From the NCBI GenBank assembly GCA_028554795.2, contig CM068835.1, positions 31,498,311-31,562,310 on the forward strand: a stretch of DNA of 64,000 nt, given 5' to 3'. The position numbers and the translations under genes were made by a program. The stretch comes from Sinohyriopsis cumingii (taxonomy: Eukaryota > Mollusca > Bivalvia > Unionida > Unionidae). This document shows, piece after piece, positions 1 through 64,000 of this stretch. The notes below the pieces were generated by a model that worked only from the letters and a program-made list of their open reading frames with translations, was not told where the DNA came from and made no database searches. Numbering within the stretch: the first letter of the stretch is position 1; each line of letters starts with the position of its first letter.

Positions 1-139
1 AAACTCTATGTTAAATTCCCATTGTCCCTAAAGTGGCCCAGCGTTTTTCTCCATGTTAAATTTCCATTGTCCCTAAAGTGGCCCAGGGGTGTTTTTAATG
101 CAAAGTCCCATTGTCCCTAATGTGGCCCCATTCACTACT
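1..139 (-). mobile_element. Outer end of a second Polinton terminal inverted repeat
   Basis: The segment matches the outer part of the right terminal repeat of the intact Polinton at 56941-57291. Shared pieces are TTTTTCTCCATGTTAAATTT, GGGTGTTTTTAATG and the final TTCACTACT, in the same order and spacing. The repeated core differs: here it is a CATTGTCCCTAAAGTGGCCCA type, while the intact copy has a CATAGACCCTATATG type. The element would extend to the left, outside the window, and ends at the T of CACTACT. The six bases that follow (GAGGGA) would be its target duplication, which cannot be checked here. Confidence 0.8.
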
Positions 140-479
140 GAGGGAATGGGTTTCATATGCTTCATCTTATGTCACTTGTTTAGGCCCGAATAAACAGTAA
201 CACAAAAGAGTGAAAACAACGAGCTTTTAAAAAATACAATAATTTATTTCCTTGGAAAAATTCTATAAAAATGACAGAAAAAAAATATGAACTTACGGTT
301 TTATAGAATCAAATCCAAAAATGATCCAAAAATAATTCAGGAATTAAATTTTAGTAGTCCTAATAACAAAATGTTATACTGATTTCACGTTCGAATCTCG
401 ACGAAGAATCCAAGATGAAAGACGATGACGTATGCTACAATCTGTAGTGTTGAAGTCTACAGTTCCTTGTAGAAATAAG
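140..479. other. Unannotated AT-rich stretch
   Basis: Intergenic sequence next to the Polinton end. I see no coding potential, tandem repeat or RNA gene in it. Confidence 0.5.
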
Positions 480-1107
480 AATTATCACTCCAGTTTCTGA
501 TACCTGAATATATACTAAAAGTCATATATTCTTCCAACTTTGGGGAAATTGTGCTAAATCTGAGCTTGAAAGGATTTATGAACTTCAGAAATGAGCAGCA
601 CACGTAATTTTAGGAGTATCTGTTGATCATCCCTCAAAAGCATTGTTTACAGAACTAAAATGGTTCCCAATATATGACAGGATAAGATTTTCACAAGGCA
701 GTTATTTTATATACATGTCTGCATGAAACTGCACCAGAGTACCTTCAGGACTTATTCAGACCTTTTTCAGCACAATATCAGTTGAAATCAATATCACATG
801 GAAACCTTCTAGCACCAAAACCAAGAACAGAGCAATTCAAAAAGAGCTCCCAATACTCTGGTACAGTTCTGTGGAAAAGCTTCCACTACATGTAAAATCT
901 GCTAAAAATATTATAGTATTTAAGAGGAGATATCATGAGCATATAAGTGTTTCTAAAAGATAATGGAATTTAGTATCTTAATACTAAATACGTTAAAATA
1001 CACAGATATTATTGATATTTTCATATAATGTGCATTGTTATACTTTCCTTAAGCGGGCCTCATGGGAGAATAATCATTGGCTAATAAGTCACCTTCTATA
1101 AATAAAG

Positions 1108-1146
<39 letters not shown>
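480..1146 (+). mobile_element. LINE 3' fragment (CR1/L2-like)
   Basis: Translation around 600-960 gives the C-terminus of a non-LTR reverse transcriptase: a 'LKWFPIYDRI' block, then 'APEYLQDLF' and 'LLAPKPRTEQFKKS' spread over more than one frame. This is the post-thumb end seen in CR1, L2 and Jockey-like LINEs ('LgWLPieyRi...apeYL.dL'). The coding part is frameshifted. A short 3' UTR follows and ends in an (ATT)n tail at 1106-1145, the usual microsatellite end for this group. It is a 5'-truncated dead copy; the clade is inferred from the motif and tail only. Confidence 0.7.
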
Positions 1147-1147
<1 letters not shown>

Positions 1148-1283
1148 AACCAAAGCAATAGAGAAAACTAGTAGAAATTTGGAAATAGTTTACTTACCTC
1201 CATTTTGGAACCTAGTAGACTCATTGGAATAATAACTGAAAAGATAAATATAAGATGTAAATCTGTTATTTCAGCAGTTACTG

Positions 1284-1326
<43 letters not shown>
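1284..1326. repeat. (CA)n microsatellite
   Basis: About 21 uninterrupted CA dinucleotides, visible directly. Confidence 0.95.
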
Positions 1327-1329
<3 letters not shown>

Positions 1330-1339
1330 CTATCATACA

Positions 1340-1484
1340 AGTTAAAGAATTATTAATTTGTACTCTACAAAGAGTCAAGCCCATGTTCAAGGGTAAACGG
1401 CACCCATCACCTTGCCTGCATACACCAACCCATATTCCATCACGAACAGGCACACATCACCAAAACATTATGCTGCTTGATTGG
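1340..1484. repeat. Dispersed repeat, copy 1 of 2
   Basis: The run from the ACTCTAC block through CACACATCACCAAAA to GCTTGATTGG resembles 1985-2115 in the same orientation. The two are diverged local copies of one unclassified interspersed repeat. No tRNA boxes or ORF were seen. The right edge carries the target duplication of the adjacent SINE. Confidence 0.55.
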
Positions 1485-1738
1485 TTGTTGTTGTTGTTGT
1501 TGTAGGGTTTAACGCCATTTTTCAGCACACGATAGACCATACATGGCGGCCAGTATTAATGGTGGAGGAAGAACCCTGAAAACCCTGGAAAGAACCACCG
1601 ACCCACGAGAAGCTACTGGCAAGCTTTCTCACATACCCACATTGGCCGAATCCGAGACTCGAACCCAGGCAGACAGAGGTGAGATGGCAGTAGTCCGTAA
1701 CGGAGTGCGCTCTAGACCACTCGGCCACTCAGGGCCCA
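1485..1738 (-). mobile_element. tRNA-derived SINE, family A
   Basis: Full-length minus-strand copy. It has a tRNA-like head (GGCCCTGAGTGGCCGAGTGG at the right end, with A-box and B-box-like blocks), a conserved body (TGGGTCGGTGGTTCTTTC) and a tail (TGGCGTTAAACCCTACAA followed by (CAA)n, seen here as (TTG)n). Near-identical bodies occur at 3751, 24828, 28706, 29267/35389 and 35690. The flanks CTTGATTGG (1476-1484) and CTTAATTGG (1742-1750) look like a decayed target duplication. Molluscan tRNA SINEs of the V-SINE (RUDI) and MetaSINE types are possible relatives; I could not test this. Confidence 0.85.
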
Positions 1739-1984
1739 CTACTTAATTGGTGTTATATGCACTCGTGTGTAGCAGACACACTCGGAGGAAAACCTAGTAT
1801 CTAATTATCGTTATATCCAGTCATTCCGGATTCCTATGAAATAACTAAAGGTATATAGGATTCATAATAGAGAATTGTAAATATACACCAGACAGAATGG
1901 CAAGTGCTATCCCTGGATTCTACAGGAGAATGCTTGATAATAGTAGGCAGAATTAATATTTATAACAAATAATACTATCTTACA

Positions 1985-2115
1985 GGTTTGAGAATTTGTC
2001 ATTCGCACTCTACGGAGATTCAAACCATTGTCCGCTGGTAAATGGCACTCATTGCTTTGCCTGCAAACACCGGCCAAGCACACATCACCAAAAAAATGAT
2101 GCTACTTGATCTGCA
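1985..2115. repeat. Dispersed repeat, copy 2 of 2
   Basis: Diverged second copy of the repeat at 1340-1484, recognisable by CACACATCACCAAAA, GCCTGCAAACACC and TGATGCTACTTGAT. Confidence 0.5.
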
Positions 2116-3582
2116 TCGAGGGATCACGTGTGTTAGGGACTGATTAAGATAAATGCAATAAACCAACAACTAATAGTGCAAAACTAGTTCCTAACTAGCC
2201 TGAGTGCTTTTACTCTTAATGAGTCTTTTTCAAAGGCAAAAGCAAAACGGAGACAAGACACAGAAACAAAAAATCATGAAGGTTACACAAATTTACATGA
2301 CTTTTTTCTACAAGAAATTAAAAGAATTGAAAATATAAAAAGAATTTCAAGCTTTATTTCCTGTTTCCAGAAAGTGAAAATTCTTTGTTGCACTAATGAT
2401 TTCTAGAAAATAACTTGAGAAATATATCGAATAAAGAATGTTATTTGAAGAAACAAAATGAGCTGTAAAGGAAAACTGACGAGTAGCATTGTGTTCAATA
2501 TAAAATTAAAAAGCCATAACAAAACCAATCACATATTAAAATGACCCAAGAACATGTTAAGAGCGTTTCTATGCCAGCGATGACGATATAATAAAATTAC
2601 GCACTGACATTGATCAAAAATCCATGTAGGTATAGCATGTGATGTCAAGAAATTGACAAAATCAGTCGTTTTGTCTGTCGAATCAGACATATCTTTTGGG
2701 TGCGAAAATAGGACTAGAACTACTTTCTTAATAAAATAGGCACAGCTTCTGGAACGCGCACGTACTCACAAAAACATGGACCTGTAGTCTGTACAGTATT
2801 CACAGTCTCTTCATTTCCTCTAAGTATGTTACAACACGCCGATTTTTGAATATTCTAATACCTGTGGATAAGTTTTCCCTATCCAACATGATATCACATA
2901 CAATATGGAAGAAATGCTGTTTGGACGCTATTGAACAATGTGAGATCATTGTGTGCATTTTGTTCATTAACGAAGCCCTGGATTTCATTGAGACAAATTA
3001 CTGACTCGTTTTGGATTAAAAAAATTCTAGAAACAAATGGTATAGCTAAACAACGTAGTTTAACTCCACGGAACGATAAAGCCATCTTCAATACTTTCAG
3101 CACGGGTCTAACATTCCAACGTTGTCAGCTGGGCGCAAACATTCATTTAAATATGTGTTTGTATTAATTTTAGAACGAATTTATTATACCCGAAATATGA
3201 TAGGCTGTCGTAATTCACTTTCATTATTCTTTGTTGGCAATGATGCAATAAAGAGTGGTGATTTTATTTTTAAAAATCGTGCGTTTCTTATTATTTGATG
3301 AATAACATTTATTGTTCTTGGATGTTCATTATTTTTTCTCAATCTTTCATGAATATACAAAGCGATGTGTTCCCCTGTCTTGCAGTCATCTTCTACCAGT
3401 CAACAAGAATGAGTTCGAGTGTCAGAAGCCCGATTGACTGAGGCTTGTAGAGGTTGAAGTACCTCCGTGACCACGTGGAATATGTGGACATGTATTTCAA
3501 TATGTGCTTCGTTAAACGACGGACAATCTACTTCAGGATGGACAAAGAATTAATAGTGGATGTATTGCAGGGAGAGAAAGAA
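2116..3582. other. Unannotated intergenic stretch
   Basis: AT-rich sequence. The short open frames present lack recognisable domains. No repeat, RNA gene or regulatory site could be supported. Confidence 0.5.
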
Positions 3583-3750
3583 AGTGTGTGTGTGTGTGTG
3601 TGTGTAAATAGGAGTTTTAACGTAGCTTCAGCAATTTATCAGTCATATCGCTACGATGTCTGCAGTGTGGCAGTTTATAGTGATGTCTAGCACTGGGGCA
3701 TCCAGAAGAAGACATGTAGCATGATGTCCCACCCAGTCACATTATCCTGA
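3583..3750 (-). mobile_element. SINE family B, 3' part, interrupted by SINE A
   Basis: The segment begins with a (GT)n tract, which is the (CA)n tail on the minus strand. It continues with GAGTTTTAACGTAGCTTCAG and GATGTCTAGCACTGGGGCATC, shared with 14413-14757 and 63143-63250. It ends at ACATTATCCTGA (3739-3750), the left target duplication of the SINE A inserted at 3751. Confidence 0.85.
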
Positions 3751-3990
3751 TGGGCCCCGAGTGGCCGAGTGCTAAAGCGCTCTCCGTTACGGATCACTGC
3801 CATCACACCTCCGTCTGCGCGGGTTCGATTCTCGGATTCGGCCAATGTGGGTATCTGAGAATGCTTGCCAGTAGTTTCTCTAGGGTCGGTAGTTCTTTCT
3901 GGGGTTTTCCCGGGTTCTTCCTCCGCCATTAATACTGGCCGCCATGTATAGCCTATCGTGTGCTGAAAAATGGCGTCAATCCCTACAACA
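3751..3990 (+). mobile_element. SINE family A inserted inside SINE B
   Basis: Full-length plus-strand copy: GGGCCCCGAGTGGCCGAGTG head, TGCGCGGGTTCGATTCTCGG B-box region, body and CCCTACAACA tail. It is flanked by a perfect 12-bp duplication ACATTATCCTGA (3739-3750 and 3991-4002). SINE B resumes immediately after it, so SINE A moved after SINE B had inserted. Confidence 0.95.
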
Positions 3991-4122
3991 ACATTATCCT
4001 GACACCAGGCCGACCAGTCCTAACACTAACCTCTTAATGCTGAGCGCCAAGCGAGGTAGCTGTTAGTACCATTTTTGTAAGACTCGGCCAGGGGTTCGAA
4101 CCCACAACCTCCCGCTTCCGAG
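3991..4122 (-). mobile_element. SINE family B, tRNA-like head part
   Basis: Continuation of SINE B after the nested SINE A: CACCAGGCCGACCAGTCCTA, AATGCTGAGCGCCAAGCGAG and GGGGTTCGAACCCACAACCT. Read on the minus strand, the last is a B-box (GGTTCGAACCCC) in a tRNA-like head, which is truncated near 4120. Confidence 0.85.
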
Positions 4123-5836
4123 AAAGAAAATTAAAAGAATGTCCGGGAGGAATAGAAGTAGTTGCAGGTGGAGAAGCATCACAGAGAAAAGCAACGACTC
4201 GGCGAGGAGCTGGATCTATTCCACCAATGGATGGTGTCTAAGCATCAGCAGCATCATTAGTCACCTACAGCATCACCACAGCAAGAACCTCTCATCCCAA
4301 AGGTAGCGGAGTGGGGGAGTGAGGCTAATCAGCAGTTTGGTATGTCCGTATCCATGAACCCATTAAGTGGAAACCAGTTGACAAATAGCTGCTTGAGTTG
4401 AAACCACCAGCCTGGTTGCTTCTCAGGGATATCACAAAGACCCTTTTCTGGGCCACCCAGCTTTCTAGAAATATGAGACTGCACAATAGTGTCAAAACGG
4501 GCTCTCTTTTAAGGTTGTGTATTGTTATGAATATGTAACCTACATTGCTTGTTGGGTTTTCTTTAATTCATTATATGCTGCGTATAACTGTATGTTGTAC
4601 TTGACCTTATCCAAAATCAAGTTCACTATGTTTCTGATTTGGGACACTAATGGTGTTTTTATTCTGTAAACAAATAATACATTGCTGATATTTCCCTATG
4701 AGTGTGGGTTCAATATTAGGGTCATTATCAATAGAAGCATACACATATAATATTGTCCTGGTTTCGATTATTGGATCTTTACGTCATTCTATAAGATAAT
4801 TTTAGCAACAGAAACTTCTAGAATGGAAGTTTCCATTAAGTAATGGGTTTTGTTTTGCTTTGTTTTGTGTTTTTTGTGGTCTAATTGTGACCTATGTTAA
4901 GTAGAACGCTTTTATAATCTTGTTTACATGATAAATTTTTCATTCTTGCTTTAACAGCTTTTGACAGAAAATCTGTCTTTTGCTGTGTTCAGCATTTTGA
5001 TTTAGGCTGGAATTATTTGTTAAAATTATTATTAACTGGACTTACAAAGTGCTCAGCAATATTCCTGGAGAAAACTTTTTTTTGTTGGAATTATGTGAAT
5101 TCAAACAAGTATATCTTGGATTATATTATTGTGATTCACCCAAAAACTGTTGAAAGATCATCCCACTTTAGGAAACTGTTACATTAGTACATTCGAGACT
5201 ACAGGCACATCAACACCATCATTGCATCTTATTTGTAATACCACCAGAATTTAATTAGAATTTTATTCATTAAGATTGGTGATAAACGTTTTTGGACTAT
5301 TTGGGATTTAATCTGTATTACTGTAATTTTTTATATAAAAAAGATTTGCTTTGTTTTTTTAGGGAAATAAATTTGCTAAATTTTACAAAGCTTGTTGCTC
5401 TTTTCTGTTACTTAGTTAAGGACCATAGATTTGTATTATTATATAGGTGTATGTACGTATGCACTTATCTATATTTGCATTTCAAAACAAAACTTTAAAT
5501 CCCACTGTGTTACAGTTTATAAGCGTAGGTCTGCGGACGTAAAGCGTGAGTGTTCGTACTCTTCTCCCTTCAACAATTTGGTTAACGTGTGAGGGTGTGG
5601 ATGTGAGATTCTCTGTGAGACTGTCAATAGGCGGATAGGTGGCCTTCCTGTGATTACCCCTTTTGTTCTCTGAGAGGATCAGAGATAAAGAGTTCCAGTG
5701 GATGGTGGATTGTCTTTAGATATACTAGTGACATCACTCTCGTACAAATGTTACTCCGTTTGTAAAATTTTGAGAACAATATAAGAAATAAAAGAAACGA
5801 AATAATCTGGCAACGTCTCATGAACATCTGGTCTGT
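4123..5836. other. Unannotated intergenic stretch
   Basis: No supported gene. Around 4,110-4,300 there is a GC-richer patch with short open frames that might be a transposon remnant, but I do not recognise it. The rest is AT-rich and featureless. Confidence 0.45.
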
Positions 5837-6040
5837 CCAAAAATAATCATACAGTCCACAGTAAGAGGAAAGAGAAAATTAGGCAGACAGAAGAAGAGAT
5901 AGGAAGATAACATCAAAGAGTGGACAGACATGGACTTTATAAAGTCCCAAAAGAGCAGTGGAGAACAGGATAAAAGGGAGAGCAATTGTCATAAAGTCAT
6001 CAGTGGCGCCCCAATTACCAGTCAGATTACGGGAGAAATT
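5837..6040 (+). mobile_element. LINE reverse transcriptase C-terminal remnant
   Basis: Translation around 5870-6030 gives the typical C-terminus of RTE/Jockey-type LINE proteins: a basic stretch, then 'IKEWTDMDFIKSQ' with later blocks in a shifted frame. It resembles the end of the LINE at 28480-28600 (EWTGVGFGESQ). It is a short 5'-truncated, frameshifted fragment. Confidence 0.65.
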
Positions 6041-6344
6041 TTAAAAAAAATGGATGAAATGTTGCAGCGATGACATTGTATCTTTGAACAGGATGAAAGA
6101 AAAGACAATCTCTGAAATAGAACTAGATGCGCATCGGACCACTTCTCTGTTCGAGAACCCATAAGCCATGTCTATCTAGCTTCATTTGGGATTTAGGGAT
6201 ACGTATATGCAGACAGGAACGAGGTGTGCCATCACTGTTCAATGTATGCTGATTTTCTGTTAAACATTACACGCACAGTCCTCTAAACCAACAAGGCGTG
6301 ACAAATTAGCTCAAAGGACGAATCAGTAAACTATGTTTACGCTA

Positions 6345-6448
6345 CAACCTGCTCTTCCTACAACGTCCAAAGACATAAGAGACCGACCTTGTATCACGCA
6401 ACCTGCTGTTCCTACAACGTCCAAAGACAATGAGACCGACATTGTACA
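6345..6448. repeat. Tandem duplication, 54-bp unit, two copies
   Basis: CAACCTGCTCTTCCTACAAC at 6345 recurs as CAACCTGCTGTTCCTACAAC at 6399. The following CGTCCAAAGACA and GAGACCGAC blocks are also repeated. Confidence 0.85.
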
Positions 6449-6806
6449 CGAACAAGCTCGGTAGACCCTGTTTATTCACCAATCAAATGCTAATTTATCT
6501 ATATTACATTATATAAAGACCACATGTTTATAAAGATCACTTTTGGATAATACTCCCTGAGTGTTTGGTACACAGATGTTACAGAATCATACCAAAATTA
6601 CTGATATGGATGTGTTACATTAAGGTGTACTGTATAATAGCCAACAAGCAGTCCAACATATTAAAATTTGGTATTTGACTAGTTGTGTGTAAGGTACATG
6701 TATATTAAACGATCTCATTATAAAATTTAAATATAATTAGTTCTAGAAATGTGTCTGAAAAGACAATCACAAACGTAATCAAGGTATGACTATCTTACCA
6801 CACTAT

Positions 6807-6956
6807 AGTCCGAGTTTCCTCTGACCCTTTTCACCCCATTTTTGATATTAGGATATTTATGCTGGGGTGTAGGGTCAGTGTTTACAGACCCTGCACCCCA
6901 ACATAAATGTCCAAATATCAAAAATGGGGTGAGAAGGGTCAGAGGAAACTCAGACT
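6807..6956. repeat. Foldback (inverted repeat), 70-bp arms
   Basis: Arm 6807-6876 (AGTCCGAGTTTCCTCTGACC...) is the inverted complement of 6887-6956 with few mismatches, separated by about 10 bp. It would form a 70-bp hairpin. The flanks TACCACACTA and AACCACTCTG are weakly similar, so it may be a MITE or foldback element. Confidence 0.9.
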
Positions 6957-8210
6957 AACCACTCTGTTTTGCTGGGGTATAAGTTTCTTTTGAACAATAA
7001 ATGAAACTAGTTAAAATGCAACGACGCGTTTAATAATTGCCTGTTGGAATATATTATAGTGAATGTATTATAGACCTAGGATGAATCATTCGCTTAGAAC
7101 TACCTGTTGCTACTGGTCTGCGAAAGGGAGCATAGTCCAGTGGACATTCGCAACGCTTCATTATGCATATATTCTCTTGATTTTAGTCATGGATCAAGCA
7201 TGAACCTTCATGGTAGTATTCAATCAGAAATTACGCTATTTATCGTGTATTATTCTGATAAACGCTGTTAGGTGGTGAAAATTCCGAATCCGTACGGCGT
7301 TTCATGCAAGGTAAATGTCACACAAAGTCACGTGCAAGTTATGACCTCGTATGAACCATACAAATCTAAATCTGCACCTTAGATTTAGATTCTCGTCAAA
7401 TGGTAGTTGTGCTATAATAAATGGTGTTTGGATAATTCGAACGAGAATCTAAGTTTGCTCTGAAATGTCAAACAATGAAGAGTTTGATTATGACTTCCCA
7501 TACTCAACTATAAACAATTCATACTTTATTATTTTAACTGTTTGAGATTATGGGGGAATAAATCTTCCAAGAAAATGAAAATATGTAAAGAACAACTTCC
7601 AGTTAATAGAGCCTCCCATGTTTAATACAAAGAACCATCAACATCGCAAATGATGAATGTGCCGGTAAACTGGTTCGACATTATTTGGATACAAGCAAGT
7701 TAACCGTTGCGAAGTTTATGAACATGATATTGTCCATGACAGAAAAGAAAATATCAGCAACATATTATAATTGATGGTTGATCACTTATTGTAATATCCT
7801 GAACCAGTCATTTAGCTTTTCCTATCTCCAGTTTCCAAGTCTACAGTAAGTTAATACAGACCCCAAACGTGAGCTGGAAATTGACTTACCTGAAATATCT
7901 GTAGCGTAAGCATTACTCCGTATACACACCCGATCCGACTGGGATTGCTGAACATACGTTCTATTGGATGAGTTATTCACTTGAATAGTGACGTGACATA
8001 AATTATTTTCAAAGCACGTGATGTCTGGGCTGTACAAAGAGGCAGTGTAATAATTTTAGCTGCAACAGTGGCATGTGAGTTTAAACGTCAGCAAATACAG
8101 ACAAGCCGCTGGTTTTTTGTTTATCACTCAATTTCTATAGAAATTCGGTCACTGTGATCTGTTGCTATCTTTAAATTTCCTTTCCTTTCCTAGCTGTTAG
8201 TTAGCCATGT
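6957..8210. other. Unannotated intergenic stretch
   Basis: AT-rich sequence. A small hairpin (AATCTAAATC paired with GATTTAGATT) lies near 7366-7392. No gene could be supported. Confidence 0.45.
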
Positions 8211-8490
8211 GTTTGCTATTTAAATAACGTGACAGACATCAGGGGCGTCACTACGGGGTACGGGGTGTGCGGACTGCACCTGGTGACACCACCAAAGGGG
8301 GTGAAATAAAAATGACTTATACATTTTTTGAATTTTTGTCCAGGAACAAGGTCCATGGGGGCGACATGACGAGTTACCGCACATGACTTTCTATACAATT
8401 TTTGAATTTTTGTGGACGAAGGAGGTCCATGTGGGTGACACAATGAGTTACCACAGTGGGTGACACCAACCCTAATGACGCGACTGACAG
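8211..8490. repeat. Unclassified dispersed repeat with internal duplication
   Basis: The stretch GGGGCGTCACTACGGGGT...GCACCTGGTGACACC is followed by two related sub-units, each carrying ATACA(A/T)TTTTTGAATTTTTG and AGGTCCATG(G/T)GGG(C/T)GAC. It is GC-richer than its surroundings and looks like a non-autonomous transposon fragment. The family is not determined. Confidence 0.5.
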
Positions 8491-9185
8491 ACAAAATATT
8501 TTACAAATTAAATGTTAATAAACTATCATGTGTTCTGTTTTATCAAATCTCGTTCATACGTTTCGTTTGTATCACTGACCACTAAAGACTAAAACTCAGT
8601 ACATATTAGGTCAAGTGATCAATCATCCATAAAAAAACAAAACAAGAGAAGCTGATTGGATGCTTTTTAGCAATAGAGCACAAAATACATAGATTTGTGT
8701 TACTCATATATAAGCCGAAACATCATGGATAACAAGGAACACGAGATAAGCAAGTAGTTTATACAATAACTTGTTTAGAACTTTATGTGCAGTATATATG
8801 TTCATGATGCTTAATAGAAGTCTGTTCTTTGAAAACATAATTTCATATTTTATCATAATGGTGTAACCAAGCAGCTGGGGGAGGGGCGAATCCTGCAAAT
8901 CTTGGGAGCGTCCAATTTCTTAAATCAACCCCTTCTATGAAAATGGCACCAAAGTCGATCAATATAAAAGAAACCTCAAACCGGGTTAGCGTATTTTTGT
9001 TGACTTTTGTGTGTTAAATTTGAATACGTCCTCGTTAACCGACTCGAGACATCCACTGTTGATCCTCAGCCCCGCTGTTGTGTGCCTTGACTCTGTCAAG
9101 GGTGTAGGGGTAAAAAAAAAGTAGAGGTCAGGTGACGTAATTAAATCATCATTACACAATAATAACGAGCGATTATGCGCTAACT
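8491..9185. other. Unannotated intergenic stretch
   Basis: AT-rich sequence up to the first recognisable part of the old Polinton fossil. Nothing supported. Confidence 0.4.
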
Positions 9186-9410
9186 GTGGAATCTCGTACA
9201 TACAAATTAACTCGACAGCAACAATTAATAAATATCTCCCCGTCCAGTATTCCGGCGCTGTTTATAGAAGAAGAATGGGTGTCATTTAAAGTTCATCTAG
9301 CAGATGAATATCCTGAGGAGGGTCTTGCAGCTATCAATGAGAAAGAACAATTACTTGATGTTGCTGCGTTTGGATTTGACGAAAAAGAAATATATGCGAA
9401 ACCTGAGTAT

Positions 9411-9488
9411 GTTAAGGATTTCAAGTGTGCCAGTTGCCATGTTAAGGATTTCAAGTGTGCCAGTTGCCATGTTAAGGATTTCAAGTGT
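9411..9488 (+). repeat. 30-bp tandem repeat, 2.6 copies
   Basis: GTTAAGGATTTCAAGTGTGC starts at 9411, 9441 and 9471. The period is a multiple of three and the copies are identical, so the expansion is recent. Confidence 0.95.
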
Positions 9489-10059
9489 ATATATATATTA
9501 CATTATTTCCGGTACTTCGCAAGTCAAACGCGACGATGAGAATTTTAACATAGTCAAATAATAGATAAGCGTGTTGAGCAAGCAGTACTAGCAGAGAAGT
9601 TAAGAAAAGATTAAGAACAGAAGAACAGAGTCAGACTTGAAGAAGCGAGACAAGAAAGAAACAAAAACTGGATCGACAACATGAAGAGCCAAAAGGGAAA
9701 AAAAGCTAGAGGAGTACAATAAAGGGCTGTAATTGCCAAACGAAAAGCTGCGGTCAGGGCAGACAAAGTCTCAGGAGAGGAGGAAGAATGAGCATTTGGA
9801 AGTGGTCTTGTCACTCGAGGAAGTGGTCTTATTACCCCATGCCTCAGCAACGTCCTTGCCGATGTTGGTAGACTAGAAAATCTAATCGGTGGAAGACGAG
9901 CCGGCAATAATTCCTCATAAATCACCAATGTGGCAGCTTCTATTTGTCAGCGATTAGTCACAGGCGGTATCATGGACATTAATGTTTATCGGTCCGTCAT
10001 TGATGACATCTTTGATGATTACCGCAGTGACTGACGGTATACAATTAGATCTGTAACAG

Positions 10060-10510
10060 GAAAATAATATGATCATACATAATGCTCAGCGTGGACCTGC
10101 AATGGTCAGGGTGATACATTCACTATTACGAACATGTAAAGTTATCTACGGAGATGAACTCGGTGATGTTGTTCAGGGTCTATTCAGAACTGTAGCCCCA
10201 AAGACGATCCCAATTGTAAAGCAATTAGAAATGAAAGCTATTGACGTTATTCGTGATAAAGGTATTGGCACTGTGGGGTGATGATGCTAGTAAAGCATTC
10301 TCAGCAATCAAGGATAGAATAGCACGATTAATACGACGAAAACCACAGCCAGCAAAATTGCCCAGTACTGAAGTGATACCAGCAAATGTTAGTAAAATAA
10401 TATATCAAGCTGCAAGTGAACGTTTGAAGGAATTATCCGGTGAAGAAGCTCGAAATAAAACCGCTAATCTGGTAGCGGGTAGTGGGTTATCTCGTAGTCG
10501 CCATCTCTAG
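10060..10510 (+). pseudogene. Fossil small basic virion protein
   Basis: The stretch 'GDELGDVVQGLFRTVAPK' followed by a helical basic segment resembles the start of the small basic capsid-associated protein of Polintons. The young element has 'GLGDMLKSAFRSVAPVLK' at the start of its protein at 42094-42513. Part of the old fossil element; broken. Confidence 0.6.
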
Positions 10511-10559
10511 AGATGATGGTGCATCATGGTAGACAAGAGTAAATATAAAACGAATGTTC

Positions 10560-11785
10560 AAACGTGTATCATCCTGCATTTGACATGGATGCACGGTCCT
10601 CAAGGATGAGACTGTGCACGTTTATCAATATTATTCGTATGAAGTACGAGAACCAAAATCAGTGTAGTCGAATCGAACTACAAGTCCAGGATACATCAAG
10701 ATATATATTGCCCGCCGAGGCATTTACTGAAGTTCACGGTACACTTGTGAAGGATGATGATACCGCATACTCAGCAAATGAACGGTGTGGATTTTTTTAT
10801 ATAATGGTATTACGGCGTTATTTGACAGTGCCAGATATATCATTGATGGTAGAAAAATAAAAAAATGCCTCGATAACGTTGATGTGACTACAACAATTAT
10901 CGGACAGGCCCGATACAGCGATGACTATTCACGGTCCGACGGCCCATCCTTGATGTTCGCGAAAGGACATTACTGACCATCCTGGCGATAGGCAGTATCT
11001 CATGGTACAAATAACCCCGGCTAGCGGAATTGATCCACAATCAGCCGGAAAGATAATGCAACCCGCAGCTTATTATGCAAGACTGCAAAGTACTAATCTA
11101 GAATTCAACATGGGAGTCGCAACCCGACCATCTCGGGTTAACGATGATGGTGGATTTGCATGTGTGATACCACTGACACAAACCTTCGGATTCTGCAGAC
11201 ATGTCAGAAAAGTTATATTCGGAGTCAAGCACACAGTAGCGCTGGTTCCAAAGATCACGGACAACGATGCTATCTGGTGTGCCGCTGAGGTGCTTAGGGT
11301 GGTGCTGTTAAGTAACACTAACAAAACTAGCGATATTGATGCCAACGATAACTCCGTCGTTGACAGAAGAACAACGGCTGCTCTTTTTCATGGACTCCCG
11401 CGGCAAATCAATACTGTCGTGGCTGACAATGACCACAGACACAGCTCCGGGCACAGCAGGAACATTTTCAGCACCAAGACACATATTCGTGGCATTTCAG
11501 CTTGCCACCAGGTATAACGACCATACAGCAAACCAAATAATGTTTGATATATTAGCGGCGTCTACAATTTCGCTGCGGTTAAATGGACATCAAGAACCAT
11601 CCGAAGATATAATACTAAATTTCGACCAAAATAACGTAGCATGGGCGTATCATAATTTGTTGAAATTCATTGGACGTGATCAGAATGTTGATTCTGGTTT
11701 GTCAGTTATTGACGCACACATGCGAGCTACTGTTGGTCCTGCGCCAACTGGTGGTTACAAAGCAATCGCTGTTATGCTGTAAGGT
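10560..11785 (+). pseudogene. Fossil Polinton major capsid protein (insect-type lineage)
   Basis: Recognisable blocks are 'LFDSARYIIDGRKI', 'VIPLTQTFGFCRHVRKVIFG', 'KHTVALVPKITDNDAIW' and 'PRHIFVAFQLATRYNDHTAN'. These match the double-jelly-roll capsid family common in insect and cnidarian Polinton-like elements ('FDeIRYEiNGVEID', 'fIPLkh.FGFcedY.Kv.YG.KH.L.L.R'). The capsid of the young Polinton in this window is of a different subgroup. Broken; part of the old element. Confidence 0.7.
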
Positions 11786-11938
11786 AAAACAATGCTACTT
11801 GAAGGCGTTGGTTGACGAATGAGAGCCATTGATGCGCCAGTGGGAAATACGTAACTAGATTCGTTAGCGAATCCATCGTAATCGAATCAAACAATGCAAT
11901 CCGATCCGATCAGTAATTAAATCTCCCATGATGTTATA

Positions 11939-12418
11939 ATGTCATATCATCACGTTAATGTTACTCTGACACCTGGTCATATTAAAAAGCTACACTTAGC
12001 AGTAAAAAAGATTTCTGGAATAAATATATCTCTGAAATCCCCAGAGTTGCAAGACCCTCCCCCCCAAAAAAAAAAACAAAAAAAAAAAAACAAAAAAAAA
12101 AACATATCACTGGCAGAACGTCAACTCAGGCACTTCAGAAACGCCAAGAAAACAAAGACCGGTGTTAGACTTGATCTGTCTGCAGTGCCATTAAGGACAC
12201 AGCAAAGGCGGGTGGTATATTTTCACTTCTTGCAGCTATACCAGCGTTGATAGACGTTAAAGCCCCAGCTGTTGCAAAAGCAGCTGAATATGGTGCTGTT
12301 GAAATTGCTGCCGTAATGGCACTGAAGAAAGGTATAGCACACGGACTCAAGACTTCCAAAAAGGGGCGGGTCTACGACTACCAGGAACCCCTCATTCGTG
12401 GTATGGTCGAGTTCTGAG
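11939..12418 (+). pseudogene. Fossil membrane-active minor virion protein
   Basis: The pieces 'VTLTPGHIKKLHLAVKKISG', 'GVRLDLSA' and 'LIPALIDVKAPAVAKAAEYG' follow the plan of the minor virion protein found beside the capsid gene in these elements: a repeated 'L....iKkL..A...g..v.L.LS' motif and then a hydrophobic small-residue helix. An A-rich tract lies near 12064-12103. Broken. Confidence 0.55.
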
Positions 12419-12479
12419 ACTGCCCGGGACAGTTCGCTAAAAGAGTGCGTTTCGAGCTTCCTATGTCCAATTTTCATTT

Positions 12480-12865
12480 ATTTGATACTGCTAAGAAATT
12501 AAATATGAAAACTTCAGAGCTGTTTTTATGTGTGATCAATTACCAAAACAACCAAACCATGTTGAAACAGGCATAATTAATCTCGATGGAAGTTCTGGTC
12601 CAGGTACTCATTGGGTTGCATGTGCGGTTGACCAACGGGGAGTTGTTTATTTTTAGTTTTATGGGTTGGCGCCACCAAAATAATTTTAAAATATATCAGC
12701 AGTAAAATGCATAGCACTCCGATATGGTATTCAACATTACCAACACAGACAATAACGGATCCAGCAATATGTTACTGTGAAGTACTCGTTGTGTCAAGGT
12801 CATTGACATCATCAGGGGCACCACCTCATAAAAGTCGTGCACGAGTAGACCGCTCGTCGTTCTAA
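12480..12865 (+). pseudogene. Fossil adenain-like cysteine protease
   Basis: The translation contains 'LPKQPNHVETGIINLDGSSG' and 'PGTHWVACAVDQRGVVYF', the catalytic-histidine region of adenovirus-type maturation proteases; compare GTHWVAVYF in the young element at 39699-40259. Broken; part of the old element. Confidence 0.65.
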
Positions 12866-12887
12866 ACAGGTCTTAGTGTAATACACA

Positions 12888-13780
12888 ATGGTAGATATTT
12901 ACGGCAGATCTGCTAAAGGCAAGCCCCTGGGCAACTTATCAAAATATACAACCCATGACGAGGTCAAAGATGAACTCGCTAATCTTTTGCGTCTCGCCGA
13001 TGTGGACAAAAATGAGGTTGTATTTTTTTTCTTCAGGATAATCAAGGACGGTTAAAGACGAGCAATACCACATTGACATATATTATTCTGAGAGTTCCAG
13101 GCGCGATCAGAGATAACTTAGTGGTATTTACTAAAACCGGTAAAATTGAAAACTCAGAGGAATCATTTCTAACACTGATATGAGAGATTACTAGTTTTGT
13201 CAAAAGAGCTGGTGATACAATATCTGGCTAGTAATAAAATTACTTCTCTACAAGAACCACACATAGACGATGACGCTGCAACGAAGAAATGTGGACAACA
13301 GCATCACACCAATGATGACCTCGTTAGTTACAATCAATGATGAACTACTGATCTCGTTCAGATCTGAACACGCTAATCGTGTAAACATGTTTTTGGATTT
13401 TCGCAAAAACAAATAGAATCGCTGATGATTTCATTGGAAGGCAAAGAGTCGTCAACGTTAAGCTCTCTGACATCAAAAAGATTACGATGGTGTAGTTCAT
13501 CGTACAACCCCAATCAACACTGTAAATACAGTAACGTCTGGAGGAGCATTATGGACTCTACTCAGTAACTCCATTAAACATACCACTGAGGTTACCGGTG
13601 TGTACAGGTTCACAGTACTCGGATTTACAACATTTACAATATCTACCATAATTACACTGTGTTATCAGTTTAACGGATCTTCTGGATCTGTGCTAGTGAT
13701 ATTAGAGCAAAACAAACAGGAAACATTCGAGGTGGAACCAGAAGAAAAAGGCTTGGTTGTGTTGTACTATTAGTGTCCTG
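12888..13780 (+). pseudogene. Fossil virion-associated proteins, unassigned
   Basis: There are two coding-like parts. One begins 'MVDIYGRSAKGKPLG' (12888 on). The other runs near 13500-13775 with 'TSGGALWTLLSNSIKHTTEV' and a beta-rich continuation. Both lie between protease and penton remnants, so they probably encoded virion components. I do not recognise a family. Confidence 0.4.
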
Positions 13781-13960
13781 AATTCGTCGCCAAAATACCA
13801 TCTACTCAGACTGTTAGCACTCTACATAATGAGCAAGATCGCTGATCCCCTTGTTCCCGACTATGTCAGGTGACAAGGGATTGCCGTTCAACGTTTCAGA
13901 TACAAGCAACAATGTTTGTGGCAGACCCACCTGAAAATTGTCGTTGATAGATATACAGTA

Positions 13961-13994
13961 AAACAAAAAAAAAAAAAAAAAAAAAAAAAAAAAC
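13961..13994 (+). repeat. Poly(A) tract
   Basis: A run of about 28 A, interrupted only at its start, inside the old element. It could be a slippage tract or the tail of a processed insertion; no adjacent retrosequence was recognised. Confidence 0.8.
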
Positions 13995-14412
13995 AGTAGA
14001 CGTATCGTTGTTACTGACATGATTGTATATGCTTCACCCGATTTGGTCGCTGAAACAGTGACGATATTCGGTACATTATCATCCACGTACGTGATAGCAC
14101 AAGCGATAGGAATCGATTATGCCGTCATAACCTGCACTCCTGGTATTCTCGATATCAGTGTTAAAAAAACTATCGTCGTGTGCGGTTGATAAATTACATG
14201 AATATACAACGCTGCTGTCGGCGAAAACAAATGCACATGCCAGCTTATACAAGTTGGTAGCATCAGGGCTCAACGACGGAGTAATATCGGATCAAGAATT
14301 CTCAGCAATAACTATTTAATATGAAGCGACAGACCTGCCCCTGACACAGTCTTTGTCAGGGACAGGGGAACCAAGGATGATATAAACATACATTTGAATC
14401 CCTGGTTTAAAT

Positions 14413-14413
14413 T

Positions 14414-14453
<40 letters not shown>

Positions 14454-14757
14454 TTTAGTTTTGTAACGTAGCTTTAACAATTTTTCAGTCATTTCACTAC
14501 GATGTCTGCAATGTCGCAGTTTATAGCGATGTCTAGCACTGGGGCATCATGCCGCAAACATGTAGCATGATGTCCCACCCAGTCACATTATCCTGACACC
14601 AGGCCGACCAGTCCTTACACTAACCTCTTAATGCTGAGCGCCAAGCGAGCCAGCTGTTAGTACCATTTTTGTAAGTCTTTTGTATGACTCGGCTGGGGAT
14701 CGAACCCACGACCTCCCGCATCCGAGGCGGACGCTCTAACCACTAGGTAAAGGGGGG
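14413..14757 (-). mobile_element. SINE family B, full length
   Basis: Minus-strand copy. It has a (CA)n tail (the (GT)n tract at 14420-14452), a body with GATGTCTAGCACTGGGGCATC, ATGATGTCCCACCCAGTCAC and AATGCTGAGCGCCAAGCGAG, and a tRNA-like head. On the minus strand the head carries an A-box (TACCTAGTGGTTAGAGCG) and a B-box (GTGGGTTCGATCCCC). It interrupts the old Polinton fossil, so it is younger than that insertion. Confidence 0.9.
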
Positions 14758-14774
14758 GGGGAATAATAATGACA

Positions 14775-15205
14775 GATCGCGCTGCACACTACCAGAACGA
14801 ATTGTCGCTAATACGATAACACCTACAACCACGAATATATCAGCAAGCTCAACCAATCAAGAGTTGGAGGTTACCTTTCCTACCATCATTCGGGAAAGAG
14901 AAATAGCGCTAGGACAATTAAGAGTATATTACAGCTGGCCAAATATCGGAGTAAAGTCGTTCGGTGGATTGAAAGCAAATAATTAACTGGCATTCACATA
15001 CAAAAGTAAGCCTTATGAAACACCAGACTGGAATGTTGTGAGCATACCTACAGGCAGTTGTCAAATCGAACAGGTCAACGACGAGTTACAGCACAGAAAC
15101 AAATTCATTACGGGAAAGGTATTAACTGAACAAGATCAGGATACCTCTTATCATTTATCCACGTTCCCATTCGGCCATAGGTGCCTTTTCTTCAAGTTAT
15201 GATAA
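14775..15205 (+). pseudogene. Fossil penton-like minor capsid protein
   Basis: 'LEVTFPTIIREREIALGQL' and 'WPNIGVKSFGG', then 'IPTGSCQIEQVNDELQ', fit the N-terminal region of the single-jelly-roll minor capsid protein of Polinton-like elements ('...Yeval..le.y.s.PNi...', 'ipeGsyei.qin..L'). Broken; part of the old element. Confidence 0.5.
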
Positions 15206-15339
15206 ATATGAATGTTTTAGAATCTAGACTCTCGCAACCTTAAAATGTGTGGTTTAAGTCTATCAAAACCACTTGTATCAGGAAGAACAATAAGTCGACC
15301 ATCTGCTAAGGTTATGGGGTTAGTGTTTCCTCTCCTTCT

Positions 15340-18300
15340 TTTTTTAATATTCCCTTATTACGCTAAAGAAAAGTACTACCAGTGGTGATGCAGGCAAGCT
15401 AACGATTTGATTAATTATATATTGTCTTGCTGCAGTATTGCAAGTATCGACATAGTCCTTGATAAAGGCAACCTGACACGCTAGTTTCGCTGATTCCACC
15501 ATTTTCAGAGAGCTCTGCCAGGGTTTTTGTTTTGCAACAGAGCCTTTCAACTTAACAATGATATCTTGAATGTCTACGTTTGACGTTTTCAGTTTGCCAG
15601 TTTTATCTTCGAAAATCACAAATTCACATGGGTCGACATCAACAACAACCTTGTTGGTAAACTAAGACAAGTCTGCTTTGGTGGCAAACCTGTCCAGATG
15701 TGCACCAGCACCGTGTCGTTGAGCTTAGTAATGTCCGTAGATGTTAATAGACGTTTAATGTATAGTATTACAAGTAAAATAAGTAAGTCTTTTTGGTGTT
15801 GGTAAAAGGTCCAGTACAAATAAAGCTTCAATGACAAGATAAGCGCAGTTTGGGACTCTCAAGCTGAGTTTGTACTCTTAAATTGGAATAAAATGATTCA
15901 AGTCCACCAGTGCCCCGGTATACATAATTAACTACTCCGATTGGTGATGCATATCCATACGAGTTAAAATACAAACTATGTTGAGATGTTACTAGTTATG
16001 CGACCAAGTAAATAACATGGCTGCTGCTGAATTCAGATTGACGATCCAGTTTCATGTGTGCATGGAACCACTGATGCAAGTTCATCTCGCATGAAAACAC
16101 CACAATTTCTTTTTTAACATCGCGAGTAAATCAGGATTGGTCAATGGGCGTTTGAGAAGCTTCGCTTCCATCAACAGCGCGATCTTCTGCGACTGGGTAA
16201 TCGAAAACCTCTGCCCGATGGTGTTCGACGATTCTTGCCTGGTAACCGAAGGCTTCTACCTTTTTAAAAAGGCCACGAGAAGCCCCGTCTTCAACCGCCG
16301 ATATCAAAGCAGTGCACGGATTGGAAATATCCCCAAGCTTTTGCATTTTGCCACCTCTGACTTGGATAATTTTAATATCACTGTTTTTTTTTCTTCGTAT
16401 TTGGCCTCATTGAGCTGAACGAGATGTGCTGAGGTCAACCACACTGGGACATTTATAGTTAATTTTTTTGCTGGAAAACGTTTTGTTGTGAGCCCACAAT
16501 TGTTATTAATTGCGCTTTTTGTCTTCCGATTTTCCGAAGTTGACTTTTAGTAAGACCGACCTTCAATTTGTGGTAGGACATTCTTAATTTGAATTTATAA
16601 TCGGGTCTGTATTGGATGGACGGCTTAGACGAGTGATTTTGAAGTTCTTCGGCGTCAGAATGTTCTCTAACTTGTCCCAAGGATGAATTCATAAACTGTA
16701 TCGAATCTATGAACTACAGCTGACCCAGCCGAAGCTTAAAACATTTTTCCATATTGTTGGGAATCATGTTTATTGGCGAGTATGATGCCGTTGCTACTGC
16801 TAGTATTATTATGGGCATCTCACCCACGCAGGTTATGAAGCACCACGAGAATTTTGGTTTTGTTTGGGTACATTCGCAACTGTAGGTTACAAGCTTTGTG
16901 TGGAACAACACTATACGCACCAGTGATATGGCAGTAATCACGAAATTTAGAACCGGGACTTTTAGTTACATCGTTTGACTGGTATTTCTCTTTGTCGGTG
17001 AAAGCTTTTTCACAAATCCAGCAGTGAGCAGTTGCGGAAACTCACCAGTCATAATTTTGTTTGCTGGTGAATGGAGCTGCTGCCGGAATTATTTTGTCAT
17101 GACTAAGATCAATCTGAGGACACCTCAGGTGTGTTTCGTGCTCTGGCACTCTGGGCACGTTAAACGACTGGCCTTTGTGATTCCATAGCATCGATCCACT
17201 AAGAAAATCCACTTGAAATTCGTTCAGTGATTTTGCACAGTTTGATCGATATAAGGTGCATTTGTATCTTTGCTACCAGAGCTGGCGCAGAGCTTTTTGC
17301 TGAAACACTTAGACGTTCAAAATTCGCGTAAATGATATTGGGGACTTTCATTTTTCGTTGTACTGCGGTTAATTTAACAGTGTTTTACCCGGCTCGGGCA
17401 GCATTATGCTCCGTGGGTTTTCGCAGACACCACCGCAATAAAAGTCATAAATGGTGATCAGCTCTTAAATGTTAAATATGTACATGCAACATTTACATGG
17501 ATATTTCCTTCCCTTTTGTGCCGATTAAGCAGCCGACCAAATTCTCTTCGATTATGATTCTTTCATTTTACTCAGCAACGACAAACTAATCCGAGTTTGC
17601 CAGTTCTGTCCATGTGGAAATAATGTCAGCGGATAAATGCCTTTGTAATAAGTGAATTTATTAAAGGCAGTGCATGGGTTAAGCGTTTAACATTTTTCAG
17701 TGTGAATTCGATACCCAGCACATGAAAATGGATATCAGATACGAGACGACGACGATTTTTTTTAAAACTCGTCTACTACCGCATGAATGTCGGCTTTTCT
17801 TTCCCCTGTGGGTATTCAAGTATTATGCTCACGTGCATTTTATTTTTTCTGTTTTACCGTTGTTTGTTGCTGACTGTTTCTTGTGCTGCTGCTGCAGTGG
17901 TAACAATTTGTGGTGGTGGTGATGACAGTTGTGGATTCAGTAAAAGTATGGATCTCAATATTTCAATTATGTCTGCCCTTCTCATACGACCTTTTATGTA
18001 AATTCCATGCTGCCATGCGAGCTGTTTAACTGTGCCCTAGTAGGCATGATTATATTAAGGGAGGATGAAGCGTCTTTCTAATTCGGAAAGTTTTTCGATG
18101 GCTTCTTTTATTTTTGGTACTTTTTTCAGGATCAGAAAATGCAATCGCTTGAATCCTTGTGGGTTTTTTCCCCTCAACTTTTTATGTTGTATACTTTTAT
18201 CATTGTTTTACTGCATATTCTGCTACAGAGTTCGTATTTTCCAAGGCAGAGAGCTTTACATTTGTTGCGTACCAATGACATGGAGATTTCTATACATATA

Positions 18301-18420
18301 TGCGAGCCTTTTATCTAATTGGCCAAACCATTTTTATATTTCAGGTGGACCGTCGCCGCTTTATTTTTTATCTTTTCCTCCGCATGAGGTGGTGGACAGA
18401 TGTCAAAGATAGGCTGGTAG
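15340..18420 (-). pseudogene. Fossil DNA polymerase B and flanking remnants
   Basis: On the minus strand, 'HCWICEKAFTDKEK' and 'RDYCHITGAY' (near 16.95-17.05 kb) resemble the endonuclease-VII-like cysteine/histidine block that precedes type-B polymerases in these elements. The region just below carries 'VVLHNLRG' and 'MNSSLGQ', echoing the exonuclease II block (FHNL.GYD) and 'F.nsSL..L'. The 15.3-16.4 kb part is not recognised. The rest of the polymerase is not visible, so it is incomplete as well as broken many times. Confidence 0.6.
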
Positions 18421-20770
18421 CGAGCCTCACAGAGTTCATTACGCGACATTATAGTAACTTAAAATTTTAAAACTGGCCTTTTCAGAAACAATAACACGTT
18501 CTTTTCGGAGTTTACATGTTTAAATTCGTCTGCAAACGAGGATAAGATTAACTGCAGCCAAATATAATCCCAAATGAGCTCAAATGATCCGCCACTGAAT
18601 TCGAAGTACCCGTCAGTTAGTACTACGCCAACTGGAATACGACCATACTTTGTGCGCTTTTATGAAATTACATCAAATTTTTTGGAGCGCTTTTAAATTC
18701 TCTCAATCGTTTTGCTTCGTCGCTTTTAGCAACAGTTTCATAAAATTGTTTCAGGTTCTTACCTCTTCATTTTTCTACGTCGGTGTAATATTTTTCGTAT
18801 ATCCAGTGAAAAGCATTGAGTTAGAATGTCACTCTTAAACGTATGGCCCAAAAGCACTGGTGTGATTAGCTTGCTCTTCAACATAACCGTCAATGACTGA
18901 ATCAAAAACGTCACTCGCTTCAGGCGCTGTGTGTGAGTTATGTTTTTCGAGGGCATATTCTTTCATGTACGATGTTCTTCAGATTTATTTTAGTTTTGTT
19001 TGTCTCAAAAATCGTGTTTCTTTCTACCTCTAAGGCCATTCTCAGATTAACATTCTTGTCAATGTGTTGTGGATTTGATTTCAGAGAATTCATACAGCAT
19101 CTTGTTTGCTTCTTTAATGAAACTGTATGATGCATTCAAACAATACAGCAACCTCAATTTGTCAAAGTTTTAAAATACCATTCTTTTGTAAGGTTTACGC
19201 CACTGTTTGAAACTTCCATATATTCATTCAGTATTCTTTGTGAAGCAGTAGTTTTGCAATCACACAACATTTATTTATATGCAGTCACAAAAATTTCTTC
19301 AATACGAAACTATTCACAACTACCATTTCCTCTTTTGCCAATACACAATTATCAATGGACATGTACCAATGCTACAGAGACTATACAATACTGTGGCAAA
19401 AATCAATATACGGCAGATCCTAATGTAAGTACATTAATTCATTTTTTCATTGTATTGGGCTGGCAGTGTGTGTACATTGATCGGTACCAAAGGCTTGCCT
19501 ACCTGAGTGCACTCTGCAGGATGTTCGTTTCCACAATCATTGAAAGCTAGAGTAGTATGAGAGGCTGGTGTTTTTCTCCACTGCCCTTATTTGGGTAATT
19601 TCAACCCGGACGAGAATTTACACACAATGACTAGATAGCTCGCGCCACGTGTGTTATCGAGTGTGTGAGGTCAAAAAAACAACAACAAAAAAAAGTGAAC
19701 AACAGACAACGTAGACATAGTGGCTAAATTGTCATGGTGGGTAGAGACGTGGATGAGTGAAAAGGCCGCAAAGATGAACTTTATAAGCAGAGTGAGAACA
19801 TAAAACCCTAGAGGCAACAAACGCAGAGCACAGCAGCATGATATAAAGCGTCGAGCGTAGATAGCGATAGCAGAGATGGGCCGCTCAATTAAAATTCTCT
19901 GCGGACAACAACGTTTATACATGTAAATCTCAGTATGTGACCATGACCATAGTGCTACGATGGTTCAGTATCACTTATCAGGATGTACATTACTTACTGA
20001 AGAAACAAATGTCGCAATCAAATCAAATTTGGTAAATTTTTCGTTTTCCGGACAATGGCGATTTGGAAACAAAATGTAAATTTAAAAAAAACACAAAAAA
20101 AAACAAACCCAAAACACATATACCTGAGTGACGCGGCAAGCGGACAGTGTTCTTTATAAAATCAAATGTTCTTTATGCACGTAAAATTGATGCTTGATAT
20201 CTTTTTAAGTCACTAGATCATACATTTCACGTCAGCCAGGACTAGCTGTTACAGAGTAATAAAACACTTAGGACAAATAATGAAAGAGGACTTAGTAAAC
20301 AAATTCACTAACATGAACGATATGTTACTCTTTTCTTGCATTTTAAATAAAACAGCAAAAACAAACTTGCTGGCTGATTCTCGTGTTTCCTTTTAACTGA
20401 CGTTATGATACTGCGTGGAATGTTATCGCACAAGAAGAGGTTCATATGTCAACCGACTCGAATATAACTTACAAGGATTATAACAAAACCTAGCCACAAA
20501 GTTTTGGGTGTAGGGCTGTTAAACATTCAAAATAAACTTAATTCCTGTTATTGAAAACAATAACCATTAAACAAGAATATCTATTTTATAACCGTTTGAA
20601 GCTCTGGTGGAAAATATATTTATATATTTTTGTTTCACTCCTTGTAGAGGATTTGGAATCAGTCTCAGAAGACGAGATTTAAAATATTAATAATATTGTC
20701 AGCGCTAAAAGACTTTCCAAATCACAATTACTGGTTATTATGGCATGTGAAATTACATAAAGTATGATTC
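18421..20770. other. Unannotated stretch
   Basis: Mixed AT-rich sequence between the old Polinton fossil and the minisatellite. Minus-strand coding-like traces near 18.6-19.1 kb may still belong to the fossil. Nothing else could be supported. Confidence 0.4.
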
Positions 20771-21040
20771 GATGTTCCCCACTACTCGCTCCAACTCCTC
20801 AGATCTGGCGATGTTCCCCACCCACCATACTCGCTCCAACTCCTCAGATCTGGCGATGTTCCCCACCCACTATACTCGCTCCAACTCCTCAGATCTGGCG
20901 ATGTTCCCCACCCACTCTACTCGCTCCAACTTCTCAGATCTGGCGATTTTCCCCACCCACTATACTCGCTCAAACTCCTCAGATCTGGCGATGTTCCCCA
21001 CCCACTATACTCGCTCCAACTCCTCAGATCTGGCGATTTA
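20771..21040 (+). repeat. 45-bp minisatellite, about six copies
   Basis: The unit starts CTCGCTCCAACTCCTCAGAT and ends in GGCGATGTTCCCCACCCACY ATA. Copies start at 20785, 20830, 20875, 20920, 20965 and 21010, exactly 45 bp apart with few substitutions. Because 45 is divisible by three, the array reads as a 15-residue peptide repeat in several frames; I regard this as incidental. Confidence 0.97.
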
Positions 21041-24000
21041 AAACATGGTCAGGAAGGACATTCCATCTTAAAATGTGCAATTGGACAAAAGGATTGCTTT
21101 TTGATGGCTTTAGTACTATACAGTTGTTGAGAAATCACAGACCTGTTGTATTCTGAAAGTATGTTATATAATTTAATACACTATCATATTTGTATTACCA
21201 AAAGACCATACCCAAGTATGTGAAACAGATTTATACGAATCTCATCGAAAAGCCACCAACGAATCCTGCTCTTAGTCTTGGACATATTTGCATGGTGAGA
21301 ATATTCATTGGAAACACATTTTAATGTGTGACTTTGTTCCATTTTTATGTTTCTTTCAAAAAAAAGGTTCCATATACTTTAACGATATTCCGTTTTTTTT
21401 CTTTGTTTTTTTTTTGTTGTCTTACTAGGTAGTAAAAATATTTTCCCCCTGTGCGTTCCTGCATTTTATATTTGATAAATCTTTTAATGGAACCTAAAGT
21501 GCTGAATTAGTGATTTTATCGCCTCAACAAATTTCCCGGTTGAGTATCAGCTAACATAACATGTGCGGTCGGAACTTGAAGATGCATAAGAGTATTTCTT
21601 CTTCGACACGTCTTGGTTGCCGACTTCAGATCCCATTTGCGAATATGGTGTCAGATTCGGTTTGCTCTTGTAGTTATTACTTACTTTAATAGCTAAAATT
21701 ATCTGCCTTTTCACTTTAACTTGTGCTGTGAAAAGGCTGTAAATTACCTGTAATTTTGAACCAAATACATATGTATGCATATGTTGGACATAAAGATTAC
21801 CTCCAACTTGTTTACCGATATCAGCTATCTTTTATCTTTTATTGCGATTATCACATTATCCACATTGCTACCACCTGCGAAGACGTTCGCATTGTCACGA
21901 CTTTCTCGGGGACTAATTTAAGAATTAAAATATAATACAATTAATTATACATAAAATAGGCATGTCAGCTAAACTAAAAACGCTTTATTACCTAGAGGAC
22001 CGCAAACGGCACATCATACGCCCGCTACGTGTTATATAGTCCTCTTTGTTGGCATGGTTAACACTAGAGATTACTCAGGAACTGGTTTCAGTGACCTTGA
22101 CCCTTTTCAAAGTATGCGGTCTTGAAATAAATTGACTGCATAGAAAATACCAAATCCATGTGAGACTCAACATGATCCTGAATAACGACCATTCCAACAC
22201 AAAATATACGTGTCGTTATTACCTTAATTGCAAGCCATGAGTGAAGTTTCTAGGTAAACTTACTCTGTGACAAACGTTATTGTTCACAATCCCTTTTTTC
22301 GAGTTATTGTGGCTTTTTTCTTTAGACATTTAGATCTCAAACTCAATAGCTCCCTTCCATGGTTTAAACGAATATCCTCCACAAACATCGTTCAGTGTAT
22401 GTGTTCTGGAACTAAAGGCACTTTGTACACATAGTTTCTTCTTTCATCGTTTCTTCTTTCAGTTGCACTGACCTTGACCTTTGACTTTTCAACACAAAAC
22501 AGATGGCCCAGTTTTCTTTCCTAAAGTACAAACTATGTACAAACTTTGTCGAAGGTACATGAATTAAAACGTATACAAAATCATTTTTGTTTCATTGTTC
22601 ATCACCAGCAATCTTTGAACTTTGGCCTTTGACCATCAGTTCGATAGACTTAGCCTTACACCAAAGCTAGCAGCCGAGAAAGTTTAGTCCACGTTTATGC
22701 TGTAAAAGTAACGTTATTCTGTTGAAACGGTTTATCTTCGCTACTTTTTGCATGCGCATGCGTGCACAAGATATGACACAGAAAGCTAAATTGAATATTA
22801 ATATTGTTTAAATGAAATTTGTGATTGAATTATCGATGAAGACCATGCTAATTCTAAAATGCTCCGATAAAGTTATAAACTTGATGTTAATTATGCAATT
22901 GCAAAGTGTATCTTGATAATATTTTGGCATTGAGAAAATGAAGCAAGTGACATTTGGACCCCAAGTACAATTTATATCGGTCTCTGCGAAGTTTTATTAT
23001 GATACATGTGTATTCGCTCTGACGGCAATCGAAAAGAAATGAACAGGCGATTGGGTAGCAAGTGCAGTCCTGAAAACATTTTAAGCGTGAATCGACCCGT
23101 ATATTTCGAGCAATTAACATGTCTTTTTCACAACCAGTTTTAGAAATGTACATGAAGGTTAAGATTTCTACGTGTTTTAATATCCATCAAATTTACATTT
23201 TCCCAAATAATAAAAATGCTGATATGTTCCGATTACATGTAAGGGGTAATATATTTCATTTCTGATGCTTTAATTGTTTATGTTCGACTTCTGTCTAGGA
23301 ATTTCAATACGCAAAAAAGCACTTACATTTTGCTTCAGTCGGGACGAAAGTACATTAAATATTTCATTTCACGTAAGGACTTGAACTCCGTTATAGTGTA
23401 CTTAACAAGTGTGCAATTTACATGAATCCCATAACGTTATGCGACTTATGGAAATACAGGTCATTTCCCCCGTAAACTTGGAATAAAATACAGTCAGACT
23501 AGGCACAATACCAATAGTTATAGTCATGATAAATAACATGCAATATGACAGACTGCGGTGAAAAAATTATGTGGGTCATTTCTTAAATACAGGTCAACGT
23601 TGCATGATTTGCGTTAAAGAGCTTTCTTGAACATATTATCTTCCATATGAACTGATGGCCGTGCTTGATATACAACATAAACGTCTAACGTCGCTTAAAG
23701 AAGCGGATTACAGAAGCAAAAATAAAAGATAAAACATGTTATTACAGAAGGGATATATAATTATTCTCTACGTTGCCTTGTAGGTGTATACATATTTCAT
23801 GTTCGACAATTCGGGTTATAAAGTAGGCTTTGACTACGCAGAAAAATAGTCAAAACGGATGTATACATATATTAAGGATGGATAAACATTGAACAGAAAG
23901 ACAAATACGATAATACAGTCTATATTCTAATCACCGAAATAGCAGTATAACCCTTTCAGTTATACTCAAATATCGAGGATGTGCTAAACTAAACAAAACT

Positions 24001-24815
24001 GTCCTAATTCAACCATAACATACATTTCAAGATAGATTAAAGAGACAAAGAACCAAAACAACCCATATACACGATGTTATACTAAGGCAACAATTACAAG
24101 TTAGCTAAATGCATCGCAATACTGGAAAATATTTTGACTGATAAGAACGAATTAACTAGTGGATTCCGAAAAGCTGCAAGTAATGAATATGTAAAGAAGT
24201 GTAGGCATGAATTTACAGAGCATCCTATGATCTTTGTAGCTAGGACAACATGGGACCAACCAGGTGCTATGTACTTTTACGTTTCTTATAAGTTTTGAAT
24301 AGTGATTTGTCCAGTTTCACAATAATTTGCTAAACTTTAAAAAAAAAAAACAGCATGTGAACCTTTTTGTTGGTAGTGTAAATGGACACTGTTAGGCTCT
24401 TTGTTTTTAAAGGTGGTGTGGCTATGTTAATAAAGAACTTGCTTAACTCTGAAGATAATATGCATAACGTTTTTATAAAAAAAATAATGCACACTGCAAG
24501 TATAGACCCTTCTATTTTTCTTTCCAAGGGCGCGGTCACATTCGCATCACGTGATGTCCAACATTAAGATACTGATTCGCCTCTATGGTTTGACTGAGAG
24601 ACGATGTTTTCCTACGTGTCGATTCTGAATTACAGCAATTATCTCAAGCAGTCATGTGGACAGAAAAGCTTATGTGTGTAGATAAGTCATGTTTTATAGT
24701 AAAATGGATAAAAGTAATTTCAAATTACAAACGATTAGCATGATCAGTCAATTTAATAAAATATATCCCGTGGGCAATGCCGAGTAAGTCTTCTTCCCAG
24801 TTATTCCCACTTTAG
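21041..24815. other. Unannotated stretch
   Basis: AT-rich with no supported gene. TGACCTTGACCTTTGAC-type motifs occur near 22,090 and 22,470-22,640, and a GCATGCGCATGCG palindrome near 22,750. These are familiar motifs in invertebrate intergenic repeats and nuclear-receptor or NRF1-like sites, but nothing shows function. Confidence 0.4.
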
Positions 24816-24827
24816 TGGACCAGATTG

Positions 24828-25064
24828 TTGTTGTTGTTGTGGGGCTTTTACGCCATTTTTTAGCACACGATGGGCTATACATGGCGGCCAGTATTAATGG
24901 TGTAGGGAAAACCCCGAACAGAACCACCGACCCACGAGAAGCTACTGCCAAGCTTTCTCATACCCACATTGGCTGAATCCGAGTCTCGAACCGGCGAAGA
25001 CAGAGGTGAGATGGCAGTGATCCGTAACGGAGAGCGCTTAGACCACTCGGCCACTCGGGGCCCC
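24828..25064 (-). mobile_element. tRNA-derived SINE, family A
   Basis: Minus-strand copy with the (CAA)n tail at the left and a GGGGCCCCGAGTGGCCGAGTG head at the right. It is bounded by a perfect 12-bp duplication TGGACCAGATTG at 24816-24827 and 25065-25076, so it is a fairly recent insertion. Confidence 0.95.
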
Positions 25065-25076
25065 TGGACCAGATTG

Positions 25077-26018
25077 ATTTCGGTCCTTAAATTTCAGACG
25101 AGATCAATTGCTTTTAAAAAAACAATCGAATGACTAAACGATCATAAGAGCTGCTTTTGGATAAAAAAAATAAAACGAAATGATGAAACGTTATATCTGC
25201 GAATGCGAAATGCCGAATAGTCCTGACACAAGCTCCAGATACTGCAATCATCAGTCAGTGATTTTCTTGCAAATAAAGCGCACAAAACACCGTAAACATG
25301 ATGATGATGCAGTTTTAGCTGACCTGACAAAAATAACACTTTAACTTATTTTAACACCCCCACCCCCCAACACCACCCCTGAATTGCTGCCCAATTAACA
25401 TATTGGTGCAATGAGTGGGAGAGAGAGGAGATAGTGACTTAGATGCCCAATTGTAGGACTGAAGGTCAAAGGACAAAACGTCACAATTCTGTTTTTTACA
25501 GTTATGAAACGGGTGTTGGATAAAAAGTTAGAGATTAAACTGTCACAATTAATTTTATTGGTGTTATGAAAAAGAGAAGGTCAACAAGTCCCAATATGAC
25601 TTACGTAATTGTTTAAGTCTTCGTACTGCACGAATTAGGACCATGATTTATTGGTCCTATTAAATATAGTATTTGTACAATAATACCTTTTTACCTGTTA
25701 AATTCTTCTCCAAAGCCATCACTTTCTGCGTACAATATAATTTGATAACGAGAGATAACGAGGGAAAAGATATTTAATTTTATCAGCAATTAAAGAAACA
25801 AACCATTGTCGCAATTGAAAACTTCTTATCGACATCATCCTTCCTGTAAAACACACCTTCTCTACGAAGCAAATCAAAACCATCATTGCTAAATTATTGT
25901 CAAAAACACTGCATTGTGTCATACTTTATTTTAATTCTTACTTCAGCGTGTAATATTTGCATAACAACAGATAAAGGGCTTAAACTTTACTTCAACGAAA
26001 GAGGGAACAAACACAATC
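25077..26018. other. Unannotated stretch
   Basis: AT-rich; a C-rich tract lies at about 25356-25380. No gene could be supported. Confidence 0.4.
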
Positions 26019-28601
26019 ATGGCGTTTGATTTCTTGTACACAAGGGCACTGTGAACAGCATTTAGGGTTGCTGCCCAGTCTCAAGCAGGCACATTACCAT
26101 CCGCCTGAGGGCGACTCCCTTCAGCATCATAATCATACAAGCTTATGCACCCTCACCTAACTATGATGACAACGAACTGGATAATTTTTACACCCACCTG
26201 CAAGACGTCATTGACAACTCACCCAAGAAAGACATTCTGGTTGTACAAGGTGATTGGAATGCAAAGGTGGGAGTCGATTCATAGACAAACTGGCATAGCA
26301 AATGTCGACCCTTCTGCAATGCAGAAACAAATAAAAGAGGACTCAGGCTCTTGGAGTTAGCTGCCTACAACAATCTTGTGCTAGCCAACACGTTCGGCCT
26401 TCACAAAGCATCTAGAAGATAGACCTGGTACAGTCCAGATGGACAACATCACAATCAGACTGACTGCGTCTTGTTTCAAGAAACGATTCTCCACAGGACT
26501 GACTATCGACAGAACACGAAGTTGTCTAGGAGCAGATATTGGAAGTGACCATGATTTATGAATGACAACGTTTCGCCACCACCTGAAAATAATCAAAAAG
26601 CCTAACCAACGAAGAATCAGATTTGACCTTGAAAAAATGAAAGATCCAAAAGTCGCAGAAGGATTCCATGGAACGAAAAGTGGTAAATTTGCACCTTTGA
26701 TAACCCTGGACAGCCAAGACACCGACCTCAAGTCCTTAACAACCACATTCAACACGCGAGATCATGGGCAAATATCTTCGAACAAAGAAATATTTGGTCA
26801 CAACAGATGTCCATGAACTATGCGACAAAACAAGAGAACTGAAAAAGGGAAATTATATCATGAAAAAGCTAGAAAATTCACAGAGATAAAAAAAACATGA
26901 TCAAGAAAAGCATGAAAAAGGCAAAGGAATCCTGAGAAGAAAGACAATGCCGCAAAATTTAAGACAGTCGTGGTAGAAATGACAGCAAAATGGCATATCA
27001 ACTGTTGAAATATCTCAAAACCCATAAACAAGGAGAAACTACACCATCCAAGACAAATCAGGAAAATGACTCACAGAAGATCATGAGATCCACAAGCAAT
27101 GGACAGAATACTGCTCAGAACTGTACAATCATAAGACCCAAGGAGATCCAGCAGTAATAAATTTCCCTCAGGCAGAATAAATTGATAGCAGCCCCATTCT
27201 TCGTGAAGAAGTATAAATTGCAGTTAGGTCACTAAAGAAAGGAAAGTCAGCTGGCGTTGACAACATACCAACATAGCTCAGTAACAGGAGGAAAAGAGAT
27301 AGTCCCAGTCCTGGCAACAATCTGCAACAAGATATGGCAGACAGGAGAATGACCCACCACATGGACTCAGTCCTTGGTCATCGTGCTCCCCAGGAAAGGA
27401 AACCAACAGCTATGCCAGAACTACAGAACCATCAGTCTGATCAGTCACTAGAGCAAAATCACACTAAAGATAATTCTCAACAGACTAAAGCTTCAAGCAG
27501 AGAAAATTATTGCTGAATAGCAGGCAGGATTCATAGCAAGAAGGAACAACACAGAACATATCTTCAATCTCTGACTCCTTTACGATAAATACCTTCAGAT
27601 CAGCAGAATATATACGATGTCTTTATAGATTTTAAAAAAGGCCTTTGATAGGGTACATTATGCGGAAGTACAAACTGCTCAAACCTAGTGCAGGTTGTTG
27701 AGCACCTCTATGACAAAGCCAACAGTGGAAGCAGAATATATTGGTTTCAAGCAACAGTTGGAGTCAGACTGTGATATATACTGTCACCTACACTCTACAG
27801 CATTTTCATGGAAAGTATCATGGAAGATGCCTTGCATGATCATAAGGGCACTGTCAGCATAGGAGAAAGAACAATCACCAATTTTCGCTTCGCAGATGAT
27901 ATTGCTGGTTTAGCACGAGATCAGAAAGAACTGGCTGGTCTAGTTTGATTGCCTCAACACAACCTCCACAGCATAAGGTATGGAGATTAGCGCCGACAAA
28001 ACCAAACTGATGACAAACAACACCAACTGCATCAGTGTAGAAAAAAAGGCCAGAAATACTTGCAGGATTGCCCAGACGACAGCAACAATAACAAGACTGA
28101 GACCAATATGGAAAGATGCCAATATTGCTTTTGGTTTCAAAATAAGGCTGAAGCGCTCGATTATCATATCCATCTTTCTATATGCTTGTGAATTATGAAC
28201 GCTCACATCAGATCTACAAAGAAGGATTAAAATCTTTGAAATGACATGCTACCGTAAGATCGTGGTCATCTCATACATTGACCATGTAACCAACTAACAA
28301 ATTCATAACAGGTTCCAACGAGCCATCGGATCCTATGAACACCTCTTGTCCACTGTAAAAAAGCGTAAACTGAAGTGGTACGGTCATGTCTCCAGCTCAT
28401 CTGGACTGGCAAAAACAATCTTGCAAGGCACAGTGTGAGGGTGCAAAAGAAAACACTGGCAGAAATAGAGGTGTGAAGACCATTAAGGAGTGGACAGGCG
28501 TGGGATTTGGAGAGTCCCAAAGGGTATTTGAGAACAGGAAAAGAAAGAGAATTGGCTGCAAAGTCATCTAAAGTGACCCAACGACCTCTTGGGTTAGGGA
28601 C

Positions 28602-28634
<33 letters not shown>

Positions 28635-28635
28635 G
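26019..28635 (+). mobile_element. RTE-like LINE, 5'-truncated and frameshifted
   Basis: Endonuclease blocks 'IIIIQAYAPSPNYDDNELD' and 'DILVVQGDWNAKVGVDS' lie at about 26110-26280. A target-loop block 'SRRWTWYSPDGQHHNQTD' is implied near 26410-26460. Reverse transcriptase blocks are 'YRCLYRF' then 'AFDRV' (about 27600-27660, frameshifted at an A run), 'FRFADDIAGLA' (27885-27915) and 'ISADKTKLMTNN' (27988). The C-terminus has 'EWTGVGFGESQ' (28490). The copy ends in (GATGAT)n at 28600-28632, typical of RTE-type LINEs. It spans several frames with internal stops and lacks the 5' end, so it is inactive. Confidence 0.85.
28600..28632 (+). repeat. (GAT)n tail of the LINE
   Basis: About ten GAT units directly after the LINE 3' UTR, acting as its terminal microsatellite. 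Confidence 0.9.
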
Positions 28636-28705
28636 TATCAATTAGAATACTGAACGCGTATCAGTACATCTGTGTAATTATAATCACTGAGGAAAAAGTG
28701 AATGG

Positions 28706-28955
28706 TTGTTGTTGGTGTGGGGTTTAACGCCATTTTTCAGCACACGATAGGTTATACATGGCGACCAGTATTATTGGTGGAGGAGGAACCCGGGAAAACC
28801 CCGGAAAGAACCACCGACCCACGAGAAGCTACCGGCAAGCTTTCTCACATACCCACATTGGCTGAATCCGAGACTCAAACCGGTGCAGACAGGTGAGATG
28901 GCAGTGATCCGTAACGGAGAGCGCTTTAAACCACTCGGCCACTCGGGGCCCCCAG
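28706..28955 (-). mobile_element. tRNA-derived SINE, family A
   Basis: Full-length minus-strand copy with tail at left and GGGGCCCCGAGTGGCC head at right. It is flanked by a perfect 10-bp duplication AAGTGAATGG (28696-28705 and 28956-28965). Confidence 0.95.
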
Positions 28956-28965
28956 AAGTGAATGG

Positions 28966-29266
28966 AAGGAGCAGATAAAAGTAAATAGTGTTATAATGAA
29001 GATAGTTGATGTACATAAATCCAGTAAATATAAGTAATTAAACAAATTTATATTTTAGTGACTTATCCAACACAATTTTACAATTTGTTGTTTTGATATA
29101 TTTGTTAACAGTATAATACCATGATGTTTAAATTAATTTATTCCTTTTAGATGCACAATACAAAACGTGAAACTCTTTATAGCATAAAGAATCTCCAGAG
29201 AGGTTGTCTCTCAATAGAGGATAAAGAGTAATACATACAATTAATCAATTTGTGCAATACGAATCT
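28966..29266. other. Unannotated stretch
   Basis: AT-rich spacer between two SINE insertions; nothing supported. Confidence 0.4.
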
Positions 29267-29340
29267 AATGGGGGACTCGAGTGGCCGAGTGGTCTAAAGC
29301 GCTCTCCGTTACGGATCACTGCCATCTCACCTCTGTCTGT
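29267..29340 (+). mobile_element. SINE family A, 5' head, split by Gypsy element
   Basis: GGGGACTCGAGTGGCCGAGT through GCCATCTCACCTCTGTCTG is the tRNA-like head of SINE A. It stops at GTCTG and resumes at 35384 with GTCTGCGTGGGTCCGAG. The SINE is bounded by ACGAATCT at 29259-29266 and 35578-35585. Confidence 0.92.
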
Positions 29341-30449
29341 ATAAAGGTCTCGTAGACTACCTTAAGTTGAGGTATGGTGCTCCCAGTATTATCTTTAATT
29401 ATTACAGAAGACCCATCCTGGCTCGTTTTTGTTAGAAATTGAAGTAGTGCTAGAGATGCAAAGCTCCGATCTCCCAATCAAGGATGCCGACAGTTAAATT
29501 ACTGAATACACAAAAGGAGGAATTCAAATAAACAACAAATTTAATGGCATTCAATAACAGATAGTCCTTCCTCAAATGAAATTCAATATTCAAAACCCTA
29601 TCACTCGTCTTTCCCTCGACCAAGTGACGGCCTATTTTATCATCTGAGTTAGTGTGATAGATTTTCCTCCTGTCCTGTGTTTCTACTCATCTGTAGTATT
29701 TCTTGACAGCTACTCAATACCCCTTCAGTCCAACAATCACGTCCTTCACCCTTCCACTTCCTACAAGTCCGTTCTCTCCTTTCTTGTCTCCCAGAGATTC
29801 GGGACCAGCTGTACCAGGGTATTTTCTTTCTCTGTCTCCTACAGCTCCTCCGGTCCCTAAAAGCTTCCTGTCCGAAGCTCCTTTGTAATTCCCAGAATAA
29901 TGTTTCCCGCCAATTTCGAATGACGTCGGAGCAGCTTATAACTTCCTTATGTAATTTCCGCAAGATGGTTTAGCGACTACTGACGTTTAGTTTCAAGACG
30001 CTAGATTTAAACTTGCGATTCCAATGGTGGCCACGCCTTGCTCAATTCCGAGTGGATGTCGATTCACCCATGGTCTACATAATTCGCAGACATTGCCCCT
30101 AACCGGCAGTCTGTCAAGGGTGGATTTACGACCCCCACTTATGTTCCTTTGAGCCCAACATCGGCAATTCATGCCACTTACATGTGAATCGCACGCAGCC
30201 AAATAAGGCGCCAGTAACAAATTCATATGGCCATGTTATATACAACTGGCTTCCCACCCGTCCCTTTGATGTCTGCTTATACTATCGTAACATAAGCCGT
30301 CCGGCAAGCTGTGTACACATCGCTATGAGTTTTGACACTCATTCTTCGCAAGGCTGACACTCGCGACATTTACGAAGCGAATACTTAGCCTCATGGTCTA
30401 GCATATACATGTTGCAATCTGGCTATTGTTCCTTACCTATAACGTGACA
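29341..30449 (-). repeat. Left (3') LTR of the Gypsy element
   Basis: The part 30310-30449 matches the right LTR (TGTTGCAATC, GGCTATTGTTCCTTAC, TAACGTGACA). The left edge TATAAAGG at the target duplication resembles TGTAAAAG at the inner edge of the right LTR. The left repeat is therefore about 1.1 kb while the right one is about 139 bp. Confidence 0.7.
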
Positions 30450-30451
30450 AT

Positions 30452-30466
30452 CGCCCCCCCCCCCAC
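30452..30466 (-). promoter_or_regulatory. Polypurine tract of the Gypsy element
   Basis: On the minus strand a run of G (GTGGGGGGGGGGGCG) lies directly before the LTR start TGTCACG. This is the place where plus-strand DNA synthesis is primed in LTR elements. Confidence 0.75.
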
Positions 30467-30650
30467 ATACTTGAGGATAAAATACGGATTTTATTCCCCC
30501 AAATGTGTTCCAAATGCAAATATGCGTTACACACGCAATAAAAGAAAACATCATAGCGACGCTACACGCTGACTACGGACACGAATATACACACAACGTA
30601 TGGTTATTTACATAGCGATCAATGCCATTTCAGCGCTCCTACTCATGAAA

Positions 30651-31819
30651 TCAGCACCTACGTTCTGTTCCTTTCACGTATCTGATCTGCATCTGGTACT
30701 GTTTTAAGAACATCGACCATCGCATCAAGTGTCCATTCGACAATTGCTCCTGCGCGAGATAGGCGAGGGGTTGATGGTCAGTTTCCAATATGAACTTGTA
30801 CCCGTACAAGTACCACTCGAACCGTGATATTCCGAACACGATTCCGAGGCATTCCCTCTCCGATACAAAGAGTAGTTCTTCTCGGCAGCAGACAATTTCC
30901 GACTGCCGTACGCGACAGGGAAAAGCGTCCCCTCGTGCTCTTGTAACTGTACTGCTCCCAGTCCCGTGTCGCATGCGTCAGTACGAAACACTAAGTCTTT
31001 GGACAGATCTGGTAGGCGGACAACCGTGTCAGATGTAAGCCTATCTTTTAGCGTTTGGAAAGCGTACTCGCACGCATCCGTCCAAATAATTTTACCCGGG
31101 ACCAGTTTCTTGGTCAGGTCAAACAACGGCCCCGCGATCGCACTGAAATTGGCCACATACCTCCGGTAATACCAGGCCAATCTCAGGAATGATCTCACCT
31201 CAGTTTTTGTGGTGGGCCGTGCGGTGTTTCTCAGCTGCTTATACTTTGACTTTTTGGGGGACAGCGTGCCTTGACTAAGGGTGTGTTCCAAATAGTCCAA
31301 GGTTCGGAACCCCAGGTAACATTTGGAAGGGCTAGCCGTCGATCCCACCTGATATAGCCGGTCCAAAACGTTAACTAGCAGAGTAAGGTGTTCACCCCAC
31401 GTACCTGTTGCTAGCAAGGGATCATCCATGAAGTTGTGGACACCCCTATCGCGCAAGGGTTCCAACAACTTCCGCATCATTCTAGTGAAGATCCAGGGCG
31501 CATTCTGGATTTTGAATGGCATGACCAACCACTGGCATGTCGCATCGGGAGTAGCAAAAGCGAGTTTTGCTCTTTCCTCCTTTCCCACAGGGATCTGCCA
31601 GTATCCCTTGGACAAATCAAACTTTGAGAAAAATTTCGCCTTCGAGACAGAAGCGAAAATATGTTTTGGGTCAGGTAGCGTTTCCACTTGAAATTTCGTC
31701 ACCTGATTCAGCTTCCGGTAGTCGACACAAAACCGATGTGTGTCATCCTTCTTCTGCACTAGGGCTACCGGAGAGCTGTACGGAGAGTCGACGGGCTCAA
31801 TTACTCCCAGAGTTATCAT
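30651..31819 (-). pseudogene. Gypsy reverse transcriptase / RNase H region
   Basis: Blocks visible on the minus strand are 'GVIEPVDSPYSSPVALVQKK' and 'RFCVDYRKLNQVT' (RT fingers), 'FSKFDLSKGYWQIPV' (palm), 'HNFMDDPLLATGTW' (the YVDD-box region, atypical here), 'RSFLRLAWYYRRYVANF' (connection) and 'FRTDACDTGLGAVQLQEHEG' with 'LETDHQPLAYL' (RNase H). This is the standard order within Ty3/Gypsy pol, but the segment lies after integrase. Broken. Confidence 0.9.
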
Positions 31820-32150
31820 CTGCTCGATCTCTTCCCTTACGATCCCCGTTTCCCGTGGGGCAAGGGGTAGGGTTTCCGCTGAACTGGCCGGTCATCCACC
31901 AGCTTTAACCCAAACTCGACAAGTGACGTTCTCCCGGGTATTTCCGTAAGCACATCGGAATACCCAGCCAGCAACGTCTCTCTCTTCCTCCTGTACCGTA
32001 GTCAACATGGGGTCGCATTCCATGTCCGAGGCGGTCTCAGCCCTCGTTAACGAACAGCTCAGAACAGTATTCCCGCCTTCCGTGTCGCCTTTGGAGTCCT
32101 CGTTGACGATCGTGGCGACGACAAAAATCGATGGCGGTCTCCCTTTCCCG

Positions 32151-33200
32151 CTATCGCTTAAGGAGATTGGCATGGTATAGCTTCTCCTTAGTCGGTAGTC
32201 GTATCCGATAGGTTTGACCTCCGACTTTCCAGGTTACGACGTACGACCCCTTCCAAGAAACTTGCAACTTGTTGTCTTCTTGTGGCAACAGCAACAACAC
32301 CTTGTCGCCTATTTCATACTGGCGTGATTTTACGCGCTTGTTGTAATACTTCGCTTGACGCGTCTTCGCTCGTTTGGAGTTCTCCTGTGCGAGTGAACAA
32401 ACTTCCTCCAGTTTGTTTCGAATCTCCGCGACGTACTGATAGTTAGTACGTACCTCTTCGATAGCGTGATCGTCCGTCCACAGCTGTCTCAGTACGGCGA
32501 TTGTGCCACGTACGGTCCTTCCGTACAAAAGTTCAAAGGGGGAAAACCCTAAACTCTCTTGAGGTACTTCCCGATATGCGAAAAGCATTGCAGGAATGTA
32601 CCAATCCCAATCTTTGGGCGGCCTTCGCACAGTTTCTTGAGCGTGTTCATCAATGTCCCGTTAAACCGTTCGACCAGTCCGTTATATTGGGGTTGATACG
32701 GTGTAGTCGTGAGGTGTTTAGTCGACATCAGTCGGTTTACCTCTGCCATCACGCGACTCATGAATTGTGTCCCTTGATTGGTGAGGATCTCGTCAGGCAC
32801 TCCGACTCTTGACCAAATCTCAAACAGCGCTCACGCGACGGTTTCCGAATCAATATTACGCAACGCGACGGCCTCCGGATAGCGTGTAGCGTAAGCTACG
32901 ACTGTTAAAAGATTCCGATTTCCGTGCGATGACGTGGGTTTTATCAGTCCGATTAAGTCAGTCGCGACGCGTTGAAATGGTTCATCGATATGTGGGTACT
33001 CCCCAAGGGGACTGGTCGATGATCCGTTTTCGGTGTTATTCTCTGACACTTGTCACAGGAGAGACAGAATCGCTTGACATCTCCCTGGACCCCCGGCCAG
33101 TAAAATTCTTTGATAAGACAGTCATGCGTCTTGGCAATTCCCATGTGTCCTCCCATGAGACTTTTGTGCGCGAGTTTGAACACTTATCCATGCTTCTCTT
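32151..33200 (-). pseudogene. Gypsy integrase region
   Basis: The HHCC zinc-binding part 'HKSLMGGHMGIAKTHD...CLSCDKCQR' is at about 33180-33060. The catalytic core has 'VATDLIGLIKP', 'DEILTNQGTQFMSRV' and 'YNGLVERFNGTLMN' at 33000-32650. The C-terminal GPY/F-like module has 'GDKVLLLLPQEDNKLQVSWK' and 'YHANLLKR' (32330-32151). It is placed upstream of reverse transcriptase. Broken. Confidence 0.88.
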
Positions 33201-33639
33201 TCGGCACGACGACTTGCTTAAAAAGTTCGCTGCCTTTCCTGGCGTGGCGATACAAGATCTCAGTCTTGTACTCGAACTTCGCCGCGCCATTCGGAGTTTC
33301 CTTTTCCGTTTCCCCTGCAGCGTATTTGTGCAACTGCGGAAGAGTTGCGTTCTCCTGCTGAATCTGCCTCAATTTGGCCGGAAGTACGTTACTGACCGGT
33401 GTCGACGTAAATTCCAACGGAGTCGGTTTCGTCTGTCGACTCTTGGACCTGGTTTCCACAGCACTCACCGGCATCGGTGTGCAGGTTTCGCGGTTCGGTT
33501 GTGGCAACACATAACGACATCTAGTATGACGTCATGTGATAGTCCAGCCAAGCACGCAGCTTCAATTTGCCCTTCACGTACGGTGAATCGAAGTCAATGA
33601 CAGCCACTGGCAACGAGTCACGCGTGCTGTTCGCATACT

Positions 33640-35000
33640 GGACTTCAATTACCTTCCCCTGTGTAGTCCTCAGGCTTCACGTATTTCTTGTCGACAAGGG
33701 CTGGAACGCTACATTCAGTGTCGTACAAGATGGTGACACCTTCTTTGTTGACAGTTGCGGACGCAAGGTTTCCTGGTTTACAGCTTGCCTCAGGCTCGCA
33801 CTCCTTTCTATCAACGGCATTCACCTGGGTCTGCCTGCCCTTTGGACAGTTCCTGGAAAATTCCCCGGGCGCTTGCAGTTGAAATACGTCGGCGACCCTC
33901 GCCAACCTGCAAGTCCGGTTTTCTTGGGTGAGGCCTGTCCGGGTCTATGGGTGGCATCCTTACCTGAGGATCCACCTCCGACCGTCCCGTCGCCCTGACG
34001 GTTACGGACAGCCGGCTCTCCCTGCCCCACACGGCGCGACTCTTTGGTCCTCGCCCTCGGAACCTCCACTCTTCGAGTGTGCCTTCTTGTACCTCTCCGC
34101 CATGCTAGAGATTTCTTCTAGCGTCCGGTGTTCTCTCTCTGCTAGAAAGACGATCAACTCGCAACGGTACTTAGGACATGCTCCTTGAGTTTGACCTTGC
34201 GTAGTCCGTCTTACGATCGTTCGACGTCGACCATCTTCATCCACTTCTCAAATAACCTCGAACGCGGGTGTGAAATTGAGAGTGGGACTCCGTTGTCTTT
34301 TCCGTCGAGTCCGGAAAATGTTTACGGTATGTTTCGGCAGTCAGCCGATAATAGCAAAGGGCCTTCTTGAGCGCATCATAGTCATCAGCCTCCTCGGCAG
34401 CTAAGTTGTGGTAAACTTCGCGAGCTGCACCTTGCAAAAAGGCTGAGACGTTGATCGCCCAATGTTGCGGCAAGAATTTTGTGAGCGGTCGCGAGTTTCT
34501 CAAATTGCACGAGAAAATCGTAAATGGACTCGTCTTTGTCATTGAATCGCAGCATACTTATCTGCATTATTCGGTGGTCAATAAATGGTCGTACGCTTCC
34601 CCCAGGGATCGTAAGGGAGTCGTCCCCATCGTTAGCCCTTGATTCTACCCTTACCTTTTCCATTTCGAGAGCCTGGGGAAACTCTCGTTCTTTTGTGGCC
34701 GCTGATATCCTGGCCTGCTCCAGCTCTTTCTGGGTTTCTCTTTCGGCGGATATCCGTGCCAGCTCCAGCTCTTTCTGGGTTTCTCTTTCGGCGGCTTTTC
34801 CATTCTTTTATACATTCTTCTATGAACACCGCCAGGCGATCTCCCTCGTAGCCGAGATCTTCCGCGCCCATGGCACGGAATTCCTTAACCATCTGTCTTT
34901 CAGTAGCCATGTTATTATTATACTAATAATAAGTGATACCCTGTCACAGCTTACTACACAATTGACAGATCTTAACGTTTCTACCCAAATACTTACCTGT
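33640..35000 (-). pseudogene. Gypsy gag and protease region
   Basis: The gag part has a long helical segment and 'FARCSSRSLPQLSC', 'ADDYDALKKALCYYRLTAE' and 'FHTRVRGYL' (about 34660-34240), typical of invertebrate Ty3/Gypsy gag. A duplicated 'RRKNPERAGAG' repeat lies near 34700-34790. A cysteine-containing knuckle-like piece is near 33850. 'EGVTILYDTECSVPALVDK' (about 33740) is in the place of the aspartic protease. Broken. Confidence 0.7.
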
Positions 35001-35226
35001 CGACCCAACTAACTTCGCTCAGGTAAGATATCTGCTTGATATTTGCTTCACAATGTTAGCAAGTAATCAAAATCTACCAAGCATGCAAATATCAAAATAT
35101 AACATACACAAGATGAAAAATCGAACAAATTCAAATACACAGGATGGAAAATATCTCACACTGTTCACTACCACTTCCTAACAAATAAACTTAAGATCGT
35201 AAAGATAATATTTATGTCTAATTCAG

Positions 35227-35244
35227 ATCCCGGACGAACCCCCA
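35227..35244 (-). promoter_or_regulatory. Primer binding site, tRNA-Pro type
   Basis: The 18 bases next to the right LTR read TGGGGGTTCGTCCGGGAT on the minus strand. This is one base different from the tRNA-Pro primer site known from murine leukaemia virus (TGGGGGCTCGTCCGGGAT). Its position fixes the inner LTR edge at 35245. Confidence 0.85.
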
Positions 35245-35383
35245 TGTAAAAGTTTACACATCGCTTTGACACTCATTGTTCGCAAGGCTGACACTCGCAA
35301 CATTTATGAAGCGAATAATTAGCCTCAGGGTCTAGCATATACATGTTGCAATCCGGCTATTGTTCCTTACTTATAACGTGACA
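35245..35383 (-). repeat. Right (5') LTR of the Gypsy element
   Basis: Reads TGTCACGTTATAAGTAAGGA... on the minus strand and ends beside the primer binding site. It shares about 130 bp with 30310-30449. Confidence 0.85.
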
Positions 35384-35577
35384 GTCTGCGTGGGTCCGAG
35401 TCTCGAATTCGGCCAATGTGGGTATGTGAGAAAGCTTTACAGTAGCTTCTCGAGGGTCGGTGGTTCTTTCTGGGGATTTTGCGGGTTCTTCCTCCACCAT
35501 TGATCCTGGCCGCCATGAATAGCCTATTGTGTGCTGAAAAATGGCGTTAAACCCTACAATAACAACAAAAACAACAA
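35384..35577 (+). mobile_element. SINE family A, body and tail, split by Gypsy element
   Basis: Continues the SINE head at 29267-29340: GTCTGCGTGGGTCCGAGTC, ATTCGGCCAATGTGGGTATG, then TGGCGTTAAACCCTACAATA and a CAA-rich tail. Confidence 0.92.
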
Positions 35578-35689
35578 CGAATCTTCTTTTAAATGACATT
35601 CGGATCGTACTGGATGTGTTAGTTACATGAGATCAATTAAGTAATTTGAAATAAGTGTGTAAGGATAACATTTCTGTTATCATAACTAG

Positions 35690-35838
35690 TTGTTGTTGTT
35701 GTTATTTTTGTAGGGTTTAAAGCCATTTTCAGCACACGATAGGCTATACATGGCGGCCAGTAATAATGGTGGAGAAGCACCCGGTAGAACCCCAGAAAGA
35801 ACAACCGACCCACGAGAAGATACTGGCACGTTTTCTCA
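35690..35838 (-). mobile_element. SINE family A, 5'-truncated
   Basis: Minus-strand copy with the (CAA)n tail and body but without the tRNA head. A perfect 11-bp duplication ATCATAACTAG lies at 35679-35689 and 35839-35849, so the truncation happened during insertion. Confidence 0.92.
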
Positions 35839-35849
35839 ATCATAACTAG

Positions 35850-36974
35850 GCAAAAGTACAAAGTTTGCATGCTCGGTAACCTGGCTTCGTCAGCACCTTA
35901 ATGGCCAACGCTAATGCTGACATCTATCGGCTAGTAGGAGATAACTATGTAAGCACAGTCTACAGGAATGGTCTCGTATCTATCGCCGACAGATCATGTG
36001 ACTATACTGGTGGAAGGACGAAAACCCTATCGAATGATGTCTCACCCGCTGTCGGACACGACAGGCATAACTGATACTGTCTAATTTGAGTGAGTAGTTA
36101 TTGCTGAGTACAAGAATTCAATACTCAAAAAGAGGAAACAATATATCCACTTTAAGTAGTAAGGACTTGAATTAGGTGACAGGGTTTTTATTTGCCTATC
36201 AATCTGATACGGCTACCGAGAACATAAAATCGTAACGTCAGAAACGCAGAGTATTGCTACAAACTCTAAAGTGTCGCGGGCTAAAATGATAGCAGGTAGG
36301 GGCCGCTAACTTCAAAGGTTCTGAGAAGAACGGAGATTATACAAATAAATCTAAATCTTATTGATTATGGCCATACTACCGCGATGGCTGTTTAACAGAA
36401 TATACAAAAACATTTGCGATTGCTGATTGAAGATACAAAAGTAGGTATCGTATCGAAGATGCAAAATGTAAACATCTGCTACACCATGGTGAATCTGAAC
36501 AATAATGCAACACTTCACAGTAAGCACTTTGCCAATAAACGAGAAAAAAAAATGCTCTGTTTGCAAGTAAAACGGACACTTAGTTTCTGCTCATGTCACA
36601 AAATCACACGTTCCAAATTAGCCAGTAATATTCAAACCAATGACTTGCATCATAAAATAAAATGACATACGATTGACAAAAAGACTGAAAAACATGAATC
36701 ATCTGTCATCGTTACCAAACATAACACCAGAAGAAATCTGCGTGCTATTTGTTTTCTTGAATTATTCCTGGAGTTTATGATCTTTAATTGTATATGCAAC
36801 GAAAAGGATTTCATCGAATGGGGGAGTAACAATTACAGATGATTAATGGTCTCTGGGAAAACCAAATAAAACCATTTAAAGAGACGGCAAAAGACTTAAG
36901 TGTACGTAAACACACAATGGAGACGCAAAAAACACATACTGATAAAACGGTGTTAAACCGATAAGATGGGTGTA
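35850..36974. other. Unannotated stretch left of the young Polinton
   Basis: AT-rich intergenic sequence with no supported gene. It is the pre-insertion flank of the Polinton. Confidence 0.45.
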
Positions 36975-36980
36975 GTCCTC
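36975..36980 (+). repeat. Polinton target-site duplication, left
   Basis: GTCCTC directly precedes the element terminus AGTAGTGAAG and is repeated at 57292-57297. Six bases is the standard Polinton duplication length. Confidence 0.95.
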
Positions 36981-37330
36981 AGTAGTGAAGTGGGATAGTA
37001 TAGGGTCTATGGGATTTATCATTAAAAACACCCTTGGGAACATATAGGGTCTATGTAAATTTAACATGGAGAAAAATCGTGGGAACATATAGGGTCTATG
37101 GGAATTAACATGGCCAAAAACCCATGGGACTGTATAGGGTCTATGTAAATTTAACATGGCCAAGAAACCCCTGGGACTGTATAGGGTCTATGTAAAATTG
37201 AAACAGGGAGGGTCTCTATTTTTTTGTTAAAAAAAAATAAAATAAAAAAACAAAATAAAAAAGGGGTAGGCAATGGAAAGGCTATCTCTTTTCGAGATAT
37301 ATGGGGGCCCTGAAAAGGGCCTTTGGGTTT
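36981..37330 (+). repeat. Left terminal inverted repeat with five iterons
   Basis: Matches the inverted complement of 56941-57291. Five copies of TGGGAnnnTATAGGGTCTATG begin at about 36991, 37035, 37080, 37125 and 37172 (44-47 bp apart), separated by TTTAACATGG spacers. An A-rich tract and the histone-like hairpin of the first gene follow. Terminal repeats of protein-primed elements hold the replication origin; a role for the iterons is inference. Confidence 0.95.
37281..37321 (-). terminator. Histone-type 3' stem-loop and downstream element, gene 37341-37724
   Basis: Minus strand GGCCCTTTTCAGGGCC (37306-37321) is a 6-bp stem with a 4-base loop matching the histone mRNA consensus GGYYYUUHUNARRRCC. 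CCCAAA precedes it and TCTCGAAAAGAGATAG (37281-37297) follows. It lies about 19 nt after the stop codon. It sits inside the terminal repeat, so the same sequence serves the gene at the other end. Confidence 0.8.
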
Positions 37331-37340
37331 TCTTCTGCTT

Positions 37341-37724
37341 CTAATTTCTTCTTTTCCTCCACCAACTTCTTATTTTATCTCCAACACTCTTTCTCTTCTT
37401 TTTTTTCTCCTCCTCCTCTTCTTTCTTCTCTTCCTCCTCCTCTTCTTTCTTCCTCTTCTCATTTTCCTCTTCTTTTTCAATTTTTTCGTTCCATGTTCTT
37501 ATTCTTATCTTTTCCTCTTCATCCTCCTTCTCCTCCTTTATTTCCTTCATCACACCACTAATCTTGTCCTTTGCTTTTCTTAAATTGTTAATTTCCATCT
37601 TTACACGATGGGGACTATAGGAATAATGGTCTTCAACCAGTCTTATTAGCATCTGTTCCATTATTCCTAAGTTGTCTAAAACGTCTTGCAAGGTTTGTAT
37701 TTTGTCCATTTGGTTTGACGCCAT
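37341..37724 (-). CDS. Charged coiled-coil protein, left-end gene 1
   Basis: A 127-residue protein of unknown function. The N-terminal third is a predicted helix ('IQTLQDVLDNLGIMEQMLIR'). The rest is almost wholly E/K-rich (repeated EEEEEKK runs) and ends in a basic patch with 'WWRKRR'. No enzyme motif is visible. ATG at 37724 follows a TATA-like TATAAGAAC (37771-37779) and the shared upstream module at 37783-37812. The mRNA end is the histone-type hairpin 19 nt after the stop. It looks like a highly expressed structural or nucleic-acid-associated protein, but this is inference. Confidence 0.75.
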   Translation of the reverse strand: MASNQMDKIQTLQDVLDNLGIMEQMLIRLVEDHYSYSPHRVKMEINNLRKAKDKISGVMKEIKEEKEDEEEKIRIRTWNEKIEKEEENEKRKKEEEEEEKKEEEEEKKKKRKSVGDKIRSWWRKRRN

Positions 37725-37782
37725 CTTCTTTTTATTCTTTGCAGAATGGTTTGAACGACGAATACTGTGGGTTCTTATACGA

Positions 37783-37880
37783 AAAGCGCGGACGTGAAGG
37801 AAAACATCCCCCTAAAACATAAAATGGATCTTACCTAGATCATGACCCAACAACGCGCGGACGTGAAGGAAAACATCCCC
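37783..37880 (-). promoter_or_regulatory. Shared promoter module, gene 37341-37724 (two copies)
   Basis: The minus-strand block GGGGATGTTTTCCTTCACGT followed by CCGCGCTTT lies at 37783-37812 and again at 37854-37880. They are separated by a spacer with a GATCTTACCTAGATC-like palindrome. The proximal copy ends 3-4 bases before the TATA-like box. The same block with the same spacing occurs upstream of the next two genes (38563-38592, 39432-39460). Confidence 0.75.
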
Positions 37881-38018
37881 TACTTTCTCATTTCATATAA
37901 TATAACCCTAACTATACTCTCTACATACGCTAAGAATCAATAAATAAATCCAAAATCTACTATTCACACAAACTTACTTCAGCATTTACAAACACAAACT
38001 CACAAACACATACACTTC

Positions 38019-38124
38019 CACTATTCATAAAGAGTTAGTGTTTATATTCACACTACTCTACCTACACATTGGCAAATGGATCGTTATTTCTTTTCTAGAG
38101 TATTGGGTAGCCCTGAAAAGGGCT
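38019..38124 (-). repeat. Duplicated intergenic block, copy 1
   Basis: TAAAGAGTTAGTGTTTATAT through TTGGCAAATGGATCGTTATT to the hairpin is almost identical to 38875-38977. It contains the 3' end signals of the adjacent gene, showing that whole expression cassettes have been duplicated. Confidence 0.9.
38082..38124 (-). terminator. Histone-type 3' stem-loop, gene 38154-38501
   Basis: Minus strand AGCCCTTTTCAGGGCT (38109-38124) has a six-pair stem and UUUC loop. It is followed by ACCCA, which is the usual 3' end of mature histone mRNA, and then CTCTAGAAAAGAAATAACGA (38082-38100). The hairpin starts about 29 nt after the stop codon. Confidence 0.78.
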
Positions 38125-38153
38125 GTTTTGTTTGGAACTTCATGGACACCTGG

Positions 38154-38501
38154 TTAATGGTGGCACCTTCCAGGCCTGGCGCCACATACACATCTTATCC
38201 CCCAGTTACTTTTTACCTTTTGGGGGGAGAGAGCAGAGGCAGGATATGTCGCTTCAGAATCCCAATTTTCGCTCTCTGGGATTCTGAAATTTTTTCTTCT
38301 CTCCTTTTCCTCCTCCTCCTCTTTGTTTCTTCTCTCCTCTTTGTATCTTCTTTCCTCTTCTTCTTCTTTATATCTTCTCTCCTCCTCCTCTCTTATCCTT
38401 CCCTCCTCGACAATGGCTTCCGCGGCCAGTTCATTTAATATGCGCCTGGCATATTCCAGATGCACATAAAGTTCCAACAGTTTCTCCAGTCTCGTGTTCA
38501 T
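38154..38501 (-). CDS. Charged coiled-coil protein, left-end gene 2
   Basis: A 115-residue protein. The N-terminus 'LEKLLELYVHLEYARRIL' matches 'LAKLNEAYVNLHRVRHSL' of the next gene (39007-39369), so the two are paralogs. The middle is an E/R/K-rich repeat ('RRYKEEEEERRYKEERR'). The C-terminus has 'CVCGARPGRCHH'. ATG at 38501 lies about 50 nt below a TATAAATTG box (38552-38560) and the shared promoter block. No function is recognised. Confidence 0.75.
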   Translation of the reverse strand: MNTRLEKLLELYVHLEYARRILNELAAEAIVEEGRIREEEERRYKEEEEERRYKEERRNKEEEEEKERRKNFRIPESENWDSEATYPASALSPQKVKSNWGIRCVCGARPGRCHH

Positions 38502-38562
38502 TTTTGGTGTTGATCAATCAACAAGGGTAGCTGGACTGCCGAACGAGTTTCAATTTATACTG

Positions 38563-38660
38563 AAAGCGCGGACGTGATGGAAAACATCCCCCTAATAACA
38601 TAAAATCGATCTTACCTAGATCATGACCCAAAACAACGCGCGGACCTAAAAGAAACACTC
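38563..38660 (-). promoter_or_regulatory. Shared promoter module, gene 38154-38501
   Basis: The conserved block at 38563-38592 (GCGCGGACGTGATGGAAAAC on the plus strand) has a diverged second copy near 38638-38660. The same GATCTTACCTAGATC spacer lies between them. The gene start is 60 nt away. Confidence 0.7.
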
Positions 38661-38874
38661 ACTCACTTTTTTATGCTACCCATCACTATTATAAAATTTT
38701 TTATGAATCACTTCAATAGACTATTTACATATGCAAAGCAATCCAATCTAACCCCAAATTTACACCTCAAACAGCCCAAAAAACAAACATCATTTTAATC
38801 TACTATCCACACCATCCTACTTTATCACTTACAAACACAAACACAAACACACAAACACATACCCTCACAATATC

Positions 38875-38977
38875 TTAATAAAGAGTTAGTGTTTATTTTC
38901 ACACTACTCTACCTACACACATTGGCAAATGGATCGTTATTTCTTTTCTAGAGTATTGGGTAGCCCTGAAAATGGCT
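38875..38977 (-). repeat. Duplicated intergenic block, copy 2
   Basis: Second copy of 38019-38124, including the 3'-end signals of gene 39007-39369. Confidence 0.9.
38936..38977 (-). terminator. Histone-type 3' stem-loop (imperfect), gene 39007-39369
   Basis: Minus strand AGCCATTTTCAGGGCT (38962-38977) has one mismatched pair in the stem. The ACCCA tail and AGAAAAGAAATAAC downstream block are the same as for the neighbouring gene. The hairpin starts about 29 nt after the stop. Confidence 0.65.
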
Positions 38978-39006
38978 GTTTTTTTGTTTTGCTATGGCAT
39001 TCTTTT

Positions 39007-39133
39007 TTAGTTTCTAAGAATGCGATGTCCTCTGAGGATAGACTTTCTGGCGATAGGTCTGCTTCTTCGGAAAGAGAAGAAGAACTCTTTGGTGTCGATA
39101 CGACAATCGACAAAGCCTCTGTCAGGTTCAGGT

Positions 39134-39165
<32 letters not shown>

Positions 39166-39369
39166 TTGCTGCTGTCTCTGAAGTCTGTACTTCTCTGTCC
39201 ATTCTTCTTTCTCCCTGTTCATTTCTTCTCTGAAGAGCTCTTCTATCAGGTCTTCAGTGATTTTTAACATTCTCACATTCTCTATTTCTTCTGGCTTCGG
39301 TATCAGACTGTGTCTGACCCTATGCAAATTCACGTAGGCTTCGTTGAGCTTAGCTAGTTTGGAGCACAT
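39007..39369 (-). CDS. Polyglutamine coiled-coil protein, left-end gene 3
   Basis: A 120-residue protein counted from the first ATG (39369). Its N-terminal helix is paralogous to gene 38154-38501. The middle is acidic-basic helical ('LIEELFREEMNREKEEW'), followed by about 16 consecutive Gln and a basic C-terminal tail ('RRSRPIARKSILRGHRILRN'). The glutamine run is coded by CAG/CAA repeats (the GCTGTTGCTGCT-type tract at 39135-39176). The promoter block lies at 39432-39460 and the histone-type hairpin below. Function unknown. Confidence 0.72.
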
Positions 39370-39431
39370 CTTCTTAGGAGGATGAGTCGACAATGGATGG
39401 TTAGACTGGGAACAAACCGGTTCTTAAAGTT

Positions 39432-39460
39432 AAAGCGCGGACGTGAAGGAAAACATCCCC
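39432..39460 (-). promoter_or_regulatory. Shared promoter module, gene 39007-39369
   Basis: Single copy of the block GGGGATGTTTTCCTTCACGT + CCGCGCTTT, followed by a weak TATA-like TTTAAGAAC and then ATG 60 nt further on. Confidence 0.7.
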
Positions 39461-39579
39461 CCACACGGTTTTTCGAGCCGCAACGTTCATGAGAGGGATA
39501 GTAAGAAATGAAAGAGCATCAATCCAACATTCTTATAGCTAAACAAACCACAAAAGCATTTTTTCAAAACACAACATTT

Positions 39580-39585
39580 TTTATT
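39580..39585 (-). terminator. AATAAA polyadenylation signal of the capsid cluster
   Basis: AATAAA on the minus strand about 115 nt after the protease stop codon. No histone-like hairpin is present here, in contrast to the end genes. Confidence 0.6.
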
Positions 39586-39698
39586 CAAAAATCACTTAAC
39601 ACTAAACAACAACAACTCTAACATTTTTAAAAATAATTCAACACTATAACATCAAACATTTTTTTCAAATCACAAACATTTTTTTCTCAATGCACAAT

Positions 39699-40259
39699 CT
39701 ACTTTAAACAGGGCTGACAACGTTGTGAATGAAATTGTGATTTCCACTGTTGGAAATCATTAGGCCATTGATGGACACTACGTTTCCTAGCTTGAGACAA
39801 AAGATAAGCATAATGGTCACAAAACCATCGATCTACTTTCACATCGTTTCTAGCAGAAGAACGAGGATCGAAATGAGTCACTAAATGTTCTAAGGAATAG
39901 CCTAGGCTGCGATGATGCAGAAAATACACACAGTACTGTCCACACACCAAGGAATCTGTGCCTTGTAATTTCACATTATTGAATCGGGTGGTTTGAGCAT
40001 TTCTTCTCATAAAGTCGATGATATCGTCTTCCAAAGGGGGCAATCCGTACGAATCGAAATATTCCACACATCCTTCTTGAGGAAAGTAAACGGCTACCCA
40101 GTGGGTTCCTGGGAGATGACTGTCGTCCGTGTTGATCACGTAAGCTTGATGGTCTTTAGGTTTGCGATGAGGGAGTTCATCTTTAGCACAGACGACGGGA
40201 TTCCAAGAAGACGTATACGAACTGTGGTTCAAAAGGTAATAAAGTTCCCAGGTATCCAT
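39699..40259 (-). CDS. Adenain-like cysteine protease (maturation protease)
   Basis: A 186-residue protein of the adenain/Ulp1 (C5/C48) fold, expected to cleave virion precursor proteins. Catalytic residues are visible in order: His53 in GTHWVA, Asp69 in YFDSYG, the oxyanion-hole Gln99 candidate in KLQGT and Cys110 in CGQYCVYF. The length fits the family (about 180-200 residues). It is the last gene of the minus-strand capsid cluster, 19 bp after the gene at 40279-40758, and is followed by an AATAAA. Start ATG at 40259. Polinton and adintovirus proteases have exactly this arrangement; identification is secure. Confidence 0.93.
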   Translation of the reverse strand: MDTWELYYLLNHSSYTSSWNPVVCAKDELPHRKPKDHQAYVINTDDSHLPGTHWVAVYFPQEGCVEYFDSYGLPPLEDDIIDFMRRNAQTTRFNNVKLQGTDSLVCGQYCVYFLHHRSLGYSLEHLVTHFDPRSSARNDVKVDRWFCDHYAYLLSQARKRSVHQWPNDFQQWKSQFHSQRCQPCLK

Positions 40260-40278
40260 TGATTTGTGTTTTTTTTCT

Positions 40279-40758
40279 TCACAGGTAATAATAAGTCGTC
40301 AATTCGATCCTGACTTTTTGCTTGAAAATGTCTGACGAATAAACCGTTATTCGTTCTGTTTCCTCACTCTGATTCAGGAGAGCTTCGATGCGATGGATCT
40401 CTTGTGTGGTTAATGGTGGACAAGAATGTTCACGCAAGTCTTTATACCACTGGTGCAACACGTCTTTGTTCGAGATGAGACTCCAAGCTTCGTCCAGATA
40501 CTCGTCCAATTTTTCTTCTTGACTTAACATCAGGCATTTATCGTGTTGAATTTGACTGGGATGATCGTTTTGACATCCATAGCAATTTTTCTTGATCAAT
40601 TCCGTCATTTTATCGACCAAGTGTTTGGCAAAACAGGAGACTAAATGGGCTTCTTGTTCTGGCCATCTCGACTTCATTATGATCACTTCTTCCACAGTCT
40701 CCTCACATTTCATGTCCAAAGTTTCTCCACTAGGTAAAGAGGGATAACAGTCTTCCAT
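40279..40758 (-). CDS. Conserved small Polinton protein with CxxC...HxxC motif
   Basis: A 159-residue protein between capsid and protease genes. It has a zinc-site-like set Cys59, Cys62, His66, His72 and Cys75 ('CYGCQNDHPSQIQHDKC') followed by helical segments. This motif recurs in many invertebrate Polinton proteins in the same place, but I know of no assigned function. The gene starts 5 bp after the capsid stop codon, so it probably shares a transcript with it. Confidence 0.8.
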   Translation of the reverse strand: MEDCYPSLPSGETLDMKCEETVEEVIIMKSRWPEQEAHLVSCFAKHLVDKMTELIKKNCYGCQNDHPSQIQHDKCLMLSQEEKLDEYLDEAWSLISNKDVLHQWYKDLREHSCPPLTTQEIHRIEALLNQSEETERITVYSSDIFKQKVRIELTTYYYL

Positions 40759-40763
40759 GACTT

Positions 40764-42080
40764 CTAGTAATCTAGAATGACTTCTCTCAAACTGTTGATT
40801 TCTATGGTATTGTCAAATTCTGCATACAGGATGACGTTCACTGTGTGATCTGGAGGTGGATGTGTAAACTGAATTTCCACACGAATCTGGCCTGATTTTA
40901 TAGGGTGGAAATGTCCCTCGTCGCTGCCTTGGTCTGGAGTGAAGTCGAAAGCCCACAAAGCGTAGCCTCCTGCATAATCGTCGTACGTAATGCCGTGACT
41001 GGTGTTGGTTCCTAACTGTCCGGTAGCTTCGTACAGGGACAAGTACGACCTCAAATAATTCCCGTCACCAAAGTTAGGTTCTAAAGGCCGGGTACACAAG
41101 GTCTTGCCGTCGCGACTGACTTCAATCTTGGACACTTTGTAATGATGAAAGTTGAAAGGATTTTCATGGTAGGCTCCGTTGAAGGCTGAATTCTTCACTA
41201 AACCAACAATCAAACGTTTGGGTAACTGTCCTTGGAACAGATGATCTTGGATCATGGATCGATGTCCAGAAGGAATGGTGAACGTTTTCACTTCCACGCG
41301 TCGGATCGGATACTTGGCCGTCGTTCTGCTCAACGTCTGACTGATGTCGTTACCTACTTTAGGCAGCACTTCCACACGTCGCACGTAGAGTCTGGCATCT
41401 TCGATTTTGGTTTTGTAAGTGGAATTTTCTGCAGCCATCAAATGGAAAGCAGCACTACTGCGATTCAGTCTCAAGCGGATATCCACCCCGTTCAGCAAAT
41501 ACTTTTCTTGCAACCACATGTCCAAATGCAAGCGATCCATTAGTTCTAAACTATGACTTAGTGCAATTTTCGCTCGTCGGTCTACAAATCCCTTTGAATG
41601 TGCAGCATTCGCAGCAAGTACAATAGCGTTGAACTTAGTTGCTGGGTCAGGTTTCCATACCACGCAAGCATCTAGATGAGTATTCTTGGCGTTTATTCCA
41701 TACGTCAAGAGATTTTCCAGGTACGCTCGATAAGGGTAAGTATCCATGCTGCTGCTGACCAGTTTGTTATTCAAGTACAAGTCCACTTCGTTGAACAAGG
41801 AATGCATGAAATTATTGACGGGAGCTACTGCATCATCATCGGCTAGGTTATCGTTGTTCGCTTCGGTTACTTTGACTTTCAAGTACAGGTAACTGCTATT
41901 TAGATCGATGTAATCTTCGGGTTGTCCTTTGATTTCGAACTCGATGGGAGCAGAATCGGTCAAAGAGGAGATAGGAAGAAATTCCACCCATTGGGATTCT
42001 TGCATCGTCATCATGGTGGGGGGCATGGCAAACAGATCCAGTTCCGTCTTGGAACAAGCACAAGACTCTCGGTGCATCAT
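40764..42080 (-). CDS. Major capsid protein (hexon-like, double jelly-roll)
   Basis: A 438-residue protein homologous to the major capsid protein of adintoviruses and Polintons. Diagnostic pieces are 'QWVEFLPISSLTDSAPIEFE' near the start, 'DYIDLNSSYLYLKVKV' and 'VAPVNNFMHSLFNEVDLYLN' (residues about 60-105). These open the first jelly roll; the second begins in the 'RRVEVKTFTIPSGH' region. The length is typical for the family (430-500). It would form pseudo-hexameric capsomers. The start could be either of two adjacent ATGs (42080 or 42077). It is flanked by the small basic protein and the CxxC protein with gaps of 5-13 bp. Confidence 0.93.
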   Translation of the reverse strand: MMHRESCACSKTELDLFAMPPTMMTMQESQWVEFLPISSLTDSAPIEFEIKGQPEDYIDLNSSYLYLKVKVTEANNDNLADDDAVAPVNNFMHSLFNEVDLYLNNKLVSSSMDTYPYRAYLENLLTYGINAKNTHLDACVVWKPDPATKFNAIVLAANAAHSKGFVDRRAKIALSHSLELMDRLHLDMWLQEKYLLNGVDIRLRLNRSSAAFHLMAAENSTYKTKIEDARLYVRRVEVLPKVGNDISQTLSRTTAKYPIRRVEVKTFTIPSGHRSMIQDHLFQGQLPKRLIVGLVKNSAFNGAYHENPFNFHHYKVSKIEVSRDGKTLCTRPLEPNFGDGNYLRSYLSLYEATGQLGTNTSHGITYDDYAGGYALWAFDFTPDQGSDEGHFHPIKSGQIRVEIQFTHPPPDHTVNVILYAEFDNTIEINSLREVILDY

Positions 42081-42093
42081 TTTTTTCTGTGTT

Positions 42094-42513
42094 TCAATAA
42101 TCGAAAACGTCTAAGTCTCGAACGGTTCTTCTTTTCTTGGCCTTTCTCGCTTGAAGTCTGGTGAAAGGGTGTTTTCTTCTTCGTCGTCTCTTTCTGCCTT
42201 GTCCTTGCTGAATGCTTGACTCGGTAGCGTGCAGGGCATTTATAGGTGTGTCTCGTCGGCCTAAAATGTCTTTGCCTGTTTGCAGCAAGACATTTTTGCC
42301 TGCCCTCATGAAGGCTTCTTTAGGATTTTGTTTGTCGATGATGACATTTTGGAGAAATTCTTTGCCTTGTGTCAGTGCCGCATCTTTCAAGGCGTGCAAT
42401 CCTCGTGTCACCATCGGTTTCAAGACTGGAGCCACCGAACGAAAGGCCGATTTTAACATGTCTCCTAAACCGTGTCCTCGCTGTCGAGGAACCCCTCGGT
42501 ACACTGGATACAT
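42094..42513 (-). CDS. Small basic capsid-associated protein
   Basis: A 139-residue protein. It opens with an amphipathic, glycine-containing segment ('GHGLGDMLKSAFRSVAPVLK') and ends in two strongly basic clusters ('GRKRRRRRKHPF', 'ARKAKKRR'). In Polintons and adintoviruses, a protein of this build next to the capsid gene is compared to adenovirus core or membrane-lytic proteins (pVII/pX or pVI). Function is by analogy. It is 13 bp upstream of the capsid gene. Confidence 0.82.
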   Translation of the reverse strand: MYPVYRGVPRQRGHGLGDMLKSAFRSVAPVLKPMVTRGLHALKDAALTQGKEFLQNVIIDKQNPKEAFMRAGKNVLLQTGKDILGRRDTPINALHATESSIQQGQGRKRRRRRKHPFTRLQARKAKKRRTVRDLDVFDY

Positions 42514-42524
42514 GGCTTACTTAC

Positions 42525-43469
42525 TTACGAGTCGTGAGAGAACCGTTTTCGAAAATGGAGTTTCACCGTGACTTTTCCTTTGGTGAATGGAATATTTTGT
42601 CCCAAATCTCCTTTTATAGTAATGTTGACCGTGTCCAAATACGACTTGCTGACCGGCAAATAGTGAGGATGGACAAATTCGCGGTGGACGTGGTAAGTGT
42701 TTCCACCTTCCTCGTCAGCGATTGTGGCAGAATCCACTTTGAAAGGAATGACACGCAGTAACGGCACGGAGGTGTGTCCCACCACGTTGTATTCCACCAC
42801 ATCGGAATACACAAAGATCAAATTTAGTCCTTGGTTCAGTTCTACCGGGGTACGAAAATACTGGCCAAAAGACTCGTTGCTGTAAATGACGGTTTTTTCT
42901 TTTAGTGTATTTTCTACTTTCTTCCTCATCTTTATGTCACCACCCAACATGTCAAACAATTCATCATTAAAATAGAAACCCATGATTTTTTCCTCAGGAA
43001 ATTTCATCAGGAAGCGACGAGCTGTTTTGTGGTATTCCAGGGTGACAGCTTTGTTCTTGAAAGTCTTAAAAGCTTCCCCAAACACGCCATTAAACTTGGA
43101 GGCTATGACGCTGACCAAATGTTGACCACTAAAATAATAGCCTGAGGGAATGAACAACTCATAGTCGGTCCACTTTGGATTGACTTTGTTTTGTTTTTTA
43201 TGGGGATATTTGCTATTGTTATTGTCATTCATCCACTTTTGCAATGGTTCGTCATAAACTTCCACCGTAAATTTACTTTGATCGTCGATGACATTGAGGA
43301 CTTGGGTCGGGTGAATCATTTCTACCAAAGCCACTTCCCAATGGGCTTCGTGATCTAAGGGGTTGGCCTGAGGTAATTTGGCCGTGTAACAGCACAACGT
43401 GTTATTGGGAAACACATCCATGGAACTGTCACTGGGTAAGGTTAAGTAAAATTGGTTTTGGTGACTCAT
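42525..43469 (-). CDS. Penton-like minor capsid protein (single jelly-roll)
   Basis: A 314-residue protein with the family signature 'FYLTLPSDSSMDVFPNNTL' at the N-terminus, then 'HWEVALVEMIHPTQVLNVID' and 'IPSGYYFSGQHLVSVIASKF' at residues about 110-130. This is the conserved minor capsid (penton) protein of Polintons and adintoviruses, expected at capsid vertices. Its ATG overlaps the stop of the upstream gene in an ATGA (43466-43469), which suggests coupled translation or a shared transcript. Confidence 0.92.
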   Translation of the reverse strand: MSHQNQFYLTLPSDSSMDVFPNNTLCCYTAKLPQANPLDHEAHWEVALVEMIHPTQVLNVIDDQSKFTVEVYDEPLQKWMNDNNNSKYPHKKQNKVNPKWTDYELFIPSGYYFSGQHLVSVIASKFNGVFGEAFKTFKNKAVTLEYHKTARRFLMKFPEEKIMGFYFNDELFDMLGGDIKMRKKVENTLKEKTVIYSNESFGQYFRTPVELNQGLNLIFVYSDVVEYNVVGHTSVPLLRVIPFKVDSATIADEEGGNTYHVHREFVHPHYLPVSKSYLDTVNITIKGDLGQNIPFTKGKVTVKLHFRKRFSHDS

Positions 43470-43876
43470 AATTCCAGAGTTCTGTGGCTGTCCGAGGGGT
43501 TAGTGGATGTCAGAGGCGTGTCTCCGCCCAAAATGGGGTTTTGGTTGTGGATGTTGGAGTGGTGACTGGCACTGGCACTGGACACAACGTTCCCGTTCGA
43601 GGAGAATTTCAGGGAGGGATTGGGAAGCAGGTAACCGATGCAACTGCTCAATAAAATGGTCCACAATTGTTTGTCTCCTTGTTGCAAACTCAAATTGGCG
43701 ATGGCTGCCCCGATGACACAATACACCACGAAGATTTGGCAGAAAAAGACGATTTGCGTTTTAGGCACACGTTCTCCACACCACACCCACAAGGGTTGTT
43801 TTTGTAAATCTTGCACAGAAGAACTAGGGGAAGAAGGAGTGGTCGACGTAGCTGCGTCTGCTGTGTGAAAGGGCAT
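43466..43876 (-). CDS. Two-pass membrane protein conserved in Polintons
   Basis: A 136-residue protein from the ATG at 43876. A Ser/Thr/Pro-rich N-terminus is followed by 'CGERVPKTQIVFFCQIFVVY', a first membrane helix continuing into 'CVIGAAIANLSL'. A second hydrophobic segment is 'LWTILLSSCIGYLLPNPSLK'. The 'VPKT.IVFF' and 'LLSSC.GYLLPNP' blocks recur in other Polinton proteins beside the penton gene. It may be a virion membrane or entry-related component, but the function is unknown. It lies 5 bp after integrase and ends in an ATGA overlap with the penton gene. Confidence 0.85.
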   Translation of the reverse strand: MPFHTADAATSTTPSSPSSSVQDLQKQPLWVWCGERVPKTQIVFFCQIFVVYCVIGAAIANLSLQQGDKQLWTILLSSCIGYLLPNPSLKFSSNGNVVSSASASHHSNIHNQNPILGGDTPLTSTNPSDSHRTLEL

Positions 43877-43881
43877 GATGG

Positions 43882-44994
43882 TCACTTCTTCTTTTTATAG
43901 TCGATGACTTGCGAAGCGTCGATCCAACAATCGAAACTGGGTGGATATCCTTTCCAACGTACTTTGACTTCTTTGACACGTCGTTTGCCCACTTTACGGG
44001 TTCTGCGTTCGAGAATGCTTTCGATGTCGTACACGTCGTCTTCTTTTTTGGTGACACGTTGTAACTCGGGCAAATAAAACGTTCCTTTGAGCACTTCTCC
44101 GTTCATGTCTTCCAATTTATAGACGGCAGGATGACGGCCATGCACTCGTCCAGTGACGCGAAACAATTCGGTCGTCCAGTTAGGTAAGTAACCTTTGTCG
44201 AAAGTGCGTTTGGTTTTGCCAATGCGCACCCAATCTCCTACGGTCAACTCTCCACTTTTCTTGGGGACAGCCCTCGTCGGGGACGTACCGAACAGACGCT
44301 CAAACACCAGCACTTCGTTGTCGGGAGTCACGTCTTGCGGGGCACGTCCGATGCTTCGATGGTAAGATTGGTTGTACGCTTGCACCAGGTACGGTAAGAT
44401 GTCGATGTACTTCAGAGTGTGGTGATGCGTAAAATATTTCCACATGCGTTCTTTCAAAGTGCGTTGAAAACGTTCCACGATGCTGGCTTTGGTTTCGGGA
44501 TTCTCGGTGGTAAAAAAATGAATGTCACGTTTCTTTAATTCTTTTTGGAAAGCTTGCTTCAGAAATTCGGTGCCTTTGTCCGTTTGCCATCGAAGAGGGT
44601 GACGACCGCTTTGTTTCAACACCCGTTGCAGGGCTCGCACTAACTCGCTGCTCGATTTGGAAGTCAAGGGTACGACCCAGGCAAATTTGGAAAAGACGTC
44701 GATGACACAAAACAAATATTTGTAACCGCGATTGTAGCCGGCCAAATGAGAGACATCGGCTAAATCGGCTTGCCATTGATGATCGATGCCTTCCACTCGG
44801 GTGCGACTTCTGGCAAACTTGCGTCGAATGGGTTTGTGTAAAGTGTAGGTAGCTTGTTCTTGTAACCATCGTTGCACTTGAGGTAAACGGAGACTTTTCA
44901 GTCGCGTTTTGGCAGCACGATACAATTTTTGAACTCCTGCGTAACCTGCAGGATGCGAGGGATCGTAGTAAATGCTGGCTAAGACTTTTTCCAT
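43882..44994 (-). CDS. Retroviral-type integrase with C-terminal chromodomain
   Basis: A 370-residue DDE integrase that would insert the element. Catalytic residues are Asp77 (WQADLAD), Asp139 (QTDKGTEF) and Glu174 (SIVERFQ), giving an exact D,D-35-E spacing. An SH3-like part ('VGDWVRIGKTKRTFDKGYLP') follows. Residues about 320-365 form a chromodomain ('YDIESILERRTRK...VRWKGYPPSFDCWI'), the module that reads histone methyl-lysine marks. Start ATG at 44994. All catalytic residues are present. A TATA box (GACTATAAAAAG) lies in its last codons, which encode DYKKKK. Confidence 0.95.
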   Translation of the reverse strand: MEKVLASIYYDPSHPAGYAGVQKLYRAAKTRLKSLRLPQVQRWLQEQATYTLHKPIRRKFARSRTRVEGIDHQWQADLADVSHLAGYNRGYKYLFCVIDVFSKFAWVVPLTSKSSSELVRALQRVLKQSGRHPLRWQTDKGTEFLKQAFQKELKKRDIHFFTTENPETKASIVERFQRTLKERMWKYFTHHHTLKYIDILPYLVQAYNQSYHRSIGRAPQDVTPDNEVLVFERLFGTSPTRAVPKKSGELTVGDWVRIGKTKRTFDKGYLPNWTTELFRVTGRVHGRHPAVYKLEDMNGEVLKGTFYLPELQRVTKKEDDVYDIESILERRTRKVGKRRVKEVKVRWKGYPPSFDCWIDASQVIDYKKKK

Positions 44995-45018
44995 TTTTTT
45001 TTTGTGTTGATTGGTGTC

Positions 45019-45669
45019 TTAATAAGGCACCCACTCTTGGAAGAGGCTACTCTTTTTCTCTTGGGGTATTTTCTTGGATTGCAAGGCTTTGCGTGTGCGA
45101 CCGGCAATAGGTGTCGAAGAGGAGGAGGATGTCTGAGCGGGGGATATCGGTTCTTGTTTCACTTCTGTCTTCACTTCTGTCTTCACTTTCTTTTTCTCTT
45201 GTGACGAAGAAGGGGTGGCCATCATCTTTTTAATCCATCCAATTCTGGAGGTAGGTGGTGTTGTTAACTTGCGTACTTTTTCTGGTGGAGTTTGAAACCC
45301 TTCTTCTTCTTCTTCTTTTCCTTTTTCTGTCTTGGTCACGGGTACTGGTGGTACTGGTACTGGTACTGGTACTGGTGATGGTGCTGGACTTTTCATCAAG
45401 GTCTTAAAATCTTTCAGAGTGGGTAGAGCTGTTTCGTCTAAAGCTTTCTGGTGAAAGAGTTGCAGTCTTTGCAAGAGTTGACCGTACTTTTGCGATTTTT
45501 CTGTTTCGGACAAATCTTGGCGATCCATCAAGGATTGCAATTCGTGTTGTAACTGGGACATCTCGCTCAAATTGGGATTGGGAGGTAAATGCGGGGTGCG
45601 TTGTTCTTGCCACCGATGGTATTCCATCCATCGTTTGTAAGGCACTAAAGCTAGTTTTCGTCCTTCCAT
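45019..45669 (-). CDS. Conserved Polinton protein with Pro-Val repeat
   Basis: A 216-residue protein. The N-terminus 'LALVPYKRW' and the helical region 'LSETEKSQKYGQLLQRLQLF' follow a plan I recall from many Polinton proteins ('kraLVP...', '....eK...Y...LqrY'). A (PV)n linker, an acidic patch, 'SRIGWIKKMM' and a Lys/Ser-rich tail come after. No enzyme motif is visible. Its TATA-like box AGATAAAAAGG overlaps the stop codon of the preceding gene (45719). Confidence 0.8.
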   Translation of the reverse strand: MEGRKLALVPYKRWMEYHRWQEQRTPHLPPNPNLSEMSQLQHELQSLMDRQDLSETEKSQKYGQLLQRLQLFHQKALDETALPTLKDFKTLMKSPAPSPVPVPVPVPPVPVTKTEKGKEEEEEGFQTPPEKVRKLTTPPTSRIGWIKKMMATPSSSQEKKKVKTEVKTEVKQEPISPAQTSSSSSTPIAGRTRKALQSKKIPQEKKSSLFQEWVPY

Positions 45670-45715
45670 GGGGTTGTCAGGGGTCGATTCTGAGATCTTG
45701 GGACTTCCGAAGGCC

Positions 45716-45723
45716 TTTTTATC
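45716..45723 (-). promoter_or_regulatory. TATA-like box overlapping a stop codon
   Basis: On the minus strand AGATAAAAAGGCC contains the TAA stop (45719-45721) of the upstream gene. It lies 47 nt before the ATG at 45669. Confidence 0.6.
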
Positions 45724-46105
45724 TTGCTCCCACCAGTCCTCCCAACATGGTTCCCAAGACTCCTTTCAGTATGGGGCCTAACAAGAGAGGTAAAATGCCT
45801 CCACGTTGGACCAACATCTTCTTTTTTTGACGAATGGGAATTTTCTTTTGAACCATTTTCCGAAGAACGTGACGATGTTTGCCTAAGCATTGTTTCTGGT
45901 GTTTGGACAAAGGGATCGTGCCTTTCAAAACGTTCAAACAACATTCGCACACGGTATCGATGACCTCTTTGGAGGCCGTTTGAATGAGTTTTTTTCGTAG
46001 GGGTGGAGAAGCTTTGGACAGGACAGATAACAGGTCCCCATGTTTGGCTAAACGTGGTGGTAGTCCTTTCCTTTTCTTTCCTTGGGGTTTTCTGGAGGGT
46101 GACAT
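45719..46105 (-). CDS. Conserved Polinton small protein (KxLxxGG family), copy 1
   Basis: A 128-residue protein from the ATG at 46105. Plan: a basic N-terminus, helices 'LLSVLSKASPPLRKKLIQTA' and 'DTVCECCLNVLKGTIPLSKH', then 'KKKMLVQRGGILPLLLGPIL' with a hydrophobic Gly-rich end. This is a widespread small protein of invertebrate Polintons. The amphipathic and hydrophobic end recalls membrane-active virion proteins, but the function is unproven. It is a paralog of the gene at 46469-47110. Confidence 0.85.
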   Translation of the reverse strand: MSPSRKPQGKKRKGLPPRLAKHGDLLSVLSKASPPLRKKLIQTASKEVIDTVCECCLNVLKGTIPLSKHQKQCLGKHRHVLRKMVQKKIPIRQKKKMLVQRGGILPLLLGPILKGVLGTMLGGLVGAR

Positions 46106-46160
46106 CTTTGAGTCTTTAGGAGCACCTAAAAACACTGATACCCTACTCGGTCACAGGCCT

Positions 46161-46168
46161 TTTTTATA
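46161..46168 (-). promoter_or_regulatory. TATA box overlapping a stop codon
   Basis: Minus-strand AGTATAAAAAAGG contains the TAA stop (46164-46166) of the upstream gene. The next ATG (46105) is 56 nt away. Confidence 0.65.
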
Positions 46169-46469
46169 CTGGAACGCGTCGCCACTGATTGTCTTTACGT
46201 TTTATCAGTTTGAGGACAGGCATGACACGTCGTGCAGGGGTACGTAACGGACTAAATCGAGCCAGTTCTTGCTTGGACAAATCCAGTAAACTTTGTAACA
46301 TACCCGATCTTTCATGGACTTTGATTTTGGGAGAAGGTACTTTGTGAGGAGCAGCCACTGCCACTAAATTGGAGGGTCCTGCCACTGGGGAAGTTCTTTT
46401 GGGGGTCATCAACGGAGAAGTTCTTGGTGTGATCAACGTCTCCAAGTACTCTTCAGTTCCTGGTGACAT
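46164..46469 (-). CDS. Small Ser/Pro-rich protein, unassigned
   Basis: A 101-residue protein from the ATG at 46469. It is Ser/Thr/Pro-rich ('TPRTSPLMTPKRTSPVAGPS') with a possible amphipathic helix ('MLQSLLDLSKQELARF') and a basic C-terminus. 'TSPVAGPS' also occurs in the upstream protein. ATG and the upstream stop overlap as TGATG. The overlap and the TATA box at its end support a real gene. Function unknown. Confidence 0.65.
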   Translation of the reverse strand: MSPGTEEYLETLITPRTSPLMTPKRTSPVAGPSNLVAVAAPHKVPSPKIKVHERSGMLQSLLDLSKQELARFSPLRTPARRVMPVLKLIKRKDNQWRRVPV

Positions 46470-47110
46470 CAACGGAGAAGTGGACAAACGTGAGGCTGCC
46501 GGAGACGCTGTGGCAGGTCGTGGTTTGCGAGTGTAAGGTTGCGTCCTGGCCGAAGTGCCTCTCTTGCGACTAGTTTTCTTCTGTGGACTTTTCTTTTATT
46601 GAGGACTTTTTCTCTGTTTCTTTTTCTGGGGGCTTCTTTTCTTTTTCCGGGTGGTGGTGTCTGGTCAGAGGAGGGTCCTGCCACTGGAGAAGTTATTCTT
46701 CTTGGGGACCTGGTCTTTTTCTTTTTCTTCTTGGGGCTTCGTTGGACTTTTGTCTTGGGGATAACTTTGGGGGCATTAGGATCCCATCTTAAGAGTGAGC
46801 GAATGATGACCCCTCCTAGAGTACCGCTCCCTCCAGGTTTCAAAATGATTTGTTTTTTGGTTTGAGTGTCGATGCGGGGATCGGCCAGTTGGACCAAAGC
46901 GACTTTGTTTCGATCGAAAAAGCGTTGGGTTTTATGAGGAATCTGAATGATTCCTTGGAGTAATTGACGTGCCGTCACCGTGAAGCATCGTAAGACTTCT
47001 TTGAGACTGGCTTCTAAGACACGGGCTCGTGTTTGTGGATTTTTTTCTCGACTGATGCCATACAAGGCACGAATCAATTTGACGGGAAGATGCGACTGAA
47101 GGGACGTCAT
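46469..47110 (-). CDS. Conserved Polinton small protein (KxLxxGG family), copy 2
   Basis: A 213-residue protein from the ATG at 47110. That start was chosen because upstream codons overlap the ATPase gene and a TATA box lies just before it. Residues 1-100 have the same plan as the gene at 45719-46105: 'LIRALYGISREKNPQTRARV', 'CFTVTARQLLQGIIQIPHK' and 'QTKKQIILKPGGSGTLGGVI'. A long basic tail ('RSPKKKKKKTRSPRR') with 'TSPVAGPS' follows. It is probably a DNA-binding or virion core protein; this is inference. Confidence 0.78.
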   Translation of the reverse strand: MTSLQSHLPVKLIRALYGISREKNPQTRARVLEASLKEVLRCFTVTARQLLQGIIQIPHKTQRFFDRNKVALVQLADPRIDTQTKKQIILKPGGSGTLGGVIIRSLLRWDPNAPKVIPKTKVQRSPKKKKKKTRSPRRITSPVAGPSSDQTPPPGKRKEAPRKRNREKVLNKRKVHRRKLVAREALRPGRNLTLANHDLPQRLRQPHVCPLLR

Positions 47111-47148
47111 GTTCACACTGTGTGAGACAGACGAAAAAGGGTCTGAGG

Positions 47149-47156
47149 TTTTTATA
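47149..47156 (-). promoter_or_regulatory. TATA box overlapping the ATPase stop codon
   Basis: Minus-strand CTATAAAAACC contains the TAA stop (47152-47154) of the ATPase. The next ATG (47110) is 39 nt away. Confidence 0.65.
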
Positions 47157-47907
47157 GATTTTTTGATGGGGAGTGAAATGAAGTCGAGGACGGAGACGTG
47201 TACAGGACAGGCCCTCCGTCTTGGCACCAGTGGTGAAATAAGTGGGTACGAAATCGCAAATCCTCGGGGGTCGTAGGTTTCAAATCGACGAGTAAATAGG
47301 CGTGTGGCATTTGAGTGGCATCGTCGTACGCCTGAGTCAGCCAAGGCGTTCCTAACTGTTTGGCTAAGACTTGCACTTGCGATTTATCTCGAGGGCTTTT
47401 AAACAAGACCACGTAATGGGCATTGAGACTGATGGTACGATGGGCTTTACTTTGTTGAAACAAATTTTGGGTGATGTAAACGACACTGGCATTACGGTGA
47501 TGCCCTTTGCGCGTGAACCACAGTTTAATTTCTTCTTCGTCTTCTCCTAACATGTCGTCGAAAATGACCAAATGGGTTTGACGGGAGTCAGAGACGATGC
47601 CGTCGTCTTCTTTAGGAATGCCTTCCACAAACACGATGGAATCGCCTTGACTTTCTCGCAAGAGGCTGTACGCCGATTGCCACTCTTTGTAACACCACAC
47701 GATCCGTTGAGGGGGCCGATCGATCAAATGATGTTTATGTTCGATCAAACGTTTGACGAATTCGGTTTTGCCAGAACCGCTAGGTCCAGCAATGAGCATG
47801 TTAAAGGGATGGCGAAGATACAAAGCCTCCCAACTGGCACGATCTAAGTGTTCGTCGATGACTTTGACAGTAGAGGAAGAGGGAGCAGAGACAGCAGAGG
47901 TAGCCAT
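47152..47907 (-). CDS. Packaging ATPase (FtsK/A32-like)
   Basis: A 251-residue P-loop ATPase, expected to drive genome packaging into capsids. Walker A GPSGSGKT is at residues 41-48, and Walker B HLVIFDDML ends near residue 120. A sensor-like 'SVVYITQNLFQQ' (polar residue after a hydrophobic strand) follows, as in the A32/FtsK-HerA class. ATG at 47907 was chosen because it follows the TATA box GTATATAAAC (47955-47964). Upstream codons in the same frame lack an ATG. It is the first gene of the unit that runs down to the protease. Confidence 0.93.
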   Translation of the reverse strand: MATSAVSAPSSSTVKVIDEHLDRASWEALYLRHPFNMLIAGPSGSGKTEFVKRLIEHKHHLIDRPPQRIVWCYKEWQSAYSLLRESQGDSIVFVEGIPKEDDGIVSDSRQTHLVIFDDMLGEDEEEIKLWFTRKGHHRNASVVYITQNLFQQSKAHRTISLNAHYVVLFKSPRDKSQVQVLAKQLGTPWLTQAYDDATQMPHAYLLVDLKPTTPEDLRFRTHLFHHWCQDGGPVLYTSPSSTSFHSPSKNL

Positions 47908-47954
47908 GGTGTGAGAAATGTCACTTGTGACACGAAAAACAAACAAGACAAGAG

Positions 47955-47964
47955 TTTATATACT
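47955..47964 (-). promoter_or_regulatory. TATA box of the ATPase/capsid unit
   Basis: Minus strand AAGTATATAAACTC, about 48 nt upstream of the ATPase ATG and just after the polyadenylation signal of the previous gene. Confidence 0.7.
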
Positions 47965-47977
47965 TTTTCAGAACACG

Positions 47978-47983
47978 TTTATT
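47978..47983 (-). terminator. AATAAA polyadenylation signal
   Basis: AATAAA on the minus strand 15 nt after the stop at 47998, between two transcription units. Confidence 0.6.
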
Positions 47984-47997
47984 GAATTTTTTTTTTT

Positions 47998-48291
47998 TCA
48001 AACATGAATACGAAAGACAAAAATACATAAAAGCCAAAGGCTTAAGTACAAGGATAAAAGGCACATGATTACGATGAACGTGGAATAAACACAAGTGTCT
48101 GTACAACAATCACATCTTTTGGGTAATGTTCTAACCAGTTCTATAGTAGGGGGTAAGGTCACACAAGTGTCCTCATGAAAGGGTCTTTCAGGTCTGTCCA
48201 CGACAGTCCTGTCCTGGGTGACGGGTTCTTCTGGCACCGTCACTAACACGGGTTGAAAAGTAACTTTTTTCCTTGAACAACTCTCGTGCAT
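47998..48291 (-). CDS. Small single-pass membrane protein
   Basis: A 97-residue protein from the ATG at 48291. A Pro/Val-rich part ('KVTFQPVLVTVPEEPVTQ') and a Cys cluster ('RCDCCTDTCVYS') are followed by a C-terminal hydrophobic segment ('STFIVIMCLLSLYLSLWLLC'), consistent with tail anchoring. It overlaps the gene at 48188-48511 by about 100 bp in another frame. The AATAAA close to its stop supports it. Function unknown. Confidence 0.6.
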   Translation of the reverse strand: MHESCSRKKVTFQPVLVTVPEEPVTQDRTVVDRPERPFHEDTCVTLPPTIELVRTLPKRCDCCTDTCVYSTFIVIMCLLSLYLSLWLLCIFVFRIHV

Positions 48292-48511
48292 ACTGGGCCA
48301 CTTCTTGGGTCCAAGCCTCAAAATCCCATTCTTTCCAGGCACGGACATCTGTCCAGTGGGGATGTAAGTCACAAGCTACACACACATCGTCATACACGTC
48401 TTGGGTAGCTAAAAGTTGACGAATCTTTTTTTCCTGTTGAGGTCGAGAAGTATCCAGATGAAAACGCAAGGCTTTGAGCAAAAGGAGTTTTTCGTGACCA
48501 TTTAAGGCCAT
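48188..48511 (-). CDS. Small helical protein, unassigned
   Basis: A 107-residue protein from the ATG at 48511, with a Leu-rich helix ('EKLLLLKALRFHL') and 'CVACDLHPHW' and an acidic/aromatic segment ('WKEWDFEAWTQEVAQYAREL'). It overlaps neighbours on both sides (10 bp at its start, about 100 bp at its end). No family is recognised. Confidence 0.55.
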   Translation of the reverse strand: MALNGHEKLLLLKALRFHLDTSRPQQEKKIRQLLATQDVYDDVCVACDLHPHWTDVRAWKEWDFEAWTQEVAQYARELFKEKSYFSTRVSDGARRTRHPGQDCRGQT

Positions 48512-48726
48512 GGAGGTGGTAAGTACTGATCGTAAAGAGTCCACAAAGAATCGGCTGGTAAACGAAATCCCAAAAAACAAGTCACTAAGACACACACCAC
48601 TTGTCGTCCCAAATTGAATGGATACAGTTCTTGTAATAATCGATGGTAATGATCCACGGTTTGAATATGGTCATTGAGTTCCTTCCACGGAATCTGTTGG
48701 ATGACATGTGACATAAGTCGTGGCAT
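48502..48726 (-). CDS. Short hydrophobic protein, unassigned
   Basis: A 74-residue open frame with a hydrophobic middle ('VVCVLVTCFLGFRL'). A TATA box (ACTATAAAAAC, 48735-48744) lies only about 10 nt before the ATG, so transcripts from it may start downstream, at the second ATG (48714). It overlaps the upstream gene by 56 bp. Weak candidate. Confidence 0.4.
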   Translation of the reverse strand: MPRLMSHVIQQIPWKELNDHIQTVDHYHRLLQELYPFNLGRQVVCVLVTCFLGFRLPADSLWTLYDQYLPPPWP

Positions 48727-49189
48727 GGCAGCCTGTTTTTATAGTCTCTTTGTTTCGGATGCAATACACGTACTTTCTAGCCAGAGATCTTCGTTCTCCA
48801 GTAGGGAATCTAAATCTTGCATACTGTAACCGAAACTTCAGAGTTCGTTTAGAAGTTTCCTCTTCCTCTAAGTAGATTCCACGTAAAATATGTTGATAAT
48901 CCTTTAACTTGTCTTCCTCAATGCATTGCTGTAGGTGAATCTCGAAGTAACCAAAATAATGAACATTTCGATCATTCACTAACTCAAAGTGTTGAACAAG
49001 GTCTGACCACTGAAACAATTTCTGACGAATCAGTTCTCTTATACCATTCAGGTACCAGTGGTTAAAGATCTGGTGACGTAACGGATGCAATTGTTCTTTA
49101 CGTTTGACTTGTATTTTCACCAGCTCTCGGTAAATGCGTTCTCTCAACTCCACAGGCAAAGCACGAATGTTCTCTAGCAAAGTATCCAT
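48671..49189 (-). CDS. F-box-like protein, copy 1
   Basis: A 172-residue protein. The N-terminus 'NIRALPVELRERIYRELVK' fits the F-box core 'LP.El...I...L', the Skp1-binding helix pair of SCF ubiquitin ligases. The remainder is helical with 'RKEQLHPLRH' and 'YQHILRGIYLEEEETSKR'. It is a tandem paralog of 49202-49657: the first 40 residues are almost identical and the rest is diverged. F-box proteins in large DNA viruses redirect host ubiquitination. Assignment is by short-motif resemblance only. Confidence 0.62.
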   Translation of the reverse strand: MDTLLENIRALPVELRERIYRELVKIQVKRKEQLHPLRHQIFNHWYLNGIRELIRQKLFQWSDLVQHFELVNDRNVHYFGYFEIHLQQCIEEDKLKDYQHILRGIYLEEEETSKRTLKFRLQYARFRFPTGERRSLARKYVYCIRNKETIKTGCHATTYVTCHPTDSVEGTQ

Positions 49190-49201
49190 GAATAGGTCAT
49201 A

Positions 49202-49657
49202 CTAAATCCTCTTTGGTCTGACACAAGAAATGTACTCTTTGCACAAACATGGTTTCACTTCAGTGTCGAATTTAAATCGTTGAGTCACTAATCTACACAT
49301 TACAATTCGTTCAGAAGTTTCCTCTTTCACTAAGTTGACATTGTGTTCAAGATGTTGGTAATTCGTTAACTCTTCCTCTGGAATTCGATGCAGTACGTTT
49401 ACAATGATGTAACTACAATCGTCCATACCAAACCAATCCTTTTTAAAACTAGAGGATCGTTGATCAATGTGTGTCCGATGGAACACTTTCAATTGAATCA
49501 ATCCTTGTATAGCCTTCAGGTACCAGTGGTTCAAACACCGGTGACGTAACGGATGCAATTGTTCTTTACGTTTCACTTGTATTTTGACCAGTTCTCGATA
49601 AATACGTTCTCTCAACTCCACAGGCAAAGCACGAATGTTCTCTTGTAAAGTATCCAT
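49202..49657 (-). CDS. F-box-like protein, copy 2
   Basis: A 151-residue protein starting 'MDTLQENIRALPVELRERIY', the same F-box-like N-terminus as 48671-49189. The C-terminal half has 'IPEEELTNYQHLEHNVNLVK' in place of the corresponding block and diverges strongly. Near-identity of the first 120 nucleotides against diverged ends suggests a constrained partner-binding head and a varying target-binding tail. Confidence 0.62.
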   Translation of the reverse strand: MDTLQENIRALPVELRERIYRELVKIQVKRKEQLHPLRHRCLNHWYLKAIQGLIQLKVFHRTHIDQRSSSFKKDWFGMDDCSYIIVNVLHRIPEEELTNYQHLEHNVNLVKEETSERIVMCRLVTQRFKFDTEVKPCLCKEYISCVRPKRI

Positions 49658-49685
49658 GAACAGATTATTATGGTAAGAAGTTACT

Positions 49686-50423
49686 TCAATGTCTCGGTCC
49701 CACTAAGGGTAAGTAATGACAATTCGGTGACCATCGAGCATGTTCTACGTAGGCCGAATCTTGCGGTTCCCAGTGGTGAAGTGACACACCGCAACTGAAG
49801 CACTTGACTTTATCTCCTTCGCCCAAGTAGAAAAATCCGGCTCTGGCTAATTCTTCGGGGGTCGGTCCTCCCAGATACTTTGGCCATTTTCCTTTGAACG
49901 ATTGAAGACGATTTTCAAAGTCGCAGCATTCCGACAAACGCACAGGGAACGAATATTCGTCTTTCACAGGTTCGTTTCGATGAGGGTTGGGTGACAGGAA
50001 CAGGAGTTTGCTCAGGGCTGGATGACATCCGTAGGGAGGTAAACGTGAAGGTTGACATTCCCCTTTAAACCCGGTAAAATGTCTAAGAGGACGAGCGGCA
50101 TCGCTTTCGCATCCCTCCGGTTTGACACGCACAGCATCACTTTCCATGACAGGGGCAGTGAGAACAAAGTTCCCATGATGCTTTACGGCATCGCTCAGGT
50201 CACAACGTACAGCATCGGTCCCATCGCAAGGCTCACAATCGCACTCGTCTGCAAACTCCGTTACGCAATTACAATGGTAACCACATGGACAATCGCAGTT
50301 TCCTTCCGGACATTTTCCGTCGCAATGCCTGGGTCTTATCCATCCAATATTAGTCATACTAGAGGAAGATACACCTTTTTTACAATCCCCAAACTGAAAC
50401 GATGTCTTTTTCAAAGTATTCAT
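49686..50423 (-). CDS. BIR-domain protein with Cys-rich N-terminus (IAP-like)
   Basis: A 245-residue protein. The N-terminal 30-75 region is very Cys-rich ('CDGKCPEGNCDCPCGYHCNC'). Residues about 172-240 form a BIR domain with zinc ligands Cys208, Cys211, His228 and Cys235 ('CFSCGVSLHHWEPQDSAYVE', 'HARWSPNC') and the 'ARAGFFYLGEGDKVKC' core. No RING finger is present. BIR proteins bind caspases or IAP antagonists; baculovirus and other viral IAPs block apoptosis. A direct anti-apoptotic role is inference. Its TATA box overlaps the stop codon of the gene at 50483. Confidence 0.88.
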   Translation of the reverse strand: MNTLKKTSFQFGDCKKGVSSSSMTNIGWIRPRHCDGKCPEGNCDCPCGYHCNCVTEFADECDCEPCDGTDAVRCDLSDAVKHHGNFVLTAPVMESDAVRVKPEGCESDAARPLRHFTGFKGECQPSRLPPYGCHPALSKLLFLSPNPHRNEPVKDEYSFPVRLSECCDFENRLQSFKGKWPKYLGGPTPEELARAGFFYLGEGDKVKCFSCGVSLHHWEPQDSAYVEHARWSPNCHYLPLVGPRH

Positions 50424-50479
50424 CTTGTTCGCTCGGTCTTGGTAGTCACAATGAACTATCGATCTTGACCATAGCCCCC

Positions 50480-50487
50480 TTTTTATA
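50480..50487 (-). promoter_or_regulatory. TATA box overlapping a stop codon
   Basis: Minus strand GTATAAAAAGGGG contains the TAA stop (50483-50485) of the upstream BIR gene. The next ATG is 57 nt away. Confidence 0.7.
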
Positions 50488-50941
50488 CTAGTCGCAATGC
50501 AGTCTCCAGCTTGTACATCTTTCCTTTTTTACGTTTTTTATGTCTTGTTTCGGAAGGTACCGTCTCTAAGGTACCGTCAACATTGTACCGTAGTGTAATG
50601 GGTGGAAAGGCCATAGAAAGGTAAGGGCAGTGCGGAGACCATCGAGTATGTTCCAGAATAGCTGAATCTTTATAGATACATAGATCCATTCGTAACTTCA
50701 GTCCGCAAGCAAAACACTGTACCTCGTATCCCAATCCTGACTCAGGTCCCAAGTAGACAAATCCTGTTCTAGCTAAAACATGCGAAGAAGGTAATCCTTC
50801 CCTATCCGTAGGCCATTTCTGAAACGTGTCCAATCGACGGGCACAATCACAATAGTCAGGTAAGAAGACTGGAAAATGGTAGGGTTTGAACTTGGAGTTC
50901 TCATCGGGTTTCTCACTCGATTCTTGCTGTGGCGAAGTCAT
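50483..50941 (-). CDS. BIR-domain protein, single domain (IAP-like)
   Basis: A 152-residue protein with one BIR domain at residues about 35-110: 'RRLDTFQKWPTDREG', 'LARTGFVYLG', and zinc ligands Cys76, Cys79, His98, Cys105 ('CFACGLKLRMDLCIYKDSAI', then 'HTRWSPHC'). The C-terminal tail is basic. It differs from the neighbouring BIR gene outside the domain, so the pair is an old duplication or two acquisitions. ATG at 50941; the TATA box GGTATAAAAC (50979-50988) lies inside the 3' end of the polymerase gene. Confidence 0.9.
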   Translation of the reverse strand: MTSPQQESSEKPDENSKFKPYHFPVFLPDYCDCARRLDTFQKWPTDREGLPSSHVLARTGFVYLGPESGLGYEVQCFACGLKLRMDLCIYKDSAILEHTRWSPHCPYLSMAFPPITLRYNVDGTLETVPSETRHKKRKKGKMYKLETALRLV

Positions 50942-50965
50942 CTTTCTGGTGGGGTAACTATCCTC

Positions 50966-53785
50966 TTACAACCAATGTTTTATACCAACGTGTCCATACG
51001 GTAAGGTGAAATGATTGGGAAGTCGAACTCGCTTCTGGTACACGATTTGATAGACTTTTTCCAAGGGTCGACTGACGATGTGGTGAGTGGGTAAACGTAC
51101 AATCTTGTTCGGTTGATAGGTGGTCACTTTAAAGTTTCCATCCTCTCCCGATTGCAAGGCTTCTTTCAATACCCCAAAGTTGACCACTCGACTGGTACGA
51201 TAATTCAGAGTCAGTCCTTTCACTTTGTACGTCGTGTGCACTTCTCCTTGTTTGTCCCGGTATTCGTAGCCGTAATTTTTGGGACCGCCACTGACGAAAC
51301 TTAGAATCTTGTCGTCGGGATGCTCGTCTGTCCAGGCTCCTAAACGGTCTCCTTCGATGTCAGGGTGATGTTGAATCGGGTGATGGATGTAAATGCAACT
51401 GTCCGTGTCAAAGTACAGGACGCGTTCTTCTAACAGTTCTAAAGCTTCGTACAATTTTAAGCGAGCATGAGCTGTCATGTAAGCCGCAATGATGACATTT
51501 CCAAAAGGGTCGTCTTGTACAAAGTCCAGATCTTCTTCGTAATTGACCAAGATCAAATTCTCTCGAACGACGTCCACGTGTTTCATGTATTTGGTTTTGT
51601 CGTGAATCATCTGGAAGTAGCGGGAAGGTTCTGTCAAATATTCCGTCTTGGGTAAACACGGTCGTTGTGCCATTTTACCCCACAAGCAATTTAACATCAC
51701 TTTGGCAAACGATCGCCTGCCTTCGTTTTTCTCGATGTGGTCTAAAGTGATGCCTTCTTGTTCGTAGTATTTCTCTTTGAATTGTATTTGGTCTTCGGGA
51801 GTGTGACACCAGGAAGGATAGCCGCTGGCTTCTTGCTTCAGTTTCAAAAAGGCATCCACGTAGTCGGCGAAAATGCCTTTCTGACTGGGGTCACCCTTGT
51901 GGTATTGTTGTGTCTTGGGAAAGTGACAAATTTCGTACACTTCTAACAGTTGGTATCCCATGTCCAAAGCTTTGAACAATTCTACGCTGACCCAGGTTCC
52001 CGTCAAGGCCCGTTCTTCCTGGCTGTGCTGACAAGCTTGGTCTTGGTTGCACGTTTCGGCACAAGTACGGCACAAGGGAAACATCAGTTTGCCTTGACAA
52101 TGGTGAGGTAAGACGGGATGGTATAGGTTCGTGGGAGGCAAAACTTTACACTTGATCAAGCCTTCGTATTGTCGAATGTTTTTCAGGTCGATGTGTTCCG
52201 TCAGCAATTGCGGGTGCCCTACAGGAAAGCGACAATATTTGCACACGTAGGGATACAGCGAACACACGTCCAAGTATTTGATTTCTTCTCCTTTCTCTTC
52301 GTCGGCTTGGTACAGCAAACAGGTGGCATTGGTCCTTCCTCCGTACAAACTATCCCTCGGGTTCAGGGGGTCCATCAGCTTGTAACTTTCCACGGCACGT
52401 TTAAACTCGGGATCGATTTTCATACGGTGATCGTATTCGTGTTCCCACATTTCCACCACTTGGTATCCTTGCTGTTCTAACTTTAGGTGCCGCTGACAAG
52501 TGTCCTGGTACAAGTCTTCCATGGTTCGTTGCAAAAACTGATTTTTAGTGCCACGGTCAGGGTAACAGACGGGACATCCGTGAAATAAGCAACCGTTAAA
52601 CTCGTACACGATCTTGGGGTTTTCTAAGTCCCAGCCATCGACCGAATACGTTCCGATGGTCTTTTCACCCCCTCCGTTGCGGGCATGCTGAATCCATTTG
52701 TCTTCCTTGTCGCACAAGTAATGTAACCAACGTAGGGCTTTGACCGAGTATTGACGCTTGACATAGTGGGTCGTTTGAGGACTAATGACAGCCACGGTGT
52801 TTTCAGGCATGAATCGTTGGCGGTACACTAAGGAACACGCTTTGGCAATGGTGCAAGCTTCTTTCAAAGGATCGACCCCTCCGTGTTCCATGAACAGTTC
52901 TCGAAATTTTCCACAGCAACGCCGTAAAATGTCCACGTCGGAACGACAATACTTTAACATTTCTTCCTGAAAGTCGAAAGGGTCCGAGGCGTGAATCTGG
53001 TACCAAGCGTAGAAAGCTTCTCGTTGTTCGGTACGCATGTTGTCGGGGTCGTAATAGTGAGCCTCAGGTAAATGGGGTAGAACGGCGTGTTGATTGGCTT
53101 CCGTATTGAAAAAGTGTGGAAAGTACCCTTTAGCCATTTCTGTCATTCCAAACGTTTTAGGCATTCGACTCAAAGGCATGGCCAAGTAACTCATCGAATC
53201 TTTAAACTGCACTTGTCCCACTTGCATGAAAATGATTTTGGCTCCGTTCAAAGTCACTTTAGGACGTTCGGTGCCTTGTTCCGTATAGTATCTCAAAAGA
53301 AACTGTCCATCGTATCCGGAGAAATTGTGAGCCATCACCGTGGCATGACGATGACAATCTCCGTAACGTTCGATGTCCTCTTGGCTCCACGTCTTGTCGA
53401 TGGGGTCTAAGACCCATTGGGCAAAATCGGCTAGCGTGTTAGGTCCCCGAAAGATTTTTTCACGTCCTCCGGGAATCTTGCTGCAGTGAGGGCAATGACT
53501 GAAGATAGGTTCTTGAATGCACTTCTCGCACGCTCGATGAGCCACGCAAAAATTAGGAATGTGAATGCCGGTCTCTTGCATGCATTCGAAATCGAAAAAG
53601 ATGAAATTGCCTTTCTTCTTGTGACCGTCCTCTTTCTCTGGTGGGGGTTGGTATTTTTGCACGTAGCATTGGTGTTCCAAGTCCACGATGTGGTGACAAA
53701 TGTGACATTTTTTCTTTCCTCGACATACGTGTGCCTTGGCATTGTTGGTAAGTATGCCTTGTCCACAGGTAGGGCACAATCTCAA
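50966..53785 (-). CDS. DNA polymerase B, protein-primed type
   Basis: A 939-codon open frame encoding exonuclease and polymerase domains; it replicates the element. Exonuclease motifs are I FFDFEC (Asp65, Glu67), II HNFSGYDGQF (152-162) and III YCRSDVDIL (279-287). The protein-primed insertion region carries 'YEFNGCLFHGCPVCY' (about 394-408). Polymerase motifs are A YLDVCSLYP (504-512), B KVMLNCLWGK (695-704) and C YFDTDS (791-796). Two Cys/His clusters precede motif I. All catalytic residues are present. The 5' limit given is that of the open frame and is uncertain. The TATA box of the next gene lies in its last codons. Confidence 0.93.
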   Translation of the reverse strand: MRLCPTCGQGILTNNAKAHVCRGKKKCHICHHIVDLEHQCYVQKYQPPPEKEDGHKKKGNFIFFDFECMQETGIHIPNFCVAHRACEKCIQEPIFSHCPHCSKIPGGREKIFRGPNTLADFAQWVLDPIDKTWSQEDIERYGDCHRHATVMAHNFSGYDGQFLLRYYTEQGTERPKVTLNGAKIIFMQVGQVQFKDSMSYLAMPLSRMPKTFGMTEMAKGYFPHFFNTEANQHAVLPHLPEAHYYDPDNMRTEQREAFYAWYQIHASDPFDFQEEMLKYCRSDVDILRRCCGKFRELFMEHGGVDPLKEACTIAKACSLVYRQRFMPENTVAVISPQTTHYVKRQYSVKALRWLHYLCDKEDKWIQHARNGGGEKTIGTYSVDGWDLENPKIVYEFNGCLFHGCPVCYPDRGTKNQFLQRTMEDLYQDTCQRHLKLEQQGYQVVEMWEHEYDHRMKIDPEFKRAVESYKLMDPLNPRDSLYGGRTNATCLLYQADEEKGEEIKYLDVCSLYPYVCKYCRFPVGHPQLLTEHIDLKNIRQYEGLIKCKVLPPTNLYHPVLPHHCQGKLMFPLCRTCAETCNQDQACQHSQEERALTGTWVSVELFKALDMGYQLLEVYEICHFPKTQQYHKGDPSQKGIFADYVDAFLKLKQEASGYPSWCHTPEDQIQFKEKYYEQEGITLDHIEKNEGRRSFAKVMLNCLWGKMAQRPCLPKTEYLTEPSRYFQMIHDKTKYMKHVDVVRENLILVNYEEDLDFVQDDPFGNVIIAAYMTAHARLKLYEALELLEERVLYFDTDSCIYIHHPIQHHPDIEGDRLGAWTDEHPDDKILSFVSGGPKNYGYEYRDKQGEVHTTYKVKGLTLNYRTSRVVNFGVLKEALQSGEDGNFKVTTYQPNKIVRLPTHHIVSRPLEKVYQIVYQKRVRLPNHFTLPYGHVGIKHWL

Positions 53786-53803
53786 GAGCTGACAAGCACA
53801 TTT

Positions 53804-55006
53804 CTACTGTGAACCTTGCGTCTTCAGATGTTGCTGGTAACAGGTAGGGCTGACAAACGTACGCAGACAAGTCGAACAAGGCACTGGTTCTTCGCTCAGA
53901 CAGGGTGAAGAGGCCAAACATCCTGGGCATTTCGATCCACAATGCTTGTGTTGCTCTCGATTGTTATAACCATAATCACATTTCTCACAATAATAACCGT
54001 ATCCTAGGAATCCAGTGATACTGGTAATGGTATCGAAATGTTCATCGTGATGATAAACGTGAATGTATTTTCCGTCCTTAAAGTCTTGCCCTCGAAACAA
54101 CAAAGACCCGCGCACTTCTTGAGGGTGCACTTTCAAGATGTATCGTGGAGCTAGGGCATCTTGCAATTTTTGCATCTCAGGAATGCCACAGGGTGTGTCT
54201 TTGGACAGGCCAGCTTGTCGTAACAGGAGTTCTGCTTCACTTCGTTGTTTGGCTCGGTCCGATTGTCGAATGTTCTCCCAGTCTCTTTTCCATTCTACCG
54301 TGTCGTTCTTGTTGGCATAGGTTCGTCCCACCACGATGGCACGGGCTAAACACATCTGGTCATGAGGATTGTGAATTCGGACAAGGCTACGCTTAATGCT
54401 GCGAAGGTCGTTCACCAATAACATCTTTTTGCGTCCGGTCCCTTGAGGAGGAGAGACGTGGGTCATGTCCAATGTGGCTATTCCATCGGTGATGTCAAAC
54501 TGGTCATTAGATTGTTGTACGTGTTGAATCTTGTCCATGACTTTGGAAGCAGTCAATTCTGCAGGGGTGCTAAACTCGATCCAAACAGGGGATTTCAAAC
54601 CGTCGTGTTGTATGGAAAGTCTCAAGCGATCGTCTTCTTTGGGTTGACATTGTCGCTTGAGTGCAGTGAGCAAAGAATCCCACACCCCAGTGATGAACAC
54701 TTCTGCTTTCTCTAACGGCACTTCAGCCTTAAAATCTTTAAACTTCACTGTGTATTTGTAAGCCGTAGTTCTAAATTTTCTAGAGGAGCGCTTTTCCGTC
54801 TCTCGAATGGAATAGTACTTTTCAGGGTTGACTAAGGGTGGTGAACTTGGTTTAGAGGTTTCAAATTCTGGTTCACTCATGTCCTCTTCAAAATCACTGG
54901 CATGAATTTGTGCCAAGATTTCAGCCCTGGTTCGAGGCGATAGATCACGTTTCTGCCTCTTACTTTCTTCTTCTTCTTTCTTCTCGAATGAATGGGATCG
55001 TTTCAT
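53804..55006 (-). CDS. Zinc-finger-rich polymerase-associated region
   Basis: A 400-residue open frame. The start is charged and probably nuclear-targeted ('KKEEEESKRQKR'). A central folded part ('YKYTVKFKDFKAEVPLEKAE', 'LLVNDLRSIKRSLVRIHNP') is followed by C-terminal Cys/His clusters ('YCEKCDYGYNNREQHKHCG', 'KCPGCLASSPC', 'CSTCLRTF'). Such a region accompanies the polymerase in Polintons and adintoviruses. ATG at 55006 follows a TATA box (55055-55060) in a divergent promoter shared with the zinc-knuckle gene. Confidence 0.8.
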   Translation of the reverse strand: MKRSHSFEKKEEEESKRQKRDLSPRTRAEILAQIHASDFEEDMSEPEFETSKPSSPPLVNPEKYYSIRETEKRSSRKFRTTAYKYTVKFKDFKAEVPLEKAEVFITGVWDSLLTALKRQCQPKEDDRLRLSIQHDGLKSPVWIEFSTPAELTASKVMDKIQHVQQSNDQFDITDGIATLDMTHVSPPQGTGRKKMLLVNDLRSIKRSLVRIHNPHDQMCLARAIVVGRTYANKNDTVEWKRDWENIRQSDRAKQRSEAELLLRQAGLSKDTPCGIPEMQKLQDALAPRYILKVHPQEVRGSLLFRGQDFKDGKYIHVYHHDEHFDTITSITGFLGYGYYCEKCDYGYNNREQHKHCGSKCPGCLASSPCLSEEPVPCSTCLRTFVSPTCYQQHLKTQGSQ

Positions 55007-55054
55007 CTTGAAAGCAAAAAGTCAAATGACTCAAGTTCAAACACCATGAGCTAC

Positions 55055-55087
55055 TTTATAGTCATAACAGACCAGCGTATATAAAAG
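55055..55087. promoter_or_regulatory. Divergent promoter with two TATA boxes
   Basis: Minus-strand ACTATAAAGTAGC (TATAAA at 55055-55060) serves the gene starting at 55006. Plus-strand GTATATAAAAGGG (55078-55087) serves the gene starting at 55141. The boxes are about 20 bp apart, back to back. Confidence 0.8.
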
Positions 55088-55140
55088 GGTGTGTGTCTTG
55101 TCCTTTCACTATTCATTTCACTCTCAAGCCGAGCACAACG

Positions 55141-55611
55141 ATGGAAGAGACTAACCAGATGGAACGTTTCGTCAGAGCTTTGCGAGGGGTCATTAGAAAA
55201 TTCTCTTCAGACCAGCCTACGGACTACTCTCCTTCCTTTAGAGATAAAAGTCAAGATACTTGCTATATCTGTCAGAAGAAAGGGCATTGGTCTTCAGAGT
55301 GTCCAGACCGTCAAAAAAGAACAAAAACAGGGACTAAAAAAGACAAAAGTCAAGATACCTGTTATTATTGTCAAGAAAAAGGACATTGGTCTCCAGATTG
55401 CCCAAAAAAGAAACAAGAGGAGTCAGAAGAAAAGAAGGATTCTTCAGAAGAAGAGAGGGATTCTTCGGAAGAAGAGAGGGATTCTTCAGAGGAAGAAAGA
55501 AGACAGGTGAAGAAAAAGAAACAGGAGAAGAAAAGAAGAAGGGAAGAAAGTGAGGAGGAAGAAGAGAAAAAGAGTGTGACGGTGAAGAAATTCAAAAAAC
55601 AGAGAGACTAA
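55141..55611 (+). CDS. Double CCHC zinc-knuckle protein with acidic repeats
   Basis: A 156-residue protein from the ATG at 55141, about 54 nt below a TATA box. It has two zinc knuckles of CX2CX4HX4C form ('CYICQKKGHWSSEC' and 'CYYCQEKGHWSPDC'), as in retroviral nucleocapsid and CNBP-like proteins, so it should bind single-stranded nucleic acid. An 8-residue acidic repeat (DSSEEERD) in three tandem copies and a Lys-rich tail follow. It is one of only two plus-strand genes. An AATAAA at 55698-55703 ends it; there is no histone-like hairpin. Confidence 0.85.
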   Translation: MEETNQMERFVRALRGVIRKFSSDQPTDYSPSFRDKSQDTCYICQKKGHWSSECPDRQKRTKTGTKKDKSQDTCYYCQEKGHWSPDCPKKKQEESEEKKDSSEEERDSSEEERDSSEEERRQVKKKKQEKKRRREESEEEEEKKSVTVKKFKKQRD

Positions 55612-55697
55612 ACAAGGAGACAGAAGAAGTCAATGAACTTTCAATCAAAAGTGTTGTGTTGTGAATTGTGAATTGTATTGTAACAATGGATAAAAGA

Positions 55698-55703
55698 ATA
55701 AAT
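55698..55703 (+). terminator. AATAAA polyadenylation signal of the zinc-knuckle gene
   Basis: AATAAA 87 nt after the stop codon at 55611. Confidence 0.6.
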
Positions 55704-55835
55704 GAATGATATAAGGTAAGTGTCTTTGAGTTTTGATTTTAAAATAAGAAGCTACACTCACGCACTCATACAAAGACACGTACTATAGGGGTAAAATGGG
55801 TGGGGTTTTTTTTGAGTTATTGGCAAATTGAAATT

Positions 55836-55876
55836 GTATTTCTTTTCGAGATATGTGGGTGGCCCTGAAAAGGGCC
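55836..55876 (-). terminator. Histone-type 3' stem-loop, gene 55903-56472
   Basis: Minus strand GGCCCTTTTCAGGGCC (55861-55876) begins 26 nt after the stop codon. It is followed by ACCCA (as in mature histone mRNAs) and TCTCGAAAAGAAATACAA. The block TTGGCAAAT further on matches the left-end genes. Confidence 0.82.
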
Positions 55877-55902
55877 TTTTTCTTTATGGTGTAGGAGTGA
55901 GT

Positions 55903-56472
55903 TTAAGCAATCAACTTTAACTGCCTTATGCCTTTGCCACGGCCAAGGCCTACTTCTGAACTGCGTAATGTTGATGATGATTGGGTTGAAATCACTAAGG
56001 GTGGTACGGTAGGCTTAGTCACAGAGTTGACGTGTTTAGCTCGGGAAGGTCGTATTCTCTTCGGTCGTGATAAAGAAGTCTGATACATTTGTTTCAGACT
56101 TCTTAACTCCGCTAAAATGTCCAACAGTACCGTGACCGTTTGATTTTCACCCTCTTGTTTCTTTGCTGCTACTTCTTCTTGCTGTTGGTGTTTTTTTCTT
56201 ACCTCTTCTTCTTCTTGCTGTTGCTGTAGGAGAAAAGCTTGTTCCGCTTCCTTTTGTCGTTGTATAAATTTCTCCAATTCTTCTTTCTGTCTTTGTCTAA
56301 AATTCTCCACTTGCGGTAATGAAGAAGGTAACGCAGGTTCCGGAACAAATTCTTGCGAAGAGAGAAAATCCACAAAATCCCAATTCACCTCTTCTGAAAG
56401 TAAGTCCGGGTTCCCTTGGGCAGTCTCCCCTGCTGGTGCACCCCAATGGATCGTTTTCTGAGTTTCCGTCAT
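55903..56472 (-). CDS. Gln/Glu-rich coiled-coil protein, right-end gene
   Basis: A 189-residue protein with an acidic N-terminus ('EEVNWDFVDFLSSQEF'), a long coiled coil ('FRQRQKEELEKFIQRQKEAE' onward, with QQQQEEEE) at residues about 55-110, a helix 'VLLDILAELRSLKQMY' and a basic C-terminal region ('RPKRIRPSRAKH'). No family is recognised. It is transcribed away from 56692-56925 from a shared promoter with CRE and CCAAT motifs, and ends in a perfect histone-type hairpin. Confidence 0.78.
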   Translation of the reverse strand: MTETQKTIHWGAPAGETAQGNPDLLSEEVNWDFVDFLSSQEFVPEPALPSSLPQVENFRQRQKEELEKFIQRQKEAEQAFLLQQQQEEEEVRKKHQQQEEVAAKKQEGENQTVTVLLDILAELRSLKQMYQTSLSRPKRIRPSRAKHVNSVTKPTVPPLVISTQSSSTLRSSEVGLGRGKGIRQLKLIA

Positions 56473-56514
56473 GTTGAATCACTGTCGCATAGATTGACTG
56501 CACACAAGCGCTAG

Positions 56515-56646
56515 CAAATCTATATTGACTACGTGACGTCACAGACTGCTCTCTTCGGATTGGATGCGGCTGGCTGAATTTTGTAACGCGTGTTCGGATT
56601 GGTGAATGAACTCAATCCGTTTCAATCCTACCTCTGCCTATAAATA
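56515..56646. promoter_or_regulatory. Divergent promoter with CRE, two inverted CCAAT and TATA
   Basis: The palindromic TGACGTCA (56534-56541) is a perfect CRE/ATF site. TTCGGATTGG occurs twice (ATTGG at 56559-56563 and 56598-56602), giving two CCAAT boxes on the minus strand. TATAAATA (56639-56646) serves the plus-strand gene. AATATAGAT near 56515 is a weak candidate TATA for the minus-strand gene. Binding is not shown. Confidence 0.7.
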
Positions 56647-56691
56647 AGCGCCGTTCACTGCATTGATTCACCTGTTTCTCGGAGCCTCAAG

Positions 56692-56925
56692 ATGTGGACC
56701 GACGTTCAATCTTCAACCCTTGTGTCAACAATGATGTTCAGGACGGACATGCTCATGTATGTCCGGTCCAAGTGGACTGTTGTTGATAGGACAGATACAA
56801 GTCTATGGATGAGGAGAGTTTATATAGAAAGACAAGGATGTCTCAAGAGGGTACTTGTGTATGGACCGGCAGTTAGAAGGAGTTTAAGAAGAAGAAGAAG
56901 ATGTGACAGATGCCATCTATGTTAA
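56692..56925 (+). CDS. Small arginine-rich protein, right-end gene
   Basis: A 77-residue basic protein. The C-terminus 'RRSLRRRRRCDRCHLC' combines an arginine run with a Cys/His cluster. The rest has no family I recognise. Support for a real gene: TATAAATA 46 nt before the ATG, and the histone-type hairpin 24 nt after the stop, the usual histone spacing. It sits at the very edge of the element. An arginine-rich, protamine-like DNA-binding role is possible but only inferred. Confidence 0.65.
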   Translation: MWTDVQSSTLVSTMMFRTDMLMYVRSKWTVVDRTDTSLWMRRVYIERQGCLKRVLVYGPAVRRSLRRRRRCDRCHLC

Positions 56926-56940
56926 TATTAATATTAACAT

Positions 56941-57291
56941 AAACCCAAAGGCCCTTTTCAGGGCCAGCCATATTTCTCGAAAAGAGATAGTCTTTGAACT
57001 GCCTACCCCTTTTTTATTTTGTTTTTTTATTTTATTTTTTTTTTTTAAAAAAATAGAGACCCTCCCTGTTTCAATTTTACATAGACCCTATACAGTCCCA
57101 GGGGTTTCTTGGCCATGTTAAATTTACATAGACCCTATACAGTCCCATGGGTTTTTGGCCATGTTAATTCCCATAGACCCTATATGTTCCCACGATTTTT
57201 CTCCATGTTAAATTTACATAGACCCTATATGTTCCCAAGGGTGTTTTTAATGATAAATCCCATAGACCCTATACTATCCCACTTCACTACT
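56941..57291 (-). repeat. Right terminal inverted repeat with five iterons
   Basis: Inverted complement of 36981-37330, nearly identical over the outer 230 bp and differing mostly in the A/T run and in about ten inner bases. It includes the histone-type hairpin of the gene at 56692-56925. Confidence 0.95.
56950..56990 (+). terminator. Histone-type 3' stem-loop, gene 56692-56925
   Basis: Plus strand CCCAAAGGCCCTTTTCAG plus GGCC: hairpin GGCCCTTTTCAGGGCC at 56950-56965, with CCAAA before it as in histone mRNAs. TCTCGAAAAGAGATAG (56975-56990) follows as a histone-downstream-element candidate. AAAAGAG can pair with CUCUUUU at the 5' end of U7 snRNA. Confidence 0.83.
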
Positions 57292-57297
57292 GTCCTC
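57292..57297 (+). repeat. Polinton target-site duplication, right
   Basis: GTCCTC, identical to 36975-36980. Confidence 0.95.
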
Positions 57298-57361
57298 AGC
57301 TGGTTACCTGACAAGTGTGTACACAGGACAGGTATAAAATGTTCCGAAAGACCTAACTCCC

Positions 57362-57795
57362 CCTCATTTCATATCATGATCATCTCGTTTCAATATGAAA
57401 CACATTAAATGGAATCATCTCATTTGATATCATGATAATGTCGTTTCACTATGAAACACTTTAAATGGAATCATCTCATTTGATATCATGATAATGTCGT
57501 TTCAGCATGAAACACTTTAAATGAAATCATCTCATTTGATGTCATGATAATGTTGTTTGAAAGTGAAACACTTTAAATGGAATCATCTCATTTGATATCA
57601 AGATAATGTCGTTTCACTATGAAACACTTTAAATGAAATCATCTCATTTGATATCACGATAACGTCGTTTCAACATGAAACACTTTGAATGCAATCATCT
57701 CATGTACCGTCATGATAATGTTGTTTCAACATGAAACACTTTAAATCGAATCATTTCATTTGATATCATGACAATGTCGTTTCACTATGAAACAC
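57362..57795. repeat. 56-bp minisatellite, nearly eight copies
   Basis: The unit TCTCATTTGATATCATGATA + ATGTCGTTTC + ACTATGAAACACTTTAAATG + GAATCA starts at about 57362, 57418, 57474, 57530, 57586, 57642, 57698 and 57754 with exact 56-bp spacing. Each copy holds the near-palindromes ATATCATGATA and GTTTCACTATGAAAC. It starts 65 bp beyond the Polinton. Confidence 0.95.
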
Positions 57796-57924
57796 ATGAA
57801 GAACATCTTAATAGAATGTCTCATTTGAGCAGAAAACAGTATTTTTTATTCTTATCATTTTTTGACAAACTTTTTTGGTGTATTTCTATAAAAATATCTC
57901 CGTTTTGTAAGCACGATATCATTG

Positions 57925-57960
57925 GTGTGTGTGTCTGTGTCTGTGTGTGTGTGTGTGTGT
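57925..57960. repeat. (GT)n microsatellite
   Basis: GT run with a few interruptions. Confidence 0.9.
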
Positions 57961-58414
57961 AAATATATCAATTTTGTAAGTACTATATCATATTTGTATG
58001 TATGAAAATGTCCCTGATTCATTTGCCTTGCAAAAATCATAATGTAACACGCAAGAGATCTTATGACTGAAAAAAAATCAAAGAATCACTGCATTGGCAT
58101 AGCTTGAGGTCGGTGTTTCCCCTGTTTCCAAGGACCCGAGGAAAGCGAGTGTGTATACAATTGCTCACGTTTTTTAAGATCAATGTAATAGATTTATGTA
58201 TGACAATGTCCAATGTCTGTACTAAGACTGCAAGGCTGGGTTTATGAAAATGTCCCCGTTAAGTATGGACCGTGCTAAAGGTGTGTATAAAATATTATGA
58301 TTTAGCATATAACACATGTTCTATTTATCAAACTGTACTCATGGAAATGATACGGTTTGGTATAAGGAACTTTAAATATTGTGCTTAGTATTAAACGGTA
58401 GTCGCTTGGTATTT
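57961..58414. other. Unannotated stretch
   Basis: AT-rich spacer; nothing supported. Confidence 0.4.
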
Positions 58415-58610
58415 ACCACTTCGAGTTGATGTGTATCAATATATCTCGGTTTTATATGTATCACCTCGAGTTGGTGTGTATCAATATATCTTTCGGTTTT
58501 GTATGTACCACCTCGAGTTGGTGTGTATCAAAATATCTCTCGGTTTTGTATGAATCACCTCGGGTTGGTATCACTTTATCTCTCGGTTTTATATGTATCA
58601 CGTTCAGATT
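58415..58610. repeat. Degenerate minisatellite, about 45-bp unit
   Basis: TCACCTCGAGTTGGTGTGTA + TCAATATATCT(CT)CGGTTTTATATGTA recurs about four and a half times with unit lengths of 42-49 bp. Confidence 0.85.
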
Positions 58611-58973
58611 GCGTTCTTGTAAAAATTCCCGATTTTTAAATGTATAAATCATCTTTTATATACGAAATTATATATGTATGTATGCTGTTTGTGTGAAAAT
58701 AGCATGTTTCGTATCAAAGTCTCTCTTTTCTAAAACTTAATGCTTGTGCAAGGGCGTAGCTACCATATGGCAAGAGTATGCAAAACATTGTGGCCCTCGA
58801 ATACAGGGGACCCACGAGCTCATCCAAACAAATTATTTTTTATATCATAGAAAAGAACGAGTAACAGGAATTACACCACCCATCAAATACCATAATTTTA
58901 GACCTGCAAAAGTGCTATTAACGTCGCAGGAACCAATCGGTAAGTAGGGCATAGCGTCCCAATTACACTGGAC
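58611..58973. other. Unannotated stretch
   Basis: AT-rich; no gene or repeat could be supported up to the DNA transposon. Confidence 0.4.
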
Positions 58974-59182
58974 AACAAATTTTTACAAAAGTCATGTTAC
59001 TGAAATAAAATTAGTCAATTCTTATCAATTTTTATGTGCTGAACACGAATATGACAGTCAAATTGCAAAATTGGCTCTAGTTTTTTTGTAATCTGCAAGA
59101 AATTAATGTTTACATAACGAAATGCATTCCAATAGTAAAAGGTCAACTGTAATAGCCTACCTATAAAAAATCAAGTCATTGA

Positions 59183-60871
59183 CTACATCTTAGATTTCTT
59201 CGCCTGTCTCTTGTACAGCTGTTCGGGAGCATCTCTGAGGAGTGTCCAGCAGTAGTCAGCCAGCATTGTAGTGGACCATTTTCCCTGGTATCTTTGTTCC
59301 ATTGTTGCGATATCTTGATGAAAACGTTCGCCGTGTTCATCACTAACAATACCACAGTTGCAAGGAAAGAAATCCAAATGGGAATGAAGGAAGTGAATCT
59401 TTAGAGACATATTGCAGCCAAGTTTCTTATACTTCATCAACATGTCTTCTACTAGTTCCTTATAGTTTTCTGCCCTAACATTTCCGAGGAAGTTTGTAGA
59501 AACTAGGCGAAAAGCATTCCATGCTTGTTTCGCGTCACCTTCCAGCAAGTTGTTGAACCGGTCATCTTTGAAAAGCTCTCGAATCTGAGGACCCACAAAA
59601 ACTCCCTCTTTAATCTTTGCTTCGCTGAGTCGAGGGAATTTTTCATGCAGGTATCGGAATGCTGGCAAAGTCCGGTCAATGGCTTTCACGAAGTTCTTCA
59701 TCAAACCTAGTTTGATGTGAAGGGGTGGTAGCAAGATTTTCTGAGCCTCAACCAGAGCTGGGTGTTGGATATTCTTCTCTCCAATGGCTACATTCTGCCT
59801 GTGAGTCCATTCCTTCCTCATGTAGTGCATTTCCCTTGCTCGGCTATCCCACTCGCATAAGAAACACATGTATTTTGTATATCCTTGCTGCAGTCCCATT
59901 AAAAGGGCAACTACCTTCAAATCACCACAGAGGTGCCAGCTGTACTTGTTATACTCAATGGAATTCAGTAGCTGCCTTAAGTTATCGTATGTCTCTTTCA
60001 TGTGGACAGCATACGCTACTGGAATAGATGGAAGAATGTTTCCATTGTGCAAAAGCACAGCCTTGAGACTCAGTTTCGAAGAGTCCACAAATAGTCTCCA
60101 TTCTTGTGGGTCATGAGTGATTTTTAAAGCATTCATGAGGCCCTCAATATCGGAACAGAATATCAGATTACTTTCCTTTCTGAAGAAAGGCTCCAATTGC
60201 TGGTGGCGCTTTCGATATGCAGTAATTGTGACATCTTCTTCTAGAAGATTCCATTGTTGGAGTCTTGATCCTAGCAATTCTGCCTTGTTCTTTGATAAGT
60301 CCAAATCACGAATCAGGTCATTTAGTTCTTCCTGTGTTATTCTGTGTGGGGTTGATGATGCACCACAGTGAAAATCTGGATCACTGCATGCTGATGGACC
60401 AGGAGAAGAACAGGTCGACTCACCTTTGTCTTCGTCAGATGAATCAAGAGAATATTCTGCTGGAGGTTCTGGAATAGGAAGTCCCTCACCATGTGGAACT
60501 GGTCTCAATGCAGACGGAATGTTTGGGTAGACTATTCTCGACTTCTTTCGCTTCGTTATTCCGCCGGAAAGAGGAGGAACCAAGCAGAAGTAACAGTCAT
60601 TTAGGTGGTTGCTTGGCTCTCTCCACACCATTGGGACTGCAAACGGCATTGATGACCTTTTGCAATTCAACCACTGTGAAAGCTGTGTTGTACATGTAGC
60701 ACAGCATATATGCGGAGCCCAAGGCTTGTCTTGGTCACCAACCTTGCATCCGAAGTAAAGATGATATGCCTTCTTCACTTGAGAATTGATACTTTTCTTC
60801 TGGTTGGCAAATGTCACTTCCCCACAAATATAGCAAAAATTGTCCGCGGTATTAACACACTTTCGAGGCAT
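59183..60871 (-). CDS. Transposase-like protein, zinc-finger N-terminus
   Basis: A 562-residue open frame with ATG at 60871 and no internal stops. The N-terminal Cys-rich region has 'CYICGEVTF', 'APHICCATCTTQLSQWLNCK', 'MPFAVPMVWREPSNH' and 'DCYFC'. The middle part is acidic. The C-terminal 370 residues are well folded, with 'WHLCGDLKVVALLMGLQQGY' then 'KYMCFLCEWDSRAREMHY' and 'IVSDEHGERFHQDIATMEQR'. Near-identical proteins are multi-copy in many invertebrates and fishes, to my recollection as uncharacterised proteins. The conserved Asp and Glu residues could be a DDE-type active site, but I cannot assign them. The terminal inverted repeats around it support a transposase. Confidence 0.78.
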   Translation of the reverse strand: MPRKCVNTADNFCYICGEVTFANQKKSINSQVKKAYHLYFGCKVGDQDKPWAPHICCATCTTQLSQWLNCKRSSMPFAVPMVWREPSNHLNDCYFCLVPPLSGGITKRKKSRIVYPNIPSALRPVPHGEGLPIPEPPAEYSLDSSDEDKGESTCSSPGPSACSDPDFHCGASSTPHRITQEELNDLIRDLDLSKNKAELLGSRLQQWNLLEEDVTITAYRKRHQQLEPFFRKESNLIFCSDIEGLMNALKITHDPQEWRLFVDSSKLSLKAVLLHNGNILPSIPVAYAVHMKETYDNLRQLLNSIEYNKYSWHLCGDLKVVALLMGLQQGYTKYMCFLCEWDSRAREMHYMRKEWTHRQNVAIGEKNIQHPALVEAQKILLPPLHIKLGLMKNFVKAIDRTLPAFRYLHEKFPRLSEAKIKEGVFVGPQIRELFKDDRFNNLLEGDAKQAWNAFRLVSTNFLGNVRAENYKELVEDMLMKYKKLGCNMSLKIHFLHSHLDFFPCNCGIVSDEHGERFHQDIATMEQRYQGKWSTTMLADYCWTLLRDAPEQLYKRQAKKSKM

Positions 60872-60988
60872 TACTGTTCTTTATTGTACGTAAATGGATA
60901 AAATAATAAGTTTTATGTAACAGTAGCTTGAACTGTCTCGCACAACGTCTAAAATATTTTAAATGCTGAACCTATCTGATTGGGCTTT

Positions 60989-61107
60989 ATATAGTACACT
61001 GCTTACGTCAGCTTCAGCAGCCGCCTGGCATTAGTATAATAGGCCTACACATGTATAGTACACTGCTGACGTCAACTTACTTCAGCAGCCGCATGGCATT
61101 AGTATTG
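60989..61107. repeat. Tandem duplication upstream of the transposase gene
   Basis: TATAGTACACTGC(T/G)(T/G)ACGTCA and CTTCAGCAGCCGC(C/A)TGGCATTAGTAT occur at 60989-61034 and again from 61054. They lie 120-240 bp upstream of the ATG and each includes a TATA-like box and an ACGTCA half-site, so they may be duplicated promoter elements. Confidence 0.85.
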
Positions 61108-61367
61108 CATTGCATCAGAAAATGATGCAATCAACTGTGGATGATGTGAGCATGATGGTATTATGCAATGTTACATCATTATTCCGGATGTTGCTGCAGT
61201 CCTACTGGAGAAATTTACACAGTGAAACATAGAAAATGAGGTATATGAATATCTTCAAAACGAGAGCCAATACAAATTTTTCACGGTTATATTCGTGTTC
61301 GGCACACCAAAATACTACAGATTAGGGCCTTTTCAAGTCAGTAATGATTTCACTGTTGACCAGTGTA

Positions 61368-61885
61368 CTGGTACGGGGGAATCTTCTGTGCAGCAAAGTA
61401 AAGCATAATGTACATTAATTTCGCAGGTAAAAGAAATGTTAAATACATGGATTAGCTGTTCTTTTTACCTAGATTTTCCTGGTAAGATATGCACGGAAGT
61501 CCGAAAATATACACGAACATGACCATTCTGGTAGCGATATAGAAAGATCACCAAAACTGCTAAATTTGCATGTGAATGGAAGATTCGCGTGCTAGTTTAA
61601 AATTTCATGATAAAAGAGTGATTTGTAACTAAAATTCAAGGATTATTAGTTGAAACTTCTTGCAAGAGGATCTGCAAACTTTTTCAAATGCGAGATGCAT
61701 GCGAGATTGATTCCAATATACTGTGGCAGAAACTTCCTCGGCTACACTACCCCGAGTCTCGATATCTCGGGTTCTTCACGATAGGTCTTTGTACATGGAG
61801 TGATAGCCCGCTTAATCTGTCTGAGAACTCGCAATCCCAAGTACGACAGATTTCTACCCCGGCGGGATACCGCCTTATTCCTGAT
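61368..61885. other. Unannotated stretch
   Basis: AT-rich; nothing supported. Confidence 0.4.
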
Positions 61886-62208
61886 TTCTGGTCGCCGACT
61901 GAGACGCTGAGTCGTCGACTTGGTGTTATGGGGTCGTTGACCGAGTCGCTGGGTCGTCCATTGGGTCGCTGAGTTTCCGACTGGGTTGCAGAGTCGTCAA
62001 CTGTGTCGATGACTTGGTCGTAGAGTCGCCGAATGTGTCGCTGACTTGGTAGCAGAGTCGTCGACTGGGTCACAGTCGTCAAATGTTTCGCTGACTGTTA
62101 CCGAGTCGCCGATTGGGTTACAAAGTGGTCGACTGTGTCACTGACTTGGTCGCAGAGTTAGTCGCAGAGTCAGCGACTGTGTCTTCAACAAGGTCGTGGT
62201 CGCTCGTC

Positions 62209-62213
<5 letters not shown>
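61886..62213. repeat. Degenerate GTCG-rich minisatellite
   Basis: Short units of about 15-18 bp built on GTCGCTGAGTCGTCGACT-like motifs, repeated with variation (GTCGCAGAGTCGTCGACTGG, GTCGCTGACTTGGT). The CpG content is much higher than in the surroundings. Confidence 0.85.

Positions 62214-62247
<34 letters not shown>
62214..62247. repeat. (GA)n microsatellite
   Basis: About 16 uninterrupted GA units. Confidence 0.95.
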
Positions 62248-62248
<1 letters not shown>

Positions 62249-63142
62249 CGAAATAATGAGAGAAGAGATATCTTCAGTTAAAATATGTCGCAAAACTTCC
62301 GCGTTTCTTTGACCAGCCCCTTGTCCCAACTGTTTTTAAATTCCCAGGCCTGACCCTTTTCTGTCCGGCGAACTACGACCACAGTTGGCACGTCTACATA
62401 CCCACGCGGAATCACGTGACCCAAACTAAGACGCTAGACGGTGCAACAAATCCCGCTAACATTTATTCAAACATAAACTTCAACGAAACGAAAATTAGGA
62501 TATACGAACGAAAATTATTGTCCATGGGTTATTTCGTTACAATTCTATTCAGGTTATTGTTGTATAATGAGTTGACAATTTTGTTTACGAATGACGCATT
62601 AAAGGTTGGCATTTCGACCATAAAAGCTGGACTGCCACTTAATTCAGATATTTAAAACCGTGTATATGTAAATAAAAAAAAATATCATAAATGTCAACTC
62701 ATCTAGGAGCGGTTCAATTAAGATCATTCTTGAAATTAATCACTTATCACTTGACAGAAGACATTCACCGACTGCAATCACTAACTGAAAGAATTCTATT
62801 ACATTTACAGGGAATTGTGAACTGTGGCAGAACCAAACTTGTTTACTGATATCGTTCATTGCAAATATCATATTACATTGCTGTGATTTCAAATGAAAAT
62901 GTGTGCATTTTGACAGCTGGAGAGAAATGTTTAGGATTTAAAAATAACTCAATTATAAGCAAGTAGGCAAGTGCAAGGTTGGTTGACTTTAGATAATTCA
63001 CTAACTAATAATCATGTACTTTAACTTTCCAAGGCACAAAATATGTTTGGTTCATATCTTAAGTGCAAGCCATGCACAAGGTGTGGCTATTAAACTTGCT
63101 CTATTGCAAAAGGTATTGCGCAATACTCTGTTGAGTAAATAC
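62248..63142. other. Unannotated stretch
   Basis: AT-rich; nothing supported. Confidence 0.4.
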
Positions 63143-63250
63143 GGCCTTAGTGTGTGTGTGATTAGGAATTTTAACGTGGTTTTAACAATTTTTCAGTCGC
63201 ATCGCTAGTGTGGCAGTTTATGGTGATGTCTTGCACTGGGGCATCTAGTA
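63143..63250 (-). mobile_element. SINE family B, 3' part, interrupted
   Basis: A short (GT)n tract, GATTAGGAATTTTAACGTGG and GATGTCTTGCACTGGGGCATC match SINE B at 14413. The copy breaks at GGGGCATC and resumes near 63891. Confidence 0.82.
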
Positions 63251-63890
63251 CTAATATTAGTACCCTTACTCCTACCTCGTGGACAGGGTACTAACATGAG
63301 CATATACGTGTTAATGGAGCAAGCCGGGTGTGATTCACACCCGGCGCTTTTTAAGCCTAATATCAACAATTTGAACATATACCTTGCATATATTCCAATA
63401 AATTGAGTGGTCCTCTTATTTAATACCGGAAGTATCGAAAATCATTGTAGAAATAGTTGTAAAATCTCGTTTGTCTTTTTTATCCAATATTTTCGTTTAA
63501 ATCGTCCGCCATATTAGTTCAAATAATGATTACTAAGTTCTTAGCCTCTTTTGTTTGTGTGCCATATAAGGATATAGCGGCCTTATTTGGAAACGTAAAC
63601 AAATGGCGCGGTTTGAGCGATAAATTCTGCGCAATGAAAGTAAATACGGTTTATCGGAAACTTTGAAATTCCACCAAGAAACCATTATTCGCCACTTTTT
63701 TGATAATAACATAGCGTAGAATATCCAAATATGGTCTGGCAAGCGTTACGTAGAAAAGGGGTCACGGCGAGAGTCTCGCGTTATCTGTCATGGTGGACAC
63801 GGTGAGATTAGTGTAACCATGCCAATTTATTTTATCGTGTAAGGGCTTAATAAATTTAAAATAAGCCAAACTTCGTTCACAACATGATTA
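63251..63890. mobile_element. Unclassified insertion inside SINE B
   Basis: About 640 bp replace some ten bases of the SINE B consensus. A 16-bp perfect palindrome GTACTAATATTAGTAC (63248-63263) lies at its left edge and a 23-bp palindrome at 63323-63345 inside it. No coding capacity is recognised, and no clear duplication was found. A MITE-like element is one possibility. Confidence 0.45.
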
Positions 63891-64000
63891 TACTTGTAGC
63901 ATATGTCCCACCCAGTCATATTATCCTGACGCCAGGCCGACCAGTCCTAACACTAACCTCTTAATGCTGAGCGCCAAGCGAGGCAGCTGTTAGTACCATT
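63891..64000 (-). mobile_element. SINE family B, head part, cut by the window end
   Basis: GTCCCACCCAGTCATATTAT, CCAGGCCGACCAGTCCTAAC and AATGCTGAGCGCCAAGCGAG match SINE B at 3991-4060 and 14573-14660. The tRNA-like head lies beyond the window. Confidence 0.85.

Follow-up and report, generated by a model that had tools for sequence, protein, structure and literature searches.

Structure and gene content of the Polinton

An intact Polinton lies within the window (the whole 64-kb stretch of DNA that was analysed), with terminal inverted repeats that show identity over their outer 245 nt and with GTCCTC at both flanks. Five short genes, of one ORF apiece, are located at its two ends.

36981-57291 (36975..57297 with flanks), no strand: intact Polinton with 6-bp target duplication GTCCTC, recognised by its terminal inverted repeats, GTCCTC on both sides and Polinton proteins
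36981..37331, no strand: left terminal inverted repeat, with the gene 1 3′ module within its inner shoulder
37341..37724, minus strand: gene 1, 127 aa, K/E-rich; ORF with nothing over the curated cut-off in Pfam
38154..38501, minus strand: gene 2, 115 aa, E/R-rich; ORF without Pfam match
39007..39369, minus strand: gene 3, 120 aa, Q-repeat; ORF without Pfam match
55903..56472, minus strand: gene 4, 189 aa, conserved protein family (20 proteins at E <= 0.001)
56692..56925, plus strand: gene 5, 77 aa, basic (pI 11.0); divergent from gene 4
56941..57291, no strand: right terminal inverted repeat, with the gene 5 3′ module within its inner shoulder

Comparison against Pfam identified a family B DNA polymerase of viral type (50966-53581; PF03175; E 1.9e-42), a retroviral-type integrase with a chromodomain (43882-44994; PF00665 and PF00385), a packaging ATPase (Pox_A32; 32.6 bits; cut-off 22.8) and a candidate adenain-like protease, the latter under its cut-off (Peptidase_C5; 16.3 bits; cut-off 21.3). 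The hexon-type candidate for the major capsid protein has no Pfam match and 1020 homologues, the names among the 120 listed being hypothetical or uncharacterized. PolB, the rve integrase with chromodomain, the packaging ATPase, terminal repeats and the 6-bp target duplication are shared with the Polintons/Mavericks/adintoviruses of animals, as are, more tentatively, hexon relatives and the weakly scoring adenain-like protease candidate. The present element differs in the histone-type 3′ ends of its terminal genes, which none of the papers examined discusses. Gene 3 is a tandem relative of gene 2, while gene 5 has one homologue (P0141), with 75% identity across all 77 residues. Pfam matches at E <= 0.01 place none of the five genes in a histone family.

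Histone-type stem-loops downstream of the terminal genes

As originally predicted, all five genes are followed in the sense orientation by a 16-nt hairpin, at distances of 19, 29, 29, 26 and 24 nt from the stop codons of genes 1 to 5, respectively.

37306-37321, minus strand: histone-type stem-loop of gene 1, GGCCCUUUUCAGGGCC; RF00032 31.8 bits, E 3.1e-5
38109-38124, minus strand: stem-loop of gene 2, AGCCCUUUUCAGGGCU; RF00032 31.0 bits, E 6.4e-5
38962-38977, minus strand: stem-loop of gene 3, AGCCAUUUUCAGGGCU, with one stem mismatch; RF00032 20.1 bits, E 0.76
55861-55876, minus strand: stem-loop of gene 4, GGCCCUUUUCAGGGCC; RF00032 41.2 bits, E 9.7e-9
56950-56965, plus strand: stem-loop of gene 5, GGCCCUUUUCAGGGCC; RF00032 35.6 bits, E 1.2e-6

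The Rfam Histone3 model (RF00032), a covariance model that takes in the downstream region and has a cut-off of 34 bits, lists all five hairpins; those of genes 4 and 5 score over the cut-off and those of genes 1, 2 and 3 under it. Three hairpins have the sequence GGCCCTTTTCAGGGCC and one AGCCCTTTTCAGGGCT, while the fifth, that of gene 3, carries an A.G mismatch at pair 5 of a stem that is full in the other four, again in agreement with the original prediction. The gene 3 stem-loop does not form in the computed fold of its stretch. The first pair is A-U in place of G-C in gene 2, and this change, with both sides altered, is common to genes 2 and 3. A covariation score as high was reached by 41 of 500 shuffles and the count of both-side pair changes by 349 of 500, and the stem covariation is a single inherited change. 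CCAAA directly precedes the hairpins of genes 1 and 5, as had been noted, while ACCCA, which had been credited to two hairpins, follows three (genes 2, 3 and 4).

The element was compared with shuffled controls. It contains three strict full-stem consensus hairpins, whereas 500 dinucleotide shuffles of it average 0.008 and never yield more than one, and a looser pattern, composed to cover the five known hairpins, gives five matches against none in all 500 shuffles. Neither form occurs in the rest of the 64-kb window outside the element, and no such hairpin lies within 250 nt of any of the 20 other ORFs tabulated in the element. A hairpin-like stretch at 4439-4454 (R1 E 0.056) was not counted, as its stem has two mismatches and it lacks a clear gene. 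The strict form followed by ACC has one match in the viral contig collection, which scores under the cut-off (21.3 bits) and falls within a long coding frame, on a contig taken for phage. The shuffles, the RF00032 scores and this near-empty viral contig scan led us to reject a chance origin of the hairpins.

The poly(A) signals AATAAA/ATTAAA are absent within 250 nt for genes 1, 2, 4 and 5, an absence that is common elsewhere in the element (17 of the 20 other tabulated ORFs), while in gene 3 they occur 110 and 208 nt past the stop codon.

A purine-rich element at near-constant spacing

A purine-rich sequence, GAAAAGARATA, which the original prediction had overlooked and which would be the other half of the signal, is located 12 to 13 nt past the hairpin in all five cases, with nearly constant spacing.

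37283..37293, minus strand: purine element of gene 1, GAAAAGAGATA; 12 nt past the stem-loop
38085..38095, minus strand: purine element of gene 2, GAAAAGAAATA; 13 nt past the stem-loop
38938..38948, minus strand: purine element of gene 3, GAAAAGAAATA; 13 nt past the stem-loop
55837..55847, minus strand: purine element of gene 4, GAAAAGAAATA; 13 nt past the stem-loop
56979..56989, plus strand: purine element of gene 5, GAAAAGAGATA; 13 nt past the stem-loop

The purine-rich downstream element of histone genes is found some 10-20 nt past the stem-loop. GAAAAGARATA is positioned like this element, which pairs with U7 snRNA. Mouse histone genes are reported to have an AAAGAG purine core downstream that pairs with U7 (PMC7026596), and canonical histone genes of Hydractinia to carry a stem-loop plus a purine-rich HDE (PMC5011920). 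A search of the host genome for U7 (RF00066) returned nothing and is uninformative, since the same search was positive in none of 14 control genomes. In genes 1 and 5 the purine element could be read as the mere arm of a second hairpin (TATCTC/GAGATA); this reading was rejected as not general, since genes 2, 3 and 4 retain the purine run but have lost the pairing.

Hairpins also direct mRNA ends in other viruses, and those described here might represent another viral 3′-end signal, either of the mimivirus cleavage/polyadenylation type or a plain terminator, with an incidental likeness to histone genes. In the Mimiviridae, a family of giant viruses, polyadenylation is reported to take place at palindromic hairpins (PMC4402537), and viral messages ending at hairpins would be common to both systems; the mimivirus messages are, however, polyadenylated in the cytoplasm by viral enzymes, unlike what is proposed below. 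Since a specific model matches loop, stem, flanks and purine element to the histone family, and neither an RNA polymerase nor a poly(A) polymerase was found by Pfam scan in 17 of the element's ORFs, we consider this explanation very improbable.

Kinship of the five copies and occurrence in related elements

The gene 1 and gene 5 hairpins fall within the terminal inverted repeats, towards the inner side of these, genes 2 and 3 have in common a 69-nt stretch that is 97% identical, and the modules of genes 4 and 5 are 82% alike over 61 nt. Judged from these similarities, the five hairpins are not independent and are largely one module copied inside the element; all five copies perhaps derive from one ancestral module.

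Another reading is that the module is a DNA element of the termini serving replication, packaging or integration, which comes to stand after stop codons only incidentally. Two copies do sit at the inner shoulder of the terminal repeats, but the other three are not in the repeats, each of the five comes after a stop codon in the sense of its own gene, and the outermost 245 nt of each repeat, the expected place for such signals, are without the module. This is the least probable of the explanations we weighed, and a very improbable one.

Support from outside the element is provided by P0130, which is encoded by another element and homologous to gene 4, and in which the reading continues through into the gene 4-type 3′ module. 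When a 12-residue stretch of its tail is back-translated, the best site in the window is the hairpin and purine element of gene 4 (33/36 bases), followed by three sites at 31/36, those of genes 2, 3 and 5, while gene 1 reaches 29/36. Furthermore, two decayed neighbouring elements retain eroded modules (L006:2631-2697 and L022:8734-8804, both on the minus strand), with that of L022 placed after the relic of a broken gene 5. The comparison with these relatives supports an ancestral origin of the 3′ module. Viral contigs scanned for the hexon, ATPase, integrase and gene 4 yielded no relatives. A single scan of genome contigs from bacteria and archaea identified four loci with hexon relatives (L001-L004), which are probably host contamination. 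These more distant Polinton loci have no Histone3 match at E <= 1; they look truncated or degraded and their ORF lists are without intact terminal genes, so that the missing matches constitute weak counter-evidence.

Copying within the element is also central to an alternative in which a histone 3′ end, acquired on a single occasion, spread with the repeats and duplications and is now inert, the messages using ordinary poly(A) sites. It would account for two of the five copies falling within the terminal repeats, for a further pair belonging to a tandem duplication, for the mismatched gene 3 hairpin with AATAAA/ATTAAA downstream of it, and for the decayed hairpins of nearby relic elements. In the diverged repeat shoulder of genes 1 and 5, however, the two motifs are unchanged (0/40 columns) while the surroundings differ (10/65 columns); the lack of AATAAA/ATTAAA near genes 1, 2, 4 and 5 and the module behind the gene 4 homologue of another element likewise speak against inertness, and we regard this alternative as unlikely.

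Putative use of host histone mRNA processing

From the sequence features described, the best-supported reading, and one that we consider likely, is that the five terminal Polinton genes bear 3′ signals of the replication-dependent histone type and use host SLBP/U7 processing. This part of the original prediction is strengthened by the purine element at all five genes and by the module in relatives, while its reliance on five separate hairpins gives way to largely one copied module. The signals occur in the order, spacing and sense placement given above, and recur in relatives; the module comprises an A-rich lead, a stem-loop with a 6-bp stem and UUUC loop, a putative ACCCA cleavage site (3/5) and the purine-rich downstream element. 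The short single-ORF genes would be transcribed by host RNA polymerase II, the stem-loop would be bound by host SLBP and the purine element would pair with the U7 snRNP, with CPSF73 predicted to cleave between the two. The resulting messages would end in the stem-loop, without a poly(A) tail, and may be stable and translated mainly during host DNA replication, which would couple them to S phase.

Stem-loop sequence and fold, proximity to the stop codon, ACCCA (3/5 here), a purine-rich downstream element and short single-ORF genes are all shared with metazoan replication-dependent histone 3′ ends (RF00032; SLBP, U7 snRNP). In contrast to histone mRNAs, the carrier here is a mobile viral element, and all five genes encode no histone by Pfam. 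To our knowledge, the histone-type mRNA 3′ end is otherwise used in animals on histone messages. Six histone 3′UTR stem-loops were counted, uninterpreted, among polinton-like viruses and virophages in 2025 (PMC12220804). These share the RNA feature class and the broad virus group with the present element, although the paper's text gives the count only, without the placement, downstream element or mechanism described here.

On balance, we lean towards a scenario in which an animal Polinton lineage took over the host histone mRNA pathway, such that the terminal, probably early, genes, one of which encodes a basic 77-aa protein, would yield tail-less messages that remain stable only during host DNA replication. 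The element would thereby read the S phase of its host through RNA processing, while the long structural block would have ordinary poly(A) ends. Being short and specific, the module lends itself to an immediate computational survey of its spread across Polintons. If true, a virus-like element with a histone-type end would break the histone-only rule and would show timing of gene expression to S phase via the 3′ end, and poly(A)-selected RNA-seq would overlook part of the expression of such elements.

The intact Polinton and its surroundings

An intact Polinton occupies positions 36981-57291 of the window, bounded by terminal inverted repeats whose outermost 245 nt are identical and by GTCCTC at either flank. 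Its products include PolB, a chromodomain-bearing rve integrase, an A32-like ATPase and a protease with a weak match to adenain, and two BIR-domain (inhibitor of apoptosis) genes are located within it (49686-50941). PolB seems to be split over two ORFs (55006-53804 and 53581-50966), the former of which gave no match in the Pfam scan. The putative hexon protein has 1020 relatives, and among the 120 listed the animal names are those of bivalves (Mercenaria, Crassostrea, Ostrea and Saccostrea), which points to a mollusc as the probable host. A 56-bp tandem repeat adjoins the right insertion border (57307-57856). Elsewhere in the window, the region 30651-34557 looks, by eye from its translations, like the remains of a gypsy-type retrotransposon, while a long palindrome at 6802-6961, with Rfam microRNA-precursor scores below the cut-offs, is probably an inverted-repeat transposon.

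Histone-type 3′ modules of the terminal genes

Five short genes are found at the ends of the element:

37341-37724, minus strand: gene 1
38154-38501, minus strand: gene 2
39007-39369, minus strand: gene 3
55903-56472, minus strand: gene 4
56692-56925, plus strand: gene 5

The original prediction of a sense-strand hairpin 19-29 nt 3′ of each stop is borne out for all five. The Rfam Histone3 model (RF00032) scores them at 41.2, 35.6, 31.8, 31.0 and 20.1 bits, so that two of the five pass its cut-off of 34 bits; the lowest score belongs to gene 3 (E 0.76). Three hairpins with the strict consensus and a full stem are present in the element and none in the rest of the window, and 500 dinucleotide shuffles of the element contained a mean of 0.008 (maximum 1). 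A looser pattern, written to fit these five hairpins, gave five matches in the element versus none across all 500 shuffles. Among 25 tabulated ORFs, a chosen subset of the element omitting further overlapping ORFs, five have a hairpin within 250 nt and 20 have none. ACCCA, with which mature histone mRNA usually ends, follows three of the five hairpins.

Each hairpin is furthermore followed by the purine-rich element GAAAAGARATA, after a spacer of 12 nt (gene 1) or 13 nt (genes 2-5). According to PMC7026596, the downstream element of histone pre-mRNA is bound by the U7 snRNP, with a purine core of AAAGAG in mouse, and CPSF73 cleaves between the stem-loop and this element. The canonical histones of Hydractinia are described in PMC5011920 as carrying a stem-loop and a purine-rich downstream element with no poly(A) signal. 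As the Polinton purine element matches this arrangement, the modules contain more than a hairpin. A U7 search of the host genome gave no match, and neither did any of 14 control genomes, which makes this negative uninformative. Outside the element, at 4422-4496, a degenerate stem-loop is accompanied by ACCCA and a GAAA stretch (E 0.056 with R1, a model of the five module copies in the window) and represents either a relic or chance.

Among the listed titles and opening lines of abstracts in the open-access literature, with few subscription journals, one paper, PMC12220804, was relevant to histone stem-loops in Polintons; its section 16 counts six histone 3′UTR stem-loops in a polinton-like virus and virophage collection, without interpretation. 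The main text of PMC11071296, on animal viruses including adintoviruses, contains neither 'stem-loop' nor 'polyadenylation'.

Modules in related elements

Across 208 kb of flanking host DNA, the module was found in two more elements, each of them decayed:

L006:2631-2697, minus strand: left stem arm lost, purine element intact (R1 E roughly 7.9e-7; no Rfam match)
L022:8734-8804, minus strand: two stem mismatches, 3′ of a stop-broken gene 5 relic (R1 E roughly 1.6e-5; Rfam 21.3 bits, under the cut-off)

A full-stem variant of the hairpin, AGCCTTTTTTAGGGCT, lies at L006:1375-1390 on the minus strand, 11 nt 3′ of a short ORF and with no clear purine element (R1 E 0.27).

A second, decayed Polinton probably adjoins the left edge of the window, from L017:6213 to window position 140; a left-type terminal repeat is found in L017 and a right-type one at 8-140. 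Further Polinton-like protein matches were observed in L007, L008, L009, L012, L013 and L019-L022. Four distant hexon-bearing loci from bacterial assemblies (L001-L004; the titles of two name a tubeworm and a Bathymodiolus mussel) gave no Histone3 match at E <= 1. As these pieces look truncated or decayed, this result may reflect either a module restricted to a single lineage or simply the loss of the element ends from the pieces.

With 20 matching proteins at E <= 0.001, gene 4 is a member of a genuine protein family; one of the 20, P0130, extends 31 residues beyond the usual end. When back-translated, its stretch ISGPPTSLEKRY, picked after the likeness was seen, agrees at 33 of 36 bases with the gene 4 module of hairpin, ACCCA and purine element; the protein leaves the left hairpin arm unfixed. 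This is the best of all positions on the two window strands; exactly three positions, at genes 2, 3 and 5, score 31/36, with 29/36 at gene 1. The P0130 tail thus suggests that another element has the module at the same place, 3′ of its gene 4 homologue.

The single homologue of gene 5, P0141, shares 75% identity across all 77 residues. P0141 has its sources and a longest contig of 1455 nt in common with P0128, a homologue of gene 4, suggesting that the divergent gene pair is kept. Part of the extra N-terminus of P0141 resembles the upstream frame of the window, with the TATA box read as INK, and the TATA box seems to be kept in this relative. By eye, the divergent promoter (56473-56691) contains CCAAT-type boxes, TGACGTCA and the TATA box. 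Another box, GCGCGGACGTGAAGGAAAACATCCCCC, is repeated with small changes on the plus strand upstream of genes 1 (37770-37812 and 37839-37881), 2 (38550-38592) and 3 (39419-39461), and may be a promoter module common to the left-end genes.

Kinship and possible upkeep of the copies

In genes 1 and 5 the hairpin is located in the inner shoulder of a terminal repeat, gene 3 is a tandem relative of gene 2, and the gene 4 and gene 5 modules are 82% alike across 61 nt; the five copies may, on this basis, derive from one ancestral module. Within the diverged repeat shoulder, genes 1 and 5 differ at 0/40 motif columns versus 10/65 others, with gene 5-gapped columns excluded and motif borders set post hoc. 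Stem pair 1 is A-U rather than G-C in both gene 2 and gene 3, a single inherited change. Both features point to upkeep. The covariation score for pair changes was reached by 41/500 shuffles and the count of doubly changed pairs by 349/500. Evidence against upkeep comes from gene 3, which has one stem mismatch and whose predicted fold lacks the hairpin (z-score against shuffles -1.1), whereas it forms in genes 1, 2, 4 and 5 (-3.3, -1.2, -2.6 and -2.0). Gene 3 contains a CAG/CAA repeat, and the true end of the gene is uncertain, as an alternative frame open from this repeat extends beyond the hairpin into the purine element.

Proposed 3′ end processing

AATAAA or ATTAAA lies within 250 nt of three of the 20 other tabulated ORFs, namely the protease at the end of the long minus-strand block (+114), the 47998-48511 pair (+15) and the CCHC gene (+86). 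Neither signal occurs within this distance of genes 1, 2, 4 and 5, and gene 3 has two. This distribution agrees with, but does not prove, the use of two 3′ end types within a single element.

We consider it likely that the terminal genes use the SLBP/U7 histone-type 3′ processing of the host; the signals are observed, and from them we infer every molecular step. The genes would be transcribed by host polymerase II, after which SLBP would bind the stem-loop, U7 would pair with the purine element and CPSF73 would cleave between the two. The mature messages would lack poly(A) and be used in S phase. The gene 5 protein is basic (pI 11.0) and could, speculatively, be a DNA-binding protein, in which case histone-like timing would be sensible.
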